In this document: piece after piece, positions 1-64,000 of the stretch
How the letters are laid out: each line of letters opens with the position of its first letter
Numbering within the stretch: the first letter of the stretch is position 1
Assembly: GCF_030811715.1 (NCBI RefSeq)
Contig: NZ_JAUSRH010000009.1
Span: forward strand, 1 to 64,000
Direction: 5' to 3'
DNA from: Sinomonas atrocyanea
GTDB lineage: Bacteria; Actinomycetota; Actinomycetes; Actinomycetales; Micrococcaceae
DNA: 64,000 nt
Translations under genes and position numbers: made by a program
The notes under the pieces: generated by a model
Told to the model about the DNA's origin: nothing
Database searches by the model: none
Seen by the model: the letters and a program-made list of their open reading frames with translations, nothing else

Positions 1-243
1 TGCGGGGGGGGGCGTGGGTGTTCTTTGCGGTTGTCGTCGAGTCCTATCCGGTGCTCCCCCCTGGCCGGGCGCCGGGCGTTGGTGGGGGGGGGCGGGGGGG
101 GGGGGGGCGCCCCGCCCCCCCCCGCCACTCATCCCCCCAATGACGAACAAACCCTGTCCCCCTGACAGGTCGTGTTCACACATTCATCATTGTGGCATGG
201 ACTAATGAAAATGTGAACCGGGTTCATCCTTTGAGTGGATTTT
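1..243. other. G-tract-rich, gene-free left edge
   Basis: No convincing gene. Positions 4-130 are dominated by G runs of up to about 15 and then a C run. This could fold as G-quadruplex or be a sequencing-poor stretch. From about 140 the base composition changes. A short inverted repeat CCTGTC/GACAGG lies at 153-169 and a near-palindrome TGAACC-G-GGTTCA at 214-226. A GTTCACA at 174-180 and TGTGAAC at 212-218 repeat the same word. These could be an operator for a gene outside the window. The 63-codon open frame through the G runs is rejected as composition-driven. Confidence 0.4.
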
Positions 244-942
244 TTACGCGTCGGCGCGTCGTCTGGCGATTCCGCCCGCGATCCAGATGGTAGCGAGGCC
301 CGTGAGGAGGAACAGGATCGAGCTGTAGTTCATGGCCTGCTGGACGGGGAGCCAGCTGTCCGGCATGAGGGGGAAGAGGATCGTCAGCGCGAGCACCACG
401 TACCCGGCGGCCAGCAGGCCGGCGGCGGCCCGGAGCGTGGTGAGGGTGGAGCGGCGGAGCGCCCGGAGCAGGCTGGGGAGCAGGACCACTCCGGTGAAGG
501 CGGGGTAGACCCTGCCCAGTTCGCCGTAGAGGTCGAACCATGTCTGGTCGTCGCCGGCCCGCAGCCCGACGCTCGAGGGCAGGAGCCCCATGAGGAGGAA
601 GGACACCACGGTCCCGACCCCGACCACGGCCAGGGCCGAGAGGCCCCAGGGCCCGAGCAGCGCGTGCTGCGCGCCCCGGGCCGAGAACGCGCGCGCGATC
701 CGCACCGCGAGGAGGAGCGCGATGGCGTAGATGAGGAACCTGAGCAGCAGGTTCGCGAGGTTGATGCCGCCGAGGGCTGCGTCGACGGCGAGGTACGGGA
801 CCCTGATGCTGAGCAGGACGGCGAGCGCCAGGAGGGCGAACAGGGCCATCATGAGGCGGTTCTCGCCCCGCAGCGCCGACGGGATGCGCACGAGGGCGAG
901 GACGAGGGCAAGGGCGAACGTGACCCACGCGAGCGCCGTCAT
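244..942 (-). CDS. Polytopic membrane protein coupled to HTH regulator
   Basis: 232 residues with six or seven hydrophobic segments (about 1-20, 27-48, 58-82, 95-118, 138-155, 160-185, 200-222) and a short basic tail. The stretch around residues 50-85, with a D-x3-GGxNLANLL-like motif, recalls the membrane half of the MAB_1171c/DUF6545 proteins. Those are commonly encoded beside XRE regulators, but the present protein is shorter and the assignment is tentative. Its ATG overlaps the stop of the upstream regulator gene by four bases (ATGA), so the two are probably translated as a coupled pair. Function unknown. Confidence 0.75.
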   Translation of the reverse strand: MTALAWVTFALALVLALVRIPSALRGENRLMMALFALLALAVLLSIRVPYLAVDAALGGINLANLLLRFLIYAIALLLAVRIARAFSARGAQHALLGPWGLSALAVVGVGTVVSFLLMGLLPSSVGLRAGDDQTWFDLYGELGRVYPAFTGVVLLPSLLRALRRSTLTTLRAAAGLLAAGYVVLALTILFPLMPDSWLPVQQAMNYSSILFLLTGLATIWIAGGIARRRADA

Positions 943-1691
943 CCGAGGTGCTCCCACACCCGCCGCACAGCCCGGGCGTCCGTGGTCTTCCGGCGCAGGG
1001 CGCGGCCCAGGGCGGCGAGCCGCTCCGCCGCCATGAAGGCGAGCTCCGCGTCGGGGAGGCGGCGGACTGCCTGCTCCCAGGCTTCGAGCGGCCACCCGGC
1101 CTCGGTGGCCGTGACGAGTCCGGTGATGACGAGCCCGTTGCGCAGGCCCACCCCGGCCTCGCGGGCGGTGCTGACGGCGAGCTCGGGGCTGAGGCGGTTG
1201 GCGCGCAGCTGCGCCGAGAGGTTCTGCGGCGCGATGCCGGCGGCCTCGCTCACGCGCTGGCGCAGGTCGCCGTCGTCGATCGCGTCGACCCACTGCCGGA
1301 CATCGGGCTCGCACGAGGAGCACTCGCTCTCGGCCCGGGCGGGCGCGGGGTGTGCCGCGGCCGCGGGCACCTCGGGGAGTTCGCCGCCGCGCACGAGCAG
1401 CTCCTCGAGCAGCCGCGCGGTGGAGACCTGGCTCAGGAGCTCGGCGTCGGTGGGCGTGGCGGTGCTCGAGGCCAGATCCCGGTAGGGGGAGAAGCGGGCG
1501 AGGCCGAGCACGGGGTTCTCGCCGTAGGCACGGGCGACGGCGACCACGGTCGCCTCCGCGACCTTGCCGCGCACGAGCTGCTGGGCGAGGGTGCTGCGCT
1601 TGAGGCCTGCCCGGCGGCAGACGTCCGCCGCGGTATTGCCGGGCGCGAGCTCCTGCAGCCAGTCCCGGAACACCAACGCTGATACCGGCAT
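939..1691 (-). CDS. Regulator with two HTH-like repeats
   Basis: 250 residues. Residues 8-67 and 131-191 look like two copies of one helix-turn-helix unit: each opens with R-x-W-(L/V), has an A-G-hydrophobic turn and a QL pair at the presumed recognition helix. The linker holds a CxxC motif (C124, C127), which could bind a metal or sense redox state. A DNA-binding role is inferred from the helical pattern, not from a named family I can place with certainty. The gene starts an operon with the membrane protein downstream (four-base overlap) and is divergent from the ABC transporter at 1861, so the 170-bp gap serves both. Confidence 0.75.
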   Translation of the reverse strand: MPVSALVFRDWLQELAPGNTAADVCRRAGLKRSTLAQQLVRGKVAEATVVAVARAYGENPVLGLARFSPYRDLASSTATPTDAELLSQVSTARLLEELLVRGGELPEVPAAAAHPAPARAESECSSCEPDVRQWVDAIDDGDLRQRVSEAAGIAPQNLSAQLRANRLSPELAVSTAREAGVGLRNGLVITGLVTATEAGWPLEAWEQAVRRLPDAELAFMAAERLAALGRALRRKTTDARAVRRVWEHLG

Positions 1692-1758
1692 GTACCCCCC
1701 TTGTCATGCGGTGAGCGGCGGAGCGGCTCCCGCCCCCGCATCACCTGTGCGTGTCGAT

Positions 1759-1835
1759 TTTACGTGCTGCGCGGGCTGGATTATCCTGAGGTGAGCCCGC
1801 CGGCTCGCGCACCCCCCAATCGCGAGTCGGCGGGC
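1759..1835 (+). promoter_or_regulatory. Promoter plus leader hairpin of ABC exporter
   Basis: A -35-like TTTACG at 1759-1764 is followed after 17 nt by TATCCT at 1782-1787. The predicted transcript starts near 1794 and would open directly with a 15-bp stem (1795-1809 with 1821-1835, one G-U pair, 11-nt loop). The stem ends 25 nt before the ATG, leaving the CCAGGAGAAT ribosome site free. A strong hairpin at the very 5' end suggests mRNA stabilisation or attenuation; there is no T-run after it, so simple intrinsic termination is less likely. Confidence 0.5.
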
Positions 1836-1860
1836 CTTTCACGTTCCCAGGAGAATCCCC

Positions 1861-3747
1861 ATGAGCATGCAGAGCGCGGCGTGGAGTTCGCTGCACCAGA
1901 TCTCCCGCGCCACCGAGGGCAGGAACCCGTTCAGCAGGGATACCCTGCGGCGGGTGCTCACGTTCGCGGCCCCCCACCGCGGCCGCCTCGTCGCCTTCGT
2001 CCTGACGTCCATCGTCGCGGCCGTGACCGCCGTCGCCACTCCCGTGCTCGCGGGCCAGGTCGTCGACGCGATCGTGGGCCACTCCTCGGTCTCCACCGTG
2101 GTCTGGCTCGCGGTGCTCATCGCCGCGGTGGCGCTCGCGGACGCGGGGTTCGGACTCCTGACCCGTTGGCTGTCCGCGACGATCGGCGAGGGCGTCATCC
2201 TCGATCTGCGCCGCGCCGTGTTCGACCACGTCCAGACCATGCCGATCGCGTTCTTCACCCGGACCCGCACCGGCGCCCTCGTGAGCCGCCTGAACAACGA
2301 CGTGATCGGCGCGCAGGCCGCCTTCGCCGGCACGCTCTCGGGCGTGGTGAGCAACGCCGTCGCGCTGGTCCTCACGGTGGCCGTGATGGCGCAGAAGTCC
2401 TGGCTCGTGACCATCCTGGCGCTGATCCTCCTGCCGATCTTCCTCATCCCCGCCCGGCGGATGGGGGCGCGGGTCGCGGACCTGCGCCGCGAGGCGGCCG
2501 GGCACAACGCGACCATGAGCACGCAGATGACCGAGCGCTTCTCGGCCCCCGGCGCGACCCTCATCAAGCTCTTCGGACGCCCCGACGAGGAGTCGCGCGA
2601 GTTCGCGCTGCGCGCGCGGCGGGTGCGGGACATCGGGATCCGCTCCTCGATGCTCTCCTTCACCTTCATCACCGCGCTCACCCTCGTCTCCTCGCTCGCC
2701 CTCGCACTCGTCTACGGCGTGGGCGGCTGGCTCGCAATTGCGGGGCAGCTCGCGCCGGGCGACGTCGTCGTGCTCGCCCTGCTCCTCACCCGCCTCTACG
2801 CGCCGATCACCAACCTCTCCAACGCGCGGGTGGAGATCATGAGCGCGCTCGTGAGCTTCGAGCGCGTCTTCGAGGTCCTCGACCTGACCCCGCTCATCCG
2901 CGAGAAGCCCGACGCGCGGCCCCTCCCGTCCGGCCCCGTCGCCGTCGAGTTCGACGACGTCCGCTTCGGCTACCCGAGTGCGGACAAGGTCTCGCTCGCC
3001 TCGCTCGAGGAGGTCGCGGTGCTCGACACGCGCGGCGGCGAAGAGGTGCTCCACGGCATCTCCTTCCGCGTCGATCCCGGCCAGACACTCGCGCTCGTGG
3101 GCTCCTCCGGGGCGGGCAAGTCCACGGTCGCGCAGCTGCTCTCGCGCCTGTACGACGTGGACTCGGGGTCGGTGCGGATCGGCGGGGTCGACGTGCGGGA
3201 CACGACCTTCGCCTCCATGCGGGGCACGGTGGGCATGGTCACCCAGGACGGCCACCTGTTCCACGAGAGCATCGCCGCCAACCTCCGCCTCGCCCGCCCC
3301 GAGGCCACAGAGGAGGAGCTCTGGGACGTGCTGCGGCGCTCGCGGCTCGAGGACATGGTGCGCTCGCTCCCCGACGGGCTCGCCACGATCGTGGGGGAGC
3401 GGGGGTACCGGCTCTCCGGCGGCGAGCGGCAGCGGCTCACGATCGCGCGCCTGCTCCTGGCTGCCCCGCGGGTGGTGATCCTCGACGAGGCCACAGCCGC
3501 CCTCGACTCGACCAACGAGGCGGCCGTGCAAGCGGCCCTCGGGGAGGCGCTCGAGGGGCGCACCGCCGTCGTGATCGCGCACCGCCTCTCCACGATCCGC
3601 GCCGCGGACCAGATCCTCGTGGTCGAGGACGGCCAGATCGTGGAGCGGGGCACCCACGGCGAGCTCCTCGCGGCCGGCGGCCGGTACGCCGAGCTGTACA
3701 CCACCCAGTTCGCCGAGGCCGCCGCCACGGCCGACGACTACGCCTAG
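1861..3747 (+). CDS. ABC exporter, fused permease-ATPase
   Basis: 628 residues. An N-terminal six-helix type-I exporter domain (about 30-330) is followed by one nucleotide-binding domain. Walker A GSSGAGKS lies near residue 413, the signature LSGGERQR near 518, Walker B VVILDEAT near 537 and the switch His in IAHRLST near 572. This is a half-transporter that works as a homo- or heterodimer in the plasma membrane, moving an unknown substrate (lipid, peptide or drug) outward. An insertion of roughly 15 residues rich in S/L/E (about 375-392) precedes the Walker A strand, which is unusual. No partner half-transporter is adjacent. RBS AGGAG lies 6 nt before the ATG. Confidence 0.92.
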   Translation: MSMQSAAWSSLHQISRATEGRNPFSRDTLRRVLTFAAPHRGRLVAFVLTSIVAAVTAVATPVLAGQVVDAIVGHSSVSTVVWLAVLIAAVALADAGFGLLTRWLSATIGEGVILDLRRAVFDHVQTMPIAFFTRTRTGALVSRLNNDVIGAQAAFAGTLSGVVSNAVALVLTVAVMAQKSWLVTILALILLPIFLIPARRMGARVADLRREAAGHNATMSTQMTERFSAPGATLIKLFGRPDEESREFALRARRVRDIGIRSSMLSFTFITALTLVSSLALALVYGVGGWLAIAGQLAPGDVVVLALLLTRLYAPITNLSNARVEIMSALVSFERVFEVLDLTPLIREKPDARPLPSGPVAVEFDDVRFGYPSADKVSLASLEEVAVLDTRGGEEVLHGISFRVDPGQTLALVGSSGAGKSTVAQLLSRLYDVDSGSVRIGGVDVRDTTFASMRGTVGMVTQDGHLFHESIAANLRLARPEATEEELWDVLRRSRLEDMVRSLPDGLATIVGERGYRLSGGERQRLTIARLLLAAPRVVILDEATAALDSTNEAAVQAALGEALEGRTAVVIAHRLSTIRAADQILVVEDGQIVERGTHGELLAAGGRYAELYTTQFAEAAATADDYA

Positions 3748-3760
3748 GAGCCCGGACACC

Positions 3761-4171
3761 GTGGAAGCCCGCATCGTCGTCTCCGCCGTCTGCATCTTCG
3801 CCCCTGACGGGCGCCTCCTGACCGTCCGCAAGCGCGGCACCGACCGCTTCATGCACCCCGGCGGGAAGCCCGAGCCCGGGGAGTCCGCCGCCCACGCGGC
3901 GAGCCGCGAGCTCGAGGAGGAGGTGGGGATCGTCGTCGGCCCCGAGGCCCTCGAGCCTCTGGGCGCCTGGATCGCGCGGGCGGCGAACGAGGCCGGGCGG
4001 GACATCGAGGCCACCGTGTTCGCGGCCCCGGGAACGTACGATCCGGCCGCGGTGCACGCCGCCGCCGAGATCGCCGAACTGCGCTGGATCGATCCCGCGG
4101 CCCAACCCGACGTGGACCTCGCCCCGCTCCTGACCGACCACATCCTGCCGCTCCTCGCCCGGCGCCCCTGA
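3761..4171 (+). CDS. Nudix hydrolase
   Basis: 136 residues with a complete Nudix box: G35-x5-E41-x7-R49-E50-L51-x-E53-E54-x-G56-I57, which binds the Mg2+ ions that hydrolyse nucleoside-diphosphate-linked substrates. The length is that of MutT-like single-domain family members. The GTG start lies 13 nt after the ABC exporter stop, so the two are probably co-transcribed. The substrate (oxidised dNTP, ADP-sugar or other) cannot be read from the sequence. Confidence 0.88.
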   Translation: MEARIVVSAVCIFAPDGRLLTVRKRGTDRFMHPGGKPEPGESAAHAASRELEEEVGIVVGPEALEPLGAWIARAANEAGRDIEATVFAAPGTYDPAAVHAAAEIAELRWIDPAAQPDVDLAPLLTDHILPLLARRP

Positions 4172-4263
4172 CGGGCGCCGCCTTCGCTGGGAGCAGCGTG
4201 GGAAATCCATGAACCGACGGTGAACAGTGGGGAAAGCCGCCCCCGAACCTCCGTACCGGCCGG

Positions 4264-4280
4264 TAACTTGGTGGGCCGTG
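4264..4280 (+). promoter_or_regulatory. Leaderless-type -10 before phosphoesterase 1
   Basis: TAACTT at 4264-4269 lies 8 nt before the GTG at 4278. No Shine-Dalgarno sequence is present, as expected for a transcript that begins at the start codon. This supports 4278 over the in-frame GTG at 4227. Confidence 0.45.
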
Positions 4281-5561
4281 ACCACTTCCCGCCGCAGCTT
4301 CCTCTCGGCAGCGTCCTTCGCGGCCCTCGGCGCGGCAGCCCTCACCGGGGCCGCCGCGCCGTCGACCGCCCGGAGCGTCGCCCCCGCAGCCCTGCCCGCC
4401 GACCCGAGCACCGCCGGGATCGACCAAATCATCGTCGTGATGATGGAGAACCGCTCGTTCGACCACTTCCTCGGCTGGCTCCCCGGCGCCAACGGGAAGC
4501 AGGGCGGCCTCACCTACACCGACCGCTACGGCATCCCGCACGGCACCCACCGCCTGACAGACTTCCAGGGGTGCGGTCACCCCGACCCGGACCACTCGTA
4601 CGAGGGCGGGCTCATCGAGTACAACGACGGCAAGTGCGACGGCTGGCTGCGCGCCGGCGAGAACGACGACTTCGCCGTCGGCTACTACACCGACGCCGAC
4701 CTGAAGTTCTTCGCCCAGGCCGCCCCCGGATGGACGGTGTGCGACAACTACTACGCCGCAGTCATGGCCGAGACCTACCCCAACCGCTTCTACCAGCACG
4801 CGGCGCAGACCGACCGGATCCACAACTCGACCGCCAACGCGACGATCCCCACCATCTGGGACCGCCTCGCAGCGGCCGGGGTGAGCGGCAGGTACTACTA
4901 CTCCGACGTGCCGTTCCTCGCCCTGTGGGGCACCAAGTACCTGCCCATCTCCGCGCCGTACTCGGAGTTCCTCAGCGACTGCGCGGCCGGCACCCTCCCG
5001 TCGGTGAGCTTCGTGGATCCCCGGTTCACGGACGAGAGCTCCGGGACCTCGGGTGACGACCACCCCCACGCGGACGTCCGGTCCGGCGAGCTCTTCCTCA
5101 ACGAGGTCTACAACGCCGTCACGAAGTCTCCGGCGTGGTCCCGCACCATGCTCGTGGTCAACTTCGACGAGTGGGGCGGCTTCTACGACCATGTCGCCCC
5201 GACCACCGCGCCGGACGTGAGCCCGACGACGTCGCTGCGCGGCTTCCGGGTGCCGGCCCTCGTGGTCTCGCCGTTCGCCCGCCGCGGTGCGGTGGCCTCC
5301 GGCACATACGACCACACCTCGGTCCTGAAGGCCATCGAATGGCGCTGGAACCTGCAGGCGCTCACCCCGCGGGACGCGAACGCCGCCAACATCGCCGAAG
5401 TCCTCGACTTCGCATCCGCCCCCGACCTCAGCGCTCCGGCGTACACCGTTCCGCCGTTCGTCGCGGGTGCGGCCTGCACGCCCCTGCCCGGCGGCGACCC
5501 GGAAGACGAGTGGAAGCCGCTCAAGGACCGAGCCATCTCGGAAGGATGGAAGCTCTCATGA
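4278..5561 (+). CDS. Tat-exported phosphoesterase (phospholipase C/AcpA family)
   Basis: 427 residues from the GTG at 4278. The N-terminus TTSRRSFLSAASF followed by an Ala-rich hydrophobic stretch is a twin-arginine signal. The mature part starts with the family motif MMENRSFDHFLG (E57-N58 and the following residues), and later has EWGGFYDHV and a closing SPFARRG segment. These are typical of the PF04185 phosphoesterases, which include non-haemolytic phospholipases C and AcpA acid phosphatases. It would act outside the membrane on phospholipid or phosphate esters. It overlaps the next gene by four bases (ATGA), and that gene encodes a second family member. Confidence 0.88.
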   Translation: MTTSRRSFLSAASFAALGAAALTGAAAPSTARSVAPAALPADPSTAGIDQIIVVMMENRSFDHFLGWLPGANGKQGGLTYTDRYGIPHGTHRLTDFQGCGHPDPDHSYEGGLIEYNDGKCDGWLRAGENDDFAVGYYTDADLKFFAQAAPGWTVCDNYYAAVMAETYPNRFYQHAAQTDRIHNSTANATIPTIWDRLAAAGVSGRYYYSDVPFLALWGTKYLPISAPYSEFLSDCAAGTLPSVSFVDPRFTDESSGTSGDDHPHADVRSGELFLNEVYNAVTKSPAWSRTMLVVNFDEWGGFYDHVAPTTAPDVSPTTSLRGFRVPALVVSPFARRGAVASGTYDHTSVLKAIEWRWNLQALTPRDANAANIAEVLDFASAPDLSAPAYTVPPFVAGAACTPLPGGDPEDEWKPLKDRAISEGWKLS

Positions 5562-6724
5562 CCCGCGCAAACCCCGCCCCGGGCGCCGTTGCCGTCGCCG
5601 CACGACGGCGGCCGCTCGCCGTCGTCCTCGCGGCCCTCGCCGTGCTGGTGCTCGCCGCCGTGGCGCTCGTGCGCGGAGGCGGGGGCCAGCCGGCCCACGC
5701 CGCCGCGCCGACCTCCCAGTACCTGCCCGCGAGCTCCCACGTGTTCGTCATCAACCTCGAGAACAAGGGCTACGACGAAACCTGGGGCCCGTCCTCCCCG
5801 GCCCCCTACCTCTCGCAGACGCTGCGCTCGCAGGGCGTCCTCCTGAACAGCTACTACGGCACGGGCCACAACTCGCTCGACAACTACGTCTCCGAGGTCT
5901 CGGGGCAGGGGCCGAACAGCCAGACCCAGGCGGACTGCCAGACCTACTCACCGTTCGTCCAGACCGGCACGGCGGACCAGGCGCAGGCGGTCGGAAGCGG
6001 CTGCGTGTACCCCTCCGGTGTCAAGACCGTCGCGGACCAGCTCACCGCCGCGGGCAAGAGCTGGAAGGGCTACATGGAGGACATGGGCACACCCTGCCGC
6101 CACCCCCAGCTCGGTGCCGTGGACGACACCCAGAAGGCCAGGGTCGGCGACCAGTACGCCGCCCGCCACAACCCGTTCGTCTACTTCGCCGGCATCACCG
6201 GCTCGCCCGACTGCGCGGCGAAGGACGTCGACCTGTCCGCCCTCAGCGGCGACCTCGCCTCGGCGTCGACCACCCCGGACGTCTCCTTCATCACCCCCAA
6301 CCTGTGCCACGACGGGCACGACTCCCCGTGCGTCGACGGCCAGCCGGGCGGCCTCGTCTCTGCCGACGCATGGCTGAAGCAGTGGGTTCCCGTCATCACG
6401 GACTCGCCCGCGTTCAAGAAGGACGGGGTCCTCGTCATCACGTTCGACGAATCGGACGGCCCCCAGCAGGACGCGAGCGCGTGCTGCGGCGAGGGGCCGG
6501 GGCCCAACGCCGCGCTCCCGGGCATCACGGGCCTCGGGGGCGGCAGGGTCGGGGCACTCGTGCTCTCGCCGTTCACGGCCGGCGGGACGTGGTCCACGAC
6601 GCCGTACAACCACTACAGCCTGCTCGCGAGCATCGAGGACCTCAACGGCCTGTCCTACCTCGGGTACGCGGGTACGCCGGGCCTGAATCGCTTCGGGCTC
6701 GACGTGTACAACAAGGGCGTCTGA
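5558..6724 (+). CDS. Membrane-anchored phosphoesterase, PF04185 family
   Basis: 388 residues. An N-terminal hydrophobic segment at about 20-38 after an Arg cluster serves as signal or anchor, with an Ala-rich cleavage-like region at 45-52. The catalytic-type motif is diverged to INLENKGYDETW (E68-N69), and a metal-binding-type ITFDESDG follows near residue 293. Cysteines are scattered through the mature domain, suggesting disulfides outside the cell. The ATG overlaps the stop of phosphoesterase 1, so the pair is co-translated. Relative to its neighbour it belongs to the more compact phosphatase-like branch. The substrate is unknown. Confidence 0.85.
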   Translation: MTRANPAPGAVAVAARRRPLAVVLAALAVLVLAAVALVRGGGGQPAHAAAPTSQYLPASSHVFVINLENKGYDETWGPSSPAPYLSQTLRSQGVLLNSYYGTGHNSLDNYVSEVSGQGPNSQTQADCQTYSPFVQTGTADQAQAVGSGCVYPSGVKTVADQLTAAGKSWKGYMEDMGTPCRHPQLGAVDDTQKARVGDQYAARHNPFVYFAGITGSPDCAAKDVDLSALSGDLASASTTPDVSFITPNLCHDGHDSPCVDGQPGGLVSADAWLKQWVPVITDSPAFKKDGVLVITFDESDGPQQDASACCGEGPGPNAALPGITGLGGGRVGALVLSPFTAGGTWSTTPYNHYSLLASIEDLNGLSYLGYAGTPGLNRFGLDVYNKGV

Positions 6725-6824
6725 CCCCTCAACCTAGGGACATGACCCCTCAACGCAGGGACATGACCCCTCAACGCGGGGACATGACCCCTCAACGCAG
6801 GGAGATGACCCCTCAACGCAGGGA
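6722..6824. repeat. 21-bp tandem repeat, five copies
   Basis: Units at 6722-6740 (first, 2 nt short), 6741-6761, 6762-6782, 6783-6803 and 6804-6824. The core is TGACCCCTCAACGCAGGGA. Each unit can form CCCT-N6-AGGG. Unit 1 changes the loop (CAACCT) but keeps the stem, and unit 3 has GGGG, which still pairs by U-G. The array starts inside the stop codon of the phosphoesterase gene and ends 8 nt before the stop of the convergent DUF6314 gene. No other terminator is visible between them. Confidence 0.9.
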
Positions 6825-6831
6825 AGAGCCC

Positions 6832-7269
6832 TCAGGCGAGCCGGCGCAGGACGGTCGTCAGGAGCAGGTCCTTGGCCGGCCCCGTGACGTCCCACGCATA
6901 GCGCAGCTCGTCCGGGCCGACGGCCTCGTAGTGGACGCGGTAGTCGTCGGGGGAGCACCAGTGGGCGCCGTCGCCGGCAGAGCCGGTCAGGTCGACGGCG
7001 TGGAACGGCCGACCGTCGGGGAAGAAGACATCCATCGTGCCCGCGCGGGCGCCGGGCCGCCACACGTACTCGCGCTCGGCGGGGCCCTCGTGCGAGCCCC
7101 AGCGCAGGGTGCCCTGCTCGCGCTGGCGGAGGCCGCCGTCGTCGGTGGGCTCGAAGGCGACGGTGCCGGAGAAGCTGCCGCGGGCGCCCGAGGCCCGGTC
7201 CAGGAGCTCGCGCTCCGCGGCCCACGCCCCGAGGAGGTAGGCGCGCAGATCAGGGACCGGATATGACAA
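6832..7269 (-). CDS. DUF6314 family protein
   Basis: 145 residues. The sequence has the look of the DUF6314 family: an LGAWAAER-like opening, a G-x-FSGT strand, a Y-x-W-x-P motif, FFPDGRPFH and CSPDDYxVxYE, ending with W-x-V-x-GPxKD. It is a small beta-rich protein of unknown function found mainly in actinobacteria, possibly a lipocalin-like fold. The only start compatible with the conserved N-terminus is TTG at 7269-7267, just 1 nt from the 3' end of the tRNA-Arg gene on the same strand. No ribosome site is free of the tRNA. Confidence 0.75.
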   Translation of the reverse strand: MSYPVPDLRAYLLGAWAAERELLDRASGARGSFSGTVAFEPTDDGGLRQREQGTLRWGSHEGPAEREYVWRPGARAGTMDVFFPDGRPFHAVDLTGSAGDGAHWCSPDDYRVHYEAVGPDELRYAWDVTGPAKDLLLTTVLRRLA

Positions 7270-7270
7270 G

Positions 7271-7344
7271 TGCCCCCGACCGGAATCGAACCGATGGCCT
7301 GCCCTTTAGGAGAGGGCCGCTCTATCCTACTGAGCTACGGGGGC
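7271..7344 (-). tRNA. tRNA-Arg (anticodon CCU)
   Basis: The reverse strand folds into a full cloverleaf. The acceptor stem is GCCCCCG/CGGGGGC with discriminator A at 7271, the D arm has GCTC/GAGC, and the anticodon stem is GCCCT/AGGGC with loop CTCCTAA (anticodon CCT, reads AGG). The T arm has TTCGATT between CCGG-type stems. CCA is not encoded. A TATGCT -10-like hexamer lies at 7379-7374 on the same strand. The next gene downstream starts at the tRNA end. Confidence 0.95.
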
Positions 7345-7420
7345 CCGCCCGGATCGCCCCGGGCACGCTGACAAGCATACCGGCTGGCGGGGCGCCCGCG
7401 CCGCACGCCGCGGTCGTGGC

Positions 7421-7435
7421 TAGGCTGGGGCCGTG
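7421..7435 (+). promoter_or_regulatory. Leaderless -10 of DUF998 gene
   Basis: TAGGCT at 7421-7426 is followed after 6 nt by the GTG at 7433. The same TAGGCT-(6-7)-GTG layout occurs before the inositol-monophosphatase-family gene at 9108. No ribosome-binding site is present. Confidence 0.5.
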
Positions 7436-8293
7436 GCAGCGGCAGAGGCATCGACCGACCGGATCCGGCACTACCTGGGCGCGTGGTCGGCGGTGAGCGT
7501 CCTGCAGTTCTTCGCCGCGGAGGCGGCCACGATCGCGGCCTGGCACGGGCCTGCCCCATACAGCCGGCGGCTGAACTTCATCAGCGACCTCGGGCAGGTC
7601 GGCTGCGGCCTCCACGGGACCCGCGTGGTCTGCTCGCCGCTGCATGCGTTCATGAACGTCTCGTTCGTCCTCCAGGGCGTCGGCATGGTGATCGCGGCGC
7701 TGCTCATCACCTCGGCCGTGCTCCGCGTCGCCGCCCAGGACCGCGGCGTCCGCGCCCAGGCACGGCTCTCCCGCGCCCTCGCCGCGCGCGCGGCGGGCAC
7801 CGGACGCACCGCGGGCCTTCCGCGCACGACGCCGGCCCCCGCCGCCGGCGTGAGCCTCGCCGCGGCGATCCGGTCCGGCCACCCGGCGGTCGCCGTGCCC
7901 TGGGCGGCGACGCTCGCGGTGCGGATCCTCCTCGGGCTCGCGGGCGCCGGGGTCGCGGTGGTGGGGCTCGTCCCGCAGGATTCCATCGAGGCCCTGCACC
8001 TGGCCGCGGCGGGGGCCTACTTCCTCGGCGGCTCGGCCGCCCTCGTGGTGCTCGGCCTGCTGTGGATCGGCCGCTCCGCGGCTGCGTGGCCCGTGCTGCT
8101 GTGCGGCGGCGCCTCGTTCGTCGCGACGGTGGTGGGCGGCGCGGTCCGTCTCCATGTGCCCGAGCCTGGGACCCTCGAGCGGTTCATGGGCTACCCGATC
8201 ACCGCGGGCATCGCGCTCGTGGGCGCCGTCATCGCCTACCGTCTCGGCGTCCCGGCCAGGCAGGCGCGGGCGCTGCGCCGCGTGCGCGCCTGA
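7433..8293 (+). CDS. DUF998 membrane protein
   Basis: 286 residues with about six hydrophobic helices. Motifs typical of DUF998 proteins are visible: YSxRLNFISDLG near 43-54 and a VCSPLHAxMNxSFxxQG block near 65-82. An Ala/Arg/Pro-rich hydrophilic insertion (about 105-140) separates helices 3 and 4 and is probably cytoplasmic. Function is unknown; the family is widespread in actinobacterial membranes. The GTG start is set by the leaderless -10 element 6 nt upstream. It is convergent with the next gene, with a 37-nt gap. Confidence 0.8.
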   Translation: MAAAEASTDRIRHYLGAWSAVSVLQFFAAEAATIAAWHGPAPYSRRLNFISDLGQVGCGLHGTRVVCSPLHAFMNVSFVLQGVGMVIAALLITSAVLRVAAQDRGVRAQARLSRALAARAAGTGRTAGLPRTTPAPAAGVSLAAAIRSGHPAVAVPWAATLAVRILLGLAGAGVAVVGLVPQDSIEALHLAAAGAYFLGGSAALVVLGLLWIGRSAAAWPVLLCGGASFVATVVGGAVRLHVPEPGTLERFMGYPITAGIALVGAVIAYRLGVPARQARALRRVRA

Positions 8294-8330
8294 GTCCTGC
8301 CCCCCTGCCCCTCGCCGCGCACGAGGCGGG

Positions 8331-8975
8331 TCAGCCGCCCGAGGAGGCCCGCGCCGTCGTGCGCGCCCGTCGCGCGGCGAGCACCGCGGCCCCGGCGCCC
8401 AGGAGGATGAGGAACAGCAGCACCCAGCCTGCCACCACGAGGACCGAGGCGAGCACCGCGGCCCCGGCGTCCGCGCCGGGGGCAACGGCGCCGTCCACCG
8501 CGATGTTGCCCCACAGGCGCACGATCGCGAACACGACCACCACGGCGAACGAGATCCGGCGCAGGACCTTCGCCTTCACCCACGTGCCGAAGACGAGCAG
8601 GAAGGTGAAGCCGGCGATGAGCGGGAACAGGGTCCCCGCGGTCTTGTGGACGTAGCTGAGCTGGCCGCGGGCGGCGTCGTCGAGCGCGCCCTGCAGCCGG
8701 TGCGCGTAGTCCGGGGAGAACCCGCCCACGAGCGAGTCCGGCATGGCCAGGCCCCCGGAGAGCTGGGTCATCTGCGAGAGCGTGAGCAGGTGGTAGTACC
8801 AGAACATGAACACGCTGGCCACGAGGGCGGCGATGATGATGAGCCGCGCGTTGCCCTGCGCCTGCTCCGGCGTGCGCCTCGTGGTGGGGTTGACGGGCTG
8901 GCCGGGGCGGGGGCTCGGGGCGACGGCGGCGCGCTCGCCGTGCTTGCGGGCCCGCTGGGCAGGGGTCTTGGACAT
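8331..8975 (-). CDS. Four-helix membrane protein, unknown function
   Basis: 214 residues. A hydrophilic basic N-terminus (1-43) is followed by hydrophobic segments at about 44-62, 112-130, 138-155 and 170-195, and an Arg/Ala-rich C-tail. A soluble loop of about 45 residues lies between helices 1 and 2. I do not recognise a family. The gene stands alone on the minus strand, divergent from the inositol-monophosphatase-family gene, with a GC-rich repeat between the two starts. Confidence 0.65.
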   Translation of the reverse strand: MSKTPAQRARKHGERAAVAPSPRPGQPVNPTTRRTPEQAQGNARLIIIAALVASVFMFWYYHLLTLSQMTQLSGGLAMPDSLVGGFSPDYAHRLQGALDDAARGQLSYVHKTAGTLFPLIAGFTFLLVFGTWVKAKVLRRISFAVVVVFAIVRLWGNIAVDGAVAPGADAGAAVLASVLVVAGWVLLFLILLGAGAAVLAARRARTTARASSGG

Positions 8976-9000
8976 GGGTCCATTATCCGTCCCGCCTCAC

Positions 9001-9060
9001 CCGTGCCGACGGCGGCCCACCCGCGCCGACGGCGGCCCACCCGCGCCGACCGGCGGCGCC
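9001..9060. repeat. 20-bp tandem repeat, three copies
   Basis: Three head-to-tail units at 9001-9020, 9021-9040 and 9041-9060, consensus CCGCGCCGACGGCGGCCCAC; the third is degenerate at its end. It lies between two divergent starts and is probably a replication-slippage product of GC-rich spacer DNA. Confidence 0.7.
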
Positions 9061-9107
9061 GATCTCCCGCGGGGCCCCAGGTGGGGCCCGCAGGTAGGCT
9101 GGGCCTT

Positions 9108-9947
9108 GTGTCTGAGACCAGTGACCGCACCCGGACCCTGCCCGACCTCGACCCGAGCCTGACCGACGCCGCACTGGCCGAGGCGCTCGTGCGCACGGCG
9201 GGGATGCTCGCGCTCGAGATGCGGCGGGAGGGCCTCGAAGCCCAGCGCAAGTCGTCCGTCTCGGACATCGTGACGGCCGCGGACAAGGCCGCCGAGGCCT
9301 ACATCCTCGCCCAGCTTCGCCGGTGCCGGCCCGAGGACGGCGTCTTCGGCGAGGAGGGCACGGACGTGCCGTCCTCCTCCGGCCGGACGTGGGTCGTGGA
9401 CCCCGTGGACGGGACCTACAACTTCTTCTCGGGCTCGAGCTACTGGTGCTCGGCCCTTGCCCTGCGCGGGGCCGCCTCGAACGGGGACACCGACCCGGAG
9501 GCGCTCCTCGGGGCCATCTTCCAGCCCCAGGAGGACAAGCTCTGGATCGGCGGGGCGGGCACCCCCGCCACCCTCAACGGCCAGCCCCTCGATGGGCCGG
9601 CCGACGCGCGCCTGGGAATGCTCGGCGTCGCGACGTCCATCCAGCCCCGCTGGCTCGAGCAGCCGCTCTCGGCGATGCCGTGGCACGCCGCGGCCGTGCA
9701 GTCCGCCTCGATCCGGATCCTCGGATCCGGCTCCTGCGACCTCGCGCGCGTGGCCCAGGGCGAGATCGGCGCCTGGTTCCAGCACTCGTGCCCGCAGTGG
9801 GACTGGCTCCCCGGCAAGGCGATCCTCACCGCCGCCGGAGGCGCCACCGCCACCGTCGAGGTCAACGGGCTCACGTGGTTCGCGGCCGGAGGGACGACGG
9901 CGGTCCGCGAGATCGTCGCGGCCCTCTCCTCCGCGCGGCTCGGCTGA
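9108..9947 (+). CDS. Inositol monophosphatase family protein
   Basis: 279 residues. The Mg2+-binding motifs of the family are present: GEE at 81-83, WVVDPVDGTYNF at 95-106, and the C-terminal W-D pair in QWDWLPGKAIL followed by AAGG. The protein would dephosphorylate inositol-1-phosphate, histidinol phosphate or a related sugar phosphate; the last two motifs are slightly atypical, so the substrate is open. The GTG at 9108 lies 7 nt after a TAGGCT element (9095-9100), suggesting a leaderless message. It is not near the iol cluster, so a role in inositol catabolism is not implied. Confidence 0.85.
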   Translation: MSETSDRTRTLPDLDPSLTDAALAEALVRTAGMLALEMRREGLEAQRKSSVSDIVTAADKAAEAYILAQLRRCRPEDGVFGEEGTDVPSSSGRTWVVDPVDGTYNFFSGSSYWCSALALRGAASNGDTDPEALLGAIFQPQEDKLWIGGAGTPATLNGQPLDGPADARLGMLGVATSIQPRWLEQPLSAMPWHAAAVQSASIRILGSGSCDLARVAQGEIGAWFQHSCPQWDWLPGKAILTAAGGATATVEVNGLTWFAAGGTTAVREIVAALSSARLG

Positions 9948-9975
9948 GGACCCTCTGCCCGAGGCCCGGGCACCC

Positions 9976-10004
9976 TTGACCTCCCACCGGGCCGGTGCTG
10001 TGCT
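9976..10004 (+). promoter_or_regulatory. Housekeeping-type promoter
   Basis: TTGACC at 9976-9981, 17-nt spacer, TGTGCT at 9999-10004. It would drive the small acidic protein gene at 10029, which has a GAGGAGGGG ribosome site. Confidence 0.5.
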
Positions 10005-10028
10005 GGACTGAGCGCGAGGAGGGGAACC

Positions 10029-10241
10029 ATGGCCAGCATCGACAACCAGGATCCGGCACGCAGCCTCAGCGAGGAGGAGGACCCCTCACTGGACTTCTCC
10101 GTCGAGCCCGACGAGAAGGTCTGGGACGAGGAGGACGGCCTCATCGACGCCGAGGAGGCCGTGGTCGAGCCCAGCCCGGCCGACGTCCCGGAGGCGGATC
10201 CCGCCGACGTCGCCGAGCAGCACCGCGGCCTGGACACGTAG
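10029..10241 (+). CDS. Small acidic protein
   Basis: 70 residues, about one third Asp/Glu, with almost no predicted hydrophobic core (probably disordered). The start has a strong ribosome site and a recognisable promoter, which supports its being real. I do not recognise a family. It lies upstream of the DUF892-like gene, 137 nt away on the same strand. Confidence 0.6.
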   Translation: MASIDNQDPARSLSEEEDPSLDFSVEPDEKVWDEEDGLIDAEEAVVEPSPADVPEADPADVAEQHRGLDT

Positions 10242-10378
10242 GACACCGGTCCCGAAACCGTCCGTTGCCGCGGCCAGCGCCGCGGCGGAGAATGGTCTCT
10301 AGGACTGGGGCGGACGTCGTCGAAGGATCCGCCAGAGCCTCGCGCCCGCCGCTGGCCCGCTGGGAGGGAGGTCCTGCC

Positions 10379-10888
10379 ATGTTCGAGTACTTCTCCGAAG
10401 CCCACGAGCTGTTCGTGTACCGCCTGGGAATCGCCCGCGGGACGAGCCGTCGCTCGATCGTCACGCTCGGGGTCCTCGAGCAGGAGTCGCAGCGGCGCGA
10501 GGTCGCAGCCCTCATGCTCGATCTCAGCGAGGAGGCAAGGCTCCATGCGGCCGTCCTCGAGGACTGCTTCGCCGAGCTCGAGCGCAATGTGGCCGTCCCT
10601 CCGGGGCATGCGGCCGACGGGCTCGACAAGGAGGCGCATGCGATCCTGCGCAAGACGGCCGACGGCATCAAGGACCTCGCGGTCCTGCCGCTCGCCCTCG
10701 AGGTCCTGTACAGCGCGATCGCCGTCTACGAGCCGCTCACCGTCTACGCACGGGAGTGGATCAGCGCGCACCTCGCCGACCAGCTGGAGAAGTGCCTCAT
10801 CGAGCAGCTCGCCTCGCGCAACCGCGTCCTCGAGCTCATGCGGGAAGTCTTCGCCAGCGCGGAGACCGTCCAGGCCAAGACGGACTGA
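10379..10888 (+). CDS. DUF892/YciE-like four-helix protein
   Basis: 169 residues, all helical by pattern, with an N-terminal segment EYFSEAHELFVYRL and a late A-x-EVLYSAIAVYEPLTVYAREW helix. This resembles the ferritin-like DUF892 (YciE) family, whose members are stress-induced. The canonical Glu/His metal ligands are only partly recognisable, so metal binding is uncertain. The ATG at 10379 is preceded by GGGAGGGAGG. A similar ribosome site precedes the next small gene 23 nt downstream, so the two are likely co-transcribed. Confidence 0.6.
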   Translation: MFEYFSEAHELFVYRLGIARGTSRRSIVTLGVLEQESQRREVAALMLDLSEEARLHAAVLEDCFAELERNVAVPPGHAADGLDKEAHAILRKTADGIKDLAVLPLALEVLYSAIAVYEPLTVYAREWISAHLADQLEKCLIEQLASRNRVLELMREVFASAETVQAKTD

Positions 10889-10911
10889 GGCGCAGGGAGG
10901 GAGGTGCGCAA

Positions 10912-11157
10912 ATGAACCACCACGAGCCGGGCCAGCAGGAGCCGGGCACGCGCGAGACCAAACCCGAGTCCTTCATGAGGGCCATGGGCCACCTGCGCGG
11001 GCTGTACGGACCGGCCAACCGCCGGATCGCCACCGAGCCCGAGCGGCACGGCCACAACCCCGAGGACCTCAAGGAGGCGCGCGAGCTCGACGGGATCGAC
11101 ATCGAGACCGACAGCGAGGGGCACCGCTACGGAGTGCGCCGCCCGAGCGGCGCCTGA
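10912..11157 (+). CDS. Small hydrophilic protein, unknown
   Basis: 81 residues, charged throughout, with a central FMRAMGHLRGLYGPANRR segment and a C-terminal acidic then basic tail. No family recognised. An AGGGAGGGAGG ribosome site 8 nt before the ATG and the tight gap to the DUF892-like gene support it as real. It is followed by a terminator hairpin at 11163. Confidence 0.6.
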   Translation: MNHHEPGQQEPGTRETKPESFMRAMGHLRGLYGPANRRIATEPERHGHNPEDLKEARELDGIDIETDSEGHRYGVRRPSGA

Positions 11158-11162
11158 GGGCC

Positions 11163-11199
11163 GGGCGTGGCCGGGGCGTCCATCGTCCCGGCCACGCCC
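11163..11199 (+). terminator. Hairpin before pcrA
   Basis: A perfect 13-bp stem (11163-11175 with 11187-11199) and an 11-nt loop, 6 nt after the stop of the preceding gene. GC-rich and without a T-run, as is common in these genomes. Confidence 0.65.
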
Positions 11200-11251
11200 G
11201 CGCTCCCGGCCCCCGAGAAGTGTCAGCGGCGCGGCCTAAAATAGAGGGATC

Positions 11252-13777
11252 ATGGATATGCTCTTCGATCCCTACGCCCATCTGCCCAAGTCCGGCCTGC
11301 CCGGCGGGGCGGAGGAACCAGACCCCGAGGAGCTCCCGCCTGCCCCCGAGGAGGAGGCCGGCGCCCCCGAGGACCTGCCCGAAGGCTGGCTGCCCGCCTC
11401 CGACCCGGCCGAGGACGCCCGCCGGGAGGCCGAGGCCGAGGCCGCCCACCTGCTCGAGGGGCTCAACCCCCAGCAGCTCGAGGCCGTCACCCACGCCGGA
11501 AGCCCCCTGCTCATCGTCGCCGGTGCCGGGTCCGGCAAGACCCGCGTGCTCTCGCACCGGATCGCCTACCTCATCGCCACCCGCCGGGCCCACCACGGCG
11601 AGATCCTCGCCATCACCTTCACCAACAAGGCCGCCGCCGAGATGCGCGAGCGCATCGAGGCCCTCGTGGGCGAGCGCGCGCAGCGGATGTGGATCTCCAC
11701 GTTCCACTCCTCGTGCGTGCGCATCCTCCGCCGCGAGGCGAAGTCCGTGGGCCTGAACTCGAACTTCTCGATCTACGACTCCGCCGACTCCCTCCGCCTC
11801 ATCACGCTCGTGCACAAGGGGCTCGAGCTGGACCCCAAGAAGGTGGCCCCGAAGGCGGTCCAGCACAAGATCTCCGCGCTCAAGAACGAGCTCATCGACG
11901 CCGACGACTTCGCCGGCCGCGCGAACATGAACGACCCGTTCGAGGCCGGCGTCGCCGAGGTCTTCAAGGGCTACACCCAGCGCCTGCGCCAGGCCAACGC
12001 GATGGACTTCGACGACCTCATCGCCGAGACGGTGTACATGTTCCGGGCCTTCCCGGCGCTCGCCGAGACCTACCGCCGCCGGTTCCGGCACGTCCTCGTC
12101 GACGAGTACCAGGACACAAACCATGCGCAGTATGCGCTCGTGCGCGAGATCGTCGGGGAGGGGCCGGACGCCTCGGAGCTGACCGTGGTCGGCGACTCCG
12201 ACCAGTCCATCTACGCCTTCCGCGGGGCGGACATCCGCAACATCGTGGAGTTCGAGAAGGACTACCCCGAGGCCCGCACCATCAAGCTCGAGCAGAACTA
12301 CCGCTCGACCCAGACGATCCTCTCCGCCGCGAACGCCGTGATCTCGCGCAACCCGAACCGGCCGGAGAAGCGCCTGTGGACCTCCGAGGGGGACGGCGAG
12401 AAGATCATCGGCTACGCGGCCGAGAACGAGCACGAGGAAGCGCGCTTCATCGCCAAGGAGATCGACCGGCTCACCGACACCGGCGAGTTCCGCCCCGGCG
12501 ACGTGGCGGTGTTCTACCGCACCAACGCCCAGTCCCGCAGCCTCGAGGAGATCCTCATGCGCGTGGGCCTGCCCTACAAGGTGGTCGGCGGCACCCGCTT
12601 CTACGAGCGCAAGGAGATCAAGGACGCGCTCGCCTACCTGCGCGTGCTGGTCAACCCGGACGACGACGTCAACCTCCGCCGCGTCCTCAACGAACCGAAG
12701 CGGGGCATCGGCGAGCGGGCCGAGGGCACCATCGCCGCCTTCGCCGAGCGGGAGCGCCTCTCCTTCATGGCCGCCGCGCGGCGCGCCGACGAGGTCCCGG
12801 GCATGGCAACGCGCTCGCTCAACGCCGTGAAGGGCTTCGTCAAGCTCCTCGATGACCTCGCCGCGGTGGCGGAGGGCTCCGGCGCGGCGGAGGCGCTCGA
12901 GGCCGTGCTCGAGCAGACCGGATACCTCGCGGGCCTGCGCAGCTCGACGGACCCCCAGGACGAGTCGCGCGTCGAGAACCTCGCCGAGCTCGTCGCCGTC
13001 GTGCGCGAATACGAGCGGGACAACCCCGAGGGGAGCCTCGAGGAATTCCTCGAGCAGGTCTCGCTCGTGGCCGACGCGGACCAGATCCCGGACACGCCGG
13101 ACGGCGCCTCCCAGGCCGAGGTCGACGCCGCGGTCGCCGAGGCGAGGCGGCAGGGCGTGGTGACCCTCATGACCCTGCACACGGCCAAGGGCCTCGAGTT
13201 CCCGGTCGTGTTCCTCACCGGCATGGAGCACGGGGTGTTCCCGCACCGGCGCTCCGCGACGGACCCCGAGGAACTCGCCGAGGAGCGCCGGCTCGCCTAC
13301 GTGGGCCTCACCCGCGCCCGGAAGCGCCTGTACCTCACCCGCTCCGAGGTGCGCAGCCTGTGGGGCCAGAGCGAGTACTACCCCGCGAGCCAGTTCCTGG
13401 GCGAGGTCCCGGCCGAGCTCATCGACTGGAAGCGCGAGGGATCCAAGCGGCCGCCGGCCGTGGGCAACGATCGGTGGGACCGGTCCGCGGGCCGCTACGG
13501 CGGCTCCTCGTGGGGTGCCGGGACGAGCCGGAACGCGAGCTTCTCCTCGATCTCCCCGGCCTCGGCGCCTTCTGCGGCAGCGGCGAAGGGGCGGGTGCAG
13601 CCGCAGAAGGAGGTCATCGCCGTCGCGGTGGGGGACAAGGTCAACCACACCGCCTTCGGCAACGGCACCGTGATCGGCGTGGAGGGCGCCGGCGACAAGA
13701 CCGTCGCGAAGGTGAGCTTCGACGTCGGCGAGAAGCGGCTCCTGCTGCGCTATGCGCCGCTGACGAAGGTGGGCTGA
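11252..13777 (+). CDS. pcrA: ATP-dependent DNA helicase PcrA/UvrD1
   Basis: 841 residues, superfamily 1A 3'-5' helicase for repair and replication restart. After a Pro/Glu-rich N-terminal extension of about 65 residues come LNPQQLEAV, Walker A GAGSGKT near 90, Walker B DEYQDTN near 284, GDSDQSIYAFRGA near 314, LEQNYRS near 347 and TLHTAKGLEF near 641. The C-terminus (about 790-840) has the Tudor-like GDKVNHTAFGNGTV module that binds RNA polymerase in PcrA proteins. A TAAAAT -10 element at 11237-11242 lies 9 nt before the ATG, so the mRNA is probably leaderless or nearly so. Confidence 0.96.
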   Translation: MDMLFDPYAHLPKSGLPGGAEEPDPEELPPAPEEEAGAPEDLPEGWLPASDPAEDARREAEAEAAHLLEGLNPQQLEAVTHAGSPLLIVAGAGSGKTRVLSHRIAYLIATRRAHHGEILAITFTNKAAAEMRERIEALVGERAQRMWISTFHSSCVRILRREAKSVGLNSNFSIYDSADSLRLITLVHKGLELDPKKVAPKAVQHKISALKNELIDADDFAGRANMNDPFEAGVAEVFKGYTQRLRQANAMDFDDLIAETVYMFRAFPALAETYRRRFRHVLVDEYQDTNHAQYALVREIVGEGPDASELTVVGDSDQSIYAFRGADIRNIVEFEKDYPEARTIKLEQNYRSTQTILSAANAVISRNPNRPEKRLWTSEGDGEKIIGYAAENEHEEARFIAKEIDRLTDTGEFRPGDVAVFYRTNAQSRSLEEILMRVGLPYKVVGGTRFYERKEIKDALAYLRVLVNPDDDVNLRRVLNEPKRGIGERAEGTIAAFAERERLSFMAAARRADEVPGMATRSLNAVKGFVKLLDDLAAVAEGSGAAEALEAVLEQTGYLAGLRSSTDPQDESRVENLAELVAVVREYERDNPEGSLEEFLEQVSLVADADQIPDTPDGASQAEVDAAVAEARRQGVVTLMTLHTAKGLEFPVVFLTGMEHGVFPHRRSATDPEELAEERRLAYVGLTRARKRLYLTRSEVRSLWGQSEYYPASQFLGEVPAELIDWKREGSKRPPAVGNDRWDRSAGRYGGSSWGAGTSRNASFSSISPASAPSAAAAKGRVQPQKEVIAVAVGDKVNHTAFGNGTVIGVEGAGDKTVAKVSFDVGEKRLLLRYAPLTKVG

Positions 13778-13790
13778 GCACCGCCGCCCA

Positions 13791-13819
13791 TTGAGCCCGC
13801 GGCCCGGCGGATCTACCCT
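13791..13819 (+). promoter_or_regulatory. Promoter of NCS1 permease gene
   Basis: TTGAGC at 13791-13796, 17-nt spacer, TACCCT at 13814-13819. It lies just after the pcrA stop and 57 nt before the permease start, so the permease has its own promoter. Confidence 0.5.
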
Positions 13820-13875
13820 GTCGTCGAAAGGCGTGGGGGCACCGCCGGGGGAACCGTGGGCAAGGAGGCAGAACG

Positions 13876-15351
13876 GTGGCCGAGACGATTCCCGCAGGGT
13901 ACAGCCCCCGCCTCTACAACGAGGACCTCGCGCCCGCCGAGCACAGGAAATGGGGCTTCTACTCCCTGTTCGCGATGTGGATGTCGGACATCCATTCGCT
14001 CGGCGGATACACGTTCGCCGCCGGGCTCTTCGCGATCGGCCTCGGCGCGTGGCAGGTCTTCCTTGCGCTCGTGGTGGGGATCATCCTCGTCTTCTTCCTC
14101 ATGAACCTCTCCGGGTACGCAGGCCAGAAGACGGGCGTGCCGTATCCGGTGCTGGCGAGGATCTCCTTCGGCACGATCGGGGCGAACCTCCCCGCGCTCA
14201 TCCGGGCACTGGTCGCGATCGCGTGGTACGGCATCCAGACCTGGCTCGCGTCGCGGGCCGTGATCATCATCGCGCTGAAGATCTGGCCCGATGCGAAGGG
14301 TCTGACCGAGAACAACTTCCTCGGCGAGTCGACGCTCGGCTGGCTCGGATTCCTCCTCATGTGGGCGCTCCAGCTCGTCCTCCTGCGCAACGGCATGGAC
14401 ACGATCCGCCGCTTCCAGGACTGGGCGGGCCCCGCCGTATGGGTCGTCATGGGGCTCCTCGTGGTCTACATCCTGCTCAAGGCCGGCTGGAAGGTCTCGC
14501 TCGAGCTCCAGGGCGGCACGGCCACGTGGGGGGTGGGGCACGCGTTCGCCGCGGCCATCGCGCTGACCGTCACGTACTTCTCCACGCTCCTGCTGAACTT
14601 CTGCGACTTCTCCCGCTTCGCACCCGACCGCCGGTCGGTGTGGTCGGCGAACCTGTGGGGCCTGCCCGTGAACTTCATCGCGTTCTCGGTCGTGTCCGTG
14701 GTGGTCACCGCCGGCACGTACCAGGTGTACGGGACGCACATCTACGATCCGGTCGAGATCGTGGGCCGCATCGACAGCGTGTGGGCGCTCCTGCTCGGCG
14801 CCGTCACGTTCGCGGTCGCGACGCTGGGCATCAACGTCGTCGCGAACTTCGTCTCGCCCGCCTACGATCTGGCCAACGTGTGGCCGGAGAAGATCACGTT
14901 CAAGCGGGGCGGCCTGATCGCCGCGCTGATCGCCCTCGTGATCACCCCGTGGAACCTGTTCAACAGCCCGGTGGTCGTGAACCTCTTCCTGGGCGGCCTC
15001 GGTGCCCTGCTGGGGCCCCTCTTCGGCATCATCATGGTGGACTACTACGTCCTCAGGAAGCAGCACGTGGCGGTCGGGGACCTCTTCCGGGAGCGCGGCT
15101 ACTACACGTACAGCAACGGCTGGAACCTGAAGGCCGTGGCCTCGTTCATCGTCTCGGCCGTGCCCGCCGTCGTGGTCGCGCTCGTCCCCGCGTTCGACTA
15201 CCTCGCCGCCTTCTCCTGGTTCATCGGTGCTGCGATCGCCGCGGCCGTCCACTGGGCGATCTCCCGCCACGACACCTCGATCGCGGAGTCTGTCGCGGCG
15301 GCCGCGGCGGCCGAACCGGCGTCCGGAAGCGCGCCGGAGGCCCGGATCTAG
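13876..15351 (+). CDS. NCS1 family nucleobase/cation symporter
   Basis: 491 residues with about twelve transmembrane helices, typical length for NCS1. Family signatures include the N-terminal YNEDLAP...RxWG(F)YSLFAMWMSD segment and the helix-1 residues that line the substrate site. These carriers import cytosine, allantoin, uracil, hydantoins or related N-heterocycles with Na+ or H+. The tail is Ala-rich. The GTG start has an AAGGAGG ribosome site. The gene is not adjacent to a matching catabolic enzyme; a second NCS1 carrier lies in the creatinine island at 27 kb. Confidence 0.88.
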   Translation: MAETIPAGYSPRLYNEDLAPAEHRKWGFYSLFAMWMSDIHSLGGYTFAAGLFAIGLGAWQVFLALVVGIILVFFLMNLSGYAGQKTGVPYPVLARISFGTIGANLPALIRALVAIAWYGIQTWLASRAVIIIALKIWPDAKGLTENNFLGESTLGWLGFLLMWALQLVLLRNGMDTIRRFQDWAGPAVWVVMGLLVVYILLKAGWKVSLELQGGTATWGVGHAFAAAIALTVTYFSTLLLNFCDFSRFAPDRRSVWSANLWGLPVNFIAFSVVSVVVTAGTYQVYGTHIYDPVEIVGRIDSVWALLLGAVTFAVATLGINVVANFVSPAYDLANVWPEKITFKRGGLIAALIALVITPWNLFNSPVVVNLFLGGLGALLGPLFGIIMVDYYVLRKQHVAVGDLFRERGYYTYSNGWNLKAVASFIVSAVPAVVVALVPAFDYLAAFSWFIGAAIAAAVHWAISRHDTSIAESVAAAAAAEPASGSAPEARI

Positions 15352-15395
15352 CCAAGGCCCGCGGGGCGCCGGCGCCTAGCGCACACGCGCCTATT

Positions 15396-15472
15396 TCTAC
15401 GAATTGTAGAGCTGTGCGGTTGGTCACGAACGGAGCCCGTGGGGAGCTCGCGCCTCCGCAAGGGATTAGAGT
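15396..15472 (+). promoter_or_regulatory. sucC upstream region with AT-rich inverted repeat
   Basis: The 218-nt gap before sucC holds TCTAC-N5-GTAGA (15396-15410), an AT-rich palindrome that stands out from its surroundings, and a TAGAGT -10-like hexamer at 15467-15472. No good -35 was found 17 nt upstream. The palindrome may be an operator for sucCD or the end of the permease transcript. Confidence 0.35.
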
Positions 15473-15569
15473 TGCCCCTTGGAGCATCAGGCCCGCCGAG
15501 GGGAGCTCCCCACGGCACACTCGTGCGTGCTCCGAGTCAGAACTACTTTCGACGTAGAGGACCTGAACC

Positions 15570-16748
15570 GTGGACCTGTTTGAATATCAGGCGCGCGATC
15601 TGTTCGAGGCGCACGGGGTTCCCGTGCTCGCCGGCATCGTTGCGCACACCCCCGAGGAAGCCAAGGCCGCGGCCGAGAAGATCGGCGGGGTCACCGTCGT
15701 CAAGGCTCAGGTGAAGGTCGGCGGCCGCGGCAAGGCGGGCGGCGTCAAGGTCGCCAAGACGGCCGACGAGGCGTTCGAGCACGCCACCAACATCCTCGGC
15801 ATGGACATCAAGGGCCACACCGTCAAGCGGGTCATGATCGCCGCGGGTGCGGACATCGCGGAGGAGTTCTACTTCTCGGTCCTGCTCGACCGGTCCAACC
15901 GCAACTACCTGGCCATGTGCTCAGTCGAGGGCGGCATGGAGATCGAGCAGCTCGCCGTCGAGCGCCCCGAGGCACTCGCCAAGGTCCCCGTCGACCCGGC
16001 CGTGGGCATCGACGCCGCCAAGGCCGCCGAGATCGTCGAGGCCGCAGGCTTCGCCCCCGAGCTGCGCGAGAAGGTCGCGGGCGTCATCGTCAAGCTGTGG
16101 GACGTCTTCAAGGGCGAGGATGCCACGCTGGTCGAGGTCAACCCGCTCGTCCGCACGGGCGCCGGCGACATCATCGCCCTGGACGGCAAGGTCTCCCTCG
16201 ACGAGAACGCCGCCTTCCGCCACACCGAGCACGAGGCCCTCGTCGACAAGGACTCCGAGGACCCGCTCGAGGCCAAGGCCAAGGCCCTGGACCTGAACTA
16301 CGTCAAGCTCGACGGCGAGGTCGGCATCATCGGCAACGGCGCGGGCCTCGTGATGTCCACGCTCGACGTCGTGGCCTACGCCGGCGAGAAGCACGGCAAC
16401 GTCAAGCCGGCCAACTTCCTCGACATCGGCGGCGGCGCCTCGGCCGAGGTCATGGCGAACGGCCTCGGCATCATCCTCGGCGACGAGCAGGTCAAGAGCG
16501 TCTTCGTCAACGTCTTCGGCGGCATCACCGCGTGCGACGCCGTCGCCAACGGCATCGTGGGCGCGCTCAACAAGCTCGGCGACTCGGCGAACAAGCCCCT
16601 CGTCGTGCGCCTCGACGGCAACAACGTCGACGAGGGCCGCCGCATCCTCCACGAGGCCAACCACCCGCTGGTCACCCTCGCCGAGAACATGGACCAGGGC
16701 GCCGACAAGGCCGCCGAGCTGGCCAACTCCTCGAACGCAGTGAAGTAA
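15570..16748 (+). CDS. sucC: Succinyl-CoA ligase (ADP/GDP-forming) beta subunit
   Basis: 392 residues, the usual length. N-terminal ATP-grasp domain starting [19 protein letters not shown], with the nucleotide-binding [14 protein letters not shown] loop near 46-60, and a C-terminal CoA-ligase domain with the FLDIGGGA and FVNVFGGIT motifs. Together with SucD it converts succinyl-CoA to succinate with substrate-level phosphorylation in the TCA cycle. The GTG start is 12 nt upstream-spaced from sucD (stop to start), forming a two-gene operon. Confidence 0.97.
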
Positions 16749-16760
16749 GGACGAGAGAAA

Positions 16761-17696
<936 letters not shown>

Positions 17697-17747
17697 CTGA
17701 GGGCGGCCGCGCGCAGCCCCTCGGTTGAGCGCAGCTGACACTGAAGT

Positions 17748-17797
17748 ACGACGGCGGCCGGTCGCCTTCCCCACGGGAGGCGGCCGGCCGCCGTCGT
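17748..17797. terminator. Bidirectional terminator sucD / monooxygenase
   Basis: A nearly continuous 23-bp stem: a perfect 14-bp outer arm (17748-17761 with 17784-17797) continued by an inner arm 17763-17770 with 17775-17782 and a 4-nt loop. It lies between two convergent genes. Confidence 0.85.
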
Positions 17798-17873
17798 GCT
17801 CCGCTCCGTACCCGCCGTCTGAAGGTCCACCTCTGGCAGTGGAGGTCCTGACGACGACCCCCGGAGACGACCC

Positions 17874-18998
17874 TCAGACGGGTTGGCGCGAGCGGGCGCA
17901 GATCTGGTCTGCGACCGCCTTGGCGTCCCTTCCCACGCCGCCCACGAGGTGCGAGCTGAACGCGCTCTGGAAGAAGAGGCCCACGAAGAAGAGGCCGGGC
18001 ACGCCCGCCGCCGCGCCGCCGTTCTCGATCGGGTAGCCGTCCGCGTCCAGGCGGACCGTCGGCACGAACGAGTAGTCGCGCCGGTAGCCCGTGCACCACA
18101 GCACGTTCGCGACGTCCAGGACGGTCCCGTCGTCGAGCTCCGGCTTCCCGCCGACGGCGCCGACGGTCCGCGCCTGGGTCCGGTGGACGCCCGCGGCGTC
18201 GAGGTCAGCACGCCGCGTGCGCACGAGCGGCGCCCGCCCGGCCGCCCTCATCGCCGCACGGGCCCTCCGCCCGAGCGGGTTCTTGAGGGTCAGCACGTGG
18301 TTGGCCACGAACCAGAACAGCGGGGCGCGGACCCGCTCGTTGCCTGGGATCTCGCCCGGGTGGCGGCCCGAGAGCCATGTCTCGTGCCCTGCGCCGACGG
18401 CCTCGATGGCGAGGTCGGCGCCCGAGGTGCCGGCCCCGACCACGAGCACGGGGCCGGGAAGGAGCTGGGCAGCGTTGCGGTACTGGCTCGAGTGGAGCTG
18501 CCGGATGCCCGGGTCGAGCTCGGCGGCGACGTCGGGGACCTTCGGCACCGCCTCCGAGCCGGTCGCGACGACGACGTTCTCCGCCGCGTACTCTCCCGCG
18601 TCGGTCACGATCCCGAACCCTCCCGCGGGGAGGGCGTTGACCCAGAGCACGCGCACGCCGGTGCGGATGCGTCCGCCGAGAGTGCCGCCGTACTCCTCGA
18701 GGTAGTCGCCGAGCGCGCCGCCGGTCGGGAACACGTCGGGTGGCCCCGGGAAGGGGAGGCCGGGGAGACCGTTCACGCGGGCTGGTGTGAAGAGGCGGAG
18801 CGAGTCATAGCGTTCGTGCCACTGGCTGCCGATCCGGTCGCGCTCCTCGAGCACGAGGCAGTCTCTGCCGGCGTCGGCGAGCCAGTGGGCCGTAGCGAGC
18901 CCGGCCTGCCCGCCGCCGACGATGACGGTCTCGACACGGTGCACCGGTGCGCCGCCCGGGGCTGGGGGAAGGGGCGTCTGGGGCTGGAAGCTGGTCAT
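17874..18998 (-). CDS. Flavin-containing monooxygenase-type oxidoreductase
   Basis: 374 residues. FAD-binding motif VIVGGGQAGLATAHWL at about 26-41, an internal NADPH-binding VVGAGTSGADLAIE near 180, and the LWCTGYRRD type segment near 308 that closes the flavin site. This places it among NAD(P)/FAD monooxygenases of the YUC/FMO-like group, which oxygenate small N- or S-containing or ketone substrates. The substrate is unknown. It lies downstream of the LuxR-type regulator on the same strand (126-nt gap), which may control it. Confidence 0.85.
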   Translation of the reverse strand: MTSFQPQTPLPPAPGGAPVHRVETVIVGGGQAGLATAHWLADAGRDCLVLEERDRIGSQWHERYDSLRLFTPARVNGLPGLPFPGPPDVFPTGGALGDYLEEYGGTLGGRIRTGVRVLWVNALPAGGFGIVTDAGEYAAENVVVATGSEAVPKVPDVAAELDPGIRQLHSSQYRNAAQLLPGPVLVVGAGTSGADLAIEAVGAGHETWLSGRHPGEIPGNERVRAPLFWFVANHVLTLKNPLGRRARAAMRAAGRAPLVRTRRADLDAAGVHRTQARTVGAVGGKPELDDGTVLDVANVLWCTGYRRDYSFVPTVRLDADGYPIENGGAAAGVPGLFFVGLFFQSAFSSHLVGGVGRDAKAVADQICARSRQPV

Positions 18999-19124
18999 GC
19001 CTCGACGGTACGGCTGCCGGTGGGAGCGCCGCGTCGGGCGGAACGTGCATCCTCCGCTCGCGCGGCATGGGTATTTCTGTGCAGGGACGTCACCCCGGGC
19101 AGGAGGTGGCCCAGGCAGGGCGGG

Positions 19125-20825
19125 TCAGACGAGGCCGTGGTTGTAGGCGTAGGCGGTCGCTGCGGCACGGGAGGCGATGCGCAGCTTGGCATAGATGTTC
19201 GCAAGGTGGCGCGCCACGGTCTTCTCGCTGAGGACGAGCTCCTTCGCGATGGCCCGGTTGGTGAGGCCCGCGGCCACGAGGCGCACGATCTCCGCCTCGC
19301 GGTCGGTGAGGCGCGCCGCGGACGACGCCGCGTGGCCGGCGCGCGCCCCAGCGGGGTCTGCGGTGCCCGCCGGCAGGGCCGCGAGGTCCGGCGCGGCGCC
19401 GAGCCGCTCGAATGCGGCGCGGGCAGCCTCGACTTCGAGGGCGGCGGCCTCGTGGTCGCCCAGGGCGGCGTAGCACCGGCCGAGCGTGGCGCGGGTGCGC
19501 GCTTCGGGGTACGGCATGCCCAGGCCGTGCCAGGCCAGGGACGCGTCCCGCAGCCGCCGGACGGCCCGGGCCGCATCCCCGGCCGCGCAGCACGCCGTGC
19601 CCTCGGCCGCGAGTGCCTGGGCCCGCAGGACGCCGGCGCGGCCGGCCCCCTCCGGCTCCGCCCGCTCCGCCAGCTCGGCGAGCTCGCGGGCCCCGGCGAG
19701 GGCTGCCGCGGCATCGTCCGCGGCCGCCATGACCTCGACGTAGGCGGGCAGGAACTCCTCCCGTTCGGAGCGGCGCGTGAGCTCCGCGTCGAGCCGGCGG
19801 GCGGAGACGGCGGCCGCGTCGACACGCCCCTGGGCGAGGCGGAGCAGCATGAGGCCGGGCTCGGGCCGGCGGCCGGCCGCGTTGGCGCGGCGGTATGCGG
19901 CCTCGGCGTCGGCGAAGCGGCCGCCGAGGCGGTGGAGTTCGCCCATCTGGTAGCTGGCCAGGCCCGCGTCGGCCGGCAGCAGCCGCTGCGCGGCGCGGGC
20001 AGCCTCCTCGAGCGCGCCGGCCCAGTCGCCGTCGAGCATCTTCACCTCCGAGCGGTGCACGAGGCACTGCCCGCGGAAGGGGACGAGCTCCCGGTTCCGC
20101 TCGCACCAGTCGGTGGCCGCGGCGGTCCATTCCCGGGCGCGGGAGAGGTCCTTGGCCCGCAGCGACGCCGAAATCACCGAGCAGTACGCGACCCCGTTCA
20201 CGATCGGGATGGTGACCTCGCCCGCCGTCACCGTGGCCATCGCCTCGTCGAACTCGCCGAGGCCGGCGGCCGCGTCCCCGAGCCGCAGGAGTGCCCAGCC
20301 CGCGCTGAGCCGGGAGAAGACCTCGGTGTCCGTGTCCCGGGCCCCGTGCGCGATCAGGATGGCCTCGCGGGAGAGGCCGAGGGCGCGGTGCGTCTCGGCC
20401 GGGTCCGGCGAAGCGAGGGCCCGGTGGCCCAGCCCGGAGAGGAGGAGAGCCCGCTCCGCCGTGAGGCTGCCCTCCTGCACGACTGCGGCGAGGCGCCGGC
20501 CCCATGCCTCGGCCCGGCCCCGGTCGCCGCGGCTGTCGTGGGCGAAGGCGAGCCAGAACGCGGCGCGGGCGGCAGCGGCGTCGTCGTGCGCGTCGAGGAA
20601 GCGGCGGAAGGCGCGGCCGAACAGGCCGATGCTGCGCTCCTCGAATCCAAGGAGGTACGCGCTGAACCCGGCGAGCATGAGGTCGGGGCCCGGAAGGGCC
20701 GCGACCGAGTCGGCGAGCTCGAAAGCCTCGAGCGCGCGCTTCCAGGCGCCGGCCCCATACAGGCGGCGCCCGTCGTCGAGGGGCCGGGCAGAAGCTGGAA
20801 GCCGGTCCGTGGAACCGGGGGCCAC
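19125..20825 (-). CDS. LuxR-family regulator with TPR-like body
   Basis: 566 residues from the GTG at 20825. The C-terminal HTH (about 502-560) has the LuxR signature LTDREAEIVRLVAAGLTNRAIAKELVLSEKT. Residues 10-480 are Ala/Arg-rich paired helices spaced like tetratricopeptide repeats (for example YGAGAWKRALEAFELAD). There is no N-terminal ATPase, unlike the MalT/LAL group. TATCCT lies 6 nt before the GTG, indicating a leaderless message. It is divergent from the zinc dehydrogenase/deaminase pair and upstream of the monooxygenase, either of which may be its target. Confidence 0.85.
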   Translation of the reverse strand: MAPGSTDRLPASARPLDDGRRLYGAGAWKRALEAFELADSVAALPGPDLMLAGFSAYLLGFEERSIGLFGRAFRRFLDAHDDAAAARAAFWLAFAHDSRGDRGRAEAWGRRLAAVVQEGSLTAERALLLSGLGHRALASPDPAETHRALGLSREAILIAHGARDTDTEVFSRLSAGWALLRLGDAAAGLGEFDEAMATVTAGEVTIPIVNGVAYCSVISASLRAKDLSRAREWTAAATDWCERNRELVPFRGQCLVHRSEVKMLDGDWAGALEEAARAAQRLLPADAGLASYQMGELHRLGGRFADAEAAYRRANAAGRRPEPGLMLLRLAQGRVDAAAVSARRLDAELTRRSEREEFLPAYVEVMAAADDAAAALAGARELAELAERAEPEGAGRAGVLRAQALAAEGTACCAAGDAARAVRRLRDASLAWHGLGMPYPEARTRATLGRCYAALGDHEAAALEVEAARAAFERLGAAPDLAALPAGTADPAGARAGHAASSAARLTDREAEIVRLVAAGLTNRAIAKELVLSEKTVARHLANIYAKLRIASRAAATAYAYNHGLV

Positions 20826-20837
20826 GCTTCGAGGATA
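20823..20837 (-). promoter_or_regulatory. Leaderless -10 of LuxR gene
   Basis: On the minus strand TATCCT (20837-20832) is followed after 6 nt by GTG (20825-20823). No ribosome site is present. This defines the start used here. Confidence 0.5.
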
Positions 20838-20888
20838 GACCGGAGTAGGTTGTACCTGAATGCCGCCCACGCAACGCAAGGAGCTCCC

Positions 20889-21959
20889 ATGCGCGCCACC
20901 ATGATCCACGGAACCCGCGACATCCGCGTCGAGGACCGGCCCGAGCCGGAGGTCCGCCTCCCCGGCGACGCCGTGGTCCGCGTGACGGCGGCCTGCGTGT
21001 GCGGCTCCGACCTGTGGCCCTACCGCGGCGTCCGAGCCACGGAGGAGCCGCACCCGATCGGGCACGAGTTCGTCGGGGTCGTCGAGGCCGTCGGCGACGA
21101 CGTGACCGTGGTCAAGGTCGGCGACTTCGTGGTGGCGCCCTGGGCGATCTCCTGCGGAGAGTGCCCGCCGTGCCGCAACGGCGTGCAGGTCGCGTGCGAG
21201 CACCGCGCCGCGTGGGGCGGCTCCGACGAGCAGGGCCTTCCGGTGGACGGCGGCCAGGGGGAGCGGGTCCGTGTGCCCCTCGCCAACGGCACGCTCGTCC
21301 CGGTCCCCGGCGTGGCGGACCCGGACGAGGCCCTGACCAAGAGCCTGCTCACCCTCTCCGACGTCATGGGCACGGGCCACCACGCCGCCGTGGCCGCCCA
21401 GGTGGGCCCCGGCCGGAGCGTCGTGGTGGTGGGCGACGGCGCCGTGGGCCTGTGCGCGGTCCTCGCCGCCAAGCGCCTCGGCGCGGAGCGCATCATCGCC
21501 ATGTCCCGGCACGAGGACAGGGCCGCGATCGCCCGGCAGTTCGGCGCCACCGACGTGGTGGCCGAACGAGGCAAGGACGCCGCCGAGAAGGTCCGCTCGA
21601 TCCTCGGCGGCGTCCTGGCGGACTCGGTGCTCGAATGCGTCGGCACCAAGGAGTCCATGGAGCAGGCCTTCGCCTGCACCCGGCCCGGCGGCAGCCTTGG
21701 GTTCGTGGGCGTCCCCGCCGGCGGGGCGGAGCTGCCGATCGGCACCCTGTTCTCCAAGAACATCTCGGTGGGCGGCGGCGCCGCGTCCACCCGCGAATAC
21801 CTTCCCGAGCTGCTCGAGGACGTCCTCTCCGGCGCGATCAACCCCGGCCTCGTGTTCGACTCGGTCATGGCCCTCGAGGATGCCCCCGAGGCGTACCGGG
21901 CGATGGACGAGCGCCGCGCAACGAAGGTCATGCTCGTTCCCGCCGGGGCCCAGCAGTGA
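20889..21959 (+). CDS. Zinc-dependent alcohol dehydrogenase family protein
   Basis: 356 residues, medium-chain dehydrogenase. Catalytic-zinc ligands C38, H59-E60 (CVCGSDLW and IGHEF) and the structural-zinc cysteines C89, C92, C95, C103 are all present, as is the nucleotide-binding VVVGDGAVGLCAV motif near 178. It oxidises an alcohol or reduces an aldehyde with NAD(P); the substrate is not evident. RBS AAGGAG 7 nt before the ATG. It overlaps the deaminase gene by four bases (GTGA), so the two are co-translated. Confidence 0.9.
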   Translation: MRATMIHGTRDIRVEDRPEPEVRLPGDAVVRVTAACVCGSDLWPYRGVRATEEPHPIGHEFVGVVEAVGDDVTVVKVGDFVVAPWAISCGECPPCRNGVQVACEHRAAWGGSDEQGLPVDGGQGERVRVPLANGTLVPVPGVADPDEALTKSLLTLSDVMGTGHHAAVAAQVGPGRSVVVVGDGAVGLCAVLAAKRLGAERIIAMSRHEDRAAIARQFGATDVVAERGKDAAEKVRSILGGVLADSVLECVGTKESMEQAFACTRPGGSLGFVGVPAGGAELPIGTLFSKNISVGGGAASTREYLPELLEDVLSGAINPGLVFDSVMALEDAPEAYRAMDERRATKVMLVPAGAQQ

Positions 21960-22387
21960 GCGAAGGGTTCGAGGCGGCTCTGGCCGCCGCGCGGGAGGGC
22001 CTCGCCCAGGGCGGCATCCCCATCGGCGCCGCGCTGGTCCGCGGCGGCCAGGTGATCGCCGCAGGCCACAACGAGCGCGTCCAGAGCGGCGATCCGATCG
22101 CCCACGGCGAGATGGCCGCGCTGCGCTCGGCGGGGCGCCAGCGCACCTACCGTGACACCGTGCTGTACACGACGCTTGCTCCGTGCGCGATGTGCACCGG
22201 CACCATCATCCAGTTCAAGATCCCGAAGGTCGTGGTCGGGGAGGCGCGGACGTTCGGCGGCGAGCTCGAGCTGCTGCGCTCGCGCGGCGTCGAGGTCGAG
22301 GTGCTCGACGATCCGCGGTGCGTCCAGATGATGGCGGACTTCCAGCGCGAGCACGCCGAGCTGTGGGCGGAGGACATCGCCGAATAG
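21956..22387 (+). CDS. Fcy1-type cytosine deaminase-like protein
   Basis: 143 residues. Zinc-site motifs H50-G51-E52 and P76-C77-A-M-C80 of the CDA fold are intact. Beyond the zinc site it has the layout of the yeast-type cytosine deaminase (HGE rather than HAE, LYTTLAPCAMCTGTII, and the closing LWAEDI segment), not of the unrelated CodA. Expected reaction: cytosine to uracil plus ammonia. The next region is creatinine catabolism, and creatinine deamination is done by cytosine-deaminase-like enzymes in some bacteria, so creatinine as substrate is a possibility but only an inference. The GTG start overlaps the dehydrogenase stop. Confidence 0.85.
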   Translation: MSEGFEAALAAAREGLAQGGIPIGAALVRGGQVIAAGHNERVQSGDPIAHGEMAALRSAGRQRTYRDTVLYTTLAPCAMCTGTIIQFKIPKVVVGEARTFGGELELLRSRGVEVEVLDDPRCVQMMADFQREHAELWAEDIAE

Positions 22388-22400
22388 GGCGCGAGGACGG

Positions 22401-23210
22401 CTAGCCCGCGGCGGCGCGGCCGCCCGCGTTCCCGCCGAGCCGCCGGGTCACATCCGCCGCGGCACGGGCGCACGCGTCGCAGATCTCCGCGAGCCGCTCG
22501 GGGGAGACCCGGAACCGCGGGGCCGAGATCAGCACGGCGGCCACCACGTCGCCCCGGTGGTCGTACACGGGGGAGGCCACGCCCACTTCGTCGGGCGAGG
22601 TCTCGCCGTAGTTGACCGCATAGCCCTTCGCGGCGGCCTCGGCGAGGCGCACCGCGTAGGCATCGAGCGCCCGGCTGTCGGTGTGCGGCAGCTGCACCGC
22701 GCCGGTGGTCAGCAGCTCGCGGACCCGCTCGGGCGGTTCGGTCGCGAGGAAGACCTGCACGGAGGAGGACAGCGCCGTCCCGTAGCGGGTGCCCAGGGTC
22801 GTGGTGTGCTTGACCTGGTGACGGCTCGGGATCTGCTCGACCGAGACGGCCTCGTGCCCGTTCCAGAGCAGGAGCGCCGAGGTCTCGCCGGTCTTCTCGC
22901 CGAGTTCGCGGAGCACGGGGTAGGCCACCCGGCGAACGTCGAGGTCCGCGAGGAGCGGGCCCGCCACGGCGATGATGCCCAGCCCGAGCCGGAACCTGCG
23001 CGTCGGCTCGTCGCGCTCCACGAGTCCCTCGGACTCGAGGGTGCTCAGGATGCGGGAGACGGAGCTCTTGTGCAGGCCCACCTGGGCGGCGATCTCGGTG
23101 ACGCCCAGCAGTGGCTCGTCGACGCTGAAGCAGCGCAGCACCGCCACGGCGTTCGAGATGGGGGAGGCCGCGCGGCCCTCGCCGGCCTCGCCGTTGCCGT
23201 TCTCACTCAT
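22401..23210 (-). CDS. IclR-family regulator (IclR-1)
   Basis: 269 residues. Winged HTH at about 20-80 with recognition helix GLHKSSVSRIL, followed by an IclR effector domain (about 95-260) ending in a C-D-A-C-A segment. It is a close paralogue of the IclR protein at 38650, with near-identical recognition helix and long identical runs in the effector domain, so both may bind the same operator. It lies downstream of the creatinase gene on the same strand, separated by a terminator hairpin. It is probably a repressor or activator of the creatinine genes. Confidence 0.9.
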   Translation of the reverse strand: MSENGNGEAGEGRAASPISNAVAVLRCFSVDEPLLGVTEIAAQVGLHKSSVSRILSTLESEGLVERDEPTRRFRLGLGIIAVAGPLLADLDVRRVAYPVLRELGEKTGETSALLLWNGHEAVSVEQIPSRHQVKHTTTLGTRYGTALSSSVQVFLATEPPERVRELLTTGAVQLPHTDSRALDAYAVRLAEAAAKGYAVNYGETSPDEVGVASPVYDHRGDVVAAVLISAPRFRVSPERLAEICDACARAAADVTRRLGGNAGGRAAAG

Positions 23211-23286
23211 GGGTCAACCCTATGCGGCGGGCGCCGCCGGAGTGCTCAGTCATGGTGGTGTCCCCTTCTTTCACGGCTGCGGGCGT

Positions 23287-23334
23287 ACGACGGCGGCGCC
23301 GCACCCCGCGCGTGGCGGGGTGCGGCGCCGTCGT
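23287..23334 (-). terminator. Terminator of creatinase operon
   Basis: A 15-bp GC-rich stem with a 5-nt loop, extended by ACGAC/GTCGT across a 3-nt bulge. It starts 15 nt beyond the creatinase stop and separates it from IclR-1. Confidence 0.75.
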
Positions 23335-23348
23335 GCTCACCGTGGCCG

Positions 23349-24608
23349 TCAGGCCTCGATGATGTTCTTCTCGGGGCCGAACGGGAACTTGGTGATGTTC
23401 TCCACCGTGTCCTCGCCGATCACCAGGATGTCGTGCTCGCGGTAGCCGCCGGCGCCCGGGAGGCCGTCGGCGACCGTGATCATGGGCTCCATCGAGACGA
23501 CCATGCCCGGCTCGAGCACCGTCTCGATGTCCTCGCGCAGCTCGAGGCCCGCCTCGCGGCCGTAGTAGTGCGAGAGGACGCCGAACGAGTGGCCGTAGCC
23601 GAACGTGCGGTTGGCGAGGAGGCCGTGGGAGATGTAGATCTCGTTCAGCTCGGCGGCGATGTCCTTGCAGACGGCGCCGGGCTTGATGAGCTCGAGGCCG
23701 CGGCGGTGGACCTCCACGTTGATGTTCCACAGCTCGAGGGAGCGCTCGTCCGGCTGGCCCAGGAAGAGGGTGCGCTCAAGGGCCGTGTAGTAGCCGGAGG
23801 TCATCGGGAAGCAGTTCAGGGAGAGGATGTCGCCCCGCTGGAGCTTCCGGGTGGTGGCCCAGTTGTGGGCGCCGTCGGTGTTGATGCCGGACTGGAACCA
23901 GACCCACGTGTCGCGGACCTCGCGGTCCGGGAAGGTCTTGGCGATCTCGTGGACCATCGCCTCGGTGCCGATGAGCGCCACCTCGTACTCGGTGATGCCC
24001 TCGCGGATGGCGTTGCGGATGGCCTCGCCCCCGAGGTCGCCGATGCGGGCGCCGTGCTTGATGACCTCGATCTCCTCCGCGGACTTGATCATGCGCTGGC
24101 GCATGGCGTCCTGGGAGACATCGAGGAGCTGGGCGCCCGGGAACGCGGCGGCGATCTTCTCACGGGTCAGGGTGGGCAGGGCGTCGTCCTCGACGCCGAG
24201 GCGGGTGGCCTTGACGCCGCGCTGGCGCAGGGCCTCCTGCAGTCCGAAGTAGAAGTTGTCGCGGCGCCAGTCGGTGTAGACGATGTTCTCGCCGTAGGAG
24301 GTGCGCCACGGCATGCCGGCGTCGATGTTCGCCGTGACCGTGACCGAGTCGTCGGCGGTGACGACGAGCGCGTAGTTGCGGCCGAACGTGGTGTAGAGGA
24401 AGTCGGAGTAGTACTTGATGCCGTGGTAGCTGGTCAGGATGACCGCGTCCAGGTCCTTGGCGGCCATGATCTGGCGGAGGCCGGCGAGGCGGCGTTCGAA
24501 CTCGGCGTCTGAGAACGTGAGCTTGCCCTTCGTGCCGTTGTGCAGCACCTTGAGGCGCTCGAGCTCGGCGACGTTCGTGACGTTCGTGGAGGTCAGGTCG
24601 ACGGACAT
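23349..24608 (-). CDS. Creatinase (creatine amidinohydrolase)
   Basis: 419 residues. It hydrolyses creatine to sarcosine plus urea in the cytosol. The protein follows Pseudomonas creatinase closely along its whole length: FTSYH-like LTSYHGIKYYSDFLY near 59-72, NIVYTDWRRDN near 108-118, the FQSGINTDGAHN block with the catalytic-type His248 (His232 in the Pseudomonas enzyme), LNCFPM, GYGHSFGxLSHYYGREAGLELREDI and the GAGGYREHDIL tail. The fold is that of M24 aminopeptidases without the metal site. RBS AAAGGAG. It is co-directional with and 56 nt after the MHS carrier gene, which probably shares its promoter. Confidence 0.96.
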   Translation of the reverse strand: MSVDLTSTNVTNVAELERLKVLHNGTKGKLTFSDAEFERRLAGLRQIMAAKDLDAVILTSYHGIKYYSDFLYTTFGRNYALVVTADDSVTVTANIDAGMPWRTSYGENIVYTDWRRDNFYFGLQEALRQRGVKATRLGVEDDALPTLTREKIAAAFPGAQLLDVSQDAMRQRMIKSAEEIEVIKHGARIGDLGGEAIRNAIREGITEYEVALIGTEAMVHEIAKTFPDREVRDTWVWFQSGINTDGAHNWATTRKLQRGDILSLNCFPMTSGYYTALERTLFLGQPDERSLELWNINVEVHRRGLELIKPGAVCKDIAAELNEIYISHGLLANRTFGYGHSFGVLSHYYGREAGLELREDIETVLEPGMVVSMEPMITVADGLPGAGGYREHDILVIGEDTVENITKFPFGPEKNIIEA

Positions 24609-24664
24609 GGTGGGTCTCCTTTTCAGGGGTTGTGTGTGCGTGGAGGTGAGGAAAGTCGGGAAGG

Positions 24665-26038
24665 TCAGTGGGCCAGCGGCCGGCGGGAGGTCTCCTTGGC
24701 GCACAGGACGGCGATGAGGGAGACGATGGCAGCGGCGACGAGGTACCAGGCAGGCGCGAGCTTGGTGTGCATGACGCCGATCAGCAGGGTCGCCATGAAG
24801 GGGGCCGTGCCGCCGAAGACGGCGTTGGCGAGGTTGAAGCTCACCGCGAAGCCGGAGTACCGGATGCGGGTCGGGAACAGCTCGGCGAGGAAGCTCGGCA
24901 GCGTCCCGTCGTTGAGGGTGAGCATGGCGCCGAGGAAGACCTCGACGAGCAGGATCACGGCGAAGTTGCCGGAGTCCAGGAGCATGAAGGCCGGGACGGT
25001 GAGCAGGATGAACAGGATCGAGGCGGACAGGAGCACGCGCTTGCGGCCGAACCGGTCCGAGGCGAGCCCGGTGAGGAAGATGAAGCCGATGTAGGTCAGC
25101 AGGGCGATCGTCGTCGCGAAGAAGGACTCGGTGGCGCCGAAGCCCAGCTCGGTCGAGAGGTAGGTGGGCATGTAGGAGAGGATCACGTAGAAGCCGACGG
25201 CGTTGAGCAGGACCGCGCCGACCGCCAGGATGAGCGAGCGCCAGTGCTTGACGAACATGTCCTTGACGGGGGCATGGGTGACCTCGTCCTCCTTGGCCAG
25301 TTCGCGGAAGACCGGCGTGTCCTCGAGCTTGGTCCGGATGTACCGGCCGATCAGGCCCATGGGGGCCGCGAGCAGGAACGGCAGGCGCCAGCCCCAGGCG
25401 GCCATCTCGGAGTCGCTGAGGACGATCGAGAGCAGGGCCGCGAGGAGCGAGCCGAGCAGGAGGCCCGCCGCGGTGGACGCCGGGACGACGGCGGCGTAGA
25501 GGCCGCGGCGGTGGGCGGGGGCGTACTCGACGAGGAAGGCCGAGGCGCCGGCGTACTCGCCTGCGGCGGAGAAGCCCTGGATCACGCGGATCACGAGGAG
25601 GATGATCGGGGCCCCGACGCCGATCATGGCGTACGGCGGGATGAGGGCGATGCAGAACGTCGCGCCGCTCATGATGAGGATGGACAGGGAGAGGGCGGTG
25701 CGGCGGCCGAGGCGGTCGCCGATGTGGCCCCAGACGAAGCCGCCGAGGGGGCGGACGAAGAACGAGATCGCGAAGACCGCGAAGGTCGCCAGCAGCGCGG
25801 TCTGCTTGTCGGAGTCCGGGAAGAACGCTGCGGCGATCGTGGAGGCGAGGTAGCCGTAGACCGCGTAGTCGAACCACTCGACGAAGTTGCCGATGAAGCT
25901 GCCCCACAGGACCCGACGGCGGGCGTCTTTGCCGATGCCGTCGGACGCTGCCGGGGAGGGCTGTCCGCTCAGCGGCACGTCTGCCTCGGGCCCAGCGCTG
26001 GTCGGGGATGCCAGGCGGGGGGAGTGTTCAGTGCTCAT
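24665..26038 (-). CDS. MHS-type MFS transporter
   Basis: 457 residues, twelve transmembrane helices. It has the metabolite:H+ symporter signatures: VEWFDYAVYGYLA in helix 1, GGFVWGHIGDRLGRR between helices 2 and 3, and GEYAGASAF in helix 5. Members import organic acids, betaine or similar compounds; sitting immediately upstream of creatinase in one operon, creatine or a related guanidino compound is a likely substrate (inference). Its promoter is flanked by two copies of the GTTGC-N7-GCAAC palindrome. It resembles the MFS protein at 30628. Confidence 0.9.
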   Translation of the reverse strand: MSTEHSPRLASPTSAGPEADVPLSGQPSPAASDGIGKDARRRVLWGSFIGNFVEWFDYAVYGYLASTIAAAFFPDSDKQTALLATFAVFAISFFVRPLGGFVWGHIGDRLGRRTALSLSILIMSGATFCIALIPPYAMIGVGAPIILLVIRVIQGFSAAGEYAGASAFLVEYAPAHRRGLYAAVVPASTAAGLLLGSLLAALLSIVLSDSEMAAWGWRLPFLLAAPMGLIGRYIRTKLEDTPVFRELAKEDEVTHAPVKDMFVKHWRSLILAVGAVLLNAVGFYVILSYMPTYLSTELGFGATESFFATTIALLTYIGFIFLTGLASDRFGRKRVLLSASILFILLTVPAFMLLDSGNFAVILLVEVFLGAMLTLNDGTLPSFLAELFPTRIRYSGFAVSFNLANAVFGGTAPFMATLLIGVMHTKLAPAWYLVAAAIVSLIAVLCAKETSRRPLAH

Positions 26039-26060
26039 GGGAAACCACCAGAAGCTTGGG

Positions 26061-26148
26061 GTTGCGTTTACCGCAACTCGGTTGCACCAGACTACGTGTG
26101 GTCTGGGTCACGGTCAAGAACTCGCACCGATGTTGCGGCAGTTGCAAC
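26061..26148 (-). promoter_or_regulatory. Creatinase-operon promoter between two operators
   Basis: On the minus strand TTGACC (26117-26112), a 17-nt spacer and TAGTCT (26094-26089) form a good promoter. An exact 17-bp palindrome GTTGC-N7-GCAAC lies on each side: 26132-26148 upstream of the -35 and 26061-26077 downstream of the -10. A further half site GTTGC is at 26081-26085. The spacing would let a tetrameric IclR protein bridge the two sites. Confidence 0.75.
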
Positions 26149-26165
26149 CAGATGACGGGCTGCCA

Positions 26166-26957
26166 CTAGATGACGGCGAGAGGGGAGGTGGCGCGCAGCT
26201 CGGCGTCCACCTCCGCCGCGAGGGCCGCGGAGGTCCGCTCGAGGAGCAGCGCGCCGGCCTCGCCCGACGCCGCCGCCGCCGAGGAGAGGCACCCCGAGGC
26301 GGGGGTGAGCTCAGCCCGCACGGGCAGGACGTCGTACTTCGGCAGCCGCGCGGCGGGGAGGTCCATGACCCGGTCCAGCTGCACGCGCTCGGGATGCAGG
26401 TGGAGCATGAGCGAGGTCTCGAGGACGCCGCCGTGCTCCACGTCCCAGCCGGGGAAGGAGCCCCGGTAGATCTCCTCGATCGCGTCCTCGTCCACGAAGT
26501 CCCAGTAGGAGAGCAGGAGCGCCGAGACGTCCTCGCCCCGCAGGGCAAGCTCGGAGGTGGCCTGCTCGACGCCCTCGTAGAGGAACTGGTAGTTCTCGAA
26601 GTGGCCGTTGAGGAAGACGAGCCGCCGGGCACCGTGCCGCGCGAACTCGAAGGTGAGGGTGCGGGCGATCGAGATGAGCGTGGTCGCGTCCAAGCTGGTC
26701 GTGCCGCTGAGGTGGTTGCCGCCGCCCGAGCGCTGCTGCGACTTGTAGCCGTAGACGATCGGGGCCGCGACCAGGCCGCCCACGGCCTCGGCCAGCCGCT
26801 CGCTCATGGCCCGCGACAGGACGACGTCCGTGTTGAGCGGCAGGTGCGGGCCGTGCTGCTCGATCGAGCCCACGGGGATGATGATCGGCGCGCCCGCCGC
26901 GATGGCCTCGCGGTAGGTGAAGGCGTCGATCTCCTCCATGAAGACGCTGCTGGGCAT
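26166..26957 (-). CDS. crnA: Creatininase (creatinine amidohydrolase)
   Basis: 263 residues. Opens creatinine to creatine. The metal ligands of the Pseudomonas enzyme are at equivalent positions: E33, H35 (VGSIEQHGPH), D44 (LNTD), H119 and E121 (NGHFEN). The substrate-loop block YKSQQRSGGGNHLSGTTSLD is retained, as are SYWDF and WDVEHGGVLETS. The C-terminal half is somewhat longer and Ala-rich. RBS AGGAGG 6 nt before the ATG. It lies between the NCS1 permease and the MHS carrier on the same strand. A hairpin upstream suggests separate transcription or partial read-through. Confidence 0.96.
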   Translation of the reverse strand: MPSSVFMEEIDAFTYREAIAAGAPIIIPVGSIEQHGPHLPLNTDVVLSRAMSERLAEAVGGLVAAPIVYGYKSQQRSGGGNHLSGTTSLDATTLISIARTLTFEFARHGARRLVFLNGHFENYQFLYEGVEQATSELALRGEDVSALLLSYWDFVDEDAIEEIYRGSFPGWDVEHGGVLETSLMLHLHPERVQLDRVMDLPAARLPKYDVLPVRAELTPASGCLSSAAAASGEAGALLLERTSAALAAEVDAELRATSPLAVI

Positions 26958-26992
26958 GGCTCCTCCTGGGAACGTCGGTGATGTGTCTGGGA

Positions 26993-27022
26993 CGCCGGCG
27001 GCGGGCGGGCCCGCCGCCGGCG
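26993..27022 (-). terminator. Hairpin between NCS1 permease and creatininase
   Basis: A perfect 13-bp stem with a 4-nt loop (26993-27005 with 27010-27022), 22 nt after the permease stop and 35 nt before the creatininase start. It may terminate the permease message partly or protect the 5' end of the creatininase message. Confidence 0.6.
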
Positions 27023-27044
27023 GTGATGGGGTGCCCGAGAGGGG

Positions 27045-28607
27045 CTACGGGGCCACGGCGGCTGGCGAGCCGGCGGGCGACGCCGGCTGCTCGCCGTCGT
27101 GCGCCGAGGCGTCGCCGTGGGAGGCGAGGTACTCCTCGTCGCTCACGTCGGCCCGGATGCCGAGCGGGACGCCGTGGTGGATGCGGCTCTTGAAGCGCGG
27201 ATAGCCGAGGGCGAGGTAGAGCAGGCCCGAGGTCAGGGTCCCGGCGAGCCAGGAGAGGTCCACGCCGCCCATGGCGGTGGCGACGGGGCCCTGGAGGAGC
27301 GGATCACCGCCGTACATGAACATCCAGGTCATGACGAGGCCGATGAGGAAGGAGACCAGGGCGATCGGGTTGACGGCCTTGAGGCGCGTGTCCTTCGGGT
27401 CCAGGAAGAGGTAGCCGAAGTTCTTGTGGCGGCGCTCGAAGACGAAGTAGTGGACCGCCATGATGCCGCCCCACGTCGCGACCCAGGCGACGATGGCGCC
27501 GAGCCAGCTGTCCAGGAGCGCCGCGAAGTCCTCGGCGAAGAGGAAGAAGACCACCGCGACCATGGACAGGCAGCCCACGACGACGGACAGCGCGCGCCGG
27601 CCGATGCGGATGTCGAGAGCCTGGGCGGCCACGCCGAACGTGTAGAGGTTGATGATGTTCGTGGCGATCGGGCCGTGGATCACGAGCAGGATCACCGGGA
27701 TCGCCATGACGCCGAAGCTCTTGACGATCAGCTCGCCTGGGTCCGCGGTGCCGTTCATCGTCGCGAGGCTCGCGCCGAGCAGACCCAGCCACACGACCGG
27801 CAGGAACTGGCCCAGGACCGAGGTGAAGTAGAGCTTCTTCTTCGGGATGCTCTTGGAGACGAAGCGGGAGTAGTCGGGGGCGTAGGTGAACCAGCCGATG
27901 CCCCAGCCGATGCCGATCGCGGTCATGATCCCGGACATTGCGGCGATGCGCTCGCCGCCGGTGAGGATCGCGCCCGCCGGCCCTGCGTAGTGCCAGTCGA
28001 TCGGCAGCTGGGTCCACGCGATGATGGACATCGCGACGAGGACGAGGAGGGTCGGCGGCATGGTGATGCGCTCGAACTTCGCGATCGCGCCGTACCCGCG
28101 GTAGCAGATGGTGACCTGGATGCCCATGATCACGGCGGCGATGCCGATCTTCCAGGCCAGGTTCTGCTGCGTCGGGTCGACCCAGCCGATCATGCCGAAG
28201 AGCGCCATGACGAGGTCGAGGATGACCCACGTGTTCACGGCGGACCAGCCGACGGCGACGAGGGCCTGGATCGCCGCGGGCAGGTAGGCGCCGCGGCGGC
28301 CGAACGCCCCGCGGGCCAGGAGCATGCCGGTGGCGCCGGTCTTCTGTCCGAGCAGGACGAAGAAGCCGAAGCCGACCATGCCGATGACGTTGCCGAGGAC
28401 GAGCACGGTCATCGTGTCGGCGAGGCCGAGGCCCATGTTGATGCCGAGGGCACCGAGGATCCAGTTGATGGGGGCAACGTTGGCCCCAGCCCAGATCCAG
28501 AACTGCCCGGAGACCTTGGTGGTGCGAGCAGACTCGGGGACGGGCTGCAGCACGTCTTCGACGACGTGCGTGGCGTCCTCAGTCTTGCTCTGAGTGCGAA
28601 GGCTCAT
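27045..28607 (-). CDS. NCS1-family permease, probable creatinine transporter
   Basis: 520 residues, twelve predicted helices, with a charged N-terminal tail and a His/Pro/Ala-rich C-tail. NCS1 features include NVAPINWILGALGINMGLGL in helix 1 and the G-x-G-x-GWFTYAPDYSRF segment. Family members carry cytosine, purines, allantoin or hydantoins; the position directly upstream of creatininase makes creatinine (a cyclic N-heterocycle) the likely cargo, as for the crnT-type permeases of creatinine clusters. It is divergent from the PucR regulator. The leader has a small stem ACTAC/GTAGT around the region just upstream of the ATG that may modulate translation. Confidence 0.88.
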   Translation of the reverse strand: MSLRTQSKTEDATHVVEDVLQPVPESARTTKVSGQFWIWAGANVAPINWILGALGINMGLGLADTMTVLVLGNVIGMVGFGFFVLLGQKTGATGMLLARGAFGRRGAYLPAAIQALVAVGWSAVNTWVILDLVMALFGMIGWVDPTQQNLAWKIGIAAVIMGIQVTICYRGYGAIAKFERITMPPTLLVLVAMSIIAWTQLPIDWHYAGPAGAILTGGERIAAMSGIMTAIGIGWGIGWFTYAPDYSRFVSKSIPKKKLYFTSVLGQFLPVVWLGLLGASLATMNGTADPGELIVKSFGVMAIPVILLVIHGPIATNIINLYTFGVAAQALDIRIGRRALSVVVGCLSMVAVVFFLFAEDFAALLDSWLGAIVAWVATWGGIMAVHYFVFERRHKNFGYLFLDPKDTRLKAVNPIALVSFLIGLVMTWMFMYGGDPLLQGPVATAMGGVDLSWLAGTLTSGLLYLALGYPRFKSRIHHGVPLGIRADVSDEEYLASHGDASAHDGEQPASPAGSPAAVAP

Positions 28608-28696
28608 GTGAGACTACTTTCTCGTAGTGTTCGCTGGGGGAGCGAGTAGCCGGCTGCCTTCAAGCGTAGATGTGCGGCGCGTCACCACCTAGATAC

Positions 28697-28743
28697 GTTG
28701 TGTCGCCCAACATGAGGGGTGCGGGCGACAATCTGTCTACCCT
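28697..28743. promoter_or_regulatory. NCS1/pucR intergenic inverted repeat
   Basis: The 166-nt divergent gap holds TGTCGCCC (28701-28708) and GGGCGACA (28723-28730), a perfect 8-bp inverted repeat with a 14-nt spacer (about two helical turns centre to centre). A TACCCT -10-like hexamer at 28738-28743 points toward pucR. This looks like an operator for the PucR protein controlling itself and the permease. Confidence 0.5.
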
Positions 28744-28773
28744 TGTGATGTTCCAGCCGAGAGTGAGACCGTC

Positions 28774-30279
28774 ATGTCGCTGCCCCTGATCGAGATCCTC
28801 GCCGGCGGTGTGCTGGCCACCGGGGCGCCCGTCGTGGTGGGCGGCCAGAGCGCGGTCGAGGGCGCCCGGGTCCGGTGGGTCCACTCGAGCGAGGTCCTCG
28901 AGATCGCGCCCCTCCTCTCCGGGGGCGAGCTCCTCCTGACGGGAGGAGCGGCGCTCCTCGCGCTCAAGCCGGGCGCCCAGGCGGAGTACATCTGGAGCCT
29001 GGCGTCCCGGCGCGTCGCCGCGCTCGCCGTCGAGACCGCCGGCAGCGGGCGGCATCTTCCGCCAGAGCTCGTGGCCGCCGCGGACGAGGCCGGCCTGCCG
29101 CTCATCGAGCTGCGCCAGGTGGTGCCCTTCGTCGACGTTGCCGAGGCCGTGAACCGCAGGATCGTCTCGGGCCAGGTCCACGCGCTCCAAGTGGCGGACA
29201 GGCTCTCCCAGGCCCTCACGGAGAGGATCGCGAGCTCCGGGGCGGTGCTGGGGCCGCTCGTGGGACTCATCGCCGAGACCCTCGGGGTGCACGCGCGCGT
29301 CGTGGACACCCGCGGGGCGCTGCTCGCCGCCGCCGGACCAGACCCGGGGCCGCACGCGCACGGGCCCGACACCGAGCTCACGGTGGGCGGCATCGGCGCG
29401 GCTCGGCTCGAGCTGGTCGGCGGCCCCCAGGCGGACGGCGAGCTGCTCGAGACCGCCCTGGCCAGGGTGAGGAGCATTGTCGCGCTGGCCCTCGCCCAGC
29501 AGCACCGGCCGAGCCTGGCCCGGCTCGCAGAGGACGAGCTGCTCCGCCTCATCGGGGCCGGGGGAGGAGGGGACCGCCTCATCGAGCTGAGCCAGGCGGC
29601 CGGGGTCGCGCCCGACCAGCCTCTCGCCATGGCCGTGATCCGCCGCCCGGCGGACGGATCCGCGGACTTCGAGCAGCGGGCCCGCACAGCGCTGCCCACG
29701 GCGCTGCTGATCGTGGACGGACCGTGGGTGGACATCCTCATGGCCCTGCCGCCACGGGCCGGGCACGCGGAGCGCGAGCGGGTCCTCGGGATGCTCAGGG
29801 GCTCCGTGGAGGGCAAGGGGCTCACGGGGGCCCTCGGCCCGACGGCCGCCACGATCCGGCAGGCGGCCTTCTCGCTCGCCGAAGCCCGGGCGACCTGGCG
29901 GATCGGGCGTTCCTCGAAGTGGACGGACGCGATCTACGACGCCTCCGACTTCCTGGTCGAACGCATGGCGGAGCGGTCCCTGTCGCGCAGCGCCGTCGAC
30001 GCGCTCGTCGAGGAGTCGCTCGGCGAGCTCATCCGGCTCGACCAGCGCACGGGCGGCGAACTGGTGCGCACCCTGGACGTCTGGATCACCGCCGGGTGCA
30101 ATGCGACCGACGCGGCCGACATCCTCTTCCTCGAGCGGCAGTCGCTGCACAAGCGGCTCCGCCGCATCTTCGCGGCGATCGGCGGCGACCCCCGGGGCCG
30201 TGGCAAGCTCGGCGCGCTCGCCTTCGCGGTCAAGCTCGTCCGGGGAAACGCCCAGCTGCGCGACGACCCCCGCCCCTGA
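28774..30279 (+). CDS. PucR-family transcriptional regulator
   Basis: 501 residues. An N-terminal PucR-type ligand domain (about 1-125, with GELLLTGG and the LPLIELRQVVPFVDVAEAVN segment), a middle region, and a C-terminal HTH of the CdaR/PucR type (about 440-485, LFLERQSLHKRLRRI). Such regulators sense purine-degradation or other nitrogen compounds. It is divergent from the putative creatinine permease, so control of that gene is likely. The start ATG is preceded by GAGAGTGAG. Confidence 0.85.
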   Translation: MSLPLIEILAGGVLATGAPVVVGGQSAVEGARVRWVHSSEVLEIAPLLSGGELLLTGGAALLALKPGAQAEYIWSLASRRVAALAVETAGSGRHLPPELVAAADEAGLPLIELRQVVPFVDVAEAVNRRIVSGQVHALQVADRLSQALTERIASSGAVLGPLVGLIAETLGVHARVVDTRGALLAAAGPDPGPHAHGPDTELTVGGIGAARLELVGGPQADGELLETALARVRSIVALALAQQHRPSLARLAEDELLRLIGAGGGGDRLIELSQAAGVAPDQPLAMAVIRRPADGSADFEQRARTALPTALLIVDGPWVDILMALPPRAGHAERERVLGMLRGSVEGKGLTGALGPTAATIRQAAFSLAEARATWRIGRSSKWTDAIYDASDFLVERMAERSLSRSAVDALVEESLGELIRLDQRTGGELVRTLDVWITAGCNATDAADILFLERQSLHKRLRRIFAAIGGDPRGRGKLGALAFAVKLVRGNAQLRDDPRP

Positions 30280-30296
30280 CCCCCTCCTCTTCTCCG

Positions 30297-30374
30297 TTTC
30301 GGGTACGCATCTCGTCGCTGTTTCCCCATTTCGGGTACGCATCTCGTAGCCACTTTCCCGTTCCGGGTACGAGG
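30297..30374. repeat. 32-bp tandem repeat array A
   Basis: Two full units (30297-30328, 30329-30360) and a 14-nt partial third unit. Core on the minus strand: CGACGAGATGCGTACCCG. The same family occurs inverted at 39467-39548. The array ends in a 22-nt perfect palindrome (30369-30390). Confidence 0.85.
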
Positions 30375-30444
30375 CCGCGCGCGGCCTCGTAGGGACCGCG
30401 GGCATTGCGGCACGTCGGATGGGTGCACGCCGGATGCCGGATGC

Positions 30445-30516
30445 CGGCGCGCGCTCGTGGACGAGGGGATCGTGCGCAGGGAGGCCGATGGGAGCGCGTA
30501 CTGGCGCTCCGAGTGA
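30445..30516 (+). pseudogene. Possible remnant of a DUF2087 regulator
   Basis: The frame ending at the TGA 30514-30516 reads RRALVDEGIVRREADGSAYWR-S-E. It closely resembles the closing segment of DUF2087-type winged-helix proteins, where a (L)RRxLV-(D/E)-x-G(L/I)-x-R...YWR ending is usual. There is no start codon or upstream coding potential, so only the last two dozen codons seem to survive. It could instead be chance, given the short length. Confidence 0.35.
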
Positions 30517-30551
30517 GGGCTGAGCCGCCAGGCCCTTCTCCCCGGACACGC

Positions 30552-30612
30552 CGAGACGCCCTGTTGCCGGGAAGGACCCTTCAGGGCGTCCTCCCGGGAA
30601 CAGGGCGTCTCG
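30552..30612. terminator. Bidirectional terminator pucR / MFS
   Basis: A 21-bp stem with one mismatch (30552-30572 with 30592-30612) and a 19-nt loop that has its own GGAC/GTCC pairing. It lies 15 nt from the MFS stop. Confidence 0.85.
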
Positions 30613-30627
30613 CGGGGCGCGCGGCGC

Positions 30628-31986
30628 TCAGGCGCGCTGCGAGATCGAGCCGGGTGCCGCCGTCGTGCGTCCGTCGAGCGGCCGGTGCGCCGTCTCCGGG
30701 AGCAGCCACGCCGCGACGAGCGCCCCGGCGGCGACGACGGTCAGGTAGATCGCGGGCGCCATGGGGTTGCCGGTGGTGGCGATGAGCCACGTCGCCACGA
30801 ACGGCGCGGTGCCCCCGAACACTGCGTAGCTGACGTTGTACGTGATGGCCGACGCCGTGTAGCGCACCTCGGTGGGGAAGACCTCCGAGAGCAGGACGGC
30901 GGTCACCACGTTCGCGGTCACGGCGCCGACCGCCAGCAGCAGCTGCCCGCCGAGGGCTGCGCCGAACGAGCCGCCCGAGGCCAGCAGGTACGCCGGCACC
31001 GCGAGCGCGCCGAGCAGCAGGGACGAGGCAACCATGGTGGGCTTGCGCCCGATCCGGTCGCACACGCGGCCCAGGACCGGGGCGAGGGCCGCGGCGAACG
31101 CGAGGGCGATGACGTTGCTGAACAGCACGAGGTCGGCGGGCATCTTCACGACCTCCCGAAGGAACGTGGTCATGTACGTCGAGAACGTGTAGAAGCTCAG
31201 GGCGGTGAGGGCGATGTAGCCGCCCAGGATGAGCATCGGGCGCCCCTGGAGGGCGAACGTCCGGCGGAGGGGAGCGTGCTCCTTGCCCCGCTGGGCTTCG
31301 AGGGCGGCCTGGAAGACCGGCGACTCGTCGAGCCGACGCCGGATGTAGAACGCCACGATCCCCAGGGGCGCGGCGACGAGGAACGGGATGCGCCAGCCCC
31401 ACTCGTTCATGGCGGCGCTGCCGAGTCCCGCCGTGAGCCCCCAGCACAGCAGGGCGGCGCCGGAGAACGAGCCGAATGTCGCGGCGGGCATCCAGGAGGA
31501 GTAGCGCGAGCGCTGGTCCGCAGGCGCATGCTCGATCACGTACGCGACGGCGCCCGCGTACTCGCCGCCGGCGGAGAGGCCCTGGACGCTCCGGGCGAGC
31601 GTCAGGAGGAGGGGCGCGACGACGCCGACCGCACCGAAGGTCGGCAGGAGGCCGATGGCCATCGTGGCGCCGGACATGAGCAGGACCGTCAGCGCGAGCA
31701 CGCGCTTGCGGCCGATCCGGTCGCCGAGGACGCCGAAGACGGCGCCGCCGATGGGCCGGAGCGCGAAGGCGACGGCGAAGACCGCGAAGGTCTGGAGCAG
31801 GCCGACGACGTTGTCGCCTGCGGGGAAGAAGGCGTGCGCGAGCTGGGTCGCGAGGAAGCCGTACACGGCGAAGTCGAACCATTCGACGACGGTGCCGGCG
31901 GCTGCGGCGCCGGTGACCTTGCGGAGGACCGACTGGGGGACGGGGGCGGTCTGGCCGCCAGGGGTGGAAGGTTCTGCGGGGTTCAT
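30628..31986 (-). CDS. MHS-type MFS transporter
   Basis: 452 residues from the ATG at 31986. Twelve transmembrane helices with AAGTVVEWFDFAVYGFLATQL in helix 1, GAVFGVLGDRIGRK and a GGEYAGAVAYVIEH helix 5, like the carrier at 24665. The open frame extends to an ATG at 32043, but the isochorismatase terminator at 32047-32087 ends 4 nt before it, leaving no ribosome site. The 31986 start, beginning MNPAEPSTPGG, is therefore preferred. Substrate unknown; the position after N-carbamoylsarcosine amidase suggests N-methylhydantoin, creatine or sarcosine. Confidence 0.87.
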   Translation of the reverse strand: MNPAEPSTPGGQTAPVPQSVLRKVTGAAAAGTVVEWFDFAVYGFLATQLAHAFFPAGDNVVGLLQTFAVFAVAFALRPIGGAVFGVLGDRIGRKRVLALTVLLMSGATMAIGLLPTFGAVGVVAPLLLTLARSVQGLSAGGEYAGAVAYVIEHAPADQRSRYSSWMPAATFGSFSGAALLCWGLTAGLGSAAMNEWGWRIPFLVAAPLGIVAFYIRRRLDESPVFQAALEAQRGKEHAPLRRTFALQGRPMLILGGYIALTALSFYTFSTYMTTFLREVVKMPADLVLFSNVIALAFAAALAPVLGRVCDRIGRKPTMVASSLLLGALAVPAYLLASGGSFGAALGGQLLLAVGAVTANVVTAVLLSEVFPTEVRYTASAITYNVSYAVFGGTAPFVATWLIATTGNPMAPAIYLTVVAAGALVAAWLLPETAHRPLDGRTTAAPGSISQRA

Positions 31987-32046
31987 GGGGGCTCCCGGGG
32001 AGGGTGGGGATCGTTCGGGGGCGTCCGAGGTCCTCGACGCCATGAT

Positions 32047-32087
32047 GCACAGCGCCCGCCGTCAGATGAAGACGGCGGGCGCTGTGC
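32047..32087 (-). terminator. Terminator of N-carbamoylsarcosine amidase gene
   Basis: A perfect 17-bp stem (32047-32063 with 32071-32087) and a 7-nt loop, 9 nt after the amidase stop. It separates the amidase message from the MFS gene downstream. Confidence 0.85.
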
Positions 32088-32095
32088 GGCACGAC

Positions 32096-32875
32096 TCAGG
32101 CCGGATCTGCGGGGGCCGCGACCTCGGGCTGGCGATCCGCGAGGGTCTTCGGGACCGTGTCCTCGAACTGCGGGAGGCGGTTCAGGTACTCGACCACCGA
32201 ATCCGTGGACTCCACGTCACCGAACTTGTTGTCGATGTCGTAGAGGTTCCACTGCACGACGCCCGGGACGCGGTCGCCGATGGTCTCCTTGGCGATGATC
32301 GGGCGGAAGCCCTTCGCGATCGCGTCCTCGACGGTGTGGCGCACGCAGCCGGCCGCGGTCGCACCGGTCACGATCAGGGTGTCGATCCGGTTGGAGGTCA
32401 GGAAGAGCTCGAGGTTCGTCCCGGGAAAGGCCGAGGCGCGGTTCTTCTCGAGCACGACCTCGCCCTCTGCGGGCGCAATGCGGTCGTCGATCTGGGCCCA
32501 GTAGGAGTCCGCCGGAAGGGTCTCCACGGGGATCTTCGAGTACCACAGGCCCATGTCGTTCGTGCCGGAGGAGGCGTCGCGGTTGCGGTACACGTTCGTG
32601 GTGTAGAAGACCGGGACCCCCTTGGCACGCGCAGCCTCGTTGATCCGCTGGACATTGGGGATGATCGTCTCCATGCCCGGGCAGCTGAACGGGTGGCCCG
32701 GACGGGTCCAGGCGTTGGCGAGGTCGATGTGGATGACGGCGGGGCGGTTGCCGTAGCCGACCCGGCGCTTGAAGCCGCGCTCGTTGTAGATGTCTGTGCC
32801 GGCTTCGAACGCCTCCTCCAGCACTGCTGCAAGACGGGCTTCGATGTCCTGGCTCACTGCGGTGTCCTGGCTCAT
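32096..32875 (-). CDS. N-carbamoylsarcosine amidohydrolase
   Basis: 259 residues, cysteine hydrolase of the isochorismatase fold. It splits N-carbamoylsarcosine to sarcosine, CO2 and ammonia, the last step of the N-methylhydantoin route. The catalytic residues D51, K144 and C177 fall at exactly the numbers reported for the Arthrobacter enzyme, and the surrounding blocks match it very closely (for example GTNDMGLWYSKIP, NRASAFPGTNLELFL and GDRVPGVVQWNLYDIDN). RBS AAGGAG before the ATG. Two palindromes of the GTTGC-N7-GCAAC type lie in its upstream region. Confidence 0.97.
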   Translation of the reverse strand: MSQDTAVSQDIEARLAAVLEEAFEAGTDIYNERGFKRRVGYGNRPAVIHIDLANAWTRPGHPFSCPGMETIIPNVQRINEAARAKGVPVFYTTNVYRNRDASSGTNDMGLWYSKIPVETLPADSYWAQIDDRIAPAEGEVVLEKNRASAFPGTNLELFLTSNRIDTLIVTGATAAGCVRHTVEDAIAKGFRPIIAKETIGDRVPGVVQWNLYDIDNKFGDVESTDSVVEYLNRLPQFEDTVPKTLADRQPEVAAPADPA

Positions 32876-32918
32876 GGTGCACTCCTTGGAAGGTGAAGTT
32901 TGCTTTATGCGGGGATGG

Positions 32919-33003
32919 TTTGCTGCCTTAGCAACAAGAGGAAATCATGTGATCCGGCTCTCTTCTGTTGCTGTATGACCAATCTATTTGCTCAAGAAGC
33001 AAC
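32919..33003 (-). promoter_or_regulatory. Operators upstream of N-carbamoylsarcosine amidase
   Basis: An AT-rich leader with two 17-bp palindromes, TTTGC-N7-GCAAC at 32919-32935 and 32987-33003 (one base from the exact form near 26.1 kb), and half sites GTTGC at 32967-32971 and TTTGC at 32899-32903. I could not place a convincing -35/-10 pair. Confidence 0.65.
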
Positions 33004-33042
33004 GCGCAAGAGGTTCGGTGAATTTTCTGTTCCGGCGTCTGC

Positions 33043-34407
33043 CTAGTCCTGGCGGACGGTGCGCGGGTTGACATTCCGTGCCGCGAGGATGAGCAGCCCC
33101 GAGGCGAAAATGGGCACGCAGCCGATCCAGAAGGCCGCCGTGCTCCACGTCCACCCGGCACCCAGCGCGAGCGTGACGAGGAAGCTGCTGATGATCGCCC
33201 CGACCTGCCCGCCGGCGTTGATGATCGAGCCGCCGGTGGCACGCGTCCGTACCGGGAAGCTCTCGCCGTTGAAGAACAGCAGCGCGGAGAACGGGCCGAT
33301 GAGGAAGAACAGGCCGGCGCTGTAGAGCGCGACGACGATTCCGAAGTTCCCCGACGGCGCGAGCAGCATGGCCGTGAAGGAGACGCCGCACAGGATCCAG
33401 CCGATGGCGATCGTGTTGCGCCGGCCGATCCTGTCGCCCAGCCAGCCGTGGAACACGTAGCCGGCGAATGCGGTGGCGTTGGAGACCACGAGGATCACGA
33501 GGGCGTTCGTGAACGGGATGTCCTTGCCGTCCGGGGCGCTCAGGAGGGACGTCCCGAGGATCGCGAACACGAGGACGCCGACCCAGTTCAGCAGGAACGA
33601 GAGGCCGATCACCACGGTCGAACGCAGCGACTCTCCTCGGAACGCCTCGGCGAGGGGGGAGCCGCCCGTGTTCGAATGCCTGTGCGCCTCGAACTGCGGG
33701 CTCTCCTTGAGCCAGCGCCCGGCGATGACAATGAAGACGGCCGGGAAGGCCGCGACGATGAAGCACAGCGCCCACCCGCCCACCGGGAACAGCAGGTAGA
33801 TCGAGGCGGCCGCGAGCACCGAGCCGATCGGCCAGCCGGACTGGACGAGGGAGTAGATGAGGCCGCGGCGCCGTGCCTTGGCCGGATCGGCGTAGGCGTG
33901 GGCGAAGAGCTCGTTGAGGTAGGCGGCGTTGACCGACTGCTCGGCATAGCCGAGGCCGGCGGCCGAGCGCACCAGGATGAGCAGGACGACGCCGATCCCC
34001 CCCACGATGCCCACGGCCCAGCCTGCGACGGCGGTCAAAAGTGAGGCGATGGCCGCGCCGATGACGGAGATGAGGATGCCCTTCCGGCGCCCGATCCGGT
34101 CCACCAGGGGGCCGACGGCGAACGCCACGAGCGCCGTGCCGGCCGTGACCCACGTGTTGACCGCCGTGGACTGCGCCGGCGCCCAGCCCACCTCGGCGGC
34201 GAGGACCGGCAGCAGGTTCCCGAACAGGACGAAGTCGTACACGGCGAACGTCCACGCGAAGAAGCAGATCCACGTCGCGATGCGCACGTCACGCGGGGTG
34301 AGTCCGCCCGAGGTGGGCTCGGGAGCGGCGGGAGGGGGCGCCGTAGTGCGTGTGCCGCGCGAGCCGTTCGGCTGCGACGGGTCAAGGGTGCTTTCCATCG
34401 GTTCCAT
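33043..34407 (-). CDS. MFS transporter in N-methylhydantoin block
   Basis: 454 residues with about twelve helices after a Pro-rich cytoplasmic N-terminus (1-35). It has the MFS loop-2/3 motif GPLVDRIGRRKG and a second GWLGDRIGRRN in the other half, and the NE-x(5)-A-x(2)-Y motif in the middle. RBS AGGAG. It lies between N-methylhydantoinase and the amidase on the same strand. The likely cargo is N-methylhydantoin or creatinine, by position only. Confidence 0.88.
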   Translation of the reverse strand: MEPMESTLDPSQPNGSRGTRTTAPPPAAPEPTSGGLTPRDVRIATWICFFAWTFAVYDFVLFGNLLPVLAAEVGWAPAQSTAVNTWVTAGTALVAFAVGPLVDRIGRRKGILISVIGAAIASLLTAVAGWAVGIVGGIGVVLLILVRSAAGLGYAEQSVNAAYLNELFAHAYADPAKARRRGLIYSLVQSGWPIGSVLAAASIYLLFPVGGWALCFIVAAFPAVFIVIAGRWLKESPQFEAHRHSNTGGSPLAEAFRGESLRSTVVIGLSFLLNWVGVLVFAILGTSLLSAPDGKDIPFTNALVILVVSNATAFAGYVFHGWLGDRIGRRNTIAIGWILCGVSFTAMLLAPSGNFGIVVALYSAGLFFLIGPFSALLFFNGESFPVRTRATGGSIINAGGQVGAIISSFLVTLALGAGWTWSTAAFWIGCVPIFASGLLILAARNVNPRTVRQD

Positions 34408-34460
34408 GAGTACTCCTGAGGTGAGGTGGCTGGGGCCGGGAGGTGGGAATGGGCATGGAA

Positions 34461-34502
34461 GAGGCGGCCGGGAGGGACGCTGTGCGTCCCCCCGGCCGCC
34501 TC
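34461..34502 (-). terminator. Terminator of N-methylhydantoinase gene
   Basis: A 19-bp GC-rich stem with one bulged A and a 3-nt loop, 40 nt past the hydantoinase stop and before the MFS start at 34407. Confidence 0.8.
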
Positions 34503-34542
34503 AGTGAGTGGATTCAGTGCGGTACTGCTGGGTGTTGCGGAA

Positions 34543-37500
34543 CTAGAGCGTGGCGTAGGCAGTCGCCGGGGACCGGCGTTCCGAGGTGAGCGCGGCGTCG
34601 ACCGTCATGGTGGTCGCGTCGATCACCACGCCGTAGTCGCGCTCCGCGGCCTCGAGGGTGGTGAAACCGTCGAGGACGTCTTCGAGGACCTTCTCTGGAT
34701 CGCGCCGGAACGGATCGCCGAAGCCGCCGCCGCTGGGCACGGTGATCTGGAGGGAGTCCCCGGCAAGGAGCTGGCGACCGGTCACCTTGGACGGCCAGGA
34801 CTCTTCGCCCGCCCGGCCCGGGTTCTTCACCAGCGAGCCGTTGAGGCCGTCGTGGCCACCGAAGGCGCCCCACGGTGCGTCGGACTCATGGCGTTCGCCC
34901 TCGCACGTGATCGCAGTGTCGGTCAGGAACGTGTTCTCCCGGACGATGCCGATGCCCCCGCGGAATTCACCGGCGGCCGCGGGCTCGGGCCGCAGCTCGT
35001 AGCGGTCGGTGCGCATCGGGAACCGCCACTCGAGCTCCTCGATCGGGTTGTTGCGGGTGTTGGCGATGAGGTTGTCCACAGAGTCTGGACCGTCGCTCGT
35101 GGCGCGGGCACCGTAGGATCCCTCATTGACCTCGAGGTAGACCCAGTACTCGCCCTGCTTCTCATCCCATCCCGAGTAGGAGATGAAGTGGATGTGGGCG
35201 GAGTTGCCGGCGGTGACGCGGTCGGGGATCACCGGAGCGAGCGCGCGCAGGGCGAGGTCGACGGCGCGCTGCACCTGGGAGAACCGCGAGAAGGTCGCAG
35301 CCGGGTACTTCGGGTTGAAGATGGTGCCCTCCGGGGCGATCACCTTCAGCGGCTTGAGCATGCCCTCGTTCTGCGGCACGAACACCGGGAACGCGACCTC
35401 GTCGAGGAACATCATCCGCGTGATGAAGGTGAACGCCGAGACCGTTGTGCCCTCGAAGGCGCAGTTGTAGGCGGTCGGTACCTGTTCGGCGGACCCGGTG
35501 AGGTCATAGGTGATCTCGTCGCCCTCCACGATCACCTTCACCGCGATCGGCAGGTTCTTGCCGTAGTTGCGGCCGTCGTCGTCCAGGTAGCCGACCTCGG
35601 TCTCGTAGACGCCGTCTGGGATCTTGGCGATCTCCTGGCGCAACATCCGCTCGGAGTAGTCGATCCAGCTCTGCCCGGCGTCTCGCACCGCGTCGAAGCC
35701 GTAGCGCTCGATGAGGGCAAGGTAGCGGGCCTTGGCCAGTTCGCAAGCGGCGATCATCGCCTGGAAGTCGCCCTCGTTGGAGGTGGGCGTCCGGGTGTTG
35801 TTGAGGATGTGCCGGATCAGCGATTCCTGCCGGACGCCCTTCTCGTAGATCTTCACCGCGCGGAAGATGGTGCCTTCGGACTGGATGTCCTGGATGTCCA
35901 CCATCAGGCCGGAGTAGGCACCGCCGTTGTCGATGAGCTGGCCCGAGGCACCCGCGAAGCCCACGAGCTTCCCGTCGTGGAAGATCGGCTCGATGATCGC
36001 CACGTCGGGGGAGTGGGTGGCACCGAGGTACGGGTCATTGTGCAGGATGACATCCCCCTCATGGAGGTCCTCGCCGAGGACCGAGATGACGCCCTTGACG
36101 ATCTTGGGCATGGAGCCCATGAACATCGGCGTGGAGTCCGACTCGGCCAGAACGTTGCCGTCCTTGTCGAACAGGCCCGCGCCGAGGTCCTCGGACTCGC
36201 GGATGATCGAGGAGTAGGCCATGCGGAACAGCACGGAGGCCATTTCCTTCGCCGCGGAGTTCAGGGCGCCGCCGATCACGCGCATCAAGATCGGGGTGGC
36301 GAGCTTCTCAGCGGTCTGGGTTGCGACCGGGCAGTCGATGACGAGGTTGCCGGCCGGGTCCACCGTTCCGGAGAACCTCGGGGGTACGACAACGGTGGAG
36401 TCGTACTGCTCGATGATGGCAGGGCCGACAAAAGCGGTGCCCACGCCCATCTTCTCCCGGTCGTAGAAGGGGGTGTCCACCGTGACGGGCTTGCCGTCCT
36501 GCTCGAACGTCACCGCGCGGGTCTCCACGAGGGCATCATGGAGGGAACCGGACGATGTCACCTCCGGGGTGGGCAGCTCATCCATCACCGCGCTGGCGTC
36601 GACGCGGATGTTGATGACCTCAACCGTGCCGTTCTTGAACTGGTGGCCGTACTCCTCGAAGTGGGCTTCGTGGAAGGCCGCCTCGGCCTTCTCGAGCCAG
36701 GCCTGGTCGACCGGCCCTTCGGGGGCGACGAAGCGGATCTCGTAGCCCTGGCCCTCGTAGCGCGCGTCCGCGAGCCAGACGAGCTTGCGCCGTTCGGCCG
36801 GGACGTCCTCAGAGTCGAGCTGCGCGTGTGCCTCGCGCTCCAGCGCCTCGTAGGAGGCCTGGATGGCGGCGGGGTCGGCGTGGGCGAACGTGAACCGCCG
36901 CGTGGCCACGAACTCGTACTTCTCGTCGGTGGCCAGCAGGCCGGTCGCGGCGATGATGCCAGGGTGGGCCGGGATCAGGACCTTCGGGACCTCGAGCTCG
37001 GCCGCGATCTCGCAGGCGAACAGTGCGCCGGCACCGCCGGCGGCGACCAAGGTGAAGTCGCGCGGGTCGTAGCCGCGGCGCACGGAGTTCTGCTCGATCG
37101 CCTGGGTCATGCCGAACTTCTGGATCTGCAGGGCGCCGAGCGCGGCCTGCTCGATGCTCATGCCGAGCTTGTCTGCGACCTTGGCCATCGCGGTCCGCGA
37201 GCCCTCGACGTCGAGCTTCATCTCGGCGCCGGCCAGCGTGCGACGGTCGCGCATGCGGCCGAGGACGAGCTGGGCATCCGTCGACGTCGGCTCCGTCCCA
37301 CCGCGGCCGTAGCAGACCGGGCCGGGAACGGCACCGGCCGACTGCGGCCCGACGCGGAAGACCCCGCCGGCGTCGACGTAGGCGATGGAACCGCCGCCTG
37401 CACCGATCGTGTCGATGTCCACCATGGGCACCATGGCCTGGTGGTCGCCGATCTTGGTGTCCAACAGGTGGCGCATGCGCAGCTCGCCCTGGTAGGCGAC

Positions 37501-38397
37501 GCCGATGTCCGCCGAGGTTCCTCCGATGTCCAAGGTGACGACGTTGTCGAAGCCGGACTGGCGGCCCGCCCACATGCCGCCGATCAGGCCGCCGACCGGC
37601 CCGGACATCATCAGCGTGACCGGCCTCTTGGCGGCCTCCTTGATCGGCACCATGCCGCCCGAGGACTGCATGAGGAGGACCTCACGCTGGTAGCCGAGCG
37701 CTCGGACCTCGGAGGCGAGCCGAGCCAGATACTTGGAAACCTTGGGTCCCACATACGCGTTGAGGGCTGTGGTGGAGAACCGCTCGTACTCCCGGTACAG
37801 CGGCACGATGTCGCTTGACAGGGACAGGTAGGCCTCGGGGAACTCTTCGGTGACGATCTGACCGATCCGTTGCTCGTGGGCCGGATTCAGGTAGGAGTGC
37901 AGCAGGCAGACCGCGATCGCCTCGACGCCGGCAGCCTTCAGCTCCCGCACGCGATCACGGACTTCGTCTTCGTCCAGAGGGATCAGGACCTCCCCGTTCG
38001 GGGCGGTGATGCGCTCCTTGACGGTCAGGCGATGGCGGCGCTTGATGAGGGGCTTGGTCTGCCACGGCATGTCCTGCTGCAGCGAGAAGTTGTGCGGCTT
38101 CTTGTGGCGGGCGATGTGCAGGATGTCCCGGAAGCCCTCCGTGGTGATCATGCCCACCTCGGCCCCGGTGTGCGTCAAGGCGATGTTCGTGGCGACTGTG
38201 GTGCCGTGGACCAGCTGGTCGACCTCGGCCAGGCTCGTGCCCGCCTTGGCGACGAGGCGCTTCAGGCCGTCGATGACTGCCCGTGACGGGTCGTCGGGGG
38301 TGGAGGGGACCTTCTCGATGACGGCTCTTCCGGCTTCATCATCGGAGAAGTAGAGGTCGGTGAATGTGCCGCCGACGTCTACGCCGATACGCTTCAT
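34543..38397 (-). CDS. Single-chain ATP-dependent N-methylhydantoinase (HyuA-HyuB fusion)
   Basis: 1284 residues. Residues 1 to about 690 form a hydantoinase A/OplA-type ATPase half (DVGGTFTDLYF at 7-17, SGPVGGLIGG near 277, LDIGGTSADIGV near 299). Residues from about 702 (PILMRVIGGALNSAAKEM) to the end form the hydantoinase B half. The order and length match 5-oxoprolinase and N-methylhydantoinase chains. Position beside N-carbamoylsarcosine amidase points to N-methylhydantoin + ATP -> N-carbamoylsarcosine; 5-oxoproline is the alternative substrate. RBS AAAGGAAAG before the ATG. Divergent from IclR-2. Confidence 0.88.
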   Translation of the reverse strand: MKRIGVDVGGTFTDLYFSDDEAGRAVIEKVPSTPDDPSRAVIDGLKRLVAKAGTSLAEVDQLVHGTTVATNIALTHTGAEVGMITTEGFRDILHIARHKKPHNFSLQQDMPWQTKPLIKRRHRLTVKERITAPNGEVLIPLDEDEVRDRVRELKAAGVEAIAVCLLHSYLNPAHEQRIGQIVTEEFPEAYLSLSSDIVPLYREYERFSTTALNAYVGPKVSKYLARLASEVRALGYQREVLLMQSSGGMVPIKEAAKRPVTLMMSGPVGGLIGGMWAGRQSGFDNVVTLDIGGTSADIGVAYQGELRMRHLLDTKIGDHQAMVPMVDIDTIGAGGGSIAYVDAGGVFRVGPQSAGAVPGPVCYGRGGTEPTSTDAQLVLGRMRDRRTLAGAEMKLDVEGSRTAMAKVADKLGMSIEQAALGALQIQKFGMTQAIEQNSVRRGYDPRDFTLVAAGGAGALFACEIAAELEVPKVLIPAHPGIIAATGLLATDEKYEFVATRRFTFAHADPAAIQASYEALEREAHAQLDSEDVPAERRKLVWLADARYEGQGYEIRFVAPEGPVDQAWLEKAEAAFHEAHFEEYGHQFKNGTVEVINIRVDASAVMDELPTPEVTSSGSLHDALVETRAVTFEQDGKPVTVDTPFYDREKMGVGTAFVGPAIIEQYDSTVVVPPRFSGTVDPAGNLVIDCPVATQTAEKLATPILMRVIGGALNSAAKEMASVLFRMAYSSIIRESEDLGAGLFDKDGNVLAESDSTPMFMGSMPKIVKGVISVLGEDLHEGDVILHNDPYLGATHSPDVAIIEPIFHDGKLVGFAGASGQLIDNGGAYSGLMVDIQDIQSEGTIFRAVKIYEKGVRQESLIRHILNNTRTPTSNEGDFQAMIAACELAKARYLALIERYGFDAVRDAGQSWIDYSERMLRQEIAKIPDGVYETEVGYLDDDGRNYGKNLPIAVKVIVEGDEITYDLTGSAEQVPTAYNCAFEGTTVSAFTFITRMMFLDEVAFPVFVPQNEGMLKPLKVIAPEGTIFNPKYPAATFSRFSQVQRAVDLALRALAPVIPDRVTAGNSAHIHFISYSGWDEKQGEYWVYLEVNEGSYGARATSDGPDSVDNLIANTRNNPIEELEWRFPMRTDRYELRPEPAAAGEFRGGIGIVRENTFLTDTAITCEGERHESDAPWGAFGGHDGLNGSLVKNPGRAGEESWPSKVTGRQLLAGDSLQITVPSGGGFGDPFRRDPEKVLEDVLDGFTTLEAAERDYGVVIDATTMTVDAALTSERRSPATAYATL

Positions 38398-38468
38398 GTG
38401 GCTTTCCTTTCGATCGCTCCGCCCTGGGGCTGGCGGAACCGGTATGTTGTTGCTTTCGCATCAAGCTA

Positions 38469-38574
38469 GTTGGGCAGTGAGCAACGTGGGTTTCGAACAG
38501 GTAAGACGTTTCGCACGTGAGCTGAATCACATATGATGTTGCTGTGCTCCCAAAGTAGTTGCTCGCTTAGCACC
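38469..38574. promoter_or_regulatory. Operators between N-methylhydantoinase and IclR-2
   Basis: The 252-nt divergent gap contains GTTGG-N7-GCAAC (38469-38485) and GTTGC-N7-GCACC (38558-38574), each one base from the exact palindrome, plus half sites GTTGC at 38449-38453 and 38538-38542. The region is AT-richer than the genome. Promoter hexamers could not be fixed. Confidence 0.65.
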
Positions 38575-38649
38575 GCACAAGAGGTCAAGCCGAGATGACA
38601 CAGGACTCTAAGATGAGAGCCACGCACCCGACCGGAAGAGGAGTGGACC

Positions 38650-39456
38650 GTGGCAGGACGACCGCGCACCAGTGACGACGCACCCCAGGGGGCGGCGGCG
38701 TCCCTTCTCAACGGCCTCGGCGTGCTCGAGGCGTTCTCCATCGAGAAGCCCGTGCTCGGGGTGACCGAGATCGCCCAGAAGGTCGGTCTGCACAAGAGCA
38801 CCGTCTCGCGCATCCTCACCGGGCTTGCCGAGGCCGGCTACGTCCAGCGCGACGAGGCCACCGGCAGGTATCGGCTCGGGCTCGGCCTGCTTGCCCTCTC
38901 CGGACCGCTTCTGGCCGACTTGGATGTGCGGCGGGCGGCCCTTCCCTACCTGGAGGACCTCACTGAGCACACGGGGGAGACGAGCGCGCTCGCGGTGTGG
39001 AACGGCCAGGAGGCTGTTGTCGTCGAGCAGGTTCCGAGTCCGCACCAGGTCAAGCACACGGCGTCCATCGGTACCCGGTACAACAAGTTCGCCTCGTCGT
39101 CAGTGCGGGTGTTCCTCGCCGGTCTCACCGACGGCGCTGCCCGCGAGCTTGTCGGCTCCGGTGCCGTGCTCGTGGGCGCCCCGTACGGCAGTGATGCCGC
39201 GGCGGCCGCCGAGCTCGCCGCGGTGGAGAAGGCAGGGGTGGCCATCAATGACGGTGCGACGACGCCCGAGGAGTTCGGTGTCTCGGCGCCCGTGTGGGAC
39301 TACCGGGGCCGCATGGCCGGATGCGTGACGGCCTCCGCGCCGCGCTCGCGCATCGATCCAGAGGTGGCGGAACGGCTGGTGGCCGCGGTCATCGAGGCGG
39401 CGGCTGGGGTCTCGGCCCGCCTGGGGTACGGAGCGAAGCGCGCTGCCGAGGGCTGA
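38650..39456 (+). CDS. IclR-family regulator (IclR-2)
   Basis: 268 residues. Winged HTH (about 20-80) with recognition helix GLHKSTVSRIL, and effector domain (about 95-255). It is a paralogue of IclR-1 at 22401; the shared runs include LLADLDVRR, TGETSAL, HQVKHT and GTRY. It is divergent from N-methylhydantoinase with operator-like palindromes between them. It probably controls the N-methylhydantoin genes and itself. GTG start with GGAAGAGGAG ribosome site. Confidence 0.9.
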   Translation: MAGRPRTSDDAPQGAAASLLNGLGVLEAFSIEKPVLGVTEIAQKVGLHKSTVSRILTGLAEAGYVQRDEATGRYRLGLGLLALSGPLLADLDVRRAALPYLEDLTEHTGETSALAVWNGQEAVVVEQVPSPHQVKHTASIGTRYNKFASSSVRVFLAGLTDGAARELVGSGAVLVGAPYGSDAAAAAELAAVEKAGVAINDGATTPEEFGVSAPVWDYRGRMAGCVTASAPRSRIDPEVAERLVAAVIEAAAGVSARLGYGAKRAAEG

Positions 39457-39466
39457 GCTGGCCCTG

Positions 39467-39548
39467 GCGTACCCGGAACGCAGAAACGGCGACGAGATGC
39501 GTACCCGGAACGCGGAAACGGCGACGAGATGCGTACCCGAAACGGGGG
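39467..39548. repeat. 32-bp tandem repeat array B
   Basis: Two full units (39467-39498, 39499-39530) and a partial third unit. Core CGACGAGATGCGTACCCG, same family as array A at 30297 but in the opposite orientation. It fills the gap between two convergent regulator genes (stops at 39456 and 39560), where no hairpin terminator is seen. Confidence 0.88.
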
Positions 39549-39559
39549 AGTGGCAGGGG

Positions 39560-40222
39560 TCAGAGGACCGTTCGGATCGTCGCCTCGAAGCTCGTGACGT
39601 GCTCGAGCGCCATGCGCCCGGCGGCCTCGACGTCGCCGGCGGCGATCGCGCGCAGCAGCTCGGCGTGCTCGTGGATGTGCCCGGCCACTGAGGGGACCTT
39701 GTCCAGCACCAGGCACCAGATGCGGGTGGCGAGGTTGTCGTAGCGGATGAGCGCGTCCGTGAGGTGCGGGTTGCCGGCCGCGGCGTAGATCAGCCGGTGG
39801 ACCGTGATGTCGTACCGCATGAGCTCGCGCTGGTCGATCGGCTCGCGCAGCGCCTCGATGGCGTCCGCGGTCTCGCGCAGCCTGGTCCTCATCGCCGGCG
39901 AGGCGTCCCGCGCCGCGCGCCTGGCCGCAAGCGGCTCCAGCTGCTCGCGGATCTCCGAGACGTCGGCGAGCTCGGTGATGTCCACGGCGGTCGCGAAGGT
40001 TCCGCGCCTGGGATAGGAGACCACGAGGCGGTCCACCTCGAGCCGCTTGAGCGCCTCGCGCACGGGGGTGCGCCCCACGCCGAGCTCCGCGGCGAGCGCC
40101 GTGTCGTTGATGGGTGCGCCGGGCTTGATCTCGAGCATGATCAGCCGGTCGCGGAGAGTCAGGTACGCCTGCTCCGCCAGCGACACCGCCGACGCCGCAT
40201 CCTGAAGTGCTGTGACTGTCAC
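39560..40222 (-). CDS. GntR-family regulator, FCD type
   Basis: 220 residues. N-terminal winged HTH (about 17-82, with GVGRTPVREALKRLE) and a helical FCD ligand domain (about 85-215) with metal-ligand-type D and H residues (YDITVHRLIY and a later HEHAELL). It is divergent from glyA-soxBDAG-purU, so it is the probable local regulator of sarcosine oxidation. GTG start with GGAAGGAGG ribosome site. Confidence 0.9.
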   Translation of the reverse strand: MTVTALQDAASAVSLAEQAYLTLRDRLIMLEIKPGAPINDTALAAELGVGRTPVREALKRLEVDRLVVSYPRRGTFATAVDITELADVSEIREQLEPLAARRAARDASPAMRTRLRETADAIEALREPIDQRELMRYDITVHRLIYAAAGNPHLTDALIRYDNLATRIWCLVLDKVPSVAGHIHEHAELLRAIAAGDVEAAGRMALEHVTSFEATIRTVL

Positions 40223-40259
40223 CTTCCGCCTCCTTCCGGGACTGCTTGACTCTGTGTGA

Positions 40260-40330
40260 TCTCAACCATACTATCGATCTCAGAACTAATATATCAGTTG
40301 ATTATTAGTCAGATATCAACGTCGATGTCA
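40260..40330. promoter_or_regulatory. AT-rich operator region of gntR / glyA-sox
   Basis: A strikingly AT-rich 60-bp island. Two interleaved 6-bp inverted repeats are seen: ACTAAT (40285-40290) with ATTAGT (40304-40309), and GTTGAT (40297-40302) with ATCAAC (40315-40320). This is a good candidate for the GntR binding site covering both divergent promoters. Confidence 0.6.
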
Positions 40331-40343
40331 GACCGAAGGAGGC

Positions 40344-41663
40344 ATGATGGAGAACCTTCTCGATCTCCCACTGGCCCAGGCAGACCCCGAGGTGGCCGAG
40401 GCCATCGCCGCCGAGCTCCGCCGGCAGCAGGGAACGCTCGAGATGATCGCGAGCGAGAACTTCGCGCCCACGGCCGTCATGGAGGCCCAGGGCTCCGTGC
40501 TGACGAACAAGTACGCCGAGGGCTACCCGGGCAAGCGCTACTACGGCGGCTGCGAGCACGTGGACGTCATCGAGCAGCTCGCGATCGACCGGGCCAAGGC
40601 CCTGTTCGGCGCCGAGTTCGCCAACGTCCAGCCGCACTCGGGCGCCCAGGCCAACGCCGCCGCGATGCACGCGCTCATCCAGCCCGGTGACACGATCATG
40701 GGCCTCGACCTCGCCCACGGCGGCCACCTCACGCACGGGATGAAGATCAACTTCTCCGGCAAGCTCTACAAGGTGGTCCCTTACCAGGTGTCCGAGAAGG
40801 ACCACCGGATCGACATGGCCGAGGTCGAGCGCCTTGCCGAGGAGCACCGGCCGCAGCTCATGATCGCGGGCTGGTCCGCCTACAGCCGCCAGCTGGACTT
40901 CGCCGAGTTCCGCCGCATCGCCGACAAGGTGGGCGCGTTCCTGCTCGTGGACATGAGCCATTTCGCTGGCCTCGTGGCCACCGGCCTGCACCCGAACCCG
41001 GTCCCGCACGCGCACGTCACCACGACGACGACGCACAAGACCCTCGGCGGCCCGCGCGGCGGCATCATCCTCACCAACGACCCCGCGCTCGCCAAGAAGG
41101 TCAACTCGGCGGTGTTCCCGGGCCAGCAGGGCGGGCCCCTCGAGCACGTGATCGCGGGCAAGGCCGTGGCCTTCAAGTTCGCCGCGACCGAGGAGTTCGC
41201 GGACCGGCAGCGCCGCACCCTCGAGGGCGCGCGCATCCTGGCCGACCGGCTCACCCAGCCCGACCTCGCGAAGGCCGGCATCGGCGTCGTCAACGGCGGC
41301 ACCGACGTGCACCTGGTCCTCGTGGACCTGCGTCACTCCGAGCTGGACGGCCAGCAGGGCGAGGACCGCCTCCACCGGATCGGCATCACGGTCAACCGCA
41401 ACGCCGTCCCGTTCGACCCGCGCCCGCCGATGGTGTCCTCGGGGCTGCGGATCGGCACCCCGGCGCTCGCGACCCGCGGCTTCGGCGCCGCGGAGTTCAC
41501 CGAGGTCGCCGACATCATCGCCGCAGCCCTCGCGCCCGAGTTCGACGACGAGCTCGCCGCCTCGCTGCGCTCCCGCGTGGCGGTCCTCGCCGACAAGCAC
41601 CCCCTCTACCCGAACCTGACCCCGGCCGAGTCCGGGGCCTCCACCGAGAACGGAGCCCAGTGA
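40344..41663 (+). CDS. glyA: Serine hydroxymethyltransferase
   Basis: 439 residues, PLP enzyme. It has [13 protein letters not shown]-like opening, ENYASP-equivalent [33 protein letters not shown] and the Schiff-base lysine K232 in [14 protein letters not shown]. It interconverts glycine plus 5,10-methylene-THF with serine. As first gene of the sarcosine operon it uses both products of SoxBDAG. This is likely a second, catabolic GlyA. It overlaps soxB by one base (TGATG). Confidence 0.96.
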
Positions 41664-42880
41664 TGGCGGACCTCCTGCCCGAACACCCGGACTTCCTCTG
41701 GCGCAACCCGGACCCGAAGCCCTCGTACGACGCCGTGATTGTCGGCGGCGGCGGCCACGGCCTCGCCACCGCGTACTACCTCGCGGCCCACCACGGCATG
41801 ACCAACATCGCGGTCCTCGAGCGCGGCTGGCTCGCCGGCGGGAACATGGCCCGCAACACCACGATCATCCGCTCGAACTACCTGTGGGACGAGTCCGCGG
41901 CGATCTACGAGCACTCCCTCAAGCTGTGGGAGGCCCTGCCCGAGGAGCTCGAGTACGACTTCCTGTTCAGCCAGCGCGGCGTCATGAACCTCGCGCACAC
42001 GCTCCAGGACGTGCGCGAGTCGGTCCGCCGCGTCGGCGCGAACAAGCTCAACGGCGTGGACGCCGAGTGGCTCGACGCGGACCAGGTCAAGGAGCTCTGC
42101 CCGATCATCAACGTCAGCGAGGACATCCGCTACCCGGTCCTCGGCGCGACCTACCAGCCGCGCGCGGGCATCGCCAAGCACGACCACGTCGCCTGGGCCT
42201 TCGCCCGCAAGGCGGACGAGCTCGGCGTCGACATCATCCAGAACTGCGAGGTCACCGGCTTCATCAAGGACGGCAACCGCGTGGTGGGCGTGAAGACGAA
42301 CCGCGGGACCATCAACACCGGCAAGGTCGCGCTCTGCGCCGCGGGCCACTCGAGCGTCCTGGCCAAGCTCGCCGGCTTCGACCTGCCGATCCAGTCCCAC
42401 CCGCTCCAGGCGCTCGTCTCCGAGCTCCACGAGAAGGTCCACCCCACCGTGGTGATGTCCAATCACGTCCACGTCTACGTCTCCCAGGCGCACAAGGGCG
42501 AGCTCGTCATGGGCGCCGGCATCGACTCGTACAACGGGTACGGCCAGCGCGGGGCGTTCCACGTCATCGAGGAGCAGATGGCCGCGGCCGTCGAGCTGTT
42601 CCCGATCTTCGCCCGCGCGCACCTGCTGCGCACGTGGGGCGGAATCGTGGACGTCACCCTCGACGCGTCCCCGATCGTGGGCAAGGCCCCGGTCGAGAAC
42701 ATGTACGTCAACTGCGGCTGGGGCACCGGCGGCTTCAAGGGCACCCCCGGCGCCGGCTGGACCATGGCCCACACCATCGCCACCGGCGAGCCGCACGCCC
42801 TCAACCTGCCCTTCGCCCTCGAGCGCTTCGAGACCGGCGCCCTCATCGACGAGCACGGCGCCGCAGCCGTCGCCCACTGA
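41663..42880 (+). CDS. soxB: Sarcosine oxidase beta subunit
   Basis: 405 residues from the ATG at 41663. FAD-binding [16 protein letters not shown] near 24-39. His173 in [11 protein letters not shown] is at the position of the covalent FMN histidine of heterotetrameric sarcosine oxidases. It demethylates sarcosine to glycine, with the methyl group going to THF. Part of glyA-soxB-soxD-soxA-soxG-purU. Confidence 0.96.
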
Positions 42881-42903
42881 CGCACCCGAAAGGAGCAACG
42901 AGC

Positions 42904-43206
42904 ATGCTGCTCATCACCTGCCCGAACTGCGGGCCGCGGGACGAGACCGAGTTCCACTACGGCGGCCAGGCCCACGTGGCCTACCCCGAGAACCCCGCCG
43001 AGCTGACCGACGCCGAGTGGTCGCGGTACCTGTTCTACCGGGAGAACCCGAAGGGCGCCTTCGCCGAGCGCTGGGTGCACACCGCCGGGTGCCGGAAGTG
43101 GTTCAACGCGGTCCGCGACACCGTCACCTACGAATTCAAGAGCATCTACACCGGCGCCGCGCCAGCGGCGACCACCGCCGCAGCCACGAATGGAGGCCAG
43201 AAGTGA
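42904..43206 (+). CDS. soxD: Sarcosine oxidase delta subunit
   Basis: 100 residues. The zinc ligands of the delta subunit, C6, C9, H59 and C63, are present (CPNC and VHTAGC). The C-terminal Ala/Thr-rich tail is longer than in some family members. It overlaps soxA by four bases (GTGA). AAAGGAG ribosome site before the ATG. Confidence 0.95.
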
Positions 43207-46160
43207 GCCCCGCATCCCAGAGCCACCGTCTCCCCGCCGAGAAGGCGCAGGGCGCGCGGATCGACCGCGAGAAGGCCCTGCGGTTCAGCGTGGACGGGAC
43301 CGAGTACACGGGCTTCGCCGGCGACACGGTCGCCTCCGCCCTGCTCGCCAACGGCGTCATCGAGACCGCCCCGTCCATGTACCTGGGCCGCCCGCGCGGC
43401 ATCCTCGCCGCCGGCGTCGAGGAGCCCAACGCCCTGCTCAAGGTCCTCCAGCGCGGCGCCGGCGGCGTCGACGAGTCGATGCTCCCCGCACCGATCGTCG
43501 AGCTCACCGACGGCCTGGCCGCCCAGTACCTCGCGGGCCTCGGGCAGCTCGACCCGCGCAAGGACGAGGCCGTCTACGACAAGAAGCACGTCCACACCGA
43601 CGTCCTCGTGGTCGGCGGCGGCCCCTCCGGCCTCGCCGCGGCCCGCGAGGCGGCCCGGACCGGCGCCCGCGTGATCCTGGTCGACGATCAGCCGGAGCTG
43701 GGCGGCTCGCTGCTCTCCGCCCCCGCCGAGACGGTCGACGCCGTCCCCGCGCCGGAGTGGGTCGCGGCGGCTGCCGCCGAGCTCGCCGCCGCGGACGAGG
43801 TGACCGTCCTGACCCGCACGAACGCGTTCGGCTCCTACGACTCGAACTACATCGTGGCCCTCGAGTCCCGCACCGACCACCTCGGCACCGACCGGGCCCG
43901 CGAGCTGGACGCCCAGGGCGTCTCGCGCCAGCGGCTGTGGCACATCCGCGCCGCCCAGGTCATCCTCGCGACCGGCGCCCACGAGCGCCCGATCGTGTTC
44001 GCGGACAACGACCGCCCGGGCATCATGCTCGCCTCGGCGGCCCGCACCTACCTCAACCGCTACGGCGTGCGCCCCGGCTCCTCGGCGGTGGTCTTCACGA
44101 CCAACGACTCCGCCTACGCCACGGCCCTCGACCTCGCCGCGGCGGGAGTGGCCGTCGGCGCCGTCGTCGACGCCCGCGCCGAGAAGACCGAGGCCGCGCT
44201 CGCGGCCGAGGCCGCCGGCGTCCGCGTCATCGCAGGCTCCGCGGTGAGCGGCACCGAGGCGGGTGGCGGCACCCGGCTGGGCGCCGTCGTCGTGCGCGGG
44301 CTCACCGCGGACGGTGAGCTGACCGGCGAGGGCGAGCGGATCGAGGCGGACCTCCTGGCCGTCTCGGGCGGCTGGAGCCCCGTGGTGCACCTGTTCAGCC
44401 AGCGGCAGGGCAAGCTGCGCTGGGACGAGGACCTCGCGGGCTTCGTGCCTGCCGGCACGGTCGAGGCGCAGCAGGTCGTCGGTTCTGCCCGTGGCTCCTA
44501 CGCCACGGCCGACGTGGTCTCCGAGGGTGCCCACGCTGGCGCCGTCGCGGCCTTCAACGCCGGCTTCATCACCGAGGCCGGCCAGCACGCCACCGCGGTC
44601 TCCTCCCACCCGGCCGTCGCCTCGGCCCCGACCCGCCAGCTCTGGCTCGTGCCGGGCGAGACGGGCAGCCCCGAGGACTGGAACACCCACTTCGTCGACT
44701 TCCAGCGCGACCAGACCGTGCACGACGTCCTCCGCGCGACCGGCGCCGGCATGCGCTCGGTCGAGCACATCAAGCGCTACACCTCGATCTCCACCGCCAA
44801 CGACCAGGGCAAGACCTCGGGCGTGAACGCGATCGGCGTGATCGCGGCGGCGCTGAAGGGCGACGGCGACGCGCCCGGCATCGGCCAGATCGGCACGACG
44901 ACGTTCCGGGCCCCCTACGCCCCCGTCGCGTTCGCCGCGATGGCGGGCCGCAAGCGCGGGGACCTGTTCGACCCCGAGCGGATCACCTCGATCCACCCGT
45001 GGCACGTCGAGCACGGCGCGAAGTTCGAGTTCGTGGGCCAGTGGCTGCGCCCGTGGTACTTCCCGCAGGGCGAGGAGACCATGGACGAGGCCGTGCTGCG
45101 CGAGTGCGCCGCGGTGCGCGAGTCCGTGGGCTTCATGGACGCGACCACCCTGGGCAAGATCGAGATCTGGGGCGCCGATTCGGGCGAGTTCCTCAACCGC
45201 ATCTACACGAACGCGTTCAAGAAGCTCGCCCCCGGGATGGGCCGCTACGGCGTCATGTGCGGCCCCGACGGCATGATCTTCGACGACGGTGTGACCCTCC
45301 GCCTCGATCAGGACCGCTACTTCATGACCACCACCACCGGCGGTGCCGCGAAGGTCCTCGACTGGCTCGAGGAGTGGCACCAGACCGAGTGGCCCGAGCT
45401 GGACGTGAACTTCACGTCGGTGACCGAGCAGTGGACCACGGTCGCCGTGGTCGGCCCGAAGTCCCGGGCGGTCATCGCCAAGGTGGCCCCGGAGCTCGAC
45501 GTCGACAACGACGCCTTCGGCTTCATGGCCTGGCGCGACACCGTCCTCGCCTCCGGCATCCCCGCCCGCGTGTGCCGCATCTCGTTCTCCGGCGAGCTCG
45601 CCTACGAGATCAACGTCGCCGCCTGGTACGGGCTGCAGGTGTGGGAGGACGTCGCCGAGGCCGGCGCCGAGTTCGACATCACCCCGTACGGCACCGAGAC
45701 CATGCACGTGCTCCGCGCCGAGAAGGGCTACCCGATCGTCGGCCAGGACACGGACGGCACCGTGACCCCGCAGGACGCCGGCATGGAGTGGATCGTCTCC
45801 AAGGCCAAGGACTTCGTCGGCAAGCGCTCCTACTCGCGCCTCGACACGGCGCGCGCGGACCGCAAGCACCTCGTGTCCCTGCTGCCGGTGGACCCGTCCT
45901 TCCGCCTCCCGGAGGGGACCCAGGTGGTCGAGCAGGGGATCGCCCTCAATCCCGCCTACGGGCCCGTGCCGATGCAGGGCCACGTCACGTCGAGCTACCA
46001 CTCGGCGGCGCTGGGGCGCTCCTTCGCCCTGGCCCTCATCAAGAACGGCCGCAACCGCATCGGCGAGACGCTCACCGCCGTCGCCGGCGACCGGCTCGTT
46101 GACGTCCTGGTCGGTGAGACCGTCCTCTTTGACCCCGAAGGGAAGCGCCGTGATGGCTGA
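43203..46160 (+). CDS. soxA: Sarcosine oxidase alpha subunit
   Basis: 985 residues from the GTG at 43203. An N-terminal ferredoxin-like segment ([24 protein letters not shown]) is followed by a NAD-binding Rossmann domain ([17 protein letters not shown] near 137) and a C-terminal aminomethyltransferase-type THF-binding domain (about 600-985). It channels the iminium product to THF, forming 5,10-methylene-THF. The ending overlaps the soxG start by 8 nt. Confidence 0.96.
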
Positions 46161-46830
46161 GACGATTGCTGAAGTGACTGCCCCCGCCAAGACCGCCGGA
46201 GCGCCGGCCCTGCGCCGCAGCCCCGCGGCCCGCCTCGCCGGCGCGTTTGCCGCCGCGGCCGTCGCCGGGGACCGGGGCGTGGCCGTCCGTGAGGTCCCGT
46301 TCCTGACCCAGCTGGGCCTGCGCGTGGTGCCCGGCTCCGCGGGCGCCGCCGCCCTCGAGTCCGCGCTCGGCACCACCCTGCCCGCTGGGCACGGCGCCAC
46401 GAGCGCCGGCGCCGGGTACACGGTCCTGTGGATCGGGCCGGACGAGTTCCTCGCGGTGGCCGACGAGACCCCGACCTCCGCGGACGAGGACCGCGGGCCC
46501 GCCGAGGCCGCCCGGGTGGGCGCAGCCCTCGGCGGGGCCGGCGCGCGGACCCCGGGCGCCGTCGTCGACCTCTCCGCCAACCGGACCACGTTCGAGCTCA
46601 CCGGCCCGAGCGCCCGCGCGGTCCTCGAGAAGGGCGTCTCGTTCGACCTGCACCCGCGGCACTTCGCCGCCGGCACGGCCGTCGCGACGGTCCTGGACCA
46701 CGTGCCCGTCCTCGTGTGGAAGACGGGGGAGGAGGCGTACCGCGTCCTGGCGCGCGCATCCTTCGCCGACCACGTGGGGCGCTGGCTCATCGACGCGATG
46801 CGCGAGTACACCGTGCCGGAGGTGCGGTAG
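46153..46830 (+). CDS. soxG: Sarcosine oxidase gamma subunit
   Basis: 225 residues. Gamma-type features include a WIGPDEFL motif near 95 and a [24 protein letters not shown] segment, followed by the FDLHPRHF stretch. This subunit has no cofactor and helps build the heterotetramer. The N-terminal 40 residues are Ala-rich and longer than usual. The alternative start GTG at 46150 is one codon upstream. Confidence 0.9.
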
Positions 46831-46833
46831 CCG

Positions 46834-47715
46834 ATGGCTGGCGTGGCGCGCGAGTACGTCCTGACGCTCGACTGCGCCGAGGGACCCGGGATCGTCTACG
46901 CGGTCTCCGGGTTCCTCGCCGAGCGCGGGTGCGACATCGTTGACATCAAGCAGTTCGGGGACCGCCGCGGGGGCCACTTCTTCATGCGGGTGCACTTCGA
47001 GGCGCCCGCCGGCAGCGGCACCGACGGCGCGGACGACGACGGCGACCGCCTCCGCGCGGAGTTCGCCCCGGTCGCGGCGCGGTTCGGCATGGAATGGAGG
47101 CTGCGCCCGGCGGGCGAGCGGACGCGCGTGCTGCTCATGGTCTCCAAGTTCGGCCACTGCCTCAACGACCTGCTCTTCAGGGCGCGGGTCGGCGAGCTGC
47201 CGATCGACATCGTGGCGGTCGTCTCCAACCACGAGGACCACCGCGGGCTCGTCGAATGGCACGGCATCCCCTACCACCACATCCCGGTGACCAAGGAGAC
47301 CAAGCCCGAGGCCGAGGCCAAGCTCCTGGCGCTCGTGGACGCGTACGCGGTGGAGCTCGTGGTGCTCGCGCGCTACATGCAGGTCCTCTCGGACCAGCTC
47401 GCCACCAAGATGGCGGGACGGGTGATCAACATCCACCACTCGTTCCTGCCCTCGTTCAAGGGCGCCAAGCCCTACCACCAGGCGTGGGAGCGCGGGGTCA
47501 AGACCGTGGGGGCCACCGCCCACTACGTCAACGCAGAGCTGGACGAGGGGCCGATCATCGCCCAGCAGGTCATCGAGGTGGACCACACCCACGCGCCCGA
47601 GGACCTCGTGGCGGTGGGCCGCGACGCCGAGTGCAAGGCCCTCTCCAACGCGGTGCGCTGGCACTGCGAGGGGCGCGTGATCCTCAACGGCAGCCGCACG
47701 GTGGTGCTGCGGTAG
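46834..47715 (+). CDS. purU: Formyltetrahydrofolate deformylase
   Basis: 293 residues. N-terminal ACT domain (about 8-85: LDCAEGPGIVYAVSGFL) and C-terminal formyltransferase-like hydrolase domain (about 103-290) with NHEDHR, IPYHHIPV and the catalytic-type block NIHHSFLPSFKGAKPYHQA. It hydrolyses 10-formyl-THF to formate and THF. In this operon it regenerates the THF consumed by SoxA when sarcosine flux is high. The start follows soxG by 3 nt. Confidence 0.95.
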   Translation: MAGVAREYVLTLDCAEGPGIVYAVSGFLAERGCDIVDIKQFGDRRGGHFFMRVHFEAPAGSGTDGADDDGDRLRAEFAPVAARFGMEWRLRPAGERTRVLLMVSKFGHCLNDLLFRARVGELPIDIVAVVSNHEDHRGLVEWHGIPYHHIPVTKETKPEAEAKLLALVDAYAVELVVLARYMQVLSDQLATKMAGRVINIHHSFLPSFKGAKPYHQAWERGVKTVGATAHYVNAELDEGPIIAQQVIEVDHTHAPEDLVAVGRDAECKALSNAVRWHCEGRVILNGSRTVVLR

Positions 47716-47729
47716 CCGCGGAACCCGGC

Positions 47730-47788
47730 GAAGGTCACGTCCCGGAGGCGTCCGTCCTGGCGACGGCGTCCCCCGGGACGTGGCCTTC
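47730..47788. terminator. Bidirectional terminator purU / EamA gene
   Basis: A 16-bp stem with one G-T pair (47730-47745 with 47773-47788) and an inner loop with its own pairing. It overlaps the last codons of the convergent EamA gene. Confidence 0.75.
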
Positions 47789-48670
47789 TGCCGTGCGTCC
47801 CCTCCGCAGGCCCAGGTAGCTGCCCGCGAGCACCAGCAGGCCGCCGAAGAAGAGCGCTGGCGTGAGCGGCTCCGCGTCGAGCAGCGAGGAGACGATGACC
47901 GCCGGGATGGGGACGAACAGGAACTGGTAGGAGGTCGCCGAGGCGCTCCAGCGCCGCAGCACATACAGGAACGCGGCGAAGAGGATGAGGGTCGAGACGA
48001 CGAGGAAGCCGAAGGCCGCAAACGTCTCCCCGCGCGCGGGCACGCCCCAGCGCTCGCCGGCCAGGGGCGAGGCGACGGCCAGGGCCGCCGCTCCCACCGC
48101 CATCCCCACCGCGTTGAGCGGGGCGCCGGGAACCGGCGGGAAGACCTTGACGACGACGGCCCCTGCACCGATGGACACCGCGGCTGCGGCCATGCCCGCG
48201 ATGCCCAGGAGCGAGGAGGCGGAGAACGCCGTCGTGCCCGCCCCGCTGACCACCCCGATGCCCGCGACGGCCACGAGGGTGCCTGCGAACCGGCGCCAGC
48301 TGAAGGCCTCGACCCCGGCGCCGGCCGCGATCAGCAGCGTGGCCAGGGGCACCGAGGCGAGCACGATCTGGGCGAGGCCCGCGTGGACCTCGCGGAGCGC
48401 CTCGTAGATGAAGCCGTAGGCCAGGCCGAAGTTGAGCAGTCCGTACAGGAGGGCCCCGGCCAGGGCCCTGCCGCGCGGCCAGGGCTTCCGGCCCACGGCA
48501 GCGACGGCGGCGAAGACGAGGGCCGCGACGGCGAAGCGGACCGCCGCCCCGAACAGCGGGTCGAGCTCGCGGTTGCTGTAGCGGATCGCGACCGCGTTGC
48601 CGCCCGTGACGACCACGGCCGCGATGAACACGACCACCGTGCGCACGTCCCGGCCGCCTGCAGCGCTCAC
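47735..48670 (-). CDS. EamA/DMT-family transporter
   Basis: 311 residues, ten transmembrane helices in two EamA repeats (about 8-145 and 160-290). Opening AAVVVTGGNAVAIRYSNRELDP is typical of the drug/metabolite exporters. Substrate unknown. GTG start. It is convergent with purU. Downstream of the flavodoxin-like gene on the same strand, with a 33-nt gap. Confidence 0.85.
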   Translation of the reverse strand: MSAAGGRDVRTVVVFIAAVVVTGGNAVAIRYSNRELDPLFGAAVRFAVAALVFAAVAAVGRKPWPRGRALAGALLYGLLNFGLAYGFIYEALREVHAGLAQIVLASVPLATLLIAAGAGVEAFSWRRFAGTLVAVAGIGVVSGAGTTAFSASSLLGIAGMAAAAVSIGAGAVVVKVFPPVPGAPLNAVGMAVGAAALAVASPLAGERWGVPARGETFAAFGFLVVSTLILFAAFLYVLRRWSASATSYQFLFVPIPAVIVSSLLDAEPLTPALFFGGLLVLAGSYLGLRRGRTAEGHVPGDAVARTDASGT

Positions 48671-48703
48671 CCCCTCAGTGTGCGCCTGCGGCCGCGTCCC
48701 CGG

Positions 48704-49459
48704 CTATCCGCGGTACTCGGGGTTGGGGTGGTCGGGGTTGGAGAGGTCCCAGTTCGCGACCACGTTCCCGTGCGCGGGGATCCCACCGGCGTCCTTGATC
48801 CGCCGAGCCGTGTGCAGCATGTTCCACGCGGCGAAGACCGCATTGCGGGTGGTCCAGTGGTTGCGCGCGCCCCGGTTGTCGTCGAGGTAGGACGGCCCGG
48901 GCCCAGCCTCGCCGTTCCAGTAGGCGTCCGCCTGGGGCGGGACGGTGAAGCCGATGTGGCTGAGCGCGTACAGCAGCTGCGCGGCGCAGTGCTTCCCGCC
49001 GTCCTCGTTGCCGGTGACGATCACGCCGCCGACCTTCCCGTAGTACGCCCACTGGCCTCGCTCGTTGGCCTCGCCCGAGTAGCCGTAGAGCCGCTCGACC
49101 ACCTTCCGCGTCACCGAGGACTGGTCGCCGAGCCACGTCGGCGTCGCGAGGACCACGATGTCCGCCGGCTGGATGAGCGAGCGGTACAGGTCCGGGAACG
49201 CATCGGTCTCCCACCCGTGCTCGCGCATGTCCGGATAGACGCCCGGCGGGATGTCGTGGTCCACCGCCCGGATCTCGTCCACCCGCGCGCCGACGCCCTC
49301 GAGGACGTGCCTGCTCACGGCGATGAGGCCGTCGGTGTGGCTCTGCTCGGGGCTGCGCTTGAGCGTGCCGTTGAGGTAGACGGCGCGCAGGTCCGAGAAG
49401 TCGGCGGTGCTCGCCGCGATCTCGGCGTCGATGAACGCCTGGACTGATTCCGGCAGCAT
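48704..49459 (-). CDS. Flavodoxin-fold NAD(P)H-dependent oxidoreductase
   Basis: 251 residues. Typical flavodoxin/FMN-reductase layout: LNGTLKRSPEQSHTDGLI phosphate-binding loop near 29-46, VVLATPTWLGDQSS near 102-115 and a GGVIVTGNEDGG segment near 144-155. It probably binds FMN and reduces quinones or other acceptors. Partners are not evident. It sits at the head of a short same-strand pair with the EamA gene. Confidence 0.85.
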   Translation of the reverse strand: MLPESVQAFIDAEIAASTADFSDLRAVYLNGTLKRSPEQSHTDGLIAVSRHVLEGVGARVDEIRAVDHDIPPGVYPDMREHGWETDAFPDLYRSLIQPADIVVLATPTWLGDQSSVTRKVVERLYGYSGEANERGQWAYYGKVGGVIVTGNEDGGKHCAAQLLYALSHIGFTVPPQADAYWNGEAGPGPSYLDDNRGARNHWTTRNAVFAAWNMLHTARRIKDAGGIPAHGNVVANWDLSNPDHPNPEYRG

Positions 49460-49547
49460 GGGCCGACTCCTTCCGCGCAGGGTCCCTCCCCAGCCACGAT
49501 GCTAGGCGCGGGATCCGCGGGAGGGGAGGGGCGGCGTCGTGCGCGGT

Positions 49548-50837
49548 TCAGGCCCGCCGCGGCGAGGTGCCCCGGGTGCGGATCGCGAGGAAGCCCGAGG
49601 CCGCCATCACCACGAGCGCGCCCAGGACGAGCGCGAGCGGCGCCTGCCAGTTGCCCGCCGCCTCGTGGAGGCCGCCCATGATGATGGGCCCGGTCGAGGC
49701 GACCGCGTAGCCAACCGACTGGATGAGCGCCGTCATCCGCCGGTTCTCGTCGAGGGAGCGGGCCCGGTTGATGACCACGGTGAACACGACCGTGAACGTC
49801 CCGCCCTGGGCGATCCCGCCCAGCACTCCCCACAGGACCCACAGGCCGGGCGCCACGAGGAGCCCGGCGGGGAGCACGACCCAGCAGGCGGCCACGAGGG
49901 CGAACAGGCGCATCGGTCCCCACCCGAACAGGTGGGCCAGGGCCGGGACGAGCAGGGGCCCCGCGATGGCGAACACCTGCAGGAGGCTCGCGCCGAGGCC
50001 GGCCGCGGACGGGGTCATCCCCTGGGTCTGGACGAGATAGCTGGGCAGCCACAGGGTCATGGCGTAGTAGCCCACGTTGTGCAGGGCGAAGGTGACCGTG
50101 AACAGCCACATCATGCGCCGGTTGGCGGGGCTGATGCCGGGCGTCGGGGCGATGGGCAGCGGGCCGGTCTCGGTTCCGGGCTGTGCCTGGGCCGCCTTGA
50201 GCTCCGCTCGGCGCCGCACGGCGTCCTTGGCGAGGCGGCCGGGGAAGTCGGAGTCGGACCAGCGGGGGCCGTCCTTGCCCGGGGGGAAGACGAAGAACCA
50301 GGCGCCCGCCGCGATCGCCGTGAGGCCGAGCCAGGACACGAGCGAGCCCTGCCAGCCGATCGCCGCGGCGAGGGGAGCGGTGAGCGCGGACGCGAGCGTG
50401 GTGCCGACGTTCACGGCCGCGGTCGTGACCCCGGTCATGAGTGCGGCGCGGAGGGGGAAGTCCCGCCCCACGAGCAGCGGTGTGGCCACGTTGACGATCG
50501 TCATCGCCACGCCGATCACCACGGTGCCGACCAGCGCCCCGGGTGCGCCGCCGAACGAGCGGATCGCGACGCCCGCCGCCAGGCCGCCGAAGAAGTACAG
50601 GACCGCGTGGTTGATGCCGATCCTGCCCATGAGCCAGGCCGCGGCCGGGGTCACGAGCCCGAAGCACAGCACCGGGATCGAGGCGAGGAGACCCACGACG
50701 GCGGAGCTGAGGCCCGTGTCGCGCTGGATGTCGCCGAGCACCGGGCCGAGGGCGACGACGGGGGCCCGGGAGTTGAGGGACATGAGGCCGACGGCGATCA
50801 GTGCCAGCGCCGCGGTGCGGCTGATCCGGCGGGTCAC
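49548..50837 (-). CDS. CynX/NimT-type MFS transporter
   Basis: 429 residues from the GTG at 50837, with an AAAGGA ribosome site. Twelve helices with the cyanate/nitroimidazole transporter features: LMSLNSRAPVVALGPVL in helix 1 and VTPAAAWLMGRIG in the loop-2/3 position. Members export or import small anions and drugs; the substrate is unknown. The open frame runs to an ATG at 50936, but that extension is Pro/Arg-rich and has no ribosome site. Divergent from the iol operon. Confidence 0.85.
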   Translation of the reverse strand: MTRRISRTAALALIAVGLMSLNSRAPVVALGPVLGDIQRDTGLSSAVVGLLASIPVLCFGLVTPAAAWLMGRIGINHAVLYFFGGLAAGVAIRSFGGAPGALVGTVVIGVAMTIVNVATPLLVGRDFPLRAALMTGVTTAAVNVGTTLASALTAPLAAAIGWQGSLVSWLGLTAIAAGAWFFVFPPGKDGPRWSDSDFPGRLAKDAVRRRAELKAAQAQPGTETGPLPIAPTPGISPANRRMMWLFTVTFALHNVGYYAMTLWLPSYLVQTQGMTPSAAGLGASLLQVFAIAGPLLVPALAHLFGWGPMRLFALVAACWVVLPAGLLVAPGLWVLWGVLGGIAQGGTFTVVFTVVINRARSLDENRRMTALIQSVGYAVASTGPIIMGGLHEAAGNWQAPLALVLGALVVMAASGFLAIRTRGTSPRRA

Positions 50838-50953
50838 GGGTGGTCCTTTCGGCAGGGGAGGGAGCCTTCCCACCTTCTCACGGCGTGGTCCTGGCCCCCG
50901 CAGTGGCGTCCGGGGCGCACCAACCGGGGAGTTCACCCATCGTCAAGGAGCAC

Positions 50954-51003
50954 GACAATTGTCAGCACAAACTTTTGACAGGACATTTGGCGTGTAGCAG
51001 AGT
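50954..51003 (+). promoter_or_regulatory. iol operon promoter with GntR-type motif
   Basis: A perfect palindrome GACAATTGTC (50954-50963) is followed by TTTGACAGGACA (50974-50985), which contains a TTGACA -35. A weak CAGAGT -10 lies 17 nt on (50998-51003). The TTTGACARGACA word recurs upstream of the gntR gene at 61.3 kb. Repression by occluding the -35 is inferred. Confidence 0.6.
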
Positions 51004-51075
51004 TGGTCCTGTGGCCGATGCCACAGGCAGCGAAGCCGGCCCGCCGTCCGGGCGCAGGAGGAAAGGCACCGCGAA

Positions 51076-52065
51076 GTGACCTACGACGTTCTCACGATGG
51101 GGCGCATCAGCGTCGACATCTATCCCCATGACATCGGCGTCGGCCTGGCGGACGTGACGAGCTTCGGCAAGTACCTGGGCGGCTCGCCGTCGAACGTCGC
51201 CGTCGCCGCCGCCCGCCACGGCCGCGCCACCGCCGTCGTGACCCGCACCGGCGACGACCCCTTCGGCGAGTACCTGCACCGCGAGCTGGCCAAGTTCGGC
51301 GTGGATGACCGCTTCGTCACCCCGGTGGCCGGCCTGCAGACCCCGGCGACGTTCTGCGCGATCATGCCGGCCACGCACGAGTTCCCGCTCTACTTCTACG
51401 GCCGCTTCCCCACGGCCCCGGACCTGCAGATCAGCCCCGAGGAGCTCGACCTCGACGCGATCCGGGAGGCGAGGATCTTCTGGTCCACCGTGACCGGGCT
51501 GTGCCAGGAGCCCAGCCGCTCGGCGCACATCGCCGCCCACGAGGCCCGCCCCCGCGCGGCGCTCGCGGAGGGCCAGTCCACGGTCCTCGACCTCGACTAC
51601 CGCCCGATGTTCTGGGATTCCGAGGACGCCGCCCGCGAGCAGGTCGCCAGGGTCCTGCCGCACGTGACAGTCGCGATCGGCAACGAGGAGGAGTGCGCAG
51701 TCGCCGTCGGCCACGGCACCCCGGACGAGCAGGCCGACCGCCTCCTCGCCGCGGGCGTGGAGATCGCCGTGGTCAAGCTCGGCCCGGAGGGCGTCATGGC
51801 CAAGACCCGTGACCAGCGAGTGGTCTCCGCCCCCGTGCCCGTCGAGACGCTCAACGGCCTCGGGGCCGGCGACGCGTTCGGTGGGGCGTTCTGCCACGGA
51901 CTCCTGGCCGGGTGGCCGCTGGCCCAGGTCCTCGACTACGCGAACGCCGCCGGCGCGATCGTCGCCTCGCGCCTCTCGTGCGCCGACGCGATGCCGACGC
52001 CGGCCGAGGTCACCTCGCTGCTGGCCGAACGCGGCCGGCTCGTCCCCGAGGCGGTGGCCCAGTGA
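51076..52065 (+). CDS. iolC: 5-dehydro-2-deoxygluconokinase
   Basis: 329 residues, PfkB kinase. N-terminal MGRISVDIYP and GGSPSNVAVAAARHG motifs, and the C-terminal GAGDAFGGAF anion-hole block with the catalytic-base Asp near 267. Phosphorylates 5-dehydro-2-deoxy-D-gluconate in inositol catabolism. First gene of the + strand iol operon. It overlaps the next gene by four bases (GTGA). The AGGAGG lies 14 nt before the GTG. Confidence 0.94.
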   Translation: MTYDVLTMGRISVDIYPHDIGVGLADVTSFGKYLGGSPSNVAVAAARHGRATAVVTRTGDDPFGEYLHRELAKFGVDDRFVTPVAGLQTPATFCAIMPATHEFPLYFYGRFPTAPDLQISPEELDLDAIREARIFWSTVTGLCQEPSRSAHIAAHEARPRAALAEGQSTVLDLDYRPMFWDSEDAAREQVARVLPHVTVAIGNEEECAVAVGHGTPDEQADRLLAAGVEIAVVKLGPEGVMAKTRDQRVVSAPVPVETLNGLGAGDAFGGAFCHGLLAGWPLAQVLDYANAAGAIVASRLSCADAMPTPAEVTSLLAERGRLVPEAVAQ

Positions 52066-53024
52066 GCGCCGCGACCGAGACGAACGCCGCGTCACCCCTG
52101 CGGGACGCGCACGACGACGACCCCCGCCGCTACGAGCACCTCACCAAGGTCCGGCTCGAGGACCCGCAGGCGATCGCCCGGGCGGCCAGGGCCCGCCGCC
52201 GCCACCCCGGCGCGGTGCTCGGGAAGCAGAACTTCATCGTCGCCGCCGACCACCCCGCCCGCGGGGCCCTCGCCGCGCAGGGCCGGCCCGAGGCCATGGC
52301 CGACCGGCGCGAGCTGCTGGACCGGCTCCAGATCGCCCTGGCCAACCCGGCGGTCGACGGCGTGCTCGCGAGCCCGGACATCATGGACGACCTCCTGCTC
52401 CTGGGCGCGCTCGAGGGCAAGCTCGTCTTCGGCTCGATGAACCGCGGCGGTCTGACGGGGTTCGTCAACGAGCTCGACGACCGCTTCACCGGCCACACCG
52501 CCGAGGCCCTCGCCGCGCTCGGCGCGGACGGCGGCAAGATGCTGACCCGGATCGCGCTCGGCGACCCGGCGACGGCCTCGATCCTCGAGAACACCGCGAG
52601 GGCGATCGACTCGCTCGCGGCGCACGGCCTGATCGCGATGGTCGAGCCCTTCCTGTCGGGCTGGGTCGACGGCAAGGTCGTCAACGACCTCTCCCCGGAG
52701 GCCGTGATCAAGTCGGTCGCCATCGCCGAGGGCCTCGGTTCCACGAGCGCGTATACGTGGATGAAGCTGCCCGTCGTGGCGGACATGGAGCGCGTCATGG
52801 CGGCGACGACCATGCCCACGGTGCTCCTGGGCGGTGACCCGGCAGGGCACCAGGACGAGGTGTTCGCCTCGTGGGGCCGCGCGCTCGCTCTGCCCGGCGT
52901 TCAGGGCCTGACCGTGGGGCGGACCCTGCTCTACCCGGCGGACGGCGACGTGGCCGGGGCCGTCGCGGCCGCGGCGTCGCTGCTGCACACCGAAGAGATC
53001 AAGCCGAAGGAGGCCTCCCAGTGA
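52062..53024 (+). CDS. Cgl0159-type (beta/alpha)8 aldolase-like protein
   Basis: 320 residues. A class-I aldolase-type barrel of the Cgl0159 group that lies beside iolC in actinobacterial iol clusters. FIVAADHPARGAL near 49-61, LVFGSMNRGGLTG and the KLPVV strand with a lysine near 232 are compatible with Schiff-base chemistry. It probably replaces IolJ, splitting DKGP into dihydroxyacetone phosphate and malonate semialdehyde; that role is inferred from position. Both ends overlap its neighbours by four bases. Confidence 0.8.
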   Translation: MSAATETNAASPLRDAHDDDPRRYEHLTKVRLEDPQAIARAARARRRHPGAVLGKQNFIVAADHPARGALAAQGRPEAMADRRELLDRLQIALANPAVDGVLASPDIMDDLLLLGALEGKLVFGSMNRGGLTGFVNELDDRFTGHTAEALAALGADGGKMLTRIALGDPATASILENTARAIDSLAAHGLIAMVEPFLSGWVDGKVVNDLSPEAVIKSVAIAEGLGSTSAYTWMKLPVVADMERVMAATTMPTVLLGGDPAGHQDEVFASWGRALALPGVQGLTVGRTLLYPADGDVAGAVAAAASLLHTEEIKPKEASQ

Positions 53025-54991
53025 GCACGACCCGCAGGATGACCGTCGCGCAGGCGGTCGTGGAGTTCCTCGGCCGCCAGTACACCGTCGACTCGGTGGG
53101 CGGCGCGGGCGGCGGGGCGTACCGGGAGCGGCTCGTTCCCGGCATGTTCGGCATCTTCGGCCACGGCAACGTCGCCGGCGTGGGCCAGGCCCTCAAGCAG
53201 TGGCAGGTCGCCGACCCGGCCCTCATGCCGTACTACCAGGGCCGCAACGAGCAGGCCCAGGTCCACCAGGCGGTCGGCTACGCCCGCCACACGCGCCGCC
53301 GGCAGACGTTCGCCATCTCGACCTCGATCGGCCCGGGCTCGTCGAACATGCTCACGGGCGCGGCGCTGGCCACGGCCAACCGCCTCCCGGCCCTGCTCCT
53401 TCCCTCGGACACGTTCGCGACCCGCGCCGCGGACCCGGTCCTGCAGCAGCTCGAGCAGCCGCACGGCCACGACATCACGGTCAACGACGCGTTCCGGCCG
53501 CTCTCGAAGTACTTCGACCGGGTCAATCGGCCCGAGCAGCTCTTCTCCGCGCTCCTGCATGGCCTGCGCGTGCTGACCGACCCGGCCGAGACGGGCGCAG
53601 TGACGATTTCCCTGCCGCAGGACGTCCAGGCCGAGGTCTTCGGCGTGCCCGAGGAGTTCCTCGCCGAGCGCGAGTGGCGCATCCGCCGCCCCGAGCCCGA
53701 GGCCGAGGACATCGCCGAGGCCGCCCGCCGCATCCGCGCCGCCGAGCGCCCCGTCATCATCGCCGGCGGCGGCGTGCTCTACGCGTTCGCCACGGACCAG
53801 CTGCGCGCGTTCGCCGAGGCCACCGGCATCCCCGTCGGCTGGACCCAGGCCGGCGTCGGCTCCCTCGCCTGGGACCACCCGCAGGCCCTCGGCGCCGTCG
53901 GCTCCACCGGCACGACGGCGGCGAACGCCCTCGTGCGGGACGCCGACCTCGTGATCGGCATCGGCACCCGCTACGAGGACTTCACGACCGCCTCCCGCAC
54001 CGCGTTCCAGCACCCCGGCGTGCAGTTCGTGAACATCAACGTCGCCGCGATCGACGCCTACAAGCACGGCTCCTCGCTGCCGATCGTCGCAGACGCGCGC
54101 AAGGCCCTCGCCGCGCTCACGACGGCGCTGGGCGGCTACCGCGTCGGGGCGGAGCTCGAGCGCGTGGTCGCCGACGAGAAGGCCCGCTGGGACGACACGG
54201 TGGACGCCGCGTTCGCCGAGGGCCACCAGCCGCTCGTGTCCCAGAACGCGATCATCGGCGCGGTCAACCGCGCGATGGACCCGCGGGACGTCCTCGTCTG
54301 CGCAGCGGGTTCCCTGCCGGGCGACCTGCACAAGATGTGGCGGATCCGCGACCCGTTCGGCTACCACGTCGAGTACGCCTTCTCCTGCATGGGCTACGAG
54401 ATTCCCGGCGGGCTCGGCGTCAAGCGTGCCGCCCTCGACGCCGCGGCCCGCCCCAGTGCAGGAGGCCGCGAGGAGAACAGGGACGTCGTCGTCATGGTCG
54501 GGGACGGGTCCTACCTGATGATGCACACCGAGCTCGTCACCGCCGTCGCCGAGGGCATCAAGCTCATCGCGGTGCTCATCCAGAACCACGGCTACGCCTC
54601 GATCGGCGCCCTGTCCGAGCAGCTCGGCTCCCAGCGCTTCGGCACCAGGTACCGCACCCTGGACCCGGAGCACCACACCTTCGACGACGGCGAGAAGCTC
54701 CCGATCGACCTCGCGGCCAATGCCGAGAGCCTCGGCGTGACCGTCTACCGGATCGAGCCCGGCCCGAACGCGATCGCCGACCTCGAGGCCGCGATCGGCA
54801 AGGCCAAGGCCACACCCGAGGGCACCGGCCCGATCGTGATCCACATCGAGTCCGACCCGCTCATCGACGCCCCGAGCTCCGAGTCCTGGTGGGACGTGCC
54901 CGTCTCCGGCGCCTCCGAGCTCGAGTCCACCCAGGCCGCCTTCGCCACCTACACCGACCACAAGTCCCGCCAGCGACCGCTCATCGGCTGA
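53021..54991 (+). CDS. iolD: 3D-trihydroxycyclohexane-1,2-dione hydrolase
   Basis: 656 residues, thiamine-diphosphate enzyme. It has the N-terminal pyrimidine-binding domain with FGHGNVAGVGQAL near 45, a central domain with ERPVIIAGGGVLYA, and the C-terminal diphosphate-binding VMVGDGSYLMMHTEL...NHGYASIG (GDG-x(25-30)-N motif). Ring opening of the inositol-derived dione. GTG start overlaps the previous gene. Confidence 0.95.
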   Translation: MSTTRRMTVAQAVVEFLGRQYTVDSVGGAGGGAYRERLVPGMFGIFGHGNVAGVGQALKQWQVADPALMPYYQGRNEQAQVHQAVGYARHTRRRQTFAISTSIGPGSSNMLTGAALATANRLPALLLPSDTFATRAADPVLQQLEQPHGHDITVNDAFRPLSKYFDRVNRPEQLFSALLHGLRVLTDPAETGAVTISLPQDVQAEVFGVPEEFLAEREWRIRRPEPEAEDIAEAARRIRAAERPVIIAGGGVLYAFATDQLRAFAEATGIPVGWTQAGVGSLAWDHPQALGAVGSTGTTAANALVRDADLVIGIGTRYEDFTTASRTAFQHPGVQFVNINVAAIDAYKHGSSLPIVADARKALAALTTALGGYRVGAELERVVADEKARWDDTVDAAFAEGHQPLVSQNAIIGAVNRAMDPRDVLVCAAGSLPGDLHKMWRIRDPFGYHVEYAFSCMGYEIPGGLGVKRAALDAAARPSAGGREENRDVVVMVGDGSYLMMHTELVTAVAEGIKLIAVLIQNHGYASIGALSEQLGSQRFGTRYRTLDPEHHTFDDGEKLPIDLAANAESLGVTVYRIEPGPNAIADLEAAIGKAKATPEGTGPIVIHIESDPLIDAPSSESWWDVPVSGASELESTQAAFATYTDHKSRQRPLIG

Positions 54992-55030
54992 CCCCGCCAC
55001 CCGCTCACGTCACATCAGGAGTACACCGTC

Positions 55031-56530
55031 ATGACTGTCAAGACCATTCCGCACTTCCTCAACGGCGAGGAGACCAACGGCGTCGGCGAGCGGACGCAGC
55101 CGGTCTACAACCCGGCCACCGGCGAGCAGACGGGCGAGCTGCGCCTGGCCGACGCGGCAGACCTCGAGACCGCCGTCGCCCACGCCCGCAAGGCCGCCGA
55201 GACCTGGGGCGACATCTCCCTGGCCAAGCGCACCGCCATCCTGTTCAGGTTCCGCGAGCTCGTCGCCGCCCACGTGGACGACCTGGCTCGCCTCGTCACC
55301 GCCGAGCACGGCAAGGTCCTCTCCGACGCCAAGGGCGAGATCGGCCGCGGCCTGGAGGTCATCGAGTTCGCCTGCGGCATCCCGCAGCTGCTCAAGGGCG
55401 CCTACTCCGACCAGGCCTCCACCGGCATCGATGTCTTCTCCTACCGCCAGCCCGTCGGCGTGGTCGCCGGTATCACGCCGTTCAACTTCCCCGTCATGGT
55501 CCCGCTGTGGATGGCCCCGGTCGCGATCGCCACCGGCAACACGTTCATCCTCAAGCCGAGCGAGCGCGACCCCTCCGCCTCGCTCCTTCTCGCGCGGCTC
55601 TGGACCGAGGCGGGGCTGCCAGACGGCGTCTTCCAGGTCCTCCACGGCGGCAAGGAGACCGTGGACGGGCTCCTGACCCACCCCGACGTCGACGCGGTCT
55701 CCTTCGTCGGCTCGACCCCGATCGCCAAGTACGTCCACGAGACCGCCACCGCCCACGGCAAGCGCGTCCAAGCCCTCGGCGGGGCGAAGAACCACGCGAT
55801 CATCCTCCCCGACGCGGACATGGACAACGCCGCGGACCACCTCGCCGCCGCCGCGTTCGGCTCCGCCGGCGAGCGGTGCATGGCGATCTCCGTGGCCGTG
55901 GCGGTCGGCGACGCGGCCGACGCGCTCGTGGGGAAGGTCAAGGACCGGGCCGAGGCCGTCAGGGTCGCCGAGGGCACCGAGCCGGACGCCGAGATGGGCC
56001 CGATCATCACCGCCGCCTCCAAGGACCGGATGAAGTCCATCGTCACCGCCGCGGCCGACGCCGGCGCGCAGCTCGTCGTCGACGGGCGGGAGTTCACGGT
56101 GGCCGGCAAAGAGGGCGGGAACTGGTTCGGCCCCACCGTCATCGACCAGGTCGGCACCGACATGGACGCCTACACCGAAGAGATCTTCGGCCCCGTCCTC
56201 TCCGTGGTCCGGGTCGAGACCGTCGAGGAGGCGATCGAGCTGGTCAACGCCAACCCGTATGGCAACGGCACCGCGATCTTCACCTCCTCCGGCTCCAACG
56301 CCCGCAAGTTCCACCGCGGTGTCCACGTGGGCATGATCGGCGTCAACGTCCCGATCCCCGTCCCCGTGGCCTACCACTCGTTCGGCGGCTGGAAGAACTC
56401 CCTCTTCGGCGACAAGCACATCTACGGCGAGGAGGGCGTGGCCTTCTACACGCGCGCCAAGGTCATCACCCAGCGCTGGCCCGAGCCCACCCACGCCTCC
56501 GGCGCCTCCTACAACTTCCCCTCCAACTGA
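55031..56530 (+). CDS. mmsA: Methylmalonate/malonate-semialdehyde dehydrogenase (CoA-acylating)
   Basis: 499 residues, aldehyde dehydrogenase fold. GITPFNFPVMVPLWM near 153, catalytic Cys283 in SAGERCMAISVAV and the conserved EEIFGPVLSVVR. Converts malonate semialdehyde to acetyl-CoA and CO2 at the end of the inositol pathway (also called iolA). AGGAG ribosome site; 39 nt after iolD. Confidence 0.95.
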   Translation: MTVKTIPHFLNGEETNGVGERTQPVYNPATGEQTGELRLADAADLETAVAHARKAAETWGDISLAKRTAILFRFRELVAAHVDDLARLVTAEHGKVLSDAKGEIGRGLEVIEFACGIPQLLKGAYSDQASTGIDVFSYRQPVGVVAGITPFNFPVMVPLWMAPVAIATGNTFILKPSERDPSASLLLARLWTEAGLPDGVFQVLHGGKETVDGLLTHPDVDAVSFVGSTPIAKYVHETATAHGKRVQALGGAKNHAIILPDADMDNAADHLAAAAFGSAGERCMAISVAVAVGDAADALVGKVKDRAEAVRVAEGTEPDAEMGPIITAASKDRMKSIVTAAADAGAQLVVDGREFTVAGKEGGNWFGPTVIDQVGTDMDAYTEEIFGPVLSVVRVETVEEAIELVNANPYGNGTAIFTSSGSNARKFHRGVHVGMIGVNVPIPVPVAYHSFGGWKNSLFGDKHIYGEEGVAFYTRAKVITQRWPEPTHASGASYNFPSN

Positions 56531-56553
56531 GCGCAGCCGCACGGAGCACACCC

Positions 56554-57474
56554 ATGACTGAGAACAAGCTCACCATCGGCACCGCCCCCGACTCCTGGGG
56601 CGTCTGGTTCGCCGACGACCCGAAGCAGACCCCGTGGGAGCGCTTCCTCGACGAGGTGGCCGAGGCCGGCTACCGCTGGATCGAGCTCGGCCCGTACGGC
56701 TACCTCCCCACCGACCCGTCCCGGCTCGCGGACGAGCTCAAGGCCCGCGAGCTGCAGGTTTCCGCTGGGACGGTCTTCACGGCGTTCCACCGCGGAGGGC
56801 GGCCAGGGGACGCAGCATTCGAGGAGGCATGGGCGCCGGCCCGCCAGGTCGCCGAGCTCACGGCCGCGATGGGCGGCGAGCACATCGTCGTCATCCCGGC
56901 CATGTGGCGCGACGACGTCACCGGAGAGGCGGTCGAGAACGAGGTCCTCGCCCCCGAGCAGTGGGATTCCCTGTTCAAGGGCCACGACGAGCTGGGCCGC
57001 CGCCTCGCCGAGCAGTTCGGCCTCAAGCAGCAGTTCCACTCGCACGCGGACTCCCACGTCCAGGGCCAGGCGGACATCGAGCGGCTGCTCGAGAACACCG
57101 ACCCCGAGCTGCTCACCCTGTGCCTCGACACGGGCCACGCCGAGTACGGCGGCGCGAGCAGCATCGACCTCATCCGCAGGTACCCCGAGCGCATCGGCTA
57201 CCTGCACCTGAAGCAGATCGACCCGGACGTCCTCGCGAGGGTCCGGGCCGAGAACATGACGTGGGCCGCCGCCAACACTGCCGGCGTCATGGCCGAGCCG
57301 CCGTCGGGCCTGCCCGACCTGCGCGAGGTCATCGAGGCGGTCGAGGCGCTCGAGCGCCCGATCTTCGGCATCGTCGAGCAGGACATGTACCCCGTCGCAT
57401 TCGACGTCCCGCTCCCGATCGCCAAGCGCACCCGCAACTACCTCCTCTCGTGCGGCTCCCGCACGCGCGTCTGA
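56554..57474 (+). CDS. iolE: Inosose dehydratase-like TIM barrel
   Basis: 306 residues, xylose-isomerase-like barrel. IGTAPDSWGVWFADDP at the start, WIELGPYGYLPTDP, HSHADSHV and LCLDTGHAEYGG carry the metal-ligand His/Asp/Glu residues. In actinobacterial iol clusters the equivalent gene is annotated IolE (scyllo-inosose dehydratase), but the IolI isomerase role cannot be excluded from sequence alone. 23 nt after mmsA, GAGCACACCC before the ATG. Confidence 0.8.
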   Translation: MTENKLTIGTAPDSWGVWFADDPKQTPWERFLDEVAEAGYRWIELGPYGYLPTDPSRLADELKARELQVSAGTVFTAFHRGGRPGDAAFEEAWAPARQVAELTAAMGGEHIVVIPAMWRDDVTGEAVENEVLAPEQWDSLFKGHDELGRRLAEQFGLKQQFHSHADSHVQGQADIERLLENTDPELLTLCLDTGHAEYGGASSIDLIRRYPERIGYLHLKQIDPDVLARVRAENMTWAAANTAGVMAEPPSGLPDLREVIEAVEALERPIFGIVEQDMYPVAFDVPLPIAKRTRNYLLSCGSRTRV

Positions 57475-57492
57475 CGAAGAAAGGCACATCCC

Positions 57493-58506
57493 ATGGCTGA
57501 GAACCTGCGTGTCGCCGTCATCGGCGCCGGCCGCATGGGCGCTGACCACATCCAGCGCCTGCACACGCGCATCCACGGCGCCGACGTGGTCGCCGTCGTC
57601 GACATCGACCTCGAGCGGGCCAAGGCCGCGATCGCAGACATCCCCGGCGCCCGCGCCTTCGCCACCGCGGCCGAGGCGTACAGCTCGGGCGAGGTGGACG
57701 CCGTCCTCATCGCCACCCCCGGGTTCCTCCACGAGCAGGCGCTCCTCGAGGCGCTCAAGCGGGACATCCCCATCCTGTGCGAGAAGCCGCTCACCCCGAA
57801 CGCCACCTCCGCCTGGAAGATCGTCGAGGCCGAGCAGAAGCTGGGCCGCCAGCGCATCCAGGTGGGCTTCATGCGCCGCTTCGACACGGAGTACGCCCAG
57901 CTCTGCGGCCTCGTCCGCTCGGGCGATCTCGGCGAACTGCTCATGCTCCACTGCCGGCACCGCAACCCCGACACCCCGCCGGGCTTCACCAACGAGATGC
58001 TCATCAACGACTCGGTCGTCCATGAGTTCGACGTCATCCGCTACCTCACCGGCGAGGAGATCACCTCCGTCCAGGTGCGCCTCGGCAAGGCGACCTCGAA
58101 GGCGCCCGCGGGCCAGCACGACCCGCAGCACGTCCTCCTCGAGACCTCATCCGGCGTCCTGGCCGACGTCGAGATCTACGTCAACGCCCAGTTCGGCTAC
58201 CAGGTGGCCACCGAGGCGGCGTTCGAGGACGGGATCGTGGACATCGGCGGCGACTTCGGCCCCTACGTCCGGCGGTCCGGCCGGTGGGGCGGCGAGGTCA
58301 CTCCGGGCTTCATCGAGCGGTTCGGGGCGGCCTACGACGTCGAGGTCCAGGCGTGGGTCGACGCCGCCCTCGGAGGCGGGGTCGGCGGTCCCTCAGCGTG
58401 GGACGGCTACGCCACCGCGGCCTGCTGCGAGGCGGGAGTCGAGGCGCAGAAGAGCGGCGAGCGGGTCGCCGTCGTGCTCAACGAGAAGCCGGAGCTGTAC
58501 CGGTGA
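57493..58506 (+). CDS. iolG: Inositol 2-dehydrogenase
   Basis: 337 residues, Gfo/Idh/MocA fold. Rossmann motif VIGAGRMGADH at 9-19, catalytic Lys98 in CEKPL, and D173 and H177 of the NDSVVHEFD motif. Oxidises myo-inositol to scyllo-inosose with NAD. RBS AAGAAAGG. Its stop overlaps by four bases with the start of a truncated iolH. Confidence 0.93.
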   Translation: MAENLRVAVIGAGRMGADHIQRLHTRIHGADVVAVVDIDLERAKAAIADIPGARAFATAAEAYSSGEVDAVLIATPGFLHEQALLEALKRDIPILCEKPLTPNATSAWKIVEAEQKLGRQRIQVGFMRRFDTEYAQLCGLVRSGDLGELLMLHCRHRNPDTPPGFTNEMLINDSVVHEFDVIRYLTGEEITSVQVRLGKATSKAPAGQHDPQHVLLETSSGVLADVEIYVNAQFGYQVATEAAFEDGIVDIGGDFGPYVRRSGRWGGEVTPGFIERFGAAYDVEVQAWVDAALGGGVGGPSAWDGYATAACCEAGVEAQKSGERVAVVLNEKPELYR

Positions 58507-58586
58507 AGCTCGCCCTCGACCCCACCCCGTTCCACGCGACGAGCCGGTCCGCCTCCATGGTTTGGGGCAGGCCGGTGGTCGGGTAA
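58503..58586 (+). pseudogene. Truncated iolH start
   Basis: GTG overlaps the iolG stop (GTGA). The first dozen codons read MKLALDPTPFHAT, the typical beginning of IolH-type sugar isomerases of actinobacterial iol clusters. After that the reading becomes SRSASMVWGRPVVG and stops at 58584-58586. The rest of the gene (about 270 codons expected) is missing. Probably a deletion. Confidence 0.6.
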
Positions 58587-58623
58587 CGGCGCTGTGACGA
58601 AGCGCAACGAGCGGAGGACGACC

Positions 58624-59496
58624 ATGAACGGCATGAAGAAGAAGGCTCTGGGCACGGGGCTCGTGGGGGTCGCAGCGCTGGCACTGGCTGCCTGCACGGG
58701 GGGCGGCGGTACGTCCGCGAGTCCGAGCGCGAGCCCGAGCGCCTCGGCGAGCCCGAGCGCCAAGGTCTACAGCGAATCGGACCTCCAGAACCTGGTCTCC
58801 GGGCTGAAGGACTCCGACGGGAACGACCTCAAGCCCTACTCCAAGGACCAGGTCAACGCGGGCAAGGATCTCGGGAAGGTGCTGCTCAGCACGGCCACCG
58901 TGGACCCGAGCGACTGCAAGTCCATCGCGACCGCCGGCCTGGTCAACAGCGTGGACAACGGCTCCGTGGCGGTGGCCATCTCGGACAGCCAGAAGCCGCG
59001 GACGGTGTCGGCGCAGTCCGGCTCTGACGGCCCCGACGCGCAGCAGGTCCTGAAGGATATCGAGGGCAAGATGGGCACCTGCGCCAAGTTCACGGTGTCC
59101 GCCCTCGGGCAGAAGGTCACGGTCGCGAGCAAGCAGCTCCAGGCCAGCACCGACGCCGCCGAGACCTTCGGCACGGTCAGCACCCGCGGCGACAACAGCT
59201 CGGACATGCTCATGCAGGTCTCCGGCGCCCAGGGCAGGCTCCTCGTCGTCGCGACCAAGAGCGGCGGCAACCTCGGCGACACCGACCAGCACGAGCTCGA
59301 GGGGCTCGTGAACGACGTGCTCCACAAGGCCACCGGGTCCTCGACCACCAGCCCGTCCTCGGGAATGACGAGCCCGTCGTCGACCTCCGGCGCCACCGAG
59401 TCCGGCAGCCCCAGCTCCTCCAGCTCGCCGAGCAGCTCGGAGACCTCGGGCATGTCGTCGAGCCCGTCGTCGAGCGCGAGCCCGTCTGCCTCGTAG
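58624..59496 (+). CDS. Lipoprotein with Ser/Pro-rich tails
   Basis: 290 residues. Lipobox LALAAC with Cys near 24 after a Lys-containing signal peptide. Two low-complexity runs of S/P/A repeats flank a folded domain of about 200 residues (about 50-240) with two Cys (near 99 and 157) that may form a disulfide. It resembles actinobacterial cell-wall-associated sensor-like domains of the PknH/DUF5642 type. It interrupts the iol genes exactly where iolH was lost. Function unknown. Confidence 0.8.
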   Translation: MNGMKKKALGTGLVGVAALALAACTGGGGTSASPSASPSASASPSAKVYSESDLQNLVSGLKDSDGNDLKPYSKDQVNAGKDLGKVLLSTATVDPSDCKSIATAGLVNSVDNGSVAVAISDSQKPRTVSAQSGSDGPDAQQVLKDIEGKMGTCAKFTVSALGQKVTVASKQLQASTDAAETFGTVSTRGDNSSDMLMQVSGAQGRLLVVATKSGGNLGDTDQHELEGLVNDVLHKATGSSTTSPSSGMTSPSSTSGATESGSPSSSSSPSSSETSGMSSSPSSSASPSAS

Positions 59497-59507
59497 CCGG
59501 CCGCTGC

Positions 59508-60413
59508 CTAGGACGTGAACGGCAGGCGCGGGTCCACCTGCTGGCTCTCCCACGTCGAACGAACCCAGCCGTGGTGCGGGTCGTCGCTGATGAGCCAGTG
59601 GCGGACGCGGCCCGGGCCTGCCATCACGTTGAGGTAGTACAGGTCATACCCGGGCGCGGCCATGGCGGGCCCGTGCCAGCCGTAGGGGACGAGGACGACG
59701 TCGCCTGTGCGGACCTCTGCCTGCACGTCGATGGGGCGCTCGTCCGAGGCGTAGATGCGGGCGTAGCCCACGGGGTCCTCGCCCGCCCCCTCCGTGCCGG
59801 CGGTGGGGGAGCCGGGTGCGAGGCGCGTCTCGAAGTAGTAGATCTCCTCGAGCGAGGTCTCGCCCTCCTTCTCCTCATCGTGCTTGTGCGGAGGGTAGGA
59901 GGACCAGTTGCCGGCGGGGGTGATGACCTCGCACACGATGAAGCGGTCTGCCTCGAGGGCCGCCGGGGTGCCGAAGTTGTGGACCTGGCGCGAGCAGTTC
60001 CCCGCTCCGCGCAGCTCCACGGGAGTCTCCTCGGCGCGGACGAGTCTGGTGGGGTAGTCCGCGTTGGCGGGTGCGAGGGCGACGGCGACCCTGCCGCCCT
60101 CGGTCGACGCGATGGTGACGTCCTTCCCGATCCCCGTGTAGAGCACGTCGCTCGGGCCCGCGAAGACCGAGGCGCGGCCGCGCAGGAGGTGGGTGTCGCC
60201 GTCGACCGTCACCTCGAAGGAGCCCGAGAGCGGGACGACGATCCGTTCCTCGGCCGCGGCGTCGAGGGCCACCGAGGATCCGTGTGCGAGCTCGGCGACC
60301 TTGAGGCCCGTGTGCTCCCAGCCGTCCACGGCTGCGGCGGAGTCGTGGGCGCCGAGCGAGACCTGCCAGTCGCCGTCCTTCGCCGAACCGAGGGGATAGA
60401 CCCACTGCGCCAT
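59508..60413 (-). CDS. iolB: 5-deoxy-glucuronate isomerase
   Basis: 301 residues, bicupin. Metal-ligand segments YPPHKHDE near 171-178 and a later GWHGPAMAAPGYDLYYLNVMAG. Converts 5-deoxy-glucuronate to 5-dehydro-2-deoxygluconate, the IolC substrate. It is on the opposite strand to the other iol genes, 50 nt downstream of the gntR gene and probably co-transcribed with it. RBS AAAGGA. Confidence 0.93.
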   Translation of the reverse strand: MAQWVYPLGSAKDGDWQVSLGAHDSAAAVDGWEHTGLKVAELAHGSSVALDAAAEERIVVPLSGSFEVTVDGDTHLLRGRASVFAGPSDVLYTGIGKDVTIASTEGGRVAVALAPANADYPTRLVRAEETPVELRGAGNCSRQVHNFGTPAALEADRFIVCEVITPAGNWSSYPPHKHDEEKEGETSLEEIYYFETRLAPGSPTAGTEGAGEDPVGYARIYASDERPIDVQAEVRTGDVVLVPYGWHGPAMAAPGYDLYYLNVMAGPGRVRHWLISDDPHHGWVRSTWESQQVDPRLPFTS

Positions 60414-60463
60414 CTGGTTCCTTTCGGGTTGGGTGCTGATCCGGGGGTGCCCTGAGTGCAGGC

Positions 60464-61204
60464 CTACCGCTGGACGAGCGTCATCTCGAAGCTGTAGGAG
60501 TCGGCGCGGTAGACGTGCCGGCCGGTCTCGACGCTGCGGCCCGTGTCGTCGACCGCGGTGCGCTCCATGGTGACGAGCGCGGAGCCGGGCGCCACCTCGA
60601 GCAGGCCGGCCTGGTACTCGTCCGCGACGGCGGCACCGATGCGCTGATTGGCGAGGCGGAAGTTCACGCCCCCGTCCCGCAGGATCTGGTACATGCCCTG
60701 CTCGCGCAGGCCCCCCTCGGTCAGCTCCGCGACGTCGTCGCGGACCCAGTTCTCCATGAGCGCGAGGGGCTTGCCCTCGACCGAGCGCAGGCGCGTGAAG
60801 TGGTACACGCCGACGCCGGCGGGCAGCTGCAACGTCTCCGCGACCTCGGCGTCCGCGGGACCGTGGCTGAACGTGAGCACGCGCGTGCTCGGACGCTTGC
60901 CGCCGCGGGCCAGATCGTCGAACAGGCTCGAGAGCTCGAGGTGGCGGCGCACCTGGCTGGCCACGACCTGGGTGCCCACGCCCCGCTTGCGCACGAGGAG
61001 GCCTGCGCGGACGAGCTCGTCCATGGCCTTGCGCATCGTGGGGCGGGAGAGGTTGAGCCGGGCGGCGAGCTCGATCTCGTTCTCGAGCTTGGAGCCCGGC
61101 TCGAGCTGGCCGCCGCGGATCATGGCCTCGATGCCCTGGACCACTTGGTGGTACAGCGGGACGGGGGAGGACCTGTCGATCGGAATGTTGAGGGTGGCTG
61201 CCAT
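60464..61204 (-). CDS. GntR-family regulator, UTRA type
   Basis: 246 residues from the ATG at 61204 with an AAGGAGG ribosome site. N-terminal HTH (about 10-75: VPLYHQVVQGIEAMIRGG, LSRPTMRKAMDEL) and C-terminal UTRA ligand domain (about 95-240). It lies within the inositol locus with iolB. The TTTGACARGACA words in its own upstream region and in the iolC promoter point to it as the iol repressor, responding to an inositol-derived effector. Confidence 0.9.
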   Translation of the reverse strand: MAATLNIPIDRSSPVPLYHQVVQGIEAMIRGGQLEPGSKLENEIELAARLNLSRPTMRKAMDELVRAGLLVRKRGVGTQVVASQVRRHLELSSLFDDLARGGKRPSTRVLTFSHGPADAEVAETLQLPAGVGVYHFTRLRSVEGKPLALMENWVRDDVAELTEGGLREQGMYQILRDGGVNFRLANQRIGAAVADEYQAGLLEVAPGSALVTMERTAVDDTGRSVETGRHVYRADSYSFEMTLVQR

Positions 61205-61251
61205 GGCCCCTCCTTGGGTCCGGCGGGGCGCGGGCCCGAGCCGAATGTTTG

Positions 61252-61354
61252 GTTGATAGGACAAAACCTCATTTGCGATCGTAGCAGCGGGCACCGGACC
61301 GGGACAGGGCCCCCATGGACGGCCGGAGTGTGGACTCGCCTATTTGACAAGACA
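61252..61354. promoter_or_regulatory. gntR upstream operator words
   Basis: GTTGATAGGACA (61252-61263) and TTTGACAAGACA (61343-61354) match the iolC operator word TTTGACAGGACA with two and one changes. An extended -10 (TGCTACGAT) lies on the minus strand at about 61286-61278, so the nearer word falls just downstream of the transcription start. The rest of the 299-bp gap up to the ATG at 61504 shows only an inverted repeat ACAACTCG/CGAGTTGT spaced by about 35 nt. Confidence 0.55.
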
Positions 61355-61503
61355 ACGGCTGAGGCCCCTGGTCGGGCCCGAGGGATCGTCCCGCCGGGCA
61401 GATCGACACAACTCGCGGCAGAAAGCGGCCCCGAGACGGCCGATCGCGGCCCGAGTTGTTTCGATATGCCCGGCCGAAGGGCGCCCGGTGGGAGACTGGC
61501 GCC

Positions 61504-62097
61504 ATGACCCTGCGCATCACCGGCGACGACGCCGCCGACCGCCTGCTCACCGAGGATCCGCTCGCCCTGCTCATCGGCATGCTCCTGGACCAGCAGGTCC
61601 CGATGGAGACCGCCTTCGCCGGGCCGCTGAAGATCGCCGAGCGGGCCGGCACCCTCGACGCCGCCGCGCTGGCCCACACGAACCCGGACGAGTTCGCAGC
61701 GCTGTTCAAGGAGACCCCCGCGGTGCACCGCTTCCCGGGCTCGATGGCGGCCCGGGTGCAGGCGCTGTGCGCGGCCGTCGAGCAGGAGTGGGGCGGCGAC
61801 GCCGCGGCCCTGTGGACCGAGGGTGCCCCAGATGGCTCCGAGGTGCTCAGGCGCCTGAAGAAGCTCCCCGGGTTCGGGGAGCAGAAGGCCAAGATCTTCC
61901 TCGCGCTCCTGGGCAAGCAGTATGGCTACGCCGGCGCTGGCTGGCGCGAGGCCTCCGCCCCCTACGGCGAGGAGGGCTGCCACCGCAGCGTGGCGGACAT
62001 CGTCTCCCCGGAGTCACTCACCAGGGTGCGAGAGTTCAAGCGCGAGCAGAAGGCCGCCGCGAGGGCCCACAAGGCGGCGAAGGGCCCGGCCTCGTAG
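61504..62097 (+). CDS. HhH-GPD-type base-excision repair protein
   Basis: 197 residues. Helix-hairpin-helix LPGFGEQKAKIFLALLGKQYG near 119-139, and the N-terminal LLIGMLLDQQVPMETAFAGP segment typical of small actinobacterial HhH-GPD DNA glycosylase-like proteins. The catalytic Asp expected after the HhH is not obvious (the following loop is GWREASAPYG), so the activity is uncertain. The ATG at 61504 fits the domain; the open frame is longer but unlikely. Confidence 0.8.
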   Translation: MTLRITGDDAADRLLTEDPLALLIGMLLDQQVPMETAFAGPLKIAERAGTLDAAALAHTNPDEFAALFKETPAVHRFPGSMAARVQALCAAVEQEWGGDAAALWTEGAPDGSEVLRRLKKLPGFGEQKAKIFLALLGKQYGYAGAGWREASAPYGEEGCHRSVADIVSPESLTRVREFKREQKAAARAHKAAKGPAS

Positions 62098-62473
62098 GGG
62101 CGGCGGAGCGCTCGGCTGGACGTGGGCGCCGGAGATCTGCGAGGATCGGCCCAGCCGGATTGTCCGGCCCATCATCACGCCCTCGGCAGTGCGCCGGGGC
62201 ATCCAGGACGCGCCGGCAGGCGCCACGAGGGGGAGCAGACGTGATCGCTGCAGTGAGCGGGGTGGCCGTTCCGGCCTGCTGCGCACCCCTGCGCCCGTCT
62301 GCCCCCGCCGCCTGAACCAGGCTTCCCGAACCCTGGGCCCCGGCATGCCCGCGCCGCCGCGCCGGACGCCGCGCCGGGGCCTCCGCAGGCACCGCGGACG
62401 GCAGACACCGCCCTTGCCATGCCCCGCTCAGACGAGCGCGGGCCCGAAGCGATGCCGCAAAGCGAGCCCTGCC
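62098..62473 (+). other. Gene-free stretch with a possible 24-codon ORF
   Basis: 376 bp without a convincing gene. One short frame, GTG 62241 to TGA 62315 (24 codons), has an upstream GGGGGAGC and encodes tandem cysteines (VPACCAPLRP). It might be a leader peptide of the kind used in cysteine attenuation, but the downstream gene has no sulfur link. No clear promoter, repeat or terminator was seen. Confidence 0.4.
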
Positions 62474-62968
62474 ATGCAGAAGACCACCCTGAACCAGATC
62501 CGTTCCTCCTTCATCAACGCCAGCCGGTCCGAGGCCGCCCGGCTCAGCCCGCCGAAGGACTTCGACGACCTCGACTGGGACGCCCTCGACGTCCTGGGCT
62601 GGCGCGACCCGAAGATGCCCCTGCGCGGCTACCTCGTGGTGCCGCAGGCCGACGGGCGGATCGTCTCCGCCCTGCTCCGCGCGCCCGAGGGCGGCGCCCG
62701 GAAGAACCGCGCCGTGCTGTGCGAGCTGTGCCGCTCGGTGGACGCCACGAACGATGTCCTCCTGTGGGTCGCCCGCCGTGCCGGGGCATCGGGCCGCAAC
62801 GGCAACACCGTCGGCACCCTCATCTGCGCCGACTTCGAGTGCAGCGCCAACGTGCGCGTCGAGCCGCCGGCGGACCCCATCAACCCCGATCCGTCGCTCG
62901 TCGTGGCGAAGCGGATCGAGGGCCTGGGTGCGCGCGCCGGGCTGTTCGTGGAGAAGGTACGCGGCTAG
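62474..62968 (+). CDS. FBP-domain (EF-G-binding, treble-clef) protein
   Basis: 164 residues. The C-terminal half has a four-cysteine zinc pattern, LCELC near 79-83 and IC-x4-C near 116-122, as in FBP-type EF-G-binding proteins related to FusB. The N-terminal helical part is MQKTTLNQIRSSFINASRSEA. Such proteins can release EF-G from the ribosome, sometimes giving fusidic acid tolerance. Whether this one does is not known. Confidence 0.82.
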   Translation: MQKTTLNQIRSSFINASRSEAARLSPPKDFDDLDWDALDVLGWRDPKMPLRGYLVVPQADGRIVSALLRAPEGGARKNRAVLCELCRSVDATNDVLLWVARRAGASGRNGNTVGTLICADFECSANVRVEPPADPINPDPSLVVAKRIEGLGARAGLFVEKVRG

Positions 62969-62980
62969 GGGAGGCGGCCT

Positions 62981-63012
62981 GCGCACGACGCCGGCCACCC
63001 GGCGTCGTGCGC
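62981..63012. terminator. Bidirectional terminator FBP / permease
   Basis: A perfect 14-bp stem (62981-62994 with 62999-63012) and a 4-nt loop, with AGGC/GCCT pairing further out. It lies between convergent genes. Confidence 0.85.
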
Positions 63013-63018
63013 GGAGCC

Positions 63019-64000
63019 TCACCGCTCGCTGGAGGCGCCCGCCTGGGCGTGGCGCGGGCTGTCCGGGTTGAGCAGCGAGTGCCGGCGGGAGTAGCCGAAG
63101 TAGATCGCGAGACCGATCACGAGCCACACGGCGAACCGGACCCACGTCTCCCACGGCAGGGAGATGATCAGCCAGAGGGAGAACAGGACCCCGATCGCGG
63201 GGATCACCGGCATGAGCGGCGTGCGGAAGGACCGGGGGATCTCGGGGCTGCGGTAGCGCAGCACGATCACGGCCAGGCACACCACCACGAACGCGGAGAG
63301 GATGCCGATGTTAGTCAGCTCGGCGACCGTGTTGATCGGCAGGATGCCGGCCAGGATGGCCGAGCCGACTCCGACGATCCACGTGACCCGGGTGGGGACG
63401 TGCCGCTTCGGGTCGGTCCGGGCGAACCACTTGGGCAGCAGCCCGTCGCGGCTCATCGAGAACCACACGCGCGTCACGCCGAGCATGAAGGTGAGCATCA
63501 CCGTCAGGATCGAGACGATCGCGCCGACGGCGATCACGTCCGCCACCCCGGGGAGCCCCACCGCGGCGAACGCGCTCGCGAAGCCGGACTTCGGGTCGAT
63601 CTGCGTGTAGTTCTGCATCCCGGTGAGGACGAGGGTCGCCAGGACGTACAGGACCATGGCGATCACGAGCGAGTAGATGATGGCCTTGGGCATGTGCCGG
63701 GTGGCGTCGCGGGACTCCTCGGCGGCGGTGCTCATGGCGTCGTAGCCGAAGACGGCGAAGAACACTGTGGCTGCCCCGGTCATCACCCCGCCGAAGCCGA
63801 AGGGGAAGTACGGGTGGTAGTTGGCGCTGTTGATGTGGAACACGCCCAGGACCACAATGACCACGACGAGCAGCACCTTCAGGGCCACGATCAGCAGCTC
63901 GAACCGGCCGGTGCTCTGGATCCCGCGGGTGAGGATCCAGGCCGTGAGCAGGCACAGGATGATCGCGAAGACGTCCACCACGTGCCCGGGGCCCGTGCCG
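63019..64000 (-). CDS. APC-family amino acid permease, 5' part outside window
   Basis: About 327 C-terminal residues of an amino acid permease; the frame stays open to the right edge. At least eight transmembrane helices are seen, with GVMTGAATVFFAVFGYDAMSTAAEESRDATRHMPKAI-like helix and loop (quoted in pieces: FFAVFGYDAMSTAAEE then RHMPKAI) and MSRDGLLPKWFARTDP, typical of cationic amino acid transporters (YfnA/CAT type). The true start is not in the window. The C-tail is hydrophilic. Confidence 0.9.
   Translation of the reverse strand, partial: GTGPGHVVDVFAIILCLLTAWILTRGIQSTGRFELLIVALKVLLVVVIVVLGVFHINSANYHPYFPFGFGGVMTGAATVFFAVFGYDAMSTAAEESRDATRHMPKAIIYSLVIAMVLYVLATLVLTGMQNYTQIDPKSGFASAFAAVGLPGVADVIAVGAIVSILTVMLTFMLGVTRVWFSMSRDGLLPKWFARTDPKRHVPTRVTWIVGVGSAILAGILPINTVAELTNIGILSAFVVVCLAVIVLRYRSPEIPRSFRTPLMPVIPAIGVLFSLWLIISLPWETWVRFAVWLVIGLAIYFGYSRRHSLLNPDSPRHAQAGASSER

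Follow-up and report, generated by a model that had tools for sequence, protein, structure and literature searches.

Creatinine-degrading enzymes are employed in kidney-function assays, and creatinine breakdown supplies nitrogen both in soil and in hosts. A 64,000-nucleotide stretch of the genome of the soil bacterium Sinomonas atrocyanea (contig NZ_JAUSRH010000009.1, positions 1 to 64,000; hereafter the window) raises the question of whether one cell can convert creatinine to sarcosine by two parallel routes, through creatine and through N-methylhydantoin, as an earlier note on this DNA had proposed. The features of the locus are collected in Table 1.

Table 1. Features of the creatinine/sarcosine locus, in positions of the window
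Feature	Position	Strand	Model matches and remarks
Zn alcohol-dehydrogenase-like gene (adh)	20889..21959	+	4-base overlap with deaminase; chromosomal flank, found also without the island
fcy-like small deaminase, 143 aa, CDA fold	21956..22387	+	PF00383 85.8 bits; yeast cytosine deaminase 1uaq E 1e-33
iclR1, IclR-type regulator	22401..23210	-	PF01614/PF09339
Creatinase (creA)	23349..24608	-	1chm 572 bits; H248
MFS metabolite/H+ symporter	24665..25978	-	TIGR00883 398 bits, below cut-off 443
Creatininase (crnA)	26166..26957	-	TIGR04448 323.2 bits, cut-off 235; 1j2t E 8e-77
NCS1 permease	27045..28607	-	PF02133 140.6 bits
PucR-type regulator	28774..30279	+	PF07905/PF13556; divergent from permease
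N-methylhydantoin cassette (MFS, amidase, MFS, N-methylhydantoinase, IclR)	30280..39556	.	9.3 kb; comparison with G064 (L103)
mfs2, cassette MFS transporter	30628..31986	-	PF07690/PF00083
N-carbamoylsarcosine amidase	32096..32875	-	1nba 542 bits; D51/K144/C177
mfs3, cassette MFS transporter adjoining hydantoinase	33043..34287	-	PF07690
Single-chain ATP-dependent N-methylhydantoinase, 1284 aa, A and B halves fused	34543..38397	-	7hk5; PF01968+PF02538
iclR2, cassette IclR-type regulator	38650..39456	+	PF01614/PF09339; divergent from hydantoinase
GntR/FCD regulator	39560..40222	-	PF07729/PF00392; divergent from glyA
glyA-sox promoter-like stretch	40245..40297	+	ATATATCA motif at 40289
Serine hydroxymethyltransferase (glyA)	40347..41663	+	NF000586 598 bits
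Sarcosine oxidase beta (soxB)	41663..42880	+	TIGR01373 623 bits
Sarcosine oxidase delta (soxD)	42904..43206	+	TIGR01374 133 bits
Sarcosine oxidase alpha (soxA)	43203..46160	+	TIGR01372 1242 bits
Sarcosine oxidase gamma (soxG)	46279..46830	+	PF04268 68 bits, cut-off 21
Formyltetrahydrofolate deformylase (purU)	46834..47715	+	TIGR00655 327 bits
EamA-type transporter, island right end	47735..48646	-	PF00892; not found between flanks of L140, L141

The enzymes of the island are of known kinds, and those that the earlier note had named were all recovered by matches to models or solved structures. The creatininase has all five metal ligands (E33, H35, D44, H119 and E121), and the creatinase, with H248 in place, aligned to PDB 1chm over 22-417 and was nearer to solved creatinases (1chm 572, 7yto 520 and 1kp0 516 bits) than to the best prolidase (91 bits). 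The amidase carries the triad D51/K144/C177. The single-chain hydantoinase matched PDB 7hk5, "N-methylhydantoinase", with 2561 bits over residues 1-1279 of 1284, as against 388 bits for a chain named 5-oxoprolinase; this nearly end-to-end alignment with a solved N-methylhydantoinase makes an activity restricted to 5-oxoproline unlikely. An ARAGORN tRNA-Pro call at 37962-38051 was rejected, as it lies antisense within the hydantoinase gene. The glyA-soxBDAG-purU set (40347-47715, plus strand) also matched its models and brings together the alpha, beta, gamma and delta genes of a heterotetrameric sarcosine oxidase, alpha, beta and delta scoring above their TIGR cut-offs and gamma being recognised by the Pfam SoxG model PF04268. 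When soxG was scanned from an upstream start (46099-46830), TIGR01375 gave 139.8 bits, slightly below its cut-off of 143.95.

The earlier note had counted five regulators and five transporters in 21956-47715, where we found four of each: the regulators IclR (22401), PucR (28774), IclR (38650) and GntR (39560), and the transporters MFS (24665), NCS1 (27045), MFS (30628) and MFS (33043), the EamA gene starting just outside, at 47735. Judged by its position, the MFS symporter at 24665 is likely a CreT-like creatine uptake system; genes of this type lie close to creatinase in many clusters. The NCS1 permease probably takes up creatinine, since it remains with PucR beside crnA/creA in four Sinomonas genomes that have no deaminase match (G162, G202, G213, G243). 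The ATATATCA motif upstream of glyA was found again in 17 of 18 gntR-glyA gaps and is possibly a GntR operator. GTGAC-N5-GTCAC, with at most one mismatch, occurred in 10 of 27 pucR-permease intergenic stretches versus 0.13 in shuffles; no copy was found in the window itself, even allowing two mismatches, and we do not claim it as an operator there.

The description of the locus as an island held, and its limits could be drawn. A block of about 26.3 kb (about 22388-48669) is absent from two Sinomonas genomes with conserved flanks: flank homology stops at 22383 and restarts at 48670 in G177 (L140), and at 22387 and 48708 in G234 (L141), about 1 kb of different sequence lying in between. The left edge is the stop of the deaminase gene and the right edge precedes an FMN-reductase-like gene at 48704. 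The island is thus a presence/absence block in Sinomonas, and at least one absence looks like loss, since a 62-residue iclR1 fragment is retained next to the deaminase in G033.

Within the island, the N-methylhydantoin genes form a second, smaller unit. Homology with G064 (L103) spans 28775-30279 and restarts at 39557-40391, the cassette between pucR and gntR being absent. The N-methylhydantoinase is present in 5 of 15 Sinomonas genomes. In G224 and G253 the same slot holds, according to Pfam, a DAO/GcvT protein with the layout of dimethylglycine dehydrogenase, a GMC oxidoreductase and an OpuAC betaine-type ABC system, to which G224 alone adds a Rieske oxygenase pair and an aldehyde dehydrogenase. 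The cassette occurs together with GMC and OpuAC genes in G131 and G148, and G125, from another genus, has the identical five-gene order at 65-75% identity, with betaine-type genes alongside. The N-methylhydantoin set is thus a swappable cassette, whose slot holds choline/betaine/dimethylglycine-type genes in sister genomes, so that feeder genes are exchanged above a fixed sarcosine sink.

According to the earlier note, the creatininase/creatinase and N-methylhydantoin routes are usually described as alternatives found in different strains, and a search for their co-occurrence in related Micrococcaceae had been proposed. We surveyed 245 genomes of the family, calling N-methylhydantoinase at E <= 1e-250 (32 genomes) and creatinase at E <= 1e-140 (114 genomes). 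Creatinase was present in 32/32 genomes with N-methylhydantoinase versus 82/213 without (Fisher 1.6e-12, the genomes not being independent), and the same held among genera (12/12 versus 7/20, p 4.5e-4); within Sinomonas only, the nesting was not significant (5/5 versus 7/10, p 0.51). The routes are therefore not alternatives in the Micrococcaceae surveyed. Creatinase reached at least 79% identity in all 28 N-methylhydantoinase genomes compared, our own and 27 named relatives (a set that excludes the fragment L032 and the 31% relatives L033-L034). The rest of the core is incomplete in some of the 32, creatininase being found in 27 and a urease match in 24.

In neighbourhood comparisons, based on matches that span 40% or more of the query, hydantoinase and amidase lay at most 10 kb apart in 24 of the 27 named relatives. 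Creatinase or creatininase came within 10 kb of the hydantoinase in at least two, L012 (Citricoccus) and L028 (Sinomonas), some contigs being cut. As the two sets usually lie apart, the single-island arrangement looks mainly like a feature of Sinomonas and Citricoccus.

Several known systems resemble this locus in part. The Arthrobacter sp. TE1826 cluster, said to have been described by Nishiya in 1998, reportedly holds creatininase, creatinase and sarcosine oxidase together, as in Sinomonas, although its sarcosine oxidase is reportedly monomeric; we know of no N-methylhydantoin genes there. The Sinomonas enzymes are very similar, over nearly their full length, to the N-carbamoylsarcosine amidohydrolase 1nba, from an Arthrobacter sp., and to the N-methylhydantoinase 7hk5, with no difference visible in sequence. 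The parts of PMC8864220 covered here also name that Arthrobacter source and, in a figure legend, Arthrobacter sp. AQ5-05 (L025, L087), whose genome, like that of Sinomonas, encodes the small deaminase as well as hydantoinase, amidase, creatinase and creatininase but carries the two sets on different contigs. According to the same parts, genes of both routes are already published for one strain of Corynebacterium glutamicum: ATCC 14067 combines creatininase, N-carbamoylsarcosine amidase and a hydantoinase (HyuB) and also has the permease CrnT and the deaminase CodA, and no creatinase is mentioned. Those genes lie in several separate operons with AmtR sites, whereas Sinomonas has a single island with its own regulators and a heterotetrameric sarcosine oxidase.

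From the gene identities, residues, co-occurrence and boundaries given above, we consider it quite likely that the locus is a modular catabolic island funnelling N-methyl compounds into one sarcosine sink; its reaction steps, transporter substrates, regulation and fluxes, and whatever part the deaminase may play, are drawn from family knowledge and position. In the fixed core, creatinine would enter by the NCS1 permease and be converted by creatininase to creatine, which creatinase would split into sarcosine and urea. SoxBDAG would oxidise sarcosine to glycine, passing the methyl group to tetrahydrofolate, while GlyA and PurU would balance glycine and one-carbon units. In the accessory cassette, N-methylhydantoin would be hydrolysed at the expense of ATP to N-carbamoylsarcosine, and the amidase would release sarcosine, CO2 and ammonia. 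Since the cassette carries two MFS transporters and an IclR regulator of its own, it could work on N-methylhydantoin from outside. The urea could be hydrolysed by the genomic urease, of which an alpha-subunit match lies at G000:C4:131498-131869; the split of nitrogen release between urea and ammonia suggested earlier is therefore not implied.

Where N-methylhydantoin comes from is the point on which the two main readings part, since they share this core and differ in nothing else. The creatinine deaminase step is assigned to CodA/COG0402 enzymes in published work, as far as covered here. No match to the CodA-type model NF005759 was found in our genome at 1e-15, although the controls E. coli and C. 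glutamicum matched. A PF07969 search of the same genome gave 14 matches, and the five loci scanned (7 of the 14) held HutI, two Xaa-Pro-dipeptidase-like proteins and two unassigned amidohydrolases, none of them CodA. Weak NF005759 matches below cut-off were seen in 7 of 28 genomes, so that a CodA-like enzyme may exist in some relatives. Both enzyme sets of the proposed pair of routes are thus present, but for the first enzyme of the second there is at most a candidate, and the idea of two routes from creatinine is only partly supported. If N-methylhydantoin is also made intracellularly, the likeliest source would be the small deaminase at the island edge. The earlier note, whose island began at the start of this gene (21956), named no creatinine deaminase; the product is a homologue of yeast cytosine deaminase and has H62, E64, C91, C94, N51, F114, W152 and D155 of 1uaq, which we take to be its zinc ligands, catalytic glutamate and substrate contacts.

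To the first reading, in which the cassette serves N-methylhydantoin from outside (e.g., from creatinine-deaminating neighbours), creatinine passes through creatininase alone and the deaminase works in cytosine salvage, we give about an even chance. It is consistent with the cassette's own transporters and regulator, with the active-site residues shared with the yeast enzyme, and with the 13 of 32 N-methylhydantoinase genomes that have no deaminase, three of which have no creatininase either. The covered parts of PMC8864220 moreover describe the N-methylhydantoin that C. glutamicum forms from creatinine as a dead end. What argues against this reading is that, in several genera, the deaminase recurs within runs of creatinine genes.

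This recurrence speaks for the second reading, two complete creatinine routes in one cell, the deaminase making N-methylhydantoin and ammonia and the cassette carrying the former to sarcosine, which we rate somewhat below even. The deaminase was found in 67 genomes of the family (E <= 1e-35); in 35 of them, from eight genera, its start lies no more than 5 kb from a creatinase or creatininase gene, where random placement would give about 0.3 of 57 (each genome contributed one or two reference positions against which start coordinates were compared, copies on another contig counting as unlinked). It also lies inside creatinine gene runs, in the orders permease-fcy-crnA-creA-CreT-iclR1 (L122), crnA-fcy-permease (L121), fcy-crnA-creA (L119) and creA-fcy (L125, L126, L136). 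In a tree that excluded identical copies and hits below 48% identity or spanning fewer than 116 residues, the deep branches were mostly linked to creatinine genes, with unsure rooting and long branches. The absence of a CodA-type match in our genome and the probable creatinine permease point the same way, as does Kim 1987, by its title on cytosine deaminases hydrolysing creatinine, cited in the covered part of PMC11970497. Against these points, the deaminase is part of the flank in Sinomonas, where G177 and G234 retain adh-fcy without the island, and no link within 8 kb was scored for 31 of the 67 copies. Standalone copies have unrelated, uninformative neighbourhoods. Pocket residues, in the set used for the tree, did not separate linked from unlinked deaminases, both having the contacts of the yeast enzyme. 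Among creatinase genomes, the deaminase was not significantly commoner with N-methylhydantoinase than without (19/32 versus 36/82, p 0.15), and 13 of those 32 have none.

A third reading takes the hydantoinase for a 5-oxoprolinase and has the amidase act on another ureido acid, their neighbourhood being fortuitous. It may cite the fused A/B layout, which eukaryotic 5-oxoprolinases also have (PMC8453981, in the part covered), but is highly improbable in view of the scores of both enzymes and of their close linkage in relatives.

From its genomic linkage, we thus propose the small deaminase as a candidate for a second kind of creatinine deaminase. That this CDA-fold, yeast-type enzyme, unrelated to CodA/COG0402, performs the step in Micrococcaceae and completes a second creatinine route is a tentative assignment, to which we give somewhat less than an even chance. 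A search of open-licence PubMed Central (subscription papers and supplements lying outside it) gave, among the matches listed, no publication dealing with either a creatinine deaminase of the yeast type or the Sinomonas island.

Because the N-methylhydantoin route occurs, among the surveyed genomes, only where creatinase already exists, it seems to supplement creatine use rather than to replace it. An exchangeable slot above an invariant sarcosine oxidase operon illustrates the way in which pathways of this sort are put together. A new creatinine deaminase fold, if true, would mean reannotating a common "cytosine deaminase" gene and would provide a small new assay enzyme. By completing the second route, such a deaminase could let the cell choose between an ATP-free branch yielding urea and an ATP-costing branch yielding ammonia, above a swappable sarcosine funnel.

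Gene calling, with scans of the proteins against NCBIfam and Pfam, upheld the gene identities that the earlier note had read from the sequence alone, and the residues it had named were present at their positions in creatininase (E33, H35, D44, H119, E121), creatinase (H248) and the amidase (D51, K144, C177). Where five regulators and five transporters had been claimed, four of each were counted inside 21956–47715. The same scans identified glyA-soxBDAG-purU, which come after these genes. The window is part of contig 9 in a genome of 4.23 Mb. A tRNA-Pro called by ARAGORN (37962–38051, plus strand), antisense within the N-methylhydantoinase gene, is almost surely false.

Coordinates of the principal genes in the window
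Gene	Position	Strand	Evidence
Small deaminase	21956–22387		Yeast-type cytosine deaminase homologue
Creatinase	23349–24608		516–572 bits to three solved creatinases, against 91 bits for the best prolidase
Creatininase	26166–26957	minus	Above cut-off of a curated NCBIfam equivalog model
N-carbamoylsarcosine amidase	32096–32875		542 bits to 1nba
Hydantoinase	34543–38397		1284 residues; 2561 bits over residues 1–1279 to 7hk5, a chain named N-methylhydantoinase

Co-occurrence was surveyed in 245 genomes of the family with E-value cut-offs of 1e-250 for N-methylhydantoinase, 1e-140 for creatinase, 1e-60 for creatininase, 1e-35 for the small deaminase and 1e-30 for urease alpha, yielding 32, 114, 81, 67 and 134 positive genomes, respectively. 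The search of relatives for both sets, suggested by the earlier note, showed them together: creatinase accompanied N-methylhydantoinase in 32 of 32 genomes versus 82 of the 213 others (p 1.6e-12) and, by genus, in 12 of 12 with the enzyme versus 7 of 20 without (p 4.5e-4), p values that are a guide only, related genomes not being independent. Within Sinomonas alone, this nesting was not significant. Creatinase was present in all 28 genomes formed by our own and the 27 named ones with a close N-methylhydantoinase, and creatininase in 20 of them (E ≤ 1e-20). The two sets are seldom neighbours, creatinase or creatininase lying within 10 kb of the hydantoinase in at least 2 of the 27 named loci, a lower bound as some contigs end early.

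Several variants were observed in other genomes. Creatinase is duplicated around creatininase in one locus (L091, G004), and six Yaniella and Enteractinococcus genomes have a second creatinase (56–61% identity). In other genera, a BCCT-type transporter, possibly a creatine importer, adjoins creatininase or creatinase in four loci (L086, L097, L094, L012). Arthrobacter sp. AQ5-05 (L025) carries two N-carbamoylsarcosine amidase genes (1513–2307 and 5529–6323), each 92% identical to that of the window, near a single-chain hydantoinase of 1288 residues (7188–11054), whereas in PMC8864220 a figure legend that lists AQ5-05 among its strains describes their hydantoinase as a heterodimer.

In two other Sinomonas genomes, G177 and G234, the alcohol dehydrogenase-like and small deaminase genes are separated from an FMN-reductase-like gene (window 48704) by about 175 bases and about 1 kb, respectively. 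Flank homology ends at window 22383–22387 and restarts at 48670–48708, which delimits an island of about 26.3 kb with the deaminase outside. In G033, which has no creatinase match, a 62-residue piece of the first IclR gene (69% identical; L139 7911–8096) adjoins the deaminase and is probably a scar of island loss.

In all the Sinomonas genomes examined, one side of the island comprises creatinase, creatininase, the MFS transporter CreT, the NCS1 permease, pucR and an IclR gene; the opposite side, in those whose contig extends far enough, carries gntR together with glyA and sox. The variable part is the interval between pucR and gntR. This slot holds an MFS-amidase-MFS-N-methylhydantoinase-IclR cassette in the window, G189 and G111 (L028), and in G064, without the cassette, homology runs to window 30279 and again from 39557. 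In G224 and G253, Pfam identified a DAO/GcvT protein laid out like a dimethylglycine dehydrogenase, together with a GMC oxidoreductase and an OpuAC ABC system, as well as a Rieske oxygenase with its partner and an aldehyde dehydrogenase in G224 (scanned for these in that genome only); judged by their families, these genes plausibly form a choline-betaine-dimethylglycine feeder. G131 and G148 carry the cassette plus GMC and OpuAC genes, and G125, from another genus, has the same five-gene order with betaine-type genes beside it. We read this architecture as a constant sarcosine sink served by interchangeable feeders. The N-methylhydantoinase of G148 (L112) is 79% identical to that of the window and 84% to that of G125, and the amidase and MFS genes beside it match their window counterparts at 97% identity; this hydantoinase is perhaps a replaced allele.

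The motif ATATATCA, a possible GntR site, occurred in the gntR-glyA gap of 17 of 18 genomes versus 0.025 in shuffles. The palindrome GTGAC-N5-GTCAC, with at most one mismatch, was present in 10 of 27 pucR-permease intergenic stretches versus 0.13 in shuffles and absent from that of the window; it could be a PucR site in the other loci.

To start from creatinine, the N-methylhydantoin route requires a creatinine deaminase, for which PMC8864220 and PMC7848895 name CodA or a COG0402 cytosine deaminase. No CodA-type deaminase was detected in our genome at 1e-15, the E. coli and C. glutamicum controls being matched, and 7 of the 28 genomes gave weak matches below the cut-off. The small deaminase, with which the span described by the earlier note begins, differs in fold from CodA and has all the contact residues of yeast cytosine deaminase. 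That it supplies the missing step is a tentative proposal, the odds being slightly against it. In 35 of its 67 carrier genomes (8 genera), no more than 5 kb separates its start from creatinase or creatininase, and several gene orders put it inside runs of creatinine genes, but 31 of the 67 copies are unlinked, the Sinomonas copy belongs to the flank, 13 of the 32 N-methylhydantoinase genomes lack it and its association with N-methylhydantoinase within creatinase genomes was not significant.

By analogy with the known roles of these families, creatinine and creatine would enter through the NCS1 permease and the MFS symporter and be processed by creatininase, then creatinase, and SoxBDAG, with GlyA and PurU balancing one-carbon units. 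The cassette, with its own transporters and regulator, would add an ATP-dependent ring opening followed by the amidase. The proposed division of nitrogen between urea and ammonia holds as a split of path and not of end product, because a urease, matched in the genome, can convert urea to ammonia. In another genus (G031:C13, L124), a urease alpha match at 21169 and creatinase at 25883 are about 5 kb apart, a proximity that would couple urea release with urea use.

The occurrence of genes for both routes within a single genome has already been published for C. glutamicum ATCC 14067 (PMC8864220), and PMC7848895 notes two possible ways for creatinine to yield ammonia in two thaumarchaeal genomes. 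For Tissierella creatinophila, PMC5364220 reports genes of creatininase type, for cytosine deaminase and for N-carbamoylsarcosine amidase, but none for creatinase. Our analysis adds the nesting of N-methylhydantoinase within creatinase genomes, the mapped edges of island and cassette, the swappable slot and the small deaminase as a candidate.
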